Shown piece after piece: positions 1 through 36,225 of a stretch of DNA of 36,225 nt. Each line of letters begins with the position of its first letter. The stretch's first letter is position 1. Both the position numbers and the translations under genes were made by a program. This DNA comes from Candidatus Chisholmbacteria bacterium RIFCSPLOWO2_01_FULL_49_14 (GTDB lineage: Bacteria; Patescibacteriota; Microgenomatia; UBA1400; Chisholmbacteraceae). The stretch spans positions 17,040 through 53,264 of the forward strand of contig MHCL01000008.1 of the NCBI GenBank assembly GCA_001816915.1, written 5' to 3'. The notes beneath the pieces were generated by a model, which saw only the letters and a list, made by a program, of their open reading frames with translations, was not told the origin of the DNA and did not search any database.

Positions 1-586
1 GCGCATCGTACTCCCGTTTGCTGGTCTCCAGCTGCTCTGCGGGATTGTGCGCTCCCACGAAATAGAGCTGCGGCATGGCGAAGTCACAGCCTGCCTGGAA
101 CTCCCTGAACGGGAAACCGTTGCCGGCACCCGGCGGCCATTCGCCGTGCTTCGTCGGGAAGCGGTACGAGGTGTATCCCAGTGTTACCCCCGAGAGCTCA
201 GCGCGAAGGCGCGTTGTGAGATTCGTAGCGACAACACCCGCCCCCTTGCGCTTGTATTCCGCCTCGGCGTTGATGGTGAAGCTGTCACCTCCATAGATCC
301 CGTAGGCGGCTTTGATGGCGGCGAGCTCTCCTACGAGATCCTGTCCATAACTGTACATCCAGGTATGGACCTTCAGATTGTTCTCGCGCGCCAGCGCGAT
401 AAGCTCGGGGAGGCCTTGTGCTTCCGGTTTCCCTGGAAGCCAGGCATAGTTGCCGTTGGCGATCTTGGGCATGATGCCCGTGAAGCCGCTTTCAACCGCT
501 GCCCTGATTGCCTCATCCAGCGAGTTGTAGACCTTGAGGAGCTGGCTTGCGTACCAGACCATGAGAAACTTTCCGATTGGGATCAT
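1..586 (-). CDS. Partial CDS (3' end off window): TIM-barrel/glycoside-hydrolase-like protein
   Basis: Reverse strand reads open from ATG at 586 to the window edge: MIPIGKFLMVWYASQLLKVYNSLDEAIRAAVESGFTGIMPKIANGNYAWLPGK...LPELIALARENNLKVHTWMYSYGQDLVGELAAIKAAYGI...FAMPQLYFVGAHNPAEQLETSKREYDA; preceded by AAAGGAGA ribosome-binding site. Not in the ORF track because it is truncated. Confidence 0.75.
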   Translation of the reverse strand, partial: MIPIGKFLMVWYASQLLKVYNSLDEAIRAAVESGFTGIMPKIANGNYAWLPGKPEAQGLPELIALARENNLKVHTWMYSYGQDLVGELAAIKAAYGIYGGDSFTINAEAEYKRKGAGVVATNLTTRLRAELSGVTLGYTSYRFPTKHGEWPPGAGNGFPFREFQAGCDFAMPQLYFVGAHNPAEQLETSKREYDA

Positions 587-908
587 GGCTTTGTCTCCTT
601 TCCATCACACGCTAGGGTCTGCAAGGCCACGCCTTGCAGAATAAGTGTATTCCGCTATTCAGTTATCAAGGTGCGCCTCGAACTTCCGAGACGCCCTTGC
701 GAAAGGGTTGGGCGTGCCGAGAGACCGGGGCACAAAAGTCTTTAAAAAACACTCCAGTTTCCTGAAGCGGGCCGATTATAGCAGAACTGGGAAGTCAGGG
801 ATGAATAGATTAGTGAATAACAGATTGCAGGTTCATATATAAGATTCAAGATTTGATGTTCGGTGTTTAATGAATACATTGAAGATAAGAAGATGCTTTT
901 TTTATTTA

Positions 909-1115
909 TGCCAAGTACATGTTGTTACTTCTTTACTCACCTAAAGAAGTAACCAAGAAAGGGAGCCCTGTGAAACCCTGCCAGTGTATCTTCGCTTCGC
1001 TCGGCGGGAACCCTCGGAAATTCACCTTCGACTCGTACTCTCGCTAAGGTTCAGTTTCCGTTTCCCACTCGAGCTCATCTCGATGCACATCGGCACAGGC
1101 TTCACAACGGGGAAA
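909..1115 (+). repeat. Copy A of a ~200-bp structured dispersed element
   Basis: Perfect 12-bp hairpin GTTACTTCTTTA-CTCACC-TAAAGAAGTAAC at 924-953, then CAAGAAAGGGAGCCC, CGGAAATTC and CAGTTTCCGTTTCCC blocks shared with 27236-27430 and 32190-32410. Confidence 0.8.
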
Positions 1116-1149
1116 GAGCTAAAAAAACAGAGATCGGGGGTAAATATGA

Positions 1150-1448
1150 AATATCGGATGACTAATGACTACTGACTAATAACTAATGTTTAATGTTCAA
1201 GGTTTAATGTTTAAATATTAAATCTTGATTTCTAATCCCTAATTCCAAATTCCTAAACCCTGGATTCTCATTCTTCCGCTTGACACGGCCGTTATACTTT
1301 GAAAAAGTCAATGGGTGAGAATAAGAAGCAAGAAATAATGAGAAGAAAATAATGAGTAATTTAAAATCCTAAACCCTAAGCCATCTATCCTTAAACGCTA
1401 AAAAAGCTAATAACCTAATAATCTAGTCAGCTAATACGCTAGAATCCT
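1150..1448. repeat. AT-rich intergenic micro-repeat 'word' tract upstream of topA
   Basis: Reiterated words: ACTAATGACTACTGACTAATAACTAATG, AATGTTTAATGTTCAAGGTTTAATG, CTAATTCCAAATTCCTAAACCC, GCTAATAACCTAATAATC. Confidence 0.6.
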
Positions 1449-3467
1449 ATGAAACTTGTCATCGTCGAAAGCCCGACCAAAGCCAGAACCCTCTCGAGAT
1501 ACTTGGGAAAGGGATATGAAATCGAAGCCAGCATGGGCCATGTCAGGGATTTGCCCCCCAGCAAGTTGGGCGTTGATGTCGAGCATGATTTTGCTCCGCT
1601 CTATGAGGTCGTTTCCGAGAAAGAAAAAATTGTCGATAAGCTTCGGTCTTTGGCAAAAAAAGCGGATGAGATTTACCTCTCCATGGACCCTGATAGGGAA
1701 GGGGAGGCAATTGCCTTTCATGTCAAACACCTGATCGGGAGAAACGGGAAGTTCAAACGGGTCGTTTTCCACCAGATCACCAAATCGGCAATTTTGGACG
1801 CGTTCACGCATCCGCGCGCGATCGATGATAATCTGGTTGACGCACAGCAAGCCCGCCGAGTTTTGGACAGACTGGTCGGATATACGCTGTCCCCGCTTCT
1901 CTGGAAAAAGGTGCGCCGGGGATTGTCAGCGGGCCGCGTCCAGTCGGTTGCCGTGCGTTTGATCGTTGAGCGCGAACGGGAAATCGAGGCCTTTAAGCCT
2001 GAAGAGTATTGGGTGATCGGCGCCGAGGTCACGAAAGCCGGTTCGCCTGAGGTATTCAGCATAGGCTTAGTGAAAATTGACGGCGAGACAGCAAAGGTGG
2101 CAGATAAAAAAACAGCCGATGCCATTGTCTCCGATCTCAAGGGCGCTGGGTATCTCGTCGTCCGGGTTGTGAGGAAGGAAGTCAAGAAAGGACCATATCC
2201 TCCGTTTACTACCTCCACCCTACAGCAGAGCGCTTCAAACGTCTTGGGTTTTACTGCCAAGCGGACCATGCGGGCGGCGCAAAACCTGTATGAGATGGGC
2301 CACATCACCTATCACCGAACCGATAGCGTTCACCTGGCCGCTGAGGCCAGAGCGTCAGCCCGATCTTACATCGAAAAAGCATATGGGAAGCAGTACCTCC
2401 CCGAGAATCCGAGGTTTTATAAGGTACGCAGCAAGTTAGCCCAGGAGGCGCATGAGGCGATTCGCCCGACCCGCGTTTCCGTCGATGCCGATTCGCTCAA
2501 GATCAAGGGGAAGGTGGTTTCTGATCTGCGGCGCCTGTATACGGTAATCCGAAAACGATTCCTTGCTTCTCAGATGAGCGATGCGGTTTATGATTCCACG
2601 ACCGTTGATGTGGAGGCGAAAGATAAAAATCCGAAATCCGAAGCACGAAATTCGAAAGTTTATCTTTTGCGGGCGAACGGAACGATCCTGAAGTTTGACG
2701 GATGGCGAACATTGTACAAACGCGACAGTGAAGATCGGGAGCTCCCGATACTTGAAGAAGGTGAGGGGCTGGATCTCAAGAATGTCCTGGCTGAACAAAA
2801 ATTTACCGAACCTTCGGCCAGATATACCGACGCAACGCTGGTCAAAGCGATGGAAGAGCGGGGAATCGGCAGGCCGTCAACCTACGCGCCGACCATCTCC
2901 ACCATTCTTGCCAGACAGTATGTTGAATATGATGAGAGAAAGTTCAAACCGACCACCGTCGGCATCGCGACCAATGACTTTTTGGTCGGTAACTTTGACC
3001 AGACGGTCGACTACGACTTCACGGCAGGCATGGAGGAGGATCTGGATAGAATCGCGCTCGGCAAAAGAAAATGGGTACCGGTTATTCGAGATTTTTGGGA
3101 GCCGTTTTTACGTAAAGCGGAGTTTGTCGAGAAAAACGCGAAGCGGGTGAAAGTGCCGACCGAGTCGACAGGGAACAAATGCCCCGTCTGCAAAGAAGGC
3201 GATGAAGTCATTCGGGTGGGCAGATTCGGAAAGTTCCTCTCCTGTTCAAGGTTTCCCGAATGTAAATATACCGCCAACTATGTCGAGAAACTCCAGGGGA
3301 TCAAATGCCCGGAGGATGGCGGTGATATCGTTATTAAAAAAACCCGCAAAGGGAAGACTTTTTTCGGTTGTTCCAATTACCCCAACTGCAAATGGGCGTC
3401 TTGGAGAGATCCGCGAGCATCCGGAAAAAAGTCAGTCGAGAAATCTGCACCACCAATCTCCGTCTAA
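1449..3467 (+). CDS. topA: DNA topoisomerase I (type IA) with C-terminal zinc fingers
   Basis: MKLVIVESPTKARTLSRYLG, DPDREGEAIAFH, YHRTDS active-site region, C-terminal CPVCKEGDEV and FFGCSNYPNCKW ribbons. Confidence 0.97.
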   Translation: MKLVIVESPTKARTLSRYLGKGYEIEASMGHVRDLPPSKLGVDVEHDFAPLYEVVSEKEKIVDKLRSLAKKADEIYLSMDPDREGEAIAFHVKHLIGRNGKFKRVVFHQITKSAILDAFTHPRAIDDNLVDAQQARRVLDRLVGYTLSPLLWKKVRRGLSAGRVQSVAVRLIVEREREIEAFKPEEYWVIGAEVTKAGSPEVFSIGLVKIDGETAKVADKKTADAIVSDLKGAGYLVVRVVRKEVKKGPYPPFTTSTLQQSASNVLGFTAKRTMRAAQNLYEMGHITYHRTDSVHLAAEARASARSYIEKAYGKQYLPENPRFYKVRSKLAQEAHEAIRPTRVSVDADSLKIKGKVVSDLRRLYTVIRKRFLASQMSDAVYDSTTVDVEAKDKNPKSEARNSKVYLLRANGTILKFDGWRTLYKRDSEDRELPILEEGEGLDLKNVLAEQKFTEPSARYTDATLVKAMEERGIGRPSTYAPTISTILARQYVEYDERKFKPTTVGIATNDFLVGNFDQTVDYDFTAGMEEDLDRIALGKRKWVPVIRDFWEPFLRKAEFVEKNAKRVKVPTESTGNKCPVCKEGDEVIRVGRFGKFLSCSRFPECKYTANYVEKLQGIKCPEDGGDIVIKKTRKGKTFFGCSNYPNCKWASWRDPRASGKKSVEKSAPPISV

Positions 3468-3555
3468 CTCGAGAAATATTTCGTTTTCTTCGGTACGAAT
3501 TGCGATGTCTTTGCCGATTGCATCAACCCTGTTGTGTTGCTAGCATAACTGCACG

Positions 3556-5748
3556 ATGGCGATGTGGCAGGTTCGAAAACGCTCGGGAGAGACTGAAGAT
3601 TTTATTCCCCAGAAAATCACGCAATCGATTGTCAGGGCGCAGTCGAATGTCGGCGTTACCGATGCAGATCAGGCTAAGCACGTTGGATCGTTGGTTTTCT
3701 CCGACCTGCAGAAACGTTTGGCGTCGGAGCGCCTGATCGGTACGGACCAGATCGGAGATGCCGTGGAGCGGATTCTCATTGACGAGGCGCTCTATGACAT
3801 TGCCCGCGCCTACATCATTGCCAGAGAACGCCAGCGCCAGAAAACCAGGGCGGAGAAGCAATTGGGAGTTACCGATGACATTGGTCTTCCCTACAACTCG
3901 ATCGTGGTCATCCGCAACAAGTATCTCAAAAAAGACGATCAGGGGAATCCCATTGAAACGCCCAAGCAAATGTTTGCGCGGGTGGCAAAGACGCTCTCTT
4001 CTACGGAGAAAAAGCCCAAAGGTTGGGAGAGCAGATTTTTTGAGGTGATGACCTCGCTTCGCCTCCTTCCCGCCGGACGGACGCTTGCCAACGCGGGGAC
4101 GACCAATAACCAGATGGCCAACTGCTTCGTGCTGCCGATGCCGGACTCGGTCGAGGGTATTTTTGAGGTCGTTAAAGAAAGCTCGATTCTCAAGAAGAAC
4201 GGGGGGGCGGTCGGCTTCAACTTCGGCAAAATCCGTCCCAAAGGCGACGCGGTTGCCGGTACCACTGGCGAAGCCTGCGGACCCGTCGCGATCATGAAGA
4301 TCGTCAATGACGCCTCCGATATTCTATTGCAAGCGGGGGGAAGGCGAAGCGGGAACATGGTTGTCCTACCCGTATCCCACCCGGATGTGTTTGAATTCAT
4401 CACCTGCAAGGAGGATGAGTCGCTTTTACCCCATATCAATTATTCACTGGGAGTGACCTCGAAGTTTATGAACGCGGTTGAGAGAGATCTTCCGTGGGAT
4501 CTTATTAATCCGCGAAACGGAGAGGTTGTGAGCACGGTGTCGGCCCGCTCCATCTTCGAGCTTGCCTGCTCCATGGCCTGGCGGAATGGCGATCCCGGAA
4601 TGATCTTTCTGGACCGCATCAACAGGGACAATCCGACGCCCCATGTCGGGGCGCTCGAGGCCGTGAACCTCTGCGGAGAACAACCGCTTTTGCCATGGGA
4701 AGCGTGCAATTTGGGATCTCTCAATTTGGCGGCCCACCTGGTCAGCAACGGGAAGCGCAGCATCAACTGGGAGAAGCTCGAAGACTCGGTTCGCTTAGGA
4801 ATACGGATGCTTGATGACGTGATCACCGGCTGCCGTTATCCTGTCAAGAAAGTCGAGGAGACGGTCAACGCCAACCGCAAGATCGGGTTGGGGATCATGG
4901 GCTGGGCGGATATGCTGGTTAGACTTGGGATTCCTTACAACAGTGAGGAAGCGCTGAAGCTGGCGCGGCGGATGATGAGGTTCATCCGGGAGAAAGCGGA
5001 GGATGAAAGTTCCAGGCTCGGGAAGGAGAAGGGGAGTTTCCCCAACTTCAAAGGTTCTCTCTGGGAGAAACGAGGCTACAAGCAGTTCCGCAACGCGACT
5101 TTACTGACCATCGCCCCGACGGGTTCGATTTCCATGGCGGCCGGCGTCTCCTACGGCATTGAGCCGCATTTTGCCCTGGCGTTTTATAAGGAAGCGATGG
5201 GGGGCATTCAGTTGCCGGAAGTCAATGCCGATCTTCTTGAGGCACTGCGGGACGCCGGGATTGAGGAGAATGGTCTTCTTGATGAGATTGCGCAAACCGG
5301 AACGATCCAGCAGATGAGCCAAATCCCGGAGCGGATCCGCAAGGTCTTCGTCACGGCGCACGATCTTACCCCTCAAGATCATGTCCTCACCCAAGCGGCA
5401 TTCCAGAAATACACCGATAACGCGGTTTCCAAGACCATCAATATGGCGCATGACGCGCGGGTCGAAGATATCCAGGATGCGTTCATGCTGGCCTGGAAAA
5501 CGGGATGCAAGGGGATCACCGCCTACCGGGACCTCAGCAGAAAAGTGCAAGTACTCAATGTCGGGAAACATTCAACAGCCACAAGTCACAAGTCACAAGC
5601 TACAAATAAGAGAGATAATAAGATTTCCCTACAAGCTAATAAGCTAACAAGCTCTTTTTCGGAGTGTCCGCAGTGCGGGGCGACCATGCAGTTTGTGGAA
5701 GGCTGCGCGACCTGCCCGTCATGCGCTTTTTCAGTCTGTTCGCTGTAA
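3556..5748 (+). CDS. nrdJ: Adenosylcobalamin-dependent (class II) ribonucleoside-diphosphate reductase with N-terminal ATP-cone
   Basis: N-terminal ATP-cone (VRKRSGETEDFIPQKITQSIVRA), NCFVLPMPDSVEGIF, NLGSLNLAAHL, ATLLTIAPTGSISMAAGVSYGIEPHFA, C-terminal CPQCG...GCATCPSCAFSVC. Confidence 0.95.
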   Translation: MAMWQVRKRSGETEDFIPQKITQSIVRAQSNVGVTDADQAKHVGSLVFSDLQKRLASERLIGTDQIGDAVERILIDEALYDIARAYIIARERQRQKTRAEKQLGVTDDIGLPYNSIVVIRNKYLKKDDQGNPIETPKQMFARVAKTLSSTEKKPKGWESRFFEVMTSLRLLPAGRTLANAGTTNNQMANCFVLPMPDSVEGIFEVVKESSILKKNGGAVGFNFGKIRPKGDAVAGTTGEACGPVAIMKIVNDASDILLQAGGRRSGNMVVLPVSHPDVFEFITCKEDESLLPHINYSLGVTSKFMNAVERDLPWDLINPRNGEVVSTVSARSIFELACSMAWRNGDPGMIFLDRINRDNPTPHVGALEAVNLCGEQPLLPWEACNLGSLNLAAHLVSNGKRSINWEKLEDSVRLGIRMLDDVITGCRYPVKKVEETVNANRKIGLGIMGWADMLVRLGIPYNSEEALKLARRMMRFIREKAEDESSRLGKEKGSFPNFKGSLWEKRGYKQFRNATLLTIAPTGSISMAAGVSYGIEPHFALAFYKEAMGGIQLPEVNADLLEALRDAGIEENGLLDEIAQTGTIQQMSQIPERIRKVFVTAHDLTPQDHVLTQAAFQKYTDNAVSKTINMAHDARVEDIQDAFMLAWKTGCKGITAYRDLSRKVQVLNVGKHSTATSHKSQATNKRDNKISLQANKLTSSFSECPQCGATMQFVEGCATCPSCAFSVCSL

Positions 5749-5852
5749 GCTCTGTAGGTTACGGATTATTGACAGCTCGAGCTGAAGTGGGTAGCAGACG
5801 TTGGCAGGCGGGCCTGCCCTTCCTGCGCATTCTCCATTTGTAGTTTATAGCT

Positions 5853-5889
5853 TCCTCAAGAAGTTCTTTTTGAAGGATAGATTTTTTTT
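5853..5889 (+). terminator. Possible intrinsic terminator after nrdJ
   Basis: Imperfect TCCTCAAGAA / TTTTTGAAGGA stem followed by ATTTTTTTTG. Confidence 0.45.
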
Positions 5890-5977
5890 GATTGGAATAA
5901 AAACTTATCACTTGGCTGTGTTTTTGATCTGATGTTGGGGTAGTTTGGAAAATTGACCGACGTGTTACTATTCTGTT

Positions 5978-6562
5978 ATGAGAGATTTTAAAGAAGGCAA
6001 AGTAGTCCTTCCTATTACGAAGGATCGATATGGATGGGTAATATCAGAACCAAGTTTCGATCTATCGATTATCCAGGATCATGAGATGAACTTGAGAGTT
6101 GCTCGGGAACGAGGCATAGATCCTCTGAGTTTTTCAGATATCAGCCAGCAACTGGGTGAGGGTTGGAATATTTGGGTGTTATTTGATACCGTTTTGAGAG
6201 CTTTTCGTGGCAATTACTGGCGAGTACTGGAAATTGATCGTAAGCAGGAAGAAGTGGAACTTCAATTCTGCGGAAGGTTTGGGATTTCCGACTACAAGGG
6301 TATTGAGCCGTTTCGGCTTTCAGTTCACGAGCCGTTTTTTACTGGTGTGACTGTACAAAAGTTTGTCGATGATAAGTCAGGTGAGCCGGTTTCGCTTACG
6401 GAGTTTCATGTGAGAAAAGGGGGAAGGGAACCAATGGATGTTCTCCAGGAACTTAAATGTTCGGAAGAGATTTACTGGTCTCAAGGAGCCGGTCCTTATT
6501 TTGGCCTCTTAAATTTCAAGTATATCGAACCTCAGAGAGGTAGAATTCCTTCTTCCGGATAG
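5978..6562 (+). CDS. Hypothetical protein (194 aa)
   Basis: Long ORF with no opposing recognised gene; MRDFKEGKVVLPITKDRYGW...; no family recognised. Confidence 0.65.
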   Translation: MRDFKEGKVVLPITKDRYGWVISEPSFDLSIIQDHEMNLRVARERGIDPLSFSDISQQLGEGWNIWVLFDTVLRAFRGNYWRVLEIDRKQEEVELQFCGRFGISDYKGIEPFRLSVHEPFFTGVTVQKFVDDKSGEPVSLTEFHVRKGGREPMDVLQELKCSEEIYWSQGAGPYFGLLNFKYIEPQRGRIPSSG

Positions 6563-6616
6563 AACATTTCAAATATTGCTTATCTAATAATAGAAATCAA
6601 ATTTCTACTCAAAGTT

Positions 6617-7072
6617 CTACTCCAAGTAGAGATTTACCACGTTGATTTCTTTGAAGAGTTTAAAATCTTGAATGTTTGCGGTCAGGATCTTCCGTATACC
6701 GTTGGAGAGCATGGTTGCGACCAATAAGAGATCAAACGTTTGTCTGGAATTTTTTAGGCGGTAGCGTTTTAAGAGTTTTGTGAAGAATGTCATGGTTTGG
6801 TCGTTGGGGTAGATTACCGTGAAGGAGGAAGAGGAGAGATATTTTTCTACCTCCAGAGACACCTGTTTTTGGGTGAGGGGACGCGTGATTCTCCCCGGAT
6901 TCGTGATCACTGCGACGAGCTCGAGAAGATTTTGGCTGGAGACCATGGCGTTGATCTTCCCAGAAAGTGCCTTGTCGTGATACACGGCGGCCTGCGCAAA
7001 GAATTTGCTGTCCTGATCCTGGTTATAGACGAGGACGTTGGTGTCAAAGAGGATCGGCTCAGACGTCTTCAT
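6617..7072 (-). CDS. PIN-domain (VapC-like) toxin
   Basis: ILFDTNVLVYNQD...SSQNLLELVAVI...TFDLLLVATMLSNGIRKILTANIQDF: acidic PIN-domain residues in the usual order; paired with the upstream gene. Confidence 0.85.
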   Translation of the reverse strand: MKTSEPILFDTNVLVYNQDQDSKFFAQAAVYHDKALSGKINAMVSSQNLLELVAVITNPGRITRPLTQKQVSLEVEKYLSSSSFTVIYPNDQTMTFFTKLLKRYRLKNSRQTFDLLLVATMLSNGIRKILTANIQDFKLFKEINVVNLYLE

Positions 7073-7295
7073 AGATCTCGGAGCGGCTCAGAGTTCCTTT
7101 GACTCCGCCGAGCTTGTGCCCGCCGATTCTTTCCTGACGGGTTTTCGGGAGTGGAGTGGAGCTCTTCAAATGCTTCTTCAGGCTTGCATGGATGATGTGC
7201 TTGAGGGTTTTTCCCTCCCGCAAGGCCGTCAGTTTCGCCTGGTAGAGAAGATTTGCGTCTAACTCGATGGTAGTTTTAACGGTCTGTTTAGCCAT
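7059..7295 (-). CDS. Cognate antitoxin (VapB/RHH-like)
   Basis: MAKQTVKTTIELDANLLYQAKLTALREGKTLKHIIHASLKKHL resembles a ribbon-helix-helix antitoxin; overlaps the PIN gene by 14 bp. Confidence 0.75.
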   Translation of the reverse strand: MAKQTVKTTIELDANLLYQAKLTALREGKTLKHIIHASLKKHLKSSTPLPKTRQERIGGHKLGGVKGTLSRSEIYEDV

Positions 7296-7328
7296 AAAAC
7301 CATATTACCGTAAAGCTGTAAGAATTGT

Positions 7329-7357
7329 CAAGTCTCTCCCGTCTTGGGAGAGACTTG
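7329..7357. repeat. Perfect 12-bp inverted repeat (hairpin)
   Basis: CAAGTCTCTCCC-gtctt-GGGAGAGACTTG between the TA operon start and the next + strand promoter. Confidence 0.7.
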
Positions 7358-7414
7358 CGGCCTCCTGCGTGTGTTAACGGCTTAAGGAATACTCTTCAAA
7401 GAATATCAACTATC

Positions 7415-7443
7415 TTGACAGGGCACGATTGAAGCGATATATT
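7415..7443 (+). promoter_or_regulatory. Sigma70-type promoter
   Basis: TTGACA-N17-TATATT upstream of the 7496 ORF. Confidence 0.65.
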
Positions 7444-7495
7444 GACCCTTTGTGTGTAAGAGTTACATACAGATTCAGCAAGAACTGAGGAATTT

Positions 7496-8053
7496 ATGAC
7501 AGAAGCAGACCCCAGAGATTATCGAGAAACGGATGAGGCAACAACGAATCCGATCTACGCGGAAGCGCTCAACCTACCGTATCTATTTGATGAGCATATG
7601 ATCCGTAAACCAATCGCGGTCGATGTTCCCCGGATGTTCGATCAGCTGGCTGAACAGGGGTTCAAGCTGGGAATAGAATCCCAGATCCGTTCGGCTTCGA
7701 TTGCCATCGAGGGTACATCTACGGTTAATCCGACGCCTAAAATTCTTTTCCATTTAGACGTTTACCCTTTGGAGGGTGAACTCGACAAGGCTCCTTCTGA
7801 AACTGTCGCTTACAGGAATGGCGGTGCCATCTCGACCGGCGAACGTCCAATTGGAAACTTTGTTGAGTATCTCGACCGAAAGTTGACTCTGACTCTTTTG
7901 TCTGACGGCAAAGCCGAAGTACGCTTCCTTCCTGGAAATTACACCTATCTTCCGTCACTGCAAAAATCCAGAGAGGCATTGAGCCGGGATGCAGATTTGC
8001 GCAGCACCGTCATCCGCACAATGCTTGCGTCAGTTGAAACGATTTCATCCTAG
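7496..8053 (+). CDS. Hypothetical protein (185 aa)
   Basis: ORF MTEADPRDYRETDEATTNPIYAEALNLPYLF... with a promoter upstream; no family recognised. Confidence 0.65.
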   Translation: MTEADPRDYRETDEATTNPIYAEALNLPYLFDEHMIRKPIAVDVPRMFDQLAEQGFKLGIESQIRSASIAIEGTSTVNPTPKILFHLDVYPLEGELDKAPSETVAYRNGGAISTGERPIGNFVEYLDRKLTLTLLSDGKAEVRFLPGNYTYLPSLQKSREALSRDADLRSTVIRTMLASVETISS

Positions 8054-8061
8054 AGTATAAT
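8034..8061 (+). promoter_or_regulatory. Sigma70-type promoter
   Basis: TTGAAA-N16-TATAAT overlapping the end of the preceding CDS, upstream of the 8112 ORF. Confidence 0.55.
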
Positions 8062-8111
8062 GCGAGTGGTTTCAGATAATATGAACAGGTATGAAAGATG
8101 AAAGGGGGAGT

Positions 8112-8372
8112 ATGCCAACAGATGGAGGAATGAGAGGTGGAAGATTGAGTGGAGCTGGTCAACGAAGGGGTATTGAAGGGGAACCTCCTGCGAATCATGG
8201 AGAAGAGGCTGAGATTCAACCAACCGACGCAGCGGATCCCAGTCAGCAAGGGGATTCAGTCGAAGAAACGGATTTGCCGGTAGATGCTTCTCTTGATTCT
8301 CAAACAGCATCAATTGCTAAACGTATTGATTTGGAAGCTTGGCTGCGAATGAGCAGACCTGATCTTTATTGA
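8112..8372 (+). CDS. Small hypothetical protein (start at internal ATG)
   Basis: AAGGGGGAG ribosome-binding site just before ATG 8112 (MPTDGGMRGGRLSGAGQRRG...). Confidence 0.5.
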   Translation: MPTDGGMRGGRLSGAGQRRGIEGEPPANHGEEAEIQPTDAADPSQQGDSVEETDLPVDASLDSQTASIAKRIDLEAWLRMSRPDLY

Positions 8373-8451
8373 AGAAGCGTTGCTCTTGGGTTACGCTTCA
8401 TTTGGATTTTCCTCTTGTTTTTTTTCACTGTCCTATGCTACCTTCAGTGCG

Positions 8452-10023
8452 ATGAACATACGGGCTCGCGGTTGGCCGCTTTTCTACAAAGATATCCTTC
8501 TGGTGAAGGATCCTCAGCATCACGTCGGCGTCTGTTGTTTGTGGACGGAACGGCAAGTCGTCGCCAAGCTTATCGAGGGCAGCAACTACAACCTCATCGG
8601 CAACCTCTACAGCGCGCAGGGCATCAATGCCATGATGCGCAATATCTTTGCCAATCCCGTCATCAGGACTATCGTGCTCTGGGGCGCGGAGATGAGCCTT
8701 TCCGGTCACTCGTTCCTCATGTTCATGAAGGAGGGGATTGATAAGGACCGCAAAATCATCAACGGACGGGGAGAGGTGGAGAAAGAGATCGGCAATCGGG
8801 CAATTGAACTTTTCAGAAAAAATGTTGACGTCGTGGATCTGCGCGGAAGGGATCGGGAGGCTTTGGTCAGAGTGTTGAAGGAATTGGGGCAGAAAAAACC
8901 GAAACCGTTCACGAAGAAACCGAGGGTCTTTGCGAAGGCAGAGCCGACGATTTCCGTATTTCCCAGCCAGAAAGTGGGATTTCGCGTCTCTTCTCCCAAA
9001 GTCGCCAAAACCTGGGTCAAGCTTCTCAATGAGATTTACAAATACGGATTACCCAAGCACACGCGCTACAGCAAAGACAATGAGATCCGCGAGATCCTCA
9101 ATCTCACGGCCGTGGTGACCGATGAGGATCCCAAGGATATTTATTTTCCCGAGTATCTGCCGTTCGGAAGGACCGAGCTTGAGGCATATTACGCGGAACT
9201 CATGACCGACCGCAAGATCCCGGGAGTTGCCTACAATTACGGCAGGCGCCTGCGCAAGGAGCTCGGTGTGGATCAGATTGCCAAGATGAAAGAACTCATA
9301 AAAAAACGGCCGGCTTCCAAGAAAATGGCGGCGTTTACGGTCAATGTCAGGAAAGACTGGGGGGAAGTCAATCGCGGAGACACTCCGTGCCTGATGCAGG
9401 TTTTGGGAAGCATCTACGATAACCGCTTCTACATGACGGCACATTTCCGCAGTCAGGACATGGTGCACGGTTGGCCTCGGAACGCCTTTGCGCTACGAAA
9501 ACTTCAAAAAGATATTGCCGATAGTACCGGTTATTCCATGGGTCCGCTCACGATTATTACTCACAGCGCGCACATCTATGGAGATGATTTTTTGCTGGTT
9601 GAAAATCTTCTCATGGATCATTACGAGCAAGAATTGGGATTCTCGCCTGCCGTTCATTTTACCTTTGATCCGCGCGGCAATGTGGTGATTGAAATTATCC
9701 GTGAGAAGGATGCACTGCAATTTCATGAATACTCCAAACGTTATGAAAAGGGAGCAGTTCCTTTTGCCGTCTCACAAACGCTGAAGCGGCTGCCCAAGCG
9801 GGGGAGAAATTCCGGCAGGCTCATCCGAGCGACGCTGTTTGCTCCCGACGGGGGAGCGCCCCTTAAAGTGTTTGAGGGCAGGACGGCGCAGGAGGTTGCC
9901 TATCAAATTGCCGATTGGGGATATCTCACGGATCCCGCGCACGCGATGTATGTCGGCCAGGAACTGCAGAGGGTCGAGGAAGCTCTGATTCACGGAGGAG
10001 GGTACCATCAGGATCCGGCGTAA
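8452..10023 (+). CDS. MtrA-like N-terminal domain fused to thymidylate synthase
   Basis: N-term GWPLFYKD...VGVCCLWTERQVVAKL...NLIGNLYSAQGINAMMRNIFANPVIRTIVLWGAEMSLSGHSFL resembles MtrA; C-term RGDTPCLMQVLGSIYDNRFYMTAHFRSQDMVHGWPRNAFALRKLQ carries the TS catalytic Cys region and RSxD motif. Likely start at ATG 8452 rather than 8380. Confidence 0.85.
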   Translation: MNIRARGWPLFYKDILLVKDPQHHVGVCCLWTERQVVAKLIEGSNYNLIGNLYSAQGINAMMRNIFANPVIRTIVLWGAEMSLSGHSFLMFMKEGIDKDRKIINGRGEVEKEIGNRAIELFRKNVDVVDLRGRDREALVRVLKELGQKKPKPFTKKPRVFAKAEPTISVFPSQKVGFRVSSPKVAKTWVKLLNEIYKYGLPKHTRYSKDNEIREILNLTAVVTDEDPKDIYFPEYLPFGRTELEAYYAELMTDRKIPGVAYNYGRRLRKELGVDQIAKMKELIKKRPASKKMAAFTVNVRKDWGEVNRGDTPCLMQVLGSIYDNRFYMTAHFRSQDMVHGWPRNAFALRKLQKDIADSTGYSMGPLTIITHSAHIYGDDFLLVENLLMDHYEQELGFSPAVHFTFDPRGNVVIEIIREKDALQFHEYSKRYEKGAVPFAVSQTLKRLPKRGRNSGRLIRATLFAPDGGAPLKVFEGRTAQEVAYQIADWGYLTDPAHAMYVGQELQRVEEALIHGGGYHQDPA

Positions 10024-10135
10024 GATAGCAGATAGAAATAAGAAAGACAGTTGATAGAGACATAGATAGAAAGTGGATAGACAGAAGTAAGATCAAATAG
10101 TGAATAGCAGATGGCAGATGGATGAGGTGAATACT
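10021..10135. repeat. Intergenic GATAGA/CAGATAG micro-repeat tract
   Basis: AGATAGCAGATAGAAATAAGAAAGACAGTTGATAGAGACATAGATAGAAAGTGGATAGACAG; same words as 34614-34767. Confidence 0.6.
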
Positions 10136-10137
10136 AT

Positions 10138-10166
10138 TTGACAGATGGGATGTTATAGGATACAAT
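10138..10166 (+). promoter_or_regulatory. Sigma70-type promoter
   Basis: TTGACA-N17-TACAAT. Confidence 0.65.
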
Positions 10167-10171
10167 ATCGC

Positions 10172-10200
10172 AATTCCTGGACTTTTAATCCGGGATTTTT
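10172..10200 (+). promoter_or_regulatory. 5'-leader hairpin with T-run (terminator-like) between promoter and CDS
   Basis: AATTCCTGGA-cttttaa-TCCGGGATTTTT begins at the predicted transcription start and ends 12 nt before ATG 10213. Confidence 0.5.
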
Positions 10201-10212
10201 AGAAGAGGATTT

Positions 10213-10824
10213 ATGACTGGAGAGGTTCCGAGTCAGTTTGATCAGACTGAAGCATCTCGAGAAAAACTTCAAGGCAATCTTGAACAGCTTCCTGGTCCTG
10301 TTCGCTATCTTTATGAACGAGTTCGCGGACTTGTTACGCAGAACGAGCCTGGATACGATGCGTACGAAGTCAATGTCGAGCGCTTTTCTGGACTGTTAGC
10401 AGAGAAAGGGGTTTACCTTATCGGAGCCCCTCTCGAATCCGTTGTCGTTTATGCTCGGGTGGAAAATTACGCAGACTTTCCTGATGTATCCGTGGCTATC
10501 CATCGACAGGGCGAAGAATCGCTTGGCGGAATAGTGGCGCTTTCAACCCATGGACTCGTCGCCGATTTATCAATGGATTTTAAGAAAGCTGTGTATATAC
10601 AGAAGGGGGAGAATCAGAGACTTAACCAAGCGCAACTCACGGCGCTTGCATTCACAGAAGCTTTGTTGGATTCACTTAGAGATGCGAAGGGTAAGAGGCT
10701 CATTCGACGTCAACAAGAAAAGATGCAACCGCGTTTTATTATTCCAGTATATTTTATGGAACATACGCGTCCTCAATATCTGACGGGATTTATCGGAAAG
10801 GAGGATGTTCCTTGGGGAGAGTAA
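10213..10824 (+). CDS. Hypothetical protein (203 aa)
   Basis: ORF with promoter and GAAGAGGA ribosome-binding site; no family recognised. Confidence 0.65.
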   Translation: MTGEVPSQFDQTEASREKLQGNLEQLPGPVRYLYERVRGLVTQNEPGYDAYEVNVERFSGLLAEKGVYLIGAPLESVVVYARVENYADFPDVSVAIHRQGEESLGGIVALSTHGLVADLSMDFKKAVYIQKGENQRLNQAQLTALAFTEALLDSLRDAKGKRLIRRQQEKMQPRFIIPVYFMEHTRPQYLTGFIGKEDVPWGE

Positions 10825-10827
10825 TCT

Positions 10828-11280
10828 ATGACATTTTCTGAAGGAGATCAACCAACACACCAGCAGCCTCAGACTTGGGAAAAAATGTCAGATCTGAGGG
10901 GATCAGGTATCATCCGAAACCTCGGCGGTCAATCGGAGATGATTCCACCTGCAGGCATATATGCCAGTGATTATATAAGGGAGGATAGTAAACGGTTATC
11001 AATTGAGCTCAAGAACCTCGTTCAGGGTCTGGCTCATGGGATACTCCATTTCTTCTCAAAAGTAGAAACTCCTCAAGAAGAAATTGGTGGTGAAGACCTT
11101 CTTAATCGTACCGGAGCCCTCATCGGATATTATCGGCCAGGCGTTCCGCTTCACATGGAGCCTGGCGTCTTCTACGCGACAGGAAAAGTAACACGGGAGC
11201 AGAGAATCGATCTGCAGCAACCGGATCTTCCAGAAACATTTGACCATGATTCTGATTCTTCAGATTCTGAAACTCCCTAA
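10828..11280 (+). CDS. Hypothetical protein (150 aa)
   Basis: ORF 3 nt after the previous stop; acidic/Ser C-terminus DHDSDSSDSETP. Confidence 0.6.
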   Translation: MTFSEGDQPTHQQPQTWEKMSDLRGSGIIRNLGGQSEMIPPAGIYASDYIREDSKRLSIELKNLVQGLAHGILHFFSKVETPQEEIGGEDLLNRTGALIGYYRPGVPLHMEPGVFYATGKVTREQRIDLQQPDLPETFDHDSDSSDSETP

Positions 11281-11400
11281 TTCCTAAACAGCTCAACCCT
11301 CAACCCCAATCGCTACATCCAACAAACTGTTTTTCCCGTTTCGTGTTTTTTGGGGATTTACAGAACTCATCTGCTTCTGATAATTTGAACACTTGGTCTC

Positions 11401-11745
11401 ATGAAAACGATTGAACTGGAAATTCAACAACGGCTTGAACACCGAGAATTGGGACCGGTTCGCATTCAATGGGCGGACGGTATTATCGATGCAGGGGTGG
11501 TGGTCTACTGTCCGCATTCCGAGGAGGGAGAACGCCATGTCGCACTTGTCCCGGACAGTTCCTGTGACGATCATGTCGTCTGTCCGCAAGGCCATGACAT
11601 TTATCTCACGCATGTTGAAGACAAGCTCACTGCGTATGCGGAACCGCCGGAGGGTTTTTCGCCTCCGAAACTCATTCGCGTCTGGCAGAGCGATGTCGGG
11701 AAATGGCCACAGGTCACCCATGTTCGGGAAGATACTAGCGAATAG
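11401..11745 (+). CDS. Hypothetical protein (114 aa)
   Basis: ORF MKTIELEIQQRLEHRELGPVRIQWADGIIDAG...; no family recognised. Confidence 0.55.
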   Translation: MKTIELEIQQRLEHRELGPVRIQWADGIIDAGVVVYCPHSEEGERHVALVPDSSCDDHVVCPQGHDIYLTHVEDKLTAYAEPPEGFSPPKLIRVWQSDVGKWPQVTHVREDTSE

Positions 11746-11802
11746 GCTCGCATATCAAATTGCTCGGTCTAGAAAGCAGGCTTCTCCATTAGGAGGTTTT
11801 TT

Positions 11803-13026
11803 ATGGCTACACGAGGTAACGAGCTTCCATCTAATTCAGAATATGGCCCCCTGGCATATATCGTTCCTCGTATCGTACCCTCCGAAGGAATGGAACTTCC
11901 CGAGAAGAATAGGACTCTGACATCACCATCTACCGAGTTTGAAGTCCATATCATAGAGGATGTTCCCGGAGTGTCGCAGAGCGTTTCCCAGTTTTACCCG
12001 GAGTTTGAAGGAGTATTTCCTGACTCATTGGTTCTCAAGATTTGCGGAACACTAGCAAATGAGTTCTTCATCAATGGTGGTGAAATCGGGCAGGAGAGTA
12101 TTCGGAGAGAGACGTCGGTGGCACTGAGAGATCAGAGAGTTCCCATCGTCTTGGGTCTGGGATGGGTTAAGCGTGAGGAGGGTGGTCGGATGGCGCTCTT
12201 TCCTCAGCCCGCTGACGGCCGAGAGGCGGCGATGGTTATGTGTAATTACGTTGATGAGACAGCGTTCGGGGCGGTTGTGGAGGCTCCACTTTCTTCCGCT
12301 GAAAGACGAGAGATCATGGAGCAATCGGTGAAGCGGATGCTGGCGCTGAAGGTCCCGATGTCTGCAGAAGATGCGAGATCGTTTGATCCGGTCGTTGGCA
12401 CGCGGGCACTCATAGGTGAGACTCTTGATCGTGCCTTTAACTGGCGTCGGGAGCAGTGGGGCGTTGATCCATCGCAGGAAGCGAAAGAAGCACACCGTAT
12501 CTTCAAAGTGGCGTTTAGCGAGTGGATTGAAGATTCTGATACTCGGCAATTTCTCCAACTCGAGAATGAGAGAGGGGCGTTTGGTGATCAACACGGGGAT
12601 CCGAGGTTGTTTGACAACGCGAGTATCGTGCGACGATCGAACGGTTCGCCTGTAACGATCATTCGAGATCCGGTCCGGCTTTTCTTGCGGGACCGGCAGG
12701 ATTGGTCGAACTTTCATCTTTGTCATGATCTTTTACAGCTAGGATGTCTTTTAGCGCGGCCGTTCACTGATCCCAAGCATCGGGACCTCTTTCGATATGG
12801 ATTCGAGGCGTATGAGCGAATGTCGCGTGCCTCCAGCTCCAACATCCTAGGAGATCAAATGCGAGAAAAGCTTTTTGGGATCGGACTCGCGTACGGGCCG
12901 CAGGTTGAAATCGTCGTGCGTGGCTATGTAAACGATGAGGGAGCGGGACCGGTTATCGATGACTACTGGCGGATTGATCGATGGCTTTCAGAGAGCAATT
13001 TTCTCGGATGGAAGGAGGAGCTCTGA
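11803..13026 (+). CDS. APH-like (aminoglycoside phosphotransferase-fold) kinase-like protein
   Basis: GDQHGDPRLFDNASIV...VTIIRDPVR resembles the HGDxxxxN...D catalytic block of the APH family; AGGAGG ribosome-binding site. Confidence 0.55.
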   Translation: MATRGNELPSNSEYGPLAYIVPRIVPSEGMELPEKNRTLTSPSTEFEVHIIEDVPGVSQSVSQFYPEFEGVFPDSLVLKICGTLANEFFINGGEIGQESIRRETSVALRDQRVPIVLGLGWVKREEGGRMALFPQPADGREAAMVMCNYVDETAFGAVVEAPLSSAERREIMEQSVKRMLALKVPMSAEDARSFDPVVGTRALIGETLDRAFNWRREQWGVDPSQEAKEAHRIFKVAFSEWIEDSDTRQFLQLENERGAFGDQHGDPRLFDNASIVRRSNGSPVTIIRDPVRLFLRDRQDWSNFHLCHDLLQLGCLLARPFTDPKHRDLFRYGFEAYERMSRASSSNILGDQMREKLFGIGLAYGPQVEIVVRGYVNDEGAGPVIDDYWRIDRWLSESNFLGWKEEL

Positions 13027-13778
13027 TTCCGATTTTTATCGCAACCGGCCATTCAGGGAGCGGCAAGTCCACTCTTCTCAGTGTGGCGAGGGAGGCGTAT
13101 CAGAACTACGGGTTGTTTCCTGAAACGATAACGGACAGAAATCTTCTCTCCCAAGCCGTTGCCGAGGACATGATGCGCGGGTTTTCCGAGGTCGAAGTTT
13201 CACCTGGGAAGCAGGCACGAGTCAGTGAGCATGCGATCCTTTATCGGGATCACGATGAGCCCGGTTTGCGGGTGTTTACGGTTCGGGATGGGGTGCTCCT
13301 GAACGACGTCCACCGGAGGATGCGCGACATAATCTGCGACAATCCGAATGAGCAGGGACTCGTGATCGAGTGGACGACCGGACCGAATGTCGAGGTATTC
13401 CCTGTATTACCGACCGGTGGGGAAGGGCTCTACCAAGATGCGGAAAGCTTCCTTCGGTTGTTTTCCGAGCGTAGCCTCGACGAAGACCGGCGCGTCTTGG
13501 TGATTGCCGTGAATGCGGATCTTGAGTTTCGGGTGGCACGGAATCTCAGGCGCCCGGACCCGATGGAACCTAGTGACTTTGCCAGGATCTTCCGCGACGG
13601 AGGAGAACTGCGAGCTGCACACCTGCAACAATTTTCGGAAAGGTTTGTTTTTAAGGAATACAGCAACAATTACGACAACGAGAGGCGTTTTTTTCGAGAA
13701 ATGAATCATCTGTGCGGCAGAGAACTTTCCAGTCTGATTGAAGGAAATCGGCCGAATCCCGAGCGACGGGATGGATAA
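13008..13778 (+). CDS. P-loop kinase/AAA-type protein; start codon uncertain
   Basis: PIFIATGHSGSGKSTLLSVAREAY Walker A; overlaps or abuts the APH-like gene stop. AAGGAGG lies at 13012-13018. Confidence 0.75.
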   Translation: MEGGALIPIFIATGHSGSGKSTLLSVAREAYQNYGLFPETITDRNLLSQAVAEDMMRGFSEVEVSPGKQARVSEHAILYRDHDEPGLRVFTVRDGVLLNDVHRRMRDIICDNPNEQGLVIEWTTGPNVEVFPVLPTGGEGLYQDAESFLRLFSERSLDEDRRVLVIAVNADLEFRVARNLRRPDPMEPSDFARIFRDGGELRAAHLQQFSERFVFKEYSNNYDNERRFFREMNHLCGRELSSLIEGNRPNPERRDG

Positions 13779-13799
13779 ACAAATACCCACAAACGGCTC

Positions 13800-13828
13800 T
13801 TGCTACGTTCTCAACCACTTGGTATTCT
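13800..13828 (+). promoter_or_regulatory. Sigma70-type promoter, 8 nt from ATG
   Basis: TTGCTA-N17-TATTCT then GACTCTCA-ATG; no Shine-Dalgarno. Confidence 0.5.
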
Positions 13829-13836
13829 GACTCTCA

Positions 13837-14751
13837 ATGAAACGGGTGAAAGTGGTTTTAGATTTTGACGGGACGCTGACCGATGAGGCTCGTCAGGCCC
13901 GGGAACTCAAAGGAATCGCCCAACGCATGCTTGCCGAGAAGATCCTGAAGGTTCCCCTCAAAGATGTCAAACGCCGCTATAATCGGGTCCGCAAGGCGAT
14001 TCTTTCCTCTCCTCACAAGTATCATTGGTCTGTCAATGGTTTGAAGGCGACCTACGCCCACGAAGGAGCGTACCTCCTTAATACCTCGATTTTGCAGGAG
14101 GTCATGCGATCAGACCTCAACTATCTTCGTGCTGTTATGCGAAAATTTCCGCCAAATGCGCTTGATTCCGTCACCTTGGCTTCCAACCATTTGTTCCATC
14201 GCGGGACCATTCAGGTTGATCCCCATTTCTTGAAGGGTGCGGAAGAACTTCTTGTCGAGATTATCAAACATCCGACGATCGATCCTGTGATCCTCACCAA
14301 TTCTGAAACCAAAAAGATCGAGAAGAATCTGAAAGCACTGAAAATCGGCAGGAAGGGAACGCGCAACCGTTTCGCATACGAGATTGAGATTTTGGGAGAT
14401 ACCCGTCAATATCACATGGACCCGGATTGGGAACAGCATTTTGAGCACCATCGTTACGGTTCGACGCAGATCCTGCCGGTCAACGAGCAATTCTCCATCG
14501 ACCTGCGGCGTCCGGTCTACCACGCGGTATTGAAGCAAATCCTTGAGGAGGGATTTGATGAAGTCGTCGTGGTTGCCGACGGGTTGTCGCTGGCCGGAGC
14601 GTTGCCGCTCGTCATGGGACTTACTTTTGTCCTCAAGAAGACAGGCTTCACGCCGGAGTGGTGTGAAACATGCGTCCGGGAGCACCCAAACGGACGGGTT
14701 GTCAATGATCTTGCGGAGCTCAAGGAATATCTTTTCGGATTGGTTGCCTGA
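13837..14751 (+). CDS. HAD-superfamily hydrolase-like protein
   Basis: VKVVLDFDGTLTDEA (DxDGT motif I), DPVILTNSET (motif II), VVVVADGLSLAGALPLV. Confidence 0.75.
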   Translation: MKRVKVVLDFDGTLTDEARQARELKGIAQRMLAEKILKVPLKDVKRRYNRVRKAILSSPHKYHWSVNGLKATYAHEGAYLLNTSILQEVMRSDLNYLRAVMRKFPPNALDSVTLASNHLFHRGTIQVDPHFLKGAEELLVEIIKHPTIDPVILTNSETKKIEKNLKALKIGRKGTRNRFAYEIEILGDTRQYHMDPDWEQHFEHHRYGSTQILPVNEQFSIDLRRPVYHAVLKQILEEGFDEVVVVADGLSLAGALPLVMGLTFVLKKTGFTPEWCETCVREHPNGRVVNDLAELKEYLFGLVA

Positions 14752-14805
14752 TATGATCCGCCCTTGCGGAAAGCCGAGGATAGTTTTCAGTCCGGGAGTT
14801 TAATC

Positions 14806-15462
14806 ATGCATATTCCTTCTTGGTTACCCAGTATTCGTGCCTTGGGTTGGGATTTGGACGGGACCTTGTACCCGCCTTCACAGACGCTAACTAAACTGAT
14901 CCAGAAACGCCAATATCAGGCTGTCTCAGAAAAAATGCGTTGGAGCCTTCAGAGGACGCGAAGCGAGTACGAAAAACGATATCTGAATCTCGGGAGCAAT
15001 ACGAAAACGATATCTTCATTTGGTATCGACGGGATTTCATTCTTCACCTCGGCTTGGGATACGATTGACCTGTCGGTATTCATCCACAGAGATGAGCGGA
15101 TGGTACACATGTTTGATTCGCTGGCTTCAAGAAGGCATTTTCTTATTTCCAACAGCAATCGGCTTGATCAAATTCAGAAGAAACTTCTTCTTATCGGTCT
15201 TCAAGCGGAGATCTTTGAGGTGATCGTACCGACTGAAGAACTGGGTGAAGTCAAACCGGACCCCGCCCCGTTCCTCTTCGCGCTTGAGAAACTCCGGCTC
15301 CCGCCCGAGCAGACGCTGTTTATCGGTGATCGGGTATCGACGGATGTGATGGGGGCAAGTGCAGTTGGGATGCGCACCTGCCGGATTGGGGAGACGACGC
15401 CAAGCGCGGATATCTGTATTCCGTCTGTCTACGATATACTCTTGATATTTTCCGACCGGTAA
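14806..15462 (+). CDS. HAD-superfamily hydrolase (subfamily IA-like)
   Basis: RALGWDLDGTLYPP, FLISNSNRLDQ, VKPDPAPFLFALEKL, TLFIGDRVSTDVMGA. Confidence 0.85.
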   Translation: MHIPSWLPSIRALGWDLDGTLYPPSQTLTKLIQKRQYQAVSEKMRWSLQRTRSEYEKRYLNLGSNTKTISSFGIDGISFFTSAWDTIDLSVFIHRDERMVHMFDSLASRRHFLISNSNRLDQIQKKLLLIGLQAEIFEVIVPTEELGEVKPDPAPFLFALEKLRLPPEQTLFIGDRVSTDVMGASAVGMRTCRIGETTPSADICIPSVYDILLIFSDR

Positions 15463-15507
15463 CAGCAATTGACACTTGCACGGATCACGCTGGAAAGTTT
15501 AGGATAA

Positions 15508-16602
15508 ATGACGATGAAGGTTTACTTCGGCGCCTCCATTACCCCCTCGCGGAACATGCTCCCACTCTATCAACTGGTTGTCTCCGAAATAAAACGGCAG
15601 GGACATACCGTGCTCTCCGAGCACGTCGTCGATCCCAACCTCAAGACGACGGGGAAGCTTAATGCCCGCAAGATTTTTGCAGAGGAAGTTGAGAAAATCC
15701 GGCGCTCAAACGCGATGGTCGCCGAAGTGACCGAACCGTCGTGGGGGACCGCATTTCTCATGGAAGAAGCGCTCGAACAGGGGAAGCCAGTTCTGGCGCT
15801 CTATTTTGAGGAGAGTGAAACGCCTTTACCGCTGATGATTCAAGGCCACCCGGAATTGTATGTGGCGCACTACAGCAAAGACGATGTGAAGACGGTTCTC
15901 AAACACCATTTTGAACATTTTTCCCAGTCAAACGGCAGACGGGGAAAGCTCATTGTCTTGGACGGGGCGGATGGCTCGGGAAAATCAACACAGACAAGCC
16001 TCCTTTTAGACTACCTGAAGAAGAAGGGAATCGATCACACCTATATTTCTTTTCCCCGTTACTACACCTCCTTCCACGGCAGGCATGCCGGGAGATTCCT
16101 GATGGGTGAGTTCGGCGGAAACAACGAGGTGAGCCCATACCTGTCATCTTTGGCGTTCGCGCTGGACCGACTGACGGCACGTGATGAGATCGTCGATTGG
16201 CTCAAAGAGGGGAAAATCGTGGTTGCCGACCGCTACGTTTCAGCGAGTTTGGCCCATCAATCATCAAAACTCCCCCTCGTAAAACGCAAAGCCTTTGTTG
16301 AGTGGCTCTATAACATGGAGTACAAGGAGCATCGCTTGCCGAAAGAAGACGTGGTGATTTATCTTCATGTGCCGGCTGCGATCGCTCAGAAACTCTTGAT
16401 CAAAGAGATGAGAAGGCGGGATGAGGCGGATGTTGATATCGAGCATCAAAAGCGGACGATCGCGATGTATAAAAAACTCGTGCGCAAATACAAGCACTGG
16501 GTGATGATTTCCTGCGTCGACGCGAAAGGCAAACTTTTTTCAAGAGAGGCGATCCAGAAAAAAATTCTTGCAGTCTTGCGGGAACGCAAGATTGTTCCCT
16601 GA
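15508..16602 (+). CDS. DNPH1/nucleoside 2-deoxyribosyltransferase-like domain fused to thymidylate kinase
   Basis: N-term MKVYFGASIT...SEHVVDP...MVAEVTEPSWGTAFLMEEALEQGKPVLALY resembles DNPH1/Rcl; C-term LIVLDGADGSGKSTQTSLLLDYL, VVADRYVSASLAHQ, RRDEADVDIE resembles TMPK. Confidence 0.85.
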   Translation: MTMKVYFGASITPSRNMLPLYQLVVSEIKRQGHTVLSEHVVDPNLKTTGKLNARKIFAEEVEKIRRSNAMVAEVTEPSWGTAFLMEEALEQGKPVLALYFEESETPLPLMIQGHPELYVAHYSKDDVKTVLKHHFEHFSQSNGRRGKLIVLDGADGSGKSTQTSLLLDYLKKKGIDHTYISFPRYYTSFHGRHAGRFLMGEFGGNNEVSPYLSSLAFALDRLTARDEIVDWLKEGKIVVADRYVSASLAHQSSKLPLVKRKAFVEWLYNMEYKEHRLPKEDVVIYLHVPAAIAQKLLIKEMRRRDEADVDIEHQKRTIAMYKKLVRKYKHWVMISCVDAKGKLFSREAIQKKILAVLRERKIVP

Positions 16603-16621
16603 GCAAGGCTTGAACCGGCGG

Positions 16622-16650
16622 TTGACACAACCGGGATTGGGATGTAGCGT
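16622..16650 (+). promoter_or_regulatory. Possible promoter
   Basis: TTGACA-N17-TAGCGT (weak -10). Confidence 0.4.
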
Positions 16651-16656
16651 AAAATC

Positions 16657-16704
16657 CCAGAGCATTTCGACAGGCTCAATGCAAGCCGAAACTCTGGTTT
16701 TTTT
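16657..16704 (+). terminator. Intrinsic-terminator hairpin immediately upstream of a start codon
   Basis: CCAGAG...CTCTGG followed by T7; loop contains GCATTTCGACAGGCTCAATGCAAGCCGAAA. ATG follows 6 nt later. Confidence 0.7.
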
Positions 16705-16710
16705 CTGGCT

Positions 16711-17142
16711 ATGCTGAATCACGAAACACTACGACGAGACCTTAGTGAAATCGGATTTTCCGACCCGTATAAGCAGAGTTCAAGACACGATGCCGTCTGG
16801 ATGTTCATTGACGGGGCGGTGGAGCGGGGAGGGGTGATCGATCCCGTTATACTGGCGCAAGAGATCGGGTGTGCCTCAAACATCGTCTTTGACTATCTGA
16901 CAGCACATCCGTTGACGGAAAGTTTCCAGGCAGGTAACGGACAACATAAATTCTGCTCACTGTTGCCTCCACCAAAACCCACAGAAGAAGGGTTAACGGA
17001 ATTACAGAAACAGAAACTGCTGTTATCCGAAGATCCGTTGGGGGCTGAAGCAAGGCTGGAGTATTACCGTGACGTCGAGGAGCGGACGCTCAGGTTGAAG
17101 CATTTGAGGAAATCCCGGAAACGGCTGGTTCGACGATTTTAG
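16711..17142 (+). CDS. Hypothetical protein (143 aa)
   Basis: ORF MLNHETLRRDLSEIGFSDPYKQSSRHDAVWMFIDGAVERGG... Confidence 0.6.
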   Translation: MLNHETLRRDLSEIGFSDPYKQSSRHDAVWMFIDGAVERGGVIDPVILAQEIGCASNIVFDYLTAHPLTESFQAGNGQHKFCSLLPPPKPTEEGLTELQKQKLLLSEDPLGAEARLEYYRDVEERTLRLKHLRKSRKRLVRRF

Positions 17143-17196
17143 ACAATATGACTTTTTCTCTGAAGTCTAGTTGTAGGAATACAAAAAGAAGTACCA

Positions 17197-17232
17197 AAAA
17201 CCCGAGAATCATCAGGAAATTCTCTCGGTTTT
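17197..17232 (+). terminator. Intrinsic terminator after 16711 ORF
   Basis: AAAACCCGAGA...TCTCGGTTTT stem. Confidence 0.6.
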
Positions 17233-17271
17233 AGAAAACGCAATATTATTTATAATGGGGGATGATCATCT

Positions 17272-17478
17272 ATGACTATTTCTCAAGAGATAGAGAACAA
17301 TGGGGAGGTATGGACCCCCACAAGCAAAAAAGCCAATCCGCATCCAAATATGGAAGCCGGCGAACGTGTGATTCGGGTGTGGGGAGAGTTCTATGAGAGT
17401 TTGCCAGAGGAGAACAAACAGAGATTTCGGGATCAATGGGAAGTAAATCAAGAGACATCAGTTCGAGATGGTTTATAG
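17272..17478 (+). CDS. Small hypothetical protein (68 aa)
   Basis: ORF with TATAATGGGGGATGATC upstream; no family recognised. Confidence 0.45.
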   Translation: MTISQEIENNGEVWTPTSKKANPHPNMEAGERVIRVWGEFYESLPEENKQRFRDQWEVNQETSVRDGL

Positions 17479-17524
17479 CCGATAGATGATAGTCGAGAAA
17501 GTTATTGATAGAATTCTTTTATCC

Positions 17525-17553
17525 TTGACTAATGTGTATCTTATGTGTATAAT
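17525..17553 (+). promoter_or_regulatory. Strong sigma70-type promoter
   Basis: TTGACT-N17-TATAAT. Confidence 0.7.
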
Positions 17554-17559
17554 TCTCTG

Positions 17560-17751
17560 AAAAGTGGATCGAGATTTTGATTGAAAGAGCCCACTTTTTG
17601 AACGAAGAAACGATATCTCGAACAGCACTCGGGAGGAAACCAAGATTCAGAAGGTGGGTTTTTTGCAATCTTGATCACTATGAGGAACACGATTAACGAT
17701 ATCAAGAAATACCGAAGAACTTGAGGGAGCGCGCGTCACGGCGCGCTTTTT
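17560..17751 (+). promoter_or_regulatory. ~190-nt structured leader with alternative hairpins and T-runs (attenuator/riboswitch candidate)
   Basis: AAAAGTGG(17560-67)/CCACTTTT(17591-98); CCCAC also pairs with GTGGG(17654-58) followed by T6; CAAGATT(17641-47)/AATCTTG(17667-73); AGCGCGC(17728-34)/GCGCGCT(17741-47)+T5, 5 nt before ATG. Confidence 0.6.
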
Positions 17752-17756
17752 GTACC

Positions 17757-18611
17757 ATGTCGCCAGACATCGACAAAACCGGACTAGGAATCGAAAGTCG
17801 CGAATCCTATCTTGAACTTCCACCTCCTCTTTTGCAGGACAAAAAGAGTGTATGGGTTGCGACAAAGAATGAACGGAAACTTGACGCAGCCAGAGGTCTT
17901 TTTCAGCGATATCCAGTATTATTCGGCACCGAGTTTCTCGTTCCTCAACCTCATGAGCTCACGGGAACAGAACCAGACGACAAGGAAGCAATTCAGATAT
18001 CTAGGAGTAAAGTGGAGAATGTTGTTGCACAGCTTGAGGGAAGGCCCGGTCCAAAGACGCTTGTGATGGGCAGTGATATCGTTGTTTGGTTTGACGGGAA
18101 GCCGTATCAAAACCTCTCTCGGCTCGAGACTCTGACCAGCAATATTTTGTGGAAGGAAGTGAATCACCTGCAGGATGTTTTTTCCGGGGAGGTGGAGGTG
18201 ATGTGGGATGTCGCGACTTCCGTATCAACTTGCGAAGTCAGGGCGACAGTCGCCGACCGGCACGTGGCACATTTTCGTCCGATTCCCGCGGATGCGATCT
18301 ACTGGGCGTGGGAAAAGGACAAAGACGGATTCAAAAAGAGAAATTCGCGCATTCAACTTCTTGATGATTTTCAAGACTATGTTATTGACATCGGGACAAT
18401 TCCTTTCAACTGCATCGCTGATCGAGAGGGAGAGTTCTTAACTCAACAGGAGTGGGTTAAGGCCAGGCCAGTCCCGGAGGAAATGAAGCGAGACTATATG
18501 CAGGAAGTGTTGACTCAGGTTATTGGAGGCCTGCCGGTCAATGGAAGACTTGACAATCTTTTATCGGTGAAACCTTCAGCCAAATGCCAGAGAGGGTGGA
18601 TGCTTGTCTAA
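17757..18611 (+). CDS. Maf/ITPase-superfamily-like nucleotide pyrophosphatase
   Basis: SVWVATKNERKLDAARGLFQRYP and TLVMGSDIVVWFDGKPYQNL resemble Maf/HAM1-type motifs. ATG 17757 follows a terminator-like hairpin. Confidence 0.6.
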   Translation: MSPDIDKTGLGIESRESYLELPPPLLQDKKSVWVATKNERKLDAARGLFQRYPVLFGTEFLVPQPHELTGTEPDDKEAIQISRSKVENVVAQLEGRPGPKTLVMGSDIVVWFDGKPYQNLSRLETLTSNILWKEVNHLQDVFSGEVEVMWDVATSVSTCEVRATVADRHVAHFRPIPADAIYWAWEKDKDGFKKRNSRIQLLDDFQDYVIDIGTIPFNCIADREGEFLTQQEWVKARPVPEEMKRDYMQEVLTQVIGGLPVNGRLDNLLSVKPSAKCQRGWMLV

Positions 18612-18660
18612 GAATCTCGCCGACGTTTAAACAGATTTGTTTTTAACTTCGATCAACCAT

Positions 18661-18689
18661 TTGCATTATTTTTCCCATTTGTGTAGAAT
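18661..18689 (+). promoter_or_regulatory. Sigma70-type promoter
   Basis: TTGCAT-N17-TAGAAT. Confidence 0.5.
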
Positions 18690-18709
18690 AATCGGACATT
18701 GAATTGACA

Positions 18710-18742
18710 AGCGCCTTTTTATAATAGCGGAGGTGCTTTTTT
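18710..18742 (+). terminator. Terminator-like leader hairpin
   Basis: AGCGCCT-tttttataatagcgg-AGGTGCT (one G-U) followed by T-run; ATG 18759 downstream. Confidence 0.6.
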
Positions 18743-18758
18743 ATCGGAGATATCGCAA

Positions 18759-19052
18759 ATGATGCAAGAAATTGAGGTTCTACCATCCAGCGATTATCCA
18801 GAGGCTGGAAATAACGGAAATCTGGTTCTTCCTTTCTTTAAGGAAATTATCGAAAGGATACATCATGTAATTCATCGAATCGGCGGTGATGGAGTTGGTG
18901 AACAGGCAAATAGCACACAAGGAAAGATAGTCAACTATAATCCCGATGACTATTTGGAACATGGCCAGATTGTTGATCCAACAACGGTTCATGTTCCTCA
19001 CGTTGAGCGTATAGAGGAACCAATCCTCAGCTCGCAGCAAATTGAGGCTTGA
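18759..19052 (+). CDS. Hypothetical protein (97 aa)
   Basis: ORF MMQEIEVLPSSDYPEAGNNGNLVLPFFKEIIERIHHVIHRIGG... Confidence 0.5.
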   Translation: MMQEIEVLPSSDYPEAGNNGNLVLPFFKEIIERIHHVIHRIGGDGVGEQANSTQGKIVNYNPDDYLEHGQIVDPTTVHVPHVERIEEPILSSQQIEA

Positions 19053-19078
19053 CATTGCTTCATCCCATTTTCTATATT
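19049..19078 (+). promoter_or_regulatory. Sigma70-type promoter
   Basis: TTGACA-N18-TATATT. Confidence 0.6.
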
Positions 19079-19091
19079 TTCTTCTATAGTA

Positions 19092-19148
19092 AGGGCTTAA
19101 AAAAAGCCCTCTTTTGCATAACGCTGCGGAGGGCAAAGCCCTTTTTTT
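19092..19148 (+). promoter_or_regulatory. Attenuator-like leader with four alternating complementary segments
   Basis: AGGGCTT(19092-98) / AAGCCCTC(19104-11) / GGAGGGC(19128-34) / GCCCT(19138-42)+T-run: 1:2 and 3:4 versus 2:3 pairing. Confidence 0.6.
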
Positions 19149-19207
19149 ATTTTTTCGAATAGATATTGATTCCTATTACGCAAATGCACCGTTCAGAGGG
19201 ACTTGTA

Positions 19208-19903
19208 ATGGTTGGCGAATCATCACGTTCGATCCTCTCGCAGGAAGCCTTAGATTCCGTCCTCTCATCTCCGGAAGAACGGCGGGTCTGGTTACATACC
19301 GTCTTTTTAGAGGGCGCGTATACAAAACCTGAGAACAAGTACTACGTCATCGCACCGGAGTTCAATCTGACCATCCCACCGGACGTCCTGACGGTGGCTG
19401 CGCAGGATATCGCGGAGGGCTTGCGGCCGTTCGTGCAGGGAAACGAAGTGGTGTATGGAATACCGGTAGCCGGCGATCGGGTCTCAACGCCAGTCGGCTT
19501 GCGGCTTTGGTTACGGTCAAGTGCGGCGCGCAAAGGGAAAGGCGTACCCGGTTCCTGGACAGACGTCATGTCACTGACGACCCATTCATATACCACTCAT
19601 GAGGAGCGGGTTCATCTTCATTTCGGTTTCGTGAATCCTGGAATGCGCGTCTTCCTTCTTGATGATGTGATCGCGACGGGGGAGACCATCGTCGACACCA
19701 TTGAAGCTTTTCGGAAACAGAACGTTGAAGTGGCGGGCGTGGGTGTCATGTTCGCGAAGGCGTTCGAAAGAGGGCTGCAAAGAGTTGTTGAGGAATTCGG
19801 CGTTCCCACAATCTGTCCGGTTGTGATAGAGGATATTTCGGATGACCGGCGTTTTACTCTGGCGCAGTTTCAGCATTACGCAAAGGGGAAACAATCGATC
19901 TAA
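19208..19903 (+). CDS. Phosphoribosyltransferase (type I PRTase-like)
   Basis: PRPP-binding motif MRVFLLDDVIATGETIVDTIEAF. ATG 19208 preceded by GAGGGA; upstream alternatives exist (19166 TTG, 19184 ATG). Confidence 0.8.
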   Translation: MVGESSRSILSQEALDSVLSSPEERRVWLHTVFLEGAYTKPENKYYVIAPEFNLTIPPDVLTVAAQDIAEGLRPFVQGNEVVYGIPVAGDRVSTPVGLRLWLRSSAARKGKGVPGSWTDVMSLTTHSYTTHEERVHLHFGFVNPGMRVFLLDDVIATGETIVDTIEAFRKQNVEVAGVGVMFAKAFERGLQRVVEEFGVPTICPVVIEDISDDRRFTLAQFQHYAKGKQSI

Positions 19904-19922
19904 CGGAATGTAAAGGAGATCG

Positions 19923-20639
19923 TTGGAGAAGACCATTGTCATGTTTACCGGCGTTCCCGGATCGGGTAAGACTACCGTTTTAGACGTGATGGACAAACGG
20001 CTCTCCCATCACATTCGTCCGGCTGTCATCGGTGAATACGGATTTGTACAGGAATGGGCAGGTTTACCTGAAAACAGAAGGTTTTTGCAAGTACCGCCGC
20101 CGTCGTTTGTCCTTGAGCTTTACGGATACCGACCGATGTCCACCCATGTTGCCGAGCGTCTGGCACAATCAATTGAGAACACATTTAAGATCGGATTTGA
20201 AATGGTGATGTTTGAGACAGCGAGGGGAGTCGGAGATCCTTTGGTCACCTATGCCGATTTTGTCACCGATATCTACCGGAATTTGAGCAGGGAGAACCGC
20301 ACGGCACGACTCGTCAATTATGAGGTACTTGCTGACGCGAACGATATTGCCCGAAGGATGGCGACCAGATTTGAGGAAGATCCCACCGCCACACCCCCGG
20401 GTGTGGAGAAGCGATATCTTTCCGCAGAAGGATTTCCTCTGGTTTATTCCACGCAAGACTTGAGAAGGTTGCCGGAGGATATCCCCATCGTTATCAATGA
20501 GTCTCTGCAGAATGGCCACACAAAAGAGGGAATTGAATCCATGGTTGATTTGGAGATTTTTCCGAGATTTCAAGAGAGGCTTCAGTTCATGGTCGCTCAA
20601 GAGAGCGGATCGTTCGGGGGAAGAAGGGAAACTCGGTAG
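19923..20639 (+). CDS. P-loop nucleotide kinase-like protein (TTG start)
   Basis: TIVMFTGVPGSGKTTVLDVM Walker A; AAGGAGAT ribosome-binding site before TTG. Confidence 0.75.
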   Translation: MEKTIVMFTGVPGSGKTTVLDVMDKRLSHHIRPAVIGEYGFVQEWAGLPENRRFLQVPPPSFVLELYGYRPMSTHVAERLAQSIENTFKIGFEMVMFETARGVGDPLVTYADFVTDIYRNLSRENRTARLVNYEVLADANDIARRMATRFEEDPTATPPGVEKRYLSAEGFPLVYSTQDLRRLPEDIPIVINESLQNGHTKEGIESMVDLEIFPRFQERLQFMVAQESGSFGGRRETR

Positions 20640-20643
20640 GTGG

Positions 20644-20961
20644 TTACGGCTCTTCAGTCTGCGGAAATGAGCCTTTTTCCCGGAGATATTCCCGAAGCAC
20701 CACTTCAGTTTCTTTTCGCACAGCGTGTCCGTAGTCAGATTCAGCCCAGATGGTTGGGTCTTCCCGGGAGAGCGCCAACATGCATTGGACGATCAGAAGG
20801 GTTTCCGGATCGGCTGGCTCAGATTGCTGCCTATCCCAGGACAATTGGTCATCGATAAACTCTTGTTTCAAAATCATTTCCTGGCCGGGTGTGTGAGTGA
20901 TTTCGAAATCGGCTCTGCGGCGGATTTTTTGCCTGAAACCGCGTTTTTTCCCTGTTGCCAT
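20644..20961 (-). CDS. Hypothetical protein (minus strand)
   Basis: MATGKKRGFRQKIRRRADFEITHTPGQEMILKQEFIDDQLSWDRQQSEPADPETLLIVQCMLALSRED...; no competing + strand gene. Confidence 0.5.
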   Translation of the reverse strand: MATGKKRGFRQKIRRRADFEITHTPGQEMILKQEFIDDQLSWDRQQSEPADPETLLIVQCMLALSREDPTIWAESDYGHAVRKETEVVLREYLREKGSFPQTEEP

Positions 20962-21058
20962 ACTGTGGGATTGTACTGACTGTATCGGAATATTCAAGGA
21001 TCAAAAAGAGTAATGCTATACTAACGAACATACAGCAATCTAGGCACCAAGAGGGAGT

Positions 21059-22417
21059 ATGATCATGAAACGTGATGCCGTTTTTGATCTGATTACGAAA
21101 GAGGAAAGTAGGCAGACGGAAGAGCTGCAGATGATTCCTTCTGAAAACTATGCTTCGGCGGACGTTCGGCAGGCGGTTGGGTCGGTACTCATGAACAAAT
21201 ATGCCGAGGGCCAAGTCGGGAAACGCTATTATCAGGGGAACAAAAATATCGATGCTGTTGAAGACCTCTGCAAGAAGCGGGCATTGCGATTGTTCGGGCT
21301 TGATTCGAAAATATGGGGAGTGAATGTCCAAGCGCTATCCGGATCCCCGGCAAATTTGGCAGTTTATGTTGCACTCCTTGAGCCCAAGGATCGAATCATG
21401 AGCATGTTCCTTCCTGACGGCGGACATCTCTCGCACGGGTGGCACCTCCCCGGGAAATCGGTGAGCTTCGTCTCCAAAATATGGGAAGTGGAGTTTTACC
21501 ACGTTGAGCCAACCACGCGGGTGTTCGATTATGACGAGATTGGACGGCAAGCAAAGCGGTTTTCACCCAAACTCATCATTTCCGGCGGGACGGCGTATCC
21601 AAGGGAGATTGATCACAAACGGATGGGGGAGATCGCGCGCTCGGTCGGGGCTTACTACCTTGCCGATATCGCCCATGAGGCGGGATTGGTGGCGGCCGGC
21701 GTTAATCATAGCCCGTTTTCCCATGCCGATGTTGTGACGATGACGACTCACAAGACGTTGCGCGGACCGCGAGGGGCAATGATCTTTTCAAGAAGAAACA
21801 AGATACAAGTAACAAGTAACAAGAGAATCACGCTCGCTGATGCGATCGATCAGGCGGTTTTTCCCGGGATTCAGGGAGGGCCGCATGAACATACAATCGC
21901 CGGAATTGCCGTTAGTCTCAAGGAAGCCTCAACATCCTCATTCCTTCGCTACGCCAAGCAGGTCGTTGCAAATGCAAAAACGCTTGCCGGTGAACTTGAG
22001 AAAGCGGGCTTTGATGTCGTGACCGGCGGGACCGACAAACATCTCGTACTCGTTGATCTTCGTTCGTCAGGCATCTCCGGGTGGGTGGCAGCCTGGGTAC
22101 TCGAGAACGCCGGAATCATCGTGAACAAAAACACCGTTCCCGCAGAAACAGCTTCGCCGTTTTATCCATCGGGCATTCGGCTCGGGAGTCCGGCGTTGAC
22201 CACGCGGGGTATGAAAGAACATGACATGCGACGAATTGCCGCGTGGATGATCGAGATGTTAAGATACTCTGCACGGTGGAAGATTCCCGACGGAAAGGAA
22301 AAGCGAGAGCGGTTCATGAGGAAGTTTCTTTCAGAGGTCAGTGAAGATAAGTCTGTCGCCGATGTTTACAAACAAGTGCGTTCCTTTGCCAAACGGTTCC
22401 CGACATTTCCTGAGTGA
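21059..22417 (+). CDS. glyA: Serine hydroxymethyltransferase
   Basis: MIPSENYASADVRQAVGSVLMNKYAEG, DVVTMTTHKTLRGPRGAMIF, AVFPGIQGGPHEH. Confidence 0.96.
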   Translation: MIMKRDAVFDLITKEESRQTEELQMIPSENYASADVRQAVGSVLMNKYAEGQVGKRYYQGNKNIDAVEDLCKKRALRLFGLDSKIWGVNVQALSGSPANLAVYVALLEPKDRIMSMFLPDGGHLSHGWHLPGKSVSFVSKIWEVEFYHVEPTTRVFDYDEIGRQAKRFSPKLIISGGTAYPREIDHKRMGEIARSVGAYYLADIAHEAGLVAAGVNHSPFSHADVVTMTTHKTLRGPRGAMIFSRRNKIQVTSNKRITLADAIDQAVFPGIQGGPHEHTIAGIAVSLKEASTSSFLRYAKQVVANAKTLAGELEKAGFDVVTGGTDKHLVLVDLRSSGISGWVAAWVLENAGIIVNKNTVPAETASPFYPSGIRLGSPALTTRGMKEHDMRRIAAWMIEMLRYSARWKIPDGKEKRERFMRKFLSEVSEDKSVADVYKQVRSFAKRFPTFPE

Positions 22418-22432
22418 GTTTTTCAAGAGCAT

Positions 22433-22750
22433 ATGGCATTTGAGCACGAGCTCGGTCTACTGATCGATCTTCAAAAAAGAGAAGCGTTGGAGAAATTTCA
22501 AGCCTATCTTACCGCCGTCAACGAGCACTTTGGTATTGAACCGCAGGCGAGGACCCACCGCTCACACTATCCAGAGCACTTCATGACAATTCTCGGAATC
22601 ATGAGCGGACTGAGGGAAGGGGAGTTGAACCCTGAATCGGAAGCTCAATATGACAGCATGATTGTCGCTGCGGCCGATGCATCAGGCGAGTTCGATCCGG
22701 TCAAGCTGTTCAAACTGCTCACCCCAAAGATCGGAGAAGGCAAAGGTTGA
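22433..22750 (+). CDS. Hypothetical protein (105 aa)
   Basis: ORF directly following glyA; no family recognised. Confidence 0.5.
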   Translation: MAFEHELGLLIDLQKREALEKFQAYLTAVNEHFGIEPQARTHRSHYPEHFMTILGIMSGLREGELNPESEAQYDSMIVAAADASGEFDPVKLFKLLTPKIGEGKG

Positions 22751-22877
22751 TATACCCCTTGTCCTCAAGAATGCGCACTTCATAGGCTTGTTCAGCCATA
22801 TTGCGTATCTGGAGTGAATGGGGTATTGCACACTACTTTTATTGCAAACCAGAGAATAGGGAGTTTACAATATCTTT

Positions 22878-23840
22878 ATGAAGACGGTCGTATTTGACGG
22901 AAAGAAATTCGCCCAACAGCGGGAAGAAGAACTGAGAGCCAAGATTTCGCAGTTTGATAAGCCCCCGGTGCTTGTCAGCATCTATTTCCGTGAGGACCCG
23001 GCAAGCGTTGTTTACACCAACCTCAAGCAGAAGGCGGCTGGTCGTGTCGGGATAGATTTCCGGGCCGAGAATGTATCCGTGAGGGATGATATCGATGTGC
23101 TTCTCAAAAATATTCGAAACTTCTCGCAGAACAGACATGTGCATGGACTCATGATCCAGAAACCTTCGCAGGCGGTGTTTGAACAGCTCACATCTCAGGA
23201 ATGGGCGAGCGCAGGTACTTTACGGACTCTGGCAAAGAATTTGACATATTTTTTCTCAAGAGAAGGGGCGGAAAAGGGGAGCGCTGAGTGGTGGAAGCGA
23301 TTGGTCATGGAGATCGCTCCTCATAAAGACGTTGATTGTCTTCACCCGGTGAATCTTGGGCGCATCTATCGCGGCAAATGGAGGATCCTGCCGGCGACGG
23401 TGCGTGCGATTCTCTCGATCATTGAGTACGCCGATGTCAACCTTTCCGGAAAGAAGGTTGTGGTCGTCGGGAGAAGCGAGATTGTCGGTAAACCCCTGGC
23501 CCATGTTTTGGCACAACGAGGGGCTCTCGTGTCGCTATGCGCCTCGACCGGCGTGGTTGCCAAGAGCCGAGGGAAGCAGCTTTTTGCCGTGCGCAGCCAT
23601 CAGTCGCTTGCTTCGGCGCTCACTGACGCCGAGGTGGTGGTGAGCGCCAGCGGCAAACCGAGACTTATTACCGGAGAAAGGCTCAAGCAGGGGGTTGTGG
23701 TTGTCGACGTCGGATCGCCGGAAGGGGACATCGACTTTGATACAGTAAAGCGGAAGGCAAGCTTCATCACTCCCGTCCCCGGCGGGGTGGGACCGGTGAC
23801 GGTAGTCTCACTTCTTGAGAATTTGCTACTGCTACTATAA
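22878..23840 (+). CDS. folD: Methylenetetrahydrofolate dehydrogenase/cyclohydrolase (FolD-like, divergent)
   Basis: VVVVGRSEIVGKPLAHVLAQRGA, HKDVDCLHPVNLGRI, FITPVPGGVGPVTVVSLLENL. Confidence 0.92.
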   Translation: MKTVVFDGKKFAQQREEELRAKISQFDKPPVLVSIYFREDPASVVYTNLKQKAAGRVGIDFRAENVSVRDDIDVLLKNIRNFSQNRHVHGLMIQKPSQAVFEQLTSQEWASAGTLRTLAKNLTYFFSREGAEKGSAEWWKRLVMEIAPHKDVDCLHPVNLGRIYRGKWRILPATVRAILSIIEYADVNLSGKKVVVVGRSEIVGKPLAHVLAQRGALVSLCASTGVVAKSRGKQLFAVRSHQSLASALTDAEVVVSASGKPRLITGERLKQGVVVVDVGSPEGDIDFDTVKRKASFITPVPGGVGPVTVVSLLENLLLLL

Positions 23841-24689
23841 TTGAGCATATCTTATCCATTTACCTTTGATATGGAGACTGGAGAATTACCCACAGCCGTT
23901 AACCCGCTTTTCTTTCAAGAGTTGGGAATCGAGCATCCCATCACCGTGGATATTGTTCGTCTTGGGGGACGGAGATTCTTAAGAGGATTAGAAAGAACGT
24001 CAAAGTATGGCGATCTTGACATCTCGTCTTTTCAGCTTGGCCACCAACAAGGCTTTATCCATCTGGATTCAGGAGACGGTTCGGAGATAAAAAAGAGGTA
24101 TTTGAAGTGGCAGCTTCTTAAAAATGACGGCTTTTCCGAACACACTTTTCAACTCTGTTTACCGGTTATCGCTCGGGATGAGCAGGGTGCTGATCGTTTC
24201 GGATTACTGACGGAGGATCTTGTATCTCCTCATTCCGATATTCTTGACTTAATTAGCTACAGAACCGGAGAGCGACCTGAGATTGTGGATGAGGCGGCCA
24301 GGTGGCTGAAGGGTTTCATGAGCAAACTTCATGACGGAGATCTTGAGCACAATATCGAGCAAATCGCGAATTCTTCCCTTCGAGAAGCGCTCAGACGACA
24401 CTATGATCGCACTGTGGTTAAAGGAGGGAAGGACAGCATGCCTAGGTGGGATCCATATATCGAGGCAGAAGCAGAGGCTCTCTTTTCGGACATGGAAACA
24501 AAGGGATGGGGCGCTATGGGAAGCAGCTTTTTCCTGCAAATTTTACGGACGCATCAAGACTGGTGGCCTTATCGACGGAAGATTCTCATTGGGGATTTAG
24601 GGATAGGGCTCAACAAAGCTCCATCGCAAAGAGTTGAGAAGGGGCACATCTTCGATCTGATACAGTATTCCTATTTTGCCGATTCCTGA
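23841..24689 (+). CDS. Hypothetical protein (start uncertain; ATG at 23871)
   Basis: Long ORF following folD; no family recognised. Confidence 0.6.
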   Translation: MSISYPFTFDMETGELPTAVNPLFFQELGIEHPITVDIVRLGGRRFLRGLERTSKYGDLDISSFQLGHQQGFIHLDSGDGSEIKKRYLKWQLLKNDGFSEHTFQLCLPVIARDEQGADRFGLLTEDLVSPHSDILDLISYRTGERPEIVDEAARWLKGFMSKLHDGDLEHNIEQIANSSLREALRRHYDRTVVKGGKDSMPRWDPYIEAEAEALFSDMETKGWGAMGSSFFLQILRTHQDWWPYRRKILIGDLGIGLNKAPSQRVEKGHIFDLIQYSYFADS

Positions 24690-24782
24690 TTACATTCCCC
24701 AAAGCTCTGCTTCAAAGAGGACATCAGCCATTTTGACTTCAAGAAGATGTGATAGAATCCTCTCCTGCTGAATGAAAGTACT

Positions 24783-25679
24783 ATGAGAGGAAAAATTGAG
24801 GCACATCCCGGAGAACTCTCCCGAAACTCTGCTGAGACAATCATCGCGAGAGCGGGGGAACTGTATCCCGGGGTATTCGGAGAACGAGAACTTCGGATGT
24901 ATGGGGATTTATTCGTGGAGGGAAGTGTCCTCACCCCCGAACGATTGGCGTTTATCCAGCCGGAGTACGGGCGGTTTTTCCCGAGATCGGATATACACCC
25001 TCTCATCTATATCAAAGAGGGCATAGATTTTCCACATACTCAAACAGCACATACAGTCGATGCTTTTCTTGGTCCGTCTGCGGGAGGAAAAGACAGCATT
25101 CTTGATATTGTCAAGGAAAATCATCCGTATGTTCGGATCCGGACAACGACGACCAGACCTCCCAGAAGAGACGCATCGCAGGATGAGATTTTGGAAGCCA
25201 GATATGAATTTGTAACAGCAGAGGAGTTTGTTGAACTTGAAAGGGGCGGAGGATTTTCAGAAGTTCTCTCACCGGATATGCAAGGAAAGTACCGGTATGG
25301 GACATCGATTCAAGCTGTAGAGCGAGCGCTTAACCGAGATCTGCATCTTGTTATCTGGAGGGGGGATATATTGGGATTACCGTATTTCCGTTCTTGGATG
25401 CAAAACTATCATTCGGAAATTGATTTTCTCTCGGTTTTTGTCTTACCAAAGATGCCGATCGCGGAATTATGGCAACGGATGACAAGGAAGCGTGGAGTTG
25501 AGCAGGCGACTGCCTGGAGATTCCCGAAAGGTCTTCTGGAAATCCACAGCGCGGCTCAAATTGTCGACTGTCTGGTGCTCAATCCTTCTGATCCATCAGG
25601 AGAACCTCGAGAAGCAGCCGCTGCAACGCTCGCACTTTTTCGGCGTCAAAGCAATGGGCTCGTATTAGGTAGCAGTTGA
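24783..25679 (+). CDS. Guanylate-kinase-like protein with N-terminal extension
   Basis: AFLGPSAGGKDSILDIV, TTTRPPRRDASQDE, YEFVTAEEFVELE; ~90 aa N-terminal region precedes the kinase domain. Confidence 0.7.
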   Translation: MRGKIEAHPGELSRNSAETIIARAGELYPGVFGERELRMYGDLFVEGSVLTPERLAFIQPEYGRFFPRSDIHPLIYIKEGIDFPHTQTAHTVDAFLGPSAGGKDSILDIVKENHPYVRIRTTTTRPPRRDASQDEILEARYEFVTAEEFVELERGGGFSEVLSPDMQGKYRYGTSIQAVERALNRDLHLVIWRGDILGLPYFRSWMQNYHSEIDFLSVFVLPKMPIAELWQRMTRKRGVEQATAWRFPKGLLEIHSAAQIVDCLVLNPSDPSGEPREAAAATLALFRRQSNGLVLGSS

Positions 25680-25704
25680 TTTTATTGCGATAAATAGTTA
25701 CAAT
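25676..25704 (+). promoter_or_regulatory. Sigma70-type promoter for rpsB
   Basis: TTGATT-N17-TACAAT. Confidence 0.6.
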
Positions 25705-25785
25705 CCCAGCATCACACAGCTTTCGACTTAAAAACTCCTGAGTTTGAACTTCAACCGAGTCGAACTTGGTGAGTCGGGAGCGAGG

Positions 25786-25816
25786 AAGCCCTCCTTCGCG
25801 TAAAGCTACGGAGGGC
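25786..25816 (+). promoter_or_regulatory. rpsB leader hairpin, sister of 19104-19134
   Basis: AAGCCCTCCTTCGCGTAAAGCTACGGAGGGC; 26/31 identical to the element in the PRTase leader. Confidence 0.65.
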
Positions 25817-25833
25817 GAAAAGGAGTTTGTTTT

Positions 25834-26562
25834 ATGAGTACCTACGAAGTCTCGTTGACTGATTTGCTGGAAGCCGGATGTCATTTCGGACATCAGGTAC
25901 GCCGCTGGAACCCGAGGATGAAGCCGTACATCTATTCGTCCAAAGACAGCGTGCATATTTTTGATCTGGCAAAAACTGCACAAATGCTTCAGGAGGCTTG
26001 CGAATATGTCAAAAGCATCGCGATGGAGGGGAAGATTCTCCTGATTGTGGGCACCAAACGCCAGGCGAAGGCCATCGTTCGGGAAGAGGCTCAAAAAGCG
26101 GGAGCTCCGTTTGTGAGCGAGCGTTGGCTCGGAGGCACCATAACCAATTGGGATCAGATAAAAAAGAGTATTGATTTACTTCTTGATATGCGTGATAAAA
26201 AAGAGAAAGGTGAGTATAAAAAATACACTAAGAAGGAAAACGTTCTCATCGACAGAGAGATTGAACGATTGGAACGTTTTTTCGGCGGATTGGCGCAGCT
26301 TAAAAAAGCACCCGATGCGATATTTGTTGTCGATACTCATCGGGAGGCGGTGGCTGTTGCCGAGGCGAATAACCGAGATGTCCGGGTTGTCGGAATCGTT
26401 GACACCAATGCTGATCCGAGACTGGTTGATCACTTGATTCCGGCAAATGATGATGCTGTACGGTCCATCAAACTCATTACTTCAAAAATTGCCGAGGCGT
26501 ATGCAGAAGGAAAGATGCTCTTTGAGAAGAAGAAAGGGAAAGAGAGGGAGAATAGCAAATAG
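25834..26562 (+). CDS. rpsB: 30S ribosomal protein S2
   Basis: LLEAGCHFGHQVRRWNPRMKPYIY, VSERWLGGTITNW, DAIFVVDTHREAVAVAEANN. Confidence 0.98.
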   Translation: MSTYEVSLTDLLEAGCHFGHQVRRWNPRMKPYIYSSKDSVHIFDLAKTAQMLQEACEYVKSIAMEGKILLIVGTKRQAKAIVREEAQKAGAPFVSERWLGGTITNWDQIKKSIDLLLDMRDKKEKGEYKKYTKKENVLIDREIERLERFFGGLAQLKKAPDAIFVVDTHREAVAVAEANNRDVRVVGIVDTNADPRLVDHLIPANDDAVRSIKLITSKIAEAYAEGKMLFEKKKGKERENSK

Positions 26563-26679
26563 CAGATGGATTTATAATAAGTTAAAAGTTCAAAATGAAA
26601 AGTGTAAAGTTACAGTTTAAAGTTAAAAATTAACAGACAAAAATCAGAGAATAAAGAGAATAGAGAAAAGTAGAGAAAT
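26563..26679. repeat. Intergenic micro-repeat tract between rpsB and tsf
   Basis: AAGTTAAAAGTTCAAAATGAAAAGTGTAAAGTTACAGTTTAAAGTTAAAA and AGAGAATAAAGAGAATAGAG words. Confidence 0.55.
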
Positions 26680-27144
26680 ATGGGAAAAATAACGACAGCG
26701 GCGATAAAGAAACTTCGGGAAAAAACGGGAGCCGGAGTGATGGAAGTAAAGAAGGCTCTTGAGGAAAGCGCGGGAGATGAATCCAAGGCTACGAAACTCA
26801 TCCAGAAGCGTGGACTTGTAAAAGCCCAGAAGCGGGCCGACAGGGAGGCCACTCAGGGAGTCATCGCTTCCTATGTCCACCAAGGAGGAAGGGTTGCGGT
26901 TTTAGTCGAACTCGCCTGTGAGACTGATTTTGTGGCGCGTACGGAGGAATTCCAGAAGCTCGCCAATGAACTTGCAATGCAGGTTGCCTCGATGGAACCC
27001 AAAAAGGTTGCAGACCTACTCAAGGAGGAGTACATTCGCGATCCGGGCAAGACCGTTGAGCAGTTGATCGGGGAGACTGTGGGAAAGACCGGGGAGAAGA
27101 TTGAAGTCAAACGCTTCGCGCGCTTCAGTTTGGGAGAGGAATAG
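26680..27144 (+). CDS. tsf: Elongation factor Ts (short form)
   Basis: AAIKKLREKTGAGVMEVKKALEES, GRVAVLVELACETDFVARTEEF. Confidence 0.96.
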   Translation: MGKITTAAIKKLREKTGAGVMEVKKALEESAGDESKATKLIQKRGLVKAQKRADREATQGVIASYVHQGGRVAVLVELACETDFVARTEEFQKLANELAMQVASMEPKKVADLLKEEYIRDPGKTVEQLIGETVGKTGEKIEVKRFARFSLGEE

Positions 27145-27235
27145 GGTTTCTCCGTAAGCTTTCAATTTTTCCGTTTCAAAAGACATAAAGTCCTTTGTTT
27201 ATGCAAATGTTTATGCAAACGGAGGATACTTTCTT

Positions 27236-27430
27236 GCTTGACTCCAAGCACGGGTTGTTCATTCTTTTGCTTGTCCAAAAGAATGAACCAAGAAAAGGAC
27301 ACCCTCTGAAATCCTGTCGGAACTGCTGCGATTCGGTTGGCGGTTCCCTCGAAAATTCCCTCCGGTCAGTTTCCGTTTCCCGCTCAGCCTCATCTTGCAG
27401 TTCAGCGACGAGGCTTTCAAAAGGGAGATT
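27236..27430 (+). repeat. Copy B of the ~200-bp structured element
   Basis: Perfect 13-bp hairpin GTTCATTCTTTTG-CTTGTC-CAAAAGAATGAAC at 27257-27288 plus shared downstream blocks. Confidence 0.8.
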
Positions 27431-27531
27431 TGATTAACAGCTTCAGGAGCTCTCTGAGTGTTCTTGATTGACTGCGTTCAAAGGGGGCATTTCGCGTAGT
27501 AGCCTATAGCCTGTGATATAATTCTCGATAT

Positions 27532-28251
27532 ATGTCCCTTGAGGATGCATTGCGGAAAGCCGAAGAACAAATGGCGCAGCAGGAAAGGGAAGAGAAAGTA
27601 AAAAAAGAGGCTGCAAAAGAGGCTGCAATTGAAGCATCTGTTCAAATGCAGAAGCGGAAAGCCGAGCAGTTGAATGATGAGGCAAGGAGTCTTTTGCGTC
27701 CGATGGTGCAAACAATCCAGCGAACCGGTATTGTGCAGATTCTGGAGGAATTGGTAAAGACAAAAAAACTTACTAAAGAGGTTAGAGAGCCGGAGTCAGC
27801 TTCGCCTCAGGTCATATTTTTTGTCACACATTGGGCTAAGCCGGGGACGGATAAGAGAGTAGATAATGTGAAATTCGTCGGTCTTGAGCTTGATGGAGGG
27901 TTTGGGCAATATATTCGCCAATATGCCGAAAATGGTGAAGAAGATGAGGTTGTCAAGCGCCTAAGCAAACTTCGTGCTTGTAAGAGAATGTGGCTAGAGT
28001 ACCCTCCTCGGGTAGGTCTAAAATGGGGTTATTACACATATTACTCACCTTATACATGGAATGATGAAGACAGTGACTGGAATGAAATCTTGTTTCTCTT
28101 TGACAAGGTTGATCATGGGTTTGCCCTGTCGGCAAGGGCAGGTCGTGGTAATACTTTTCCGGAAGTAGATCAGCTTCCTGAGAGGGATTGGAGTACTCAG
28201 ACCATTGAACAGTTGGTTGCAAAAACCTATTTGGCGGAAGTACAGTCGTAG
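27532..28251 (+). CDS. Hypothetical protein (239 aa) with charged N-terminal coiled coil
   Basis: MSLEDALRKAEEQMAQQEREEKVKKEAAKEAAIEASVQMQKRKAEQ...; extended -10 TGATATAAT ends 9 nt before ATG. Confidence 0.65.
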   Translation: MSLEDALRKAEEQMAQQEREEKVKKEAAKEAAIEASVQMQKRKAEQLNDEARSLLRPMVQTIQRTGIVQILEELVKTKKLTKEVREPESASPQVIFFVTHWAKPGTDKRVDNVKFVGLELDGGFGQYIRQYAENGEEDEVVKRLSKLRACKRMWLEYPPRVGLKWGYYTYYSPYTWNDEDSDWNEILFLFDKVDHGFALSARAGRGNTFPEVDQLPERDWSTQTIEQLVAKTYLAEVQS

Positions 28252-28496
28252 TAACGGAGATTGATTTGCGGTATCTGCAATCTTGCCTTTTCTTCTCTCG
28301 GCTGAACACAGTTTCTGATGCTTTTTTCTAACTTCAGTATTGAGTACAGGTTCGCTTGCTCATTCGATTTCTTTCAGCGAGTTCTAGTGAGTTTACTCTT
28401 GAGAAATACTTTATAACTGCGGTCCGGGCGGATGGCATTTATAGAGTATTTTGAACTGTTGATGATCTTTATGTGGAGGTGTGTAGGTATTTGTTT

Positions 28497-28524
28497 TTGC
28501 ACGGCGACGGGTTTCGTTTATAAT
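28497..28524 (+). promoter_or_regulatory. Promoter very close to frr ATG
   Basis: TTGCAC-N16-TATAAT, 11 nt before ATG. Confidence 0.55.
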
Positions 28525-28535
28525 GTCCTTACGTT

Positions 28536-29093
28536 ATGGAACATGAAATTTTAATTCAAACCAGAACTGACATGGAGGCGGTCCTGAGCGTGGTCGTTGA
28601 GGATCTGGCGACCGTTAAAACCGGAAGGGCGAAACCTTCACTCATTGAGCGGGTGATGATAGAGGTCTATAACATGAGAATGCCGCTTATTGAACTGGCA
28701 ACTATTTCCGCACCCGATCCTCAACTACTAGTCGTTCAGCCTTGGGATGAGTCGGTTATTCAGGATATCGCGAAGGGCATCTCGCAGAGTCAAATCGGCT
28801 TAAATCCGGTGGTTGACGGCTCGATCATCCGTCTGCAGATTCCTCCCTTAACCGAAGAGCGCAGGGAAGAGTATGTTACGCTCGTGCGCCAAAAGATCGA
28901 GAGCGGGAGGGTCATGCTGCGGCAGGCGAGACAGGACTCGAAAAAGCGGATTGAGGGGTTGAAGGGAGAGCCGGGAGTTTCCGAGGATGATATTTTTCGT
29001 CTGTTAACGGAGCTTGAGAAGGTTACTGATGAGCATACAGAAAAATTGGAAGCTCAAGGGCAGGACAAAGAAGCGGAATTGAGGACGATTTAG
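28536..29093 (+). CDS. frr: Ribosome recycling factor
   Basis: DLATVKTGRAKPSLIERVMIEVYN, LLVVQPWDESVIQDIAKGI, IPPLTEERREEYV. Confidence 0.96.
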   Translation: MEHEILIQTRTDMEAVLSVVVEDLATVKTGRAKPSLIERVMIEVYNMRMPLIELATISAPDPQLLVVQPWDESVIQDIAKGISQSQIGLNPVVDGSIIRLQIPPLTEERREEYVTLVRQKIESGRVMLRQARQDSKKRIEGLKGEPGVSEDDIFRLLTELEKVTDEHTEKLEAQGQDKEAELRTI

Positions 29094-29235
29094 AAGATGG
29101 CATATCAATGTTTAATATTTGAGGTTTAATGTCCAATGATTTAAGATTTAAGATTTAAGACAAGAAAATAGAGAACAGAGAGCAACGATTTAAGATAGAA
29201 GCTTCGGGAATGAGGCAGACAAGCGGAGACCAGAA

Positions 29236-30432
29236 ATGACTTTTTTGATTTTTCTTGGGGTTTTGTCGCTGCTGGTTTTTGTGCATGAAGCCGGACATTT
29301 TTTAGTGGCAAAAAAGGCTGGCATCCGTGTTGAGGAATTCGGTTTCGGCATTCCACCCCGGATCATCGGGAAAAAAATCGGAGAGACGATCTACTCTTTG
29401 AACCTCCTGCCCATCGGAGGATTTGTCCGGCTTCTCGGTGAAGACCGGGAAGAGGTCAGTGAGAGTGACAGGCTGGGTTTGACGCGAGAAGAGTTGAAGA
29501 AACGGGCCTTTTTCACGCAACCAAAACGGATCCGGATAGCCGTGGTCGTTTCCGGTGTGATCATGAACTTCCTCTTAGGTGTGGTCTTATTCAGCGGATT
29601 GTATACCGCGATTGGGATCCCGACCGCGGCGGATGGCGTGCAAATTGTTGAGCTTTTTAAAGATTCGCCGGCCGCTTCGGCATTTGAGCTCGGAGATGAG
29701 GTTGTCTCCGTTGAAGGGACCGCGGTGCAAACACCGCAGGAATTCCAGGATTTAGTTCAAGGAAAATCGGGACAGGAGGTTGGATTTGAGGTGCTTCGAG
29801 GCGGGGCGCTTACCATTATCACGGCATTGGCGCGCAGCGAGCCACCGGTGCACTACGGAGCACCAACCTTACAGTTGTCGGATGATAAGAGGGGAATCGC
29901 TTGCGTACGGCCGGCAAATCAGGAAGGGGCGCTGGGAGTCGTCATCTCGTCAAAAACGGAAATGATGCATTATCCCATCTGGCAGATGCCGTTTCGTGCC
30001 GCAGGTTTTGGTCTGAAAGTTGCCTACGGGTGGGGATCCAACATCATCCGTGGTCTTGGGGGTCTTTTGACTCAGCTTGTCTGTGGGTCCGTCCCGCAGG
30101 ACATCGGCGGTCCGGTTGAGATTGCATTCCTCATTTCCGAAGTTTCCAAAACCGGGTTTGCTCCGCTGATCAACCTGGTGGCGGTGCTTTCCATCAACCT
30201 CGCGATCGTCAATCTCCTGCCAATTCCTGCCTTAGACGGAGGGAGGCTCCTCTTTATCATGATGGAGGCAGTGATTGGGAGAACGATTTCGCCAAGAGCC
30301 GAGCGTTTGACCCATGCGGTCGGTATGGCGCTTCTGTTGGCACTGATGTTTGCCATTACCGTTCAGGATATTCTGCGCCGCTCCGGCGCGGAGAGTTTGG
30401 GCGCGTTGGTTGAGCGTGTTGTCCGGATGTGA
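29236..30432 (+). CDS. rseP: RseP-type site-2 zinc metalloprotease with PDZ domain
   Basis: VFVHEAGHFLVAKKAGIRVEEFGFGIPPR (HExxH), PDZ-like region, NLLPIPALDGGRLLF. Confidence 0.94.
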   Translation: MTFLIFLGVLSLLVFVHEAGHFLVAKKAGIRVEEFGFGIPPRIIGKKIGETIYSLNLLPIGGFVRLLGEDREEVSESDRLGLTREELKKRAFFTQPKRIRIAVVVSGVIMNFLLGVVLFSGLYTAIGIPTAADGVQIVELFKDSPAASAFELGDEVVSVEGTAVQTPQEFQDLVQGKSGQEVGFEVLRGGALTIITALARSEPPVHYGAPTLQLSDDKRGIACVRPANQEGALGVVISSKTEMMHYPIWQMPFRAAGFGLKVAYGWGSNIIRGLGGLLTQLVCGSVPQDIGGPVEIAFLISEVSKTGFAPLINLVAVLSINLAIVNLLPIPALDGGRLLFIMMEAVIGRTISPRAERLTHAVGMALLLALMFAITVQDILRRSGAESLGALVERVVRM

Positions 30433-30856
30433 GATTTTGCGTGCCTTTCATCCGTCCCCGATGGTGGGTGATTCGTGAAGTTGACAATCTCGGGACGGGT
30501 AATTTTCCCCTCGCGCCTCGGGTAAATGGTCGAACGATGGAGGATTCACCGACTTTGAGATCGACGGCATTTTTTATCATGAGGCCGTTCTTGAGGAAGA
30601 TCACGCGTGGCAGTACTACTACCGGTTTTTCCTGAGCGTTGAGGATTACGATGGGCTCTTTATCGCTTTCGGTGAGATGGGCTCTGATCGGAGTCTCCGT
30701 TTCAGCAAAGAGAACGACGTCTTCGTCGACCGCAATTCCTTGTTCAGATACGTCATCCAATTCCTGCCTTTTTCCTTGCTCGTTTGATCTTCCTCTTCCC
30801 AGTTTCCGTATTTCCAAATAGTGGGAGATTTCTGCACCCGCTTCCGTATTACTCAT
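30356..30856 (-). CDS. Hypothetical protein overlapping the rseP 3' end
   Basis: Minus-strand ORF from ATG 30856 (MSNTEAGAEISHYLEIRKLGRGRSNEQGKRQELDDVSEQGIAVDEDVVLFAETETPIRAHLTESDKEPIVILNAQEKPVVVLPRVIFL...) preceded by AAAGG; the rseP-proS gap is otherwise unexplained. Confidence 0.5.
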   Translation of the reverse strand: MSNTEAGAEISHYLEIRKLGRGRSNEQGKRQELDDVSEQGIAVDEDVVLFAETETPIRAHLTESDKEPIVILNAQEKPVVVLPRVIFLKNGLMIKNAVDLKVGESSIVRPFTRGARGKLPVPRLSTSRITHHRGRMKGTQNLTSGQHAQPTRPNSPRRSGAEYPER

Positions 30857-30901
30857 GATTACCTTTGTTGGCCATGATAGCATTTTTAAGAAAGCTTTGT
30901 T

Positions 30902-32158
30902 ATGATTTCTGAGATGTTGCAATCGACACTTTTCCCAAAAACGAAGAAGGAAGCGCCCAAGGATGCTCAGAGCATCAATCATCGGCTGTTGGTGAGGGGA
31001 GGGTTAATTGATCAATTGATGGCAGGTAGCTGGACGCTCTTGCCGCTCGGATGGAGGGTTGTCTCCAAGATCAATCAGATTATACGGGAAGAAATGAACG
31101 CAATCGGGGCGCAGGAACTGCTTATGCCGCTTTTGCATCCCAAAGCGATTTGGAATGAAACCGGTCGTTGGGATGTGGCGCATGAGATTATGTATAAGCT
31201 CAAGGATGTTCGGGAGCGGGAATTCGTACTTTCCTTCACTCATGAGGAGATCGTGATGGATCTTCTGCGCAAGCACATCTCGAGCTATCAGGATCTCCCG
31301 ATCGCTGTCTACCACTTTTCCACCAAATTCCGCAATGAACTGCGAGCGCGTTCAGGCATTCTGCGTGGCAGAGAGTTTCTCATGAAAGATTTATACAGCG
31401 CCCATACCGACGAGAAAGATTTGCAGCACTACTATGAAATGGTGAAGGAGGCATACGGGAAAATCTTCACGCGATTGGGATTCACCACTAAGATCATTGA
31501 AGCCGCAGGCGGTGTGTTTACCCAGCAACATACCCATGAGTTTCAAGTGATTACGCCGGGCGGAGAGGATACCATCTATTATTGCGATCGATGCACATGG
31601 GGTCAAAATAAAGAGATTTATTCCGGAAAAGCGGGGGACCGCTGTCCACAATGCAAAACGGGAAGCGTCATTTCCGCAAAGGCGATTGAAGTGGGGAATA
31701 TCTTTCCGCTGGGAACCCGTTACGCGGAGAAGATGGGCGTCAACTTCACGGATTCGAGAGGGATAAAGCATCCGGTGTGGTTCGGAAGCTACGGCATCGG
31801 TCCGACACGAGTATTGGGGGCGTTGGTTGAGGTTTCCCACGATGATCGAGGCATTATTTGGTACCCGCAAGTTGCGCCGTTTGAGGTCCACTTGGTGGAA
31901 CTGAAGACGAAAGACGCAGGACTAAAGACGGAAGAAATTTACGGGCGACTTCAAGATGACGGGATTGATGTGTTGTTGGATGACCGGGATGTCTCGGCCG
32001 GGGAGAAGTTTGCGGACGCGGACCTCATCGGGATTCCGGTCCGCCTGGTTGTTTCGCAAAAAACAGGAGATCGTGTTGAGTGGAAGCGAAGAGATTCAGA
32101 GAAGGCTGAGCTTCTTTCTTACGCGGATGTCATTGACAGACTGAAGAAATTAACGTAG
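30902..32158 (+). CDS. proS: Prolyl-tRNA synthetase, short form with zinc-ribbon-like insert
   Basis: LLVRGGLIDQLMAGSWTLLPLGWRV, FRNELRARSGILRGREFLMKDLYS, YYCDRC...CPQC, IEVGNIFPLGTRYAEKMG, YGIGPTRVLGA. Confidence 0.95.
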   Translation: MISEMLQSTLFPKTKKEAPKDAQSINHRLLVRGGLIDQLMAGSWTLLPLGWRVVSKINQIIREEMNAIGAQELLMPLLHPKAIWNETGRWDVAHEIMYKLKDVREREFVLSFTHEEIVMDLLRKHISSYQDLPIAVYHFSTKFRNELRARSGILRGREFLMKDLYSAHTDEKDLQHYYEMVKEAYGKIFTRLGFTTKIIEAAGGVFTQQHTHEFQVITPGGEDTIYYCDRCTWGQNKEIYSGKAGDRCPQCKTGSVISAKAIEVGNIFPLGTRYAEKMGVNFTDSRGIKHPVWFGSYGIGPTRVLGALVEVSHDDRGIIWYPQVAPFEVHLVELKTKDAGLKTEEIYGRLQDDGIDVLLDDRDVSAGEKFADADLIGIPVRLVVSQKTGDRVEWKRRDSEKAELLSYADVIDRLKKLT

Positions 32159-32189
32159 AAGAGATATTTGATTTATCATTATTTGATTT

Positions 32190-32410
32190 GCTTGTGCCAA
32201 GCAGTCATTGACCATTTCTTTGCTCATCCAAAGAAATGGTCGAAAGAAAAGATGCCCCATGCTGCGTCGGTGGCTGGACCATCGACCCCACTTGCAGTAG
32301 GGTCTGCGCTTTTCTTTTCGGGAAGCCTTCCGAAATTCCCTCCGGTCAGTTTCGGCTTTCCTCTCAAGAAAAGCGGATCCAGCCGCACCGACTCCGCCAA
32401 GGGTATTTCA
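32190..32410 (+). repeat. Copy C of the ~200-bp structured element
   Basis: Perfect 13-bp hairpin GACCATTTCTTTG-CTCATC-CAAAGAAATGGTC at 32210-32241, TTCCCTCCGGTCAGTTTC block identical to copy B. Confidence 0.8.
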
Positions 32411-32491
32411 TTTGATAAACTGCGGTATGGGTTTCATGACGGGATATCAGATCTTTCTCGAATAAAAGCGTATATAAATGTGGTTTAGTTT

Positions 32492-33499
32492 ATGGTTAAG
32501 AAAAGGCCAAAGATCGTGGTGATTGGGGGCGGGACGGGAACCTTCGTCGCTTTGAGCGGTTTGAAAAAGCACCCCGTTCAACTCACTGCCGTGGTTTCGA
32601 TGGCGGACAGCGGAGGCAGCAACCGCATCATCCGCGATGAATTCGGTTTGCTCCCGACCTCCGATATCCGACAGTGCATGGTAGCGTTGGCTGAAACCAA
32701 CGGAGAGAGCGAACTCCTCCGCAAGCTTTTTATGTACCGGTTTCATCAGGGAAAAGGCATTGCCGGCATGACGTTCGGAAATCTCTTCATCGCGGCGCTC
32801 TCCGACATTATGGGATCTCAAGAAGTCGCCATCGAAGAAACCGGGAAAATCCTGAGGATTTCAGGCACTATTTTACCGGTCACTTCCGACAGCGTTGATT
32901 TGGTTGCCGAATACGCAGACGGCTCGCGCGTTGTCGGAGAACATGAAATTGATGAACCCAGTCATGATGGGCGAATGAGAATTGTCAAGCTTTCCACCAA
33001 GCCGTCAGGCCGCGTTGATCAACACGCCGCTGCCGCGATACGCGAAGCTGACTTGGTCGTCTTGGGACCCGGTGATTTATATACCAGCATTTTGGCGGAC
33101 GTGGTTATCAGCGGAGTACCCGAAGCGATTCAAGCCTGTCGGGGAAAGATAGCCTACGTCGTCAACCTCATGACACGCTGGGGCCAGACCTATGATTTCA
33201 GCGCTTCCGATCATGTGCGCGAGATTGAGACGTATATCGGAACGAAACGGGGGCTCGATGCGGTTGTGGTGAATAATAATTTCGACTTCCCCAAAGCAAT
33301 TCTATCTGCGTATGAGAAGGAGCACGCCAAACCTATTGAGGATGATCTGCGGGGTGACGGATACCGTATCATCCGTCGGAATCTGCTTTCAAAACTACTT
33401 TATCAAAAACCGAGGGGAGATGTGCTTAAACGCAGCGTCATCCGGCATGATGCCGACACGTTGGGCAGAGCGCTTTTGGAGGCTCTCAGGCCTTTATGA
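32492..33499 (+). CDS. yvcK: YvcK/CofD-like protein (gluconeogenesis factor family)
   Basis: KIVVIGGGTGTFVALSGLK, VVSMADSGGSNRIIRDEFGLLPTSDIRQCMVAL, LVVLGPGDLYTSILADVV, YVVNLMTRWGQT. Confidence 0.92.
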   Translation: MVKKRPKIVVIGGGTGTFVALSGLKKHPVQLTAVVSMADSGGSNRIIRDEFGLLPTSDIRQCMVALAETNGESELLRKLFMYRFHQGKGIAGMTFGNLFIAALSDIMGSQEVAIEETGKILRISGTILPVTSDSVDLVAEYADGSRVVGEHEIDEPSHDGRMRIVKLSTKPSGRVDQHAAAAIREADLVVLGPGDLYTSILADVVISGVPEAIQACRGKIAYVVNLMTRWGQTYDFSASDHVREIETYIGTKRGLDAVVVNNNFDFPKAILSAYEKEHAKPIEDDLRGDGYRIIRRNLLSKLLYQKPRGDVLKRSVIRHDADTLGRALLEALRPL

Positions 33500-33507
33500 T
33501 TTCCTAC

Positions 33508-33536
33508 TTGTCGATTAAGCCCTTATTCACTATACT
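33508..33536 (+). promoter_or_regulatory. Sigma70-type promoter
   Basis: TTGTCG-N17-TATACT. Confidence 0.5.
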
Positions 33537-33679
33537 ATGGCGGCGCAGGAAATCGAATGAATAAGTTTTTGGTAAGCACAAGTCGGTTTCCTCCATCTTT
33601 CATGAAACATCAGGATACTATCAAAGCAATACCTGGGGGATAAACTCGATAGATTGAGAAGAAACCGGAAGGACTACCC

Positions 33680-33710
33680 GAGTTCCCAGCTTTGCTGGGA
33701 ACTCTGTTTT
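33680..33710 (+). terminator. Terminator-like hairpin in leader of the DHH gene
   Basis: GAGTTCCCAGC-ttt-GCTGGGAACTC then TGTTTT. Confidence 0.7.
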
Positions 33711-33754
33711 AGAGTAACAAATAAGCATTTTTGGGAAGGAGGGGTTATGATTGC

Positions 33755-34594
33755 ATGGCAAAGACGATTGTTACCCACATTAATCCGGATTTGGATGCGA
33801 TAACTTCGGTTTGGCTCCTGATTCGTTTCGGAGGAACAGATTTTCGTGATGCACATTTCTCGTTTGTCCCGGCCGGCGAACGATTGGGGAAAGATGATGA
33901 GCAGATAGTTCACGTTGATACCGGTTTGGGAATGTTTGACCATCATCAGAAGGATCGCGGCCGGGAAGACACCAGCGCCTCAAAGCTTGTCTACGAATGG
34001 CTTATCGATGAAGGCAAAATAACAAAAAGCGAACCTCTGCGCAGGATAGTCGAGCTGGTCAACCAATTTGATCACTTCGGAGAATACTTTTGGCCGGATC
34101 CCCTTGAGTACCGTTATGAGTTTTTCCTCGGTAATCTCATTAACGGAATGAAGCTTGGAAAATATGTCTCCGATGATGACCAACTTGTACAATTCGGCAT
34201 GCGTTGTTTGGACGGCATCCTTGTTTCGTTTAAGATCCGAATTGCAGCCGAGGAGGCGCTGAATACGGGTATACAGTTTCAGACGCACTGGGGGAAGACG
34301 ATTGCCATAGAAACGACAACCAACGGGGTTATGAAGCTTGCGCTCAAGTCCGGCTACAAGCTCGTCGCCCGCCGTAATCCGGAAACCGGGATGGTGCGCA
34401 TCAAATCGGCGCCGCTGCCTGAGGTTAACCTGACACGTGTCTACGAAAAGCTCAAAAAAGTTGATTCCCAAGCAACTTGGTATTTTCATCCGAGCGGTCA
34501 TATGGTCCTCAATGGTTCGTTAAGAAACCCGACAATGAGGGCAAGTAAATTGTCTTTGTCGGAAGTGATTGAGATTTTGAAACAGGCGAAATAG
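33755..34594 (+). CDS. DHH-family phosphoesterase-like protein
   Basis: TIVTHINPDLDAITSVWLL and IVHVDTGLGMFDHHQKD (DHH motif). Confidence 0.7.
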   Translation: MAKTIVTHINPDLDAITSVWLLIRFGGTDFRDAHFSFVPAGERLGKDDEQIVHVDTGLGMFDHHQKDRGREDTSASKLVYEWLIDEGKITKSEPLRRIVELVNQFDHFGEYFWPDPLEYRYEFFLGNLINGMKLGKYVSDDDQLVQFGMRCLDGILVSFKIRIAAEEALNTGIQFQTHWGKTIAIETTTNGVMKLALKSGYKLVARRNPETGMVRIKSAPLPEVNLTRVYEKLKKVDSQATWYFHPSGHMVLNGSLRNPTMRASKLSLSEVIEILKQAK

Positions 34595-34613
34595 CGTATA
34601 GCAGATAGCAGAG

Positions 34614-34767
34614 AGACAATAGATAAACAGTTGATAGACATCGATAGACAGTGGATAGACAGCAGCAAGAAAATAGCAGAGAGCGAAGAGCTGATAGACA
34701 ATAGATAAACAATTGATAGACACAGATAGACAGTGGATAGACAGTAGCAAGAAAATAGCTGAGAGCG
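34614..34767. repeat. Two imperfect ~71-bp direct repeats of the GATAGACA word family
   Basis: 34614-34684 and 34696-34767: AGACAATAGATAAACARTTGATAGACAN...GATAGACAGTGGATAGACAGYAGCAAGAAAATAGCWGAGAGCG. Confidence 0.8.
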
Positions 34768-34854
34768 GATAGCAGATAGCAATAAGTAATGAGTAGGAAG
34801 ATATGAGAAAGGAGTAGGGAATAGAGATCAGAGGATAGACAACCAATAACTAAT

Positions 34855-35337
34855 ATGGAATTGAAACTTGTACCAATCAAGAAACCGGAAGATGTGAATA
34901 TCATTATCGGACAGGCGCACTTCATCAAAACCGTTGAGGATATCCATGAATTGATGGTGACTTCAATTCCCGATGTTACTTTCGGGCTGGCATTTTGCGA
35001 AGCTTCGGGCGCGAGGCTCGTCCGTACGAGCGGAACGGACGAGCAGCTCATTGGCATTGCCCAAAAAAACGCATCAGCGGTCGGAGCCGGGCACGCGTTC
35101 TACCTGGTACTCAAAGGATCCTATCCGATCAATATTCTGCCGAGGCTTAAACAGGTACCGGAGGTGGTTTCCATTTTCTGTGCCACCGCCAATGACGTGT
35201 CAATCGTTGTCGCGCAGACAAGGAGCGGCCGCGCGATTTTGGGCGTTGTTGACGGAGCGCCTCCTCTTGGGGTTGAAGATGCAAGAGAGAAAAAAGAACG
35301 GGTAAGATTTTTGAGAAAGATCGGATACAAGCTCTAA
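34855..35337 (+). CDS. Adenosine-specific kinase-like protein
   Basis: GLAFCEASGARLVRTSGTDEQLIGIAQKNASAVGAGHAFYLVLKGSYPINILPRLKQVPEV. Confidence 0.85.
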   Translation: MELKLVPIKKPEDVNIIIGQAHFIKTVEDIHELMVTSIPDVTFGLAFCEASGARLVRTSGTDEQLIGIAQKNASAVGAGHAFYLVLKGSYPINILPRLKQVPEVVSIFCATANDVSIVVAQTRSGRAILGVVDGAPPLGVEDAREKKERVRFLRKIGYKL

Positions 35338-35441
35338 CAAATTAAATATTTAAAATGACTAATTTAAATATAGAATGACAAATTTAAAAATTCTTTAAGA
35401 AAAGAATAGATTTCATTTGTCATTTGTCATTTGAAATTGCT

Positions 35442-35852
35442 ATGAAAGATTGCGTGTTTTGCGAGATTGTATCGGGAAAGAGGCCGGCGGATATCGTCTA
35501 CAGTGATGATCGATACTTGGCTCTGTTGGATATCCGTCCGCTGACCCGAGGGAATTGTCTGGTTATTCCGAAGGATCATATTCAGTGGCCGGATGACGTC
35601 CCCGATTTCGGTGCTTACTTTGAAACGGCAAAGATGGTCGGCAAAGCTGCGCAGCGGGCGCTGGGATCAACATGGACGCAGTATCTGACCATCGGACACG
35701 AGGTTCCGCATGCGCATATCCGGGTGATTCCCCGGTTCCGGGATGATTTACAGGGGGCTGTACCGGATCTAACTAAAATCGAAAATTTGTCTCGGTCAGA
35801 GATGGAGGAGATTGCCGGAAGCATACAAAAGGAAATAAAAAGGATCGGTTGA
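35442..35852 (+). CDS. HIT-family protein
   Basis: MKDCVFCEIVSGKRPADIVYSDD, HEVPHAHIRVIPR histidine triad. ATG 35442 preferred over TTG 35424. Confidence 0.93.
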   Translation: MKDCVFCEIVSGKRPADIVYSDDRYLALLDIRPLTRGNCLVIPKDHIQWPDDVPDFGAYFETAKMVGKAAQRALGSTWTQYLTIGHEVPHAHIRVIPRFRDDLQGAVPDLTKIENLSRSEMEEIAGSIQKEIKRIG

Positions 35853-35941
35853 GCGTATTACAATAATTGTACATAGCAGAGGTGTTCGACCCGAGTCTAA
35901 CCACCTTGGATGGGGTCTAGTCACAAATTCTTGACTTGCTC

Positions 35942-35984
35942 TCCGCCAGCTGGCTCTGTACCAGACGGTAACAGGGCTGGCGGA
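35942..35984 (+). promoter_or_regulatory. Long imperfect hairpin upstream of rpsU
   Basis: TCCGCCAGC...CTGT-ACC-agac-GGT-A-ACAG...GCTGGCGGA. Confidence 0.6.
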
Positions 35985-36061
35985 CTCGAATGCAGGAAAT
36001 ATTGCTGGACTTCTCGGATCGAGACAAGCTCAATTCGGGGGGAGGTGTCTAAAGAAAACAT

Positions 36062-36225
36062 ATGGCAACAGTAGTCAAGGCGAAACAAGATGAATCGCCT
36101 GATAGTGTGATTCGCCGGTTTAAAAAGAAAGTAATAGAGAACGAGGTGCTGACTGAACTCAAACGGCGGGAATACTATCGAAAACCGAGCGTTGAACGAA
36201 AGGAGCGGCGCAAAGAGTTGGAACG
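36062..36225 (+). CDS. rpsU: 30S ribosomal protein S21 (3' end off window)
   Basis: Translated by eye: MATVVKAKQDESPDSVIRRFKKKVIENEVLTELKRREYYRKPSVERKERRKELER. Not in ORF track. Confidence 0.9.
   Translation, partial: MATVVKAKQDESPDSVIRRFKKKVIENEVLTELKRREYYRKPSVERKERRKELE

Follow-up and report, generated by a model that had tools for sequence, protein, structure and literature searches.

Architecture of the three repeat copies

The window analyzed here, a 36,225-nucleotide stretch of contig MHCL01000008.1 from Candidatus Chisholmbacteria bacterium RIFCSPLOWO2_01_FULL_49_14, contains three copies (A, B, and C) of a structured intergenic element, all confirmed on the plus strand. Each copy carries a single module and a single long hairpin. 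Read 5' to 3' on one strand, the module consists of a pyrimidine arm, a 6-nt loop, a purine arm, a turn, a purine third strand, and a clamp able to pair with the loop. In B and C, the stem is preceded by a small 5' hairpin (GCTTG-nnn-CAAGC), which has decayed in A.

Copy A was delimited at 907 to 1112 by sequence inspection, BLAST against the genome, and folding. Its hairpin 1 (924 to 953) has the perfect stem GTTACTTCTTTA-CTCACC-TAAAGAAGTAAC and is followed by the third strand CAAGAAA (954 to 960), which mirrors the stem arm AAAGAAG at six of seven positions. The clamp GGGAG (961 to 965) pairs with the loop end CACCT at four of five positions, one pair being G-T; in a sibling copy, L012, the clamp is perfect (GTGAG/CTCAC). 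The remainder folds into hairpin 2 (966 to 1112), which is long and imperfect, with the tip CGGAAATTC...CAGTTTCCG. Copy B begins with the small hairpin GCTTG-ACTC-CAAGC (27236 to 27249), followed by hairpin 1 with the perfect stem GTTCATTCTTTTG-CTTGTC-CAAAAGAATGAAC (27257 to 27288), the third strand CAAGAAAA (27289 to 27296), mirroring the stem arm AAAAGAA at seven of seven positions, the clamp GGACA (27297 to 27301), pairing with the loop TGTCC at all five, and a folded hairpin 2 (27302 to 27428). Copy C likewise starts with a small hairpin, GCTTG-TGC-CAAGC (32190 to 32202), and continues with the perfect stem TTGACCATTTCTTTG-CTCATC-CAAAGAAATGGTCGA (32208 to 32243), the third strand GAAAGAAA (32242 to 32249), which mirrors the stem arm AAAGAAA, and the clamp AGATG (32250 to 32254), pairing with CATC(C) of the loop at four of five positions. 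The first two bases of this third strand could alternatively lengthen the stem. Hairpin 2 of copy C (32255 to 32404) belongs to a different sequence subfamily (CTGCGTCGGTGGCTGGACC / GGATCCAGCCGCACCGACTCCGC), and its overall folded shape is alike.

A dispersed family in the host genome

At least 13 dispersed family copies were found in the 1.2-Mb host genome, and 13 were read and folded. Searching the genome by BLAST with copy A returned further copies (best E value, 4e-62), as did a search with copy B. In an alignment of 11 copies, 47 consensus pairs were recognized, 21 of which show at least one double-sided compensatory change. Such matching changes suggest that the fold has been kept by selection, which remains an inference. 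No Rfam family matched above its gathering score. Chance similarity was ruled out by the BLAST E values and by a reversed-pattern control, which gave no match in 14 genomes. A second candidate, remnants of one coding gene, was ruled out as well, given that a spurious open reading frame (ORF) at 32168 to 32488 and the other frames lacked a credible Pfam match.

The initial annotation had described a dispersed element in three copies with perfect, covarying stems and had proposed that structure (RNA or cruciform) rather than sequence is conserved. All of this held, the positions and stems by direct confirmation and the structural claim by covariation, and the result that would have refuted it, namely, only three copies without covariation, was not obtained. 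Its further remark that hairpins of this kind give rise to spurious ORFs in other genomes was also borne out, as the repeats yield spurious translations such as VTFFASPKKVTKERR. The block CGAAATTCCC...CAGTTTCCG proved to be the tip of the second, long hairpin. The loop-linker clamp, the mirror linker, and the imperfect second hairpin of about 130 nt downstream go beyond that annotation, which also overlooked the full-length form with two ends and the evidence of mobility described below.

The loop clamp and the mirror third strand

The 6-nt hairpin loop is not free but pairs with the segment immediately downstream, in a pseudoknot-like manner. Across 60 distinct modules, 90.7% of the stem and clamp cells are paired, compared with 71.7% in shuffled controls; the covariation score for stem and clamp is 0.558 versus 0.215 shuffled, a value reached in none of 500 shuffles, and it falls to 0.167 or lower when the register is slid. 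Double-sided changes occur at all five clamp pairs of this set. Without use of the mirror register, loop-linker complementarity of at least 5 nt was found in 38 of 63 modules, against a mean of 7.6 and a maximum of 16 modules in 1,000 shuffles. For these statistics, near-duplicates were removed, and the remaining related modules were treated as independent. The modules were collected by pattern searches and are therefore undercounted, and a covariance model built from alignment A2 carried no pairs because stem lengths vary. The clamp or the mirror is imperfect in some copies, copy A among them.

The purine linker repeats the stem's purine arm in mirror order, as in a class II purine-motif intrastrand DNA triplex, with the loop serving here as a clamp. 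Two criteria for a class II PIT, the order pyrimidine, loop, purine, loop, and purine third strand and an antiparallel mirror third strand (A·A-T and G·G-C), are both met. With the register set by the clamp alone, mirror identity averages 5.90 of 7 positions, versus 4.58 when shuffled (maximum, 5.24 in 5,000); the same third-strand letters in direct order give 4.59 of 7. Per-position G-G association is significant at positions 1 to 4 (p = 0.003 to 6e-6), and arm and third strand vary together in the pairs AAAAGAGA/AAAAGAGA, AAGAAAAA/AAGAAAAA, and GGAAAAAA/GGAAAAAA. Covariation in stem and clamp is thus of the Watson-Crick type, and that between third strand and purine arm is of the mirror type, with A over A and G over G.

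In published work, purine-motif triplexes formed in DNA, did not form in RNA, and blocked a DNA polymerase in vitro (PMC4666352). The choice between RNA and DNA had been left open in the initial annotation; the mirror symmetry favors single-stranded DNA over RNA, and selection acting on single-stranded DNA is our inference rather than an observation. Formation of the triplex, whether in the isolated strand or in cells, is likewise inferred from sequence alone. For a G/C-rich relative, in vivo footprinting did not detect the triplex (PMC4666352), and a third strand rich in A should be weaker than one rich in G.

Distribution, full-length form, and mobility

The module is present in at least six named phyla, among them Pseudomonadota, Bacteroidota, Bacillota, Spirochaetota, Nitrospirota, and Fusobacteriota, with exact matches in Chitinophaga (49), Oscillospiraceae (66), Silvimonas (18), and Nitrospirae (8). 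The module search returned no match in E. coli. A phage origin was rejected, as only two matches were found among 2.9 million viral contigs. Matches of 22 nt, lacking the hairpin, were seen in Lak and BS46 phages.

Full-length elements, unlike the copies in the window, contain two modules, one on each strand, that face one another with a long inverted repeat between them; all 28 module pairs, from about 23 distinct sites, are convergent and none is divergent. At 90 module sites sampled outside this genome, the neighboring gene on the 5' side points to the module 46 times and away from it 44 times. The common orientation reported for the copies holds within the window, but no simple orientation rule relative to genes was seen at these sites, as far as crude ORF calls can tell. 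Many copies closely follow a gene in sense, including B and C in the window and one behind dapF in Pasteurella, and Chitinophaga copies lying directly after terminators.

Copies are mobile in Methylobacter and Caballeronia. A 319-bp MITE of Methylobacter carries the module and is flanked by perfect 7-bp duplications (TCTGTAA and TTATTGA), a 366-bp MITE has the 7-bp duplication TTATTAA, and an IS sharing the MITE's terminal repeats encodes an IS701 transposase. A 104-bp derivative without the module has its own duplication, and hence the module is not needed for movement of the Methylobacter MITE. In Caballeronia species, empty sites are found at orthologous junctions; the elements have inverted repeats, and insertion is evident, although a duplication is not clear. 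Moreover, the module recurs within elements whose terminal repeats are unrelated.

For the window copies, flanking terminal repeats or target duplications were not recognized, and no mobilizing enzyme was identified in the Chisholmbacteria host genome. An all-against-all ORF comparison of 8-kb loci returned mainly repeat translations and no recurring recognizable mobilizer protein. On balance we regard the three sequences as copies of a short mobile intergenic DNA repeat, with their own mobility not demonstrated.

Relation to known elements

The closest likeness is to BoxC/PIT/TM-ECO, which shares the order 5'-pyrimidine, purine, reverse-Hoogsteen purine-3' and a mirror third strand (PMC4666352), together with dispersed intergenic copies, palindromic (inverted) occurrences, and a patchy spread (Holder et al. 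2015, PMC4666352). That motif, CCCTCNCCC-N3-6-GGGNGAGGG-N3-GGGNGAGGG, has a 3- to 6-nt loop, is G/C rich, and was reported in proteobacteria (PMC4666352), whereas the present family is A rich (CTTTCTTT / AAAGAAAG), occurs in several phyla, and has its module embedded in a larger element together with a 5' hairpin and a second, long hairpin. It also has a covarying 5- to 6-bp loop-to-tail clamp, and no loop clamp is described for BoxC/PIT/TM-ECO in PMC4666352. The consensus CCCTCNCCC..GGGNGAGGG..GGGNGAGGG is not met, and the half-motif CCCTCNCCC..GGGNGAGGG is absent from the window. In the IS701-family MITE of Methylobacter tundripaludum, with its 7-bp target duplications, the module sits between terminal repeats CTGATGTTACGCA, which were seen only in the Methylobacter lineage and are lacking in the window copies.

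Alternative explanations

The module could instead function as RNA, as an H-type pseudoknot plus long hairpin in 3' untranslated or intercistronic transcripts that stabilizes them or ends transcription. An H-type pseudoknot with an A-rich loop 3 has the same connectivity (a stem, a loop paired to a 3' tail, and an A-rich connecting strand), covariation of stem and clamp is equally expected of RNA, and the many copies close behind a gene in sense would fit. However, the connecting strand here mirrors the G/A order of the stem, which suits a DNA purine-motif triplex and is not required of a minor-groove RNA linker, and such triplexes reportedly do not form in RNA (PMC4666352). The 5' neighbors in sense and antisense (46 and 44), the module on each strand of full-length elements, and the lack of an Rfam match also speak against this reading, which we consider unlikely.

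Still less probable is an ordinary MITE or fossil repeat whose fold arises passively and stays perfect through template switching between the arms of the hairpin, not through selection. Arm correction would account for perfect stems, near-perfect inverted arms are found in Chitinophaga (71/71), and the hairpin loops hold other palindromic sequence; nevertheless, template switching gives inverted or direct repeats and not mirror repeats (an inference from known mechanisms), leaving the mirror linker unaccounted for. The module's recurrence inside elements with unrelated terminal repeats also speaks against this reading. REP elements (or BIMEs and REPINs) moved by a RAYT (Y1-type) transposase are similarly small, structured, intergenic, and at times arranged as inverted pairs, and the host genome has four Y1_Tnp matches. 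Yet sequence and architecture differ, no consistent RAYT accompanies the family, and Y1 genes are absent from the copy-rich Chitinophaga, Oscillospiraceae, Silvimonas, and Nitrospirae genomes. REP elements follow the rule of a GTAG/GGAG tetranucleotide at the hairpin foot, which is missing here. As a general cause, RAYT mobilization is refuted and can be all but excluded.

Proposed model and implications

The reading that we favor, with moderate confidence, is a non-autonomous palindromic mobile repeat (MITE/BIME-like) with a clamped intrastrand DNA triplex as its conserved module. In single-stranded DNA, on the lagging strand or in the wake of a helicase, the hairpin would form from the pyrimidine arm and the first purine arm, the third strand would double back, antiparallel, within the major groove (A·A-T and G·G-C), and the loop-clamp pairs would lock it in place. 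This clamped fold would be the feature under selection, most simply by stalling a polymerase or being recognized, and may help the repeat's copying, mobilization, or retention between genes, with movement depending on a local enzyme such as the IS701-family transposase in Methylobacter. A bolder reading, possible and no more, is that, across bacterial phyla, the clamped triplex marks mobile DNA as a general structural signal: replication or recombination machinery would recognize the single-stranded fold regardless of sequence, so that unrelated elements gain or keep the module.

Naming this widespread family, a source of spurious ORFs, would help annotation. Whether DNA triplexes play a role in living cells has long been an unanswered question. 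Earlier evidence comprises their abundance, folding in vitro, and genome instability, and footprinting in vivo was unsuccessful for the best-known triplex motif (PMC4666352). A third strand that covaries with the stem, in a register independently set by the clamp, is a different kind of evidence and points toward conservation of the three-stranded fold itself. As third strand, clamp, and stem can be separately broken and restored, the clamp offers a clean mutational test. If the bolder reading is true, these repeats would provide, as far as a nonexhaustive check of the literature allows, the first comparative evidence of selection maintaining a genomic DNA triplex.

Repeat copies in the window and the host genome

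The initial annotation had described three diverged copies of a dispersed intergenic repeat, and this claim held: reading of the sequence placed all of them on the + strand, with copy A at 907-1112, copy B at 27236-27428, and copy C at 32190-32404. A BLAST search of the organism's own genome (1.21 Mb, 29 contigs) with copy A returned more copies, with E values down to 4e-62, and copy B returned an overlapping set. We read and folded 13 own-genome copies, and most minimum-energy folds shared a common shape, in which a perfect 12- to 15-bp hairpin with a 6-nt loop (hairpin 1) is joined by a purine-rich linker to a long imperfect hairpin (hairpin 2) limited by CCC..TGAA / TTCAnAAnGGG and tipped by CGGAAATTC..CAGTTTCCG. 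Double-sided changes affected 21 of the 47 consensus pairs in an 11-copy alignment. Copy C and locus L017 form a subfamily in which hairpin 2 has the same shape and a different sequence. A TTCGACTCGCTCAGG-type sub-repeat at the hairpin 2 tip (window 1026-1050; loci L009, L014, L015, and L017) could be a loop insertion. Elsewhere in the window, low-complexity ORFs (SISYPFLISSYSLLIAICYPLSAI...) on the - strand at 34509-35057 resemble a simple-repeat region.

Loop-linker clamp and mirror linker

The initial annotation had described only a 6-nt loop and missed its complementarity to the linker end. This pairing, here termed the clamp, is complete in copy B (TGTCC/GGACA, 5/5), is CATC/GATG in copy C, and retains 4/5 pairs in copy A. 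Other own-genome loci keep the pairing with other letters (CAGGC/GCCTG in L014 and L015, CACTC/GAGTG in L018, and CTCAC/GTGAG in L012), as do other genomes (TCGCC/GGCGA, TAGCC/GGCTA, TGGCC/GGCCA, TCCGCC/GGCGGA, CTTGAC/GTCAAG, and TCTTGTC/GACAAGA). Among 60 distinct modules (hairpin 1, linker, and clamp), aligned in a register set by the mirror match described below rather than by complementarity, all five clamp pairs showed double-sided changes. The covariation score for stem and clamp was 0.558 versus 0.215 for shuffled sequences (0 of 500 shuffles reached 0.558) and at most 0.167 for slid versions; the few modules out of register were counted as broken.

The purine run between stem and clamp repeats the purine arm of the stem in reverse order. 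With the register fixed by the clamp alone, this mirror identity was 5.90/7 positions versus 4.58 in shuffled linkers (maximum of 5.24 among 5000), while direct-order reading of the same letters gave the chance value of 4.59/7. A G in the arm predicted a G in the linker at positions 1 to 4 (Fisher P values of 0.003, 0.003, 0.003, and 6e-6). In class II purine-motif intrastrand triplexes, the third strand runs antiparallel to the purine strand, with A*A-T and G*G-C triads (PMC4666352). The sequence layout of the module is that of such a triplex with an added Watson-Crick clamp; formation of the triplex is inferred.

Full-length form and mobility

Among fetched loci, all 28 module pairs less than 1.5 kb apart were convergent and none were back to back (some loci overlap, leaving ~23 distinct sites). 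In Caballeronia, terminal repeats TCGCCGGATCCCG... bound a palindromic unit of ~600 bp with one module per arm, and orthologous junctions in relatives lack this unit. Three Caballeronia records show a gap of ~12 bp between the racemase and hydrolase genes, and in C. zhejiangensis the element separates this pair. At the FAD-oxidoreductase/RidA junction, Caballeronia sp. NK8 carries the element, whereas C. zhejiangensis and Paraburkholderia have an empty site. The Methylobacter tundripaludum module is found inside a MITE of 319 bp, or 366 bp where the loop holds an insertion; the MITE has terminal repeats CTGATGTTACGCA, and the Methylobacter MITEs are flanked by perfect 7-bp duplications (TCTGTAA, TTATTGA, and TTATTAA). 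The same terminal repeats bound a 1,105-bp Methylobacter IS, whose encoded transposase belongs to the IS701 family (NF049921; 377 bits, cut-off of 250). Since a 104-bp derivative lacking the module also carries a duplication, the module is cargo in this MITE rather than a transposase signal. Mobility is thus shown in two lineages, Methylobacter and Caballeronia.

At the orthologous site upstream of a gene that we take, by appearance, to be rpsF, the own genome carries a type-A element (resembling copy A) and a related genus carries a type-C element (resembling copy C). After the type-A copy comes a type-C-like 3' end, an arrangement compatible with nested insertion. Behind single 5' modules, 3' ends from other subfamilies (GTTCAAAGGGG, CGACTCCGCCAAGGG, and TTCAnnACGGG) are also stacked in L010 and L011 and in the window at 27470-27488 (after copy B) and 32416-32447 (after copy C), which may likewise reflect nesting. 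In L012 (own genome) and L264 (Methylobacter), another palindromic sequence of ~40 to 47 nt sits exactly in the hairpin loop, and L012 has a further palindromic insertion between stem and linker, suggesting that the fold itself is an insertion hot spot. Remnant 5' halves (arm and loop) of older hairpins directly precede intact modules in L290, L298, and L300 (related genus) and in L024. In Silvimonas copies (L050, L055, L166, and L180), the 3' end is followed by a hexamer-phased tail of variable length (CAACCC, CAAAGG, and CAACAT).

Host range

The hairpin pattern matched at least 119 stretches of named genomes, from beta- and gammaproteobacteria, Bacteroidota, Oscillospiraceae, other Clostridia, Spirochaetes, and Nitrospirae, and most of these stretches share the downstream layout; the fusobacterium Ilyobacter also carries it. 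The exact pattern occurred 1 to 66 times per genome in 14 of the pattern-bearing genomes, versus 0 times for the reversed control. The pattern is rare in the organism's own phylum (380 genomes searched), where several copies were present only in its own genome and one genome of the same family; one further carrier turned up among relatives. A search of E. coli found no pattern match, and viral contigs were nearly free of it (two matches). The host range is therefore patchy, like that of a mobile repeat. Exact 22-nt AAAGAAAGTAACCAAAGAAAAG-type matches in Acinetobacter phage BS46 and Prevotella Lak phages (L222 and L223) lie in A-rich DNA without a hairpin and are probably due to chance.

Single-stranded DNA or RNA

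The conserved structure could act as RNA. Chitinophaga copies often lie directly behind intrinsic terminators, as in Chitinophaga skermanii, where six copies in sense orientation (L048, L065, L122, L177, L188, and L231) are just downstream of Rho-independent terminators; overall, terminators occur in 11 of 158 upstream flanks and in 0 on the opposite strand, with 1.4 expected. However, the orientation of genes around the element is unbiased (46:44, from crude ORF calls), and the mirror linker also counts against an RNA role, which we consider less likely without excluding it. Because the mirror fits a purine-motif triplex, which cannot form in RNA (PMC4666352), single-stranded DNA is inferred to be the likelier molecule under selection.

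Relation to known triplex repeats

No Rfam match was found, and the element sequence was not encountered in a bacterial context in the literature searched. BoxC, PIT, and TM-ECO (PMC4666352) are already known repeats of the same kind, forming intrastrand triplexes, but the present element differs from them in sequence, clamp, architecture, and phylum range; the word "pseudoknot" does not appear in that paper. Individual A-rich motifs are perhaps already in its ITxF database. In E. coli K-12 (L270), two TM-ECO triplexes at 1100 and 8245 show loop-to-tail complementarity of 2 to 3 nt (CTTTG / GCAA and TGT / CA), and a short clamp in that family is conceivable.

The sequences show the potential to fold, covariation in the stem, clamp, and mirror, and the two-ended form. 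Under the single-stranded DNA reading, the triplex would form once the strand is single, and stalling at the fold, or its recognition, may favor copying, mobilization, or retention of the element; purine-motif triplex elements block DNA polymerase in vitro (PMC4666352). With triplex formation itself an inference, the family offers unusually direct evidence that a three-stranded fold is the conserved feature.
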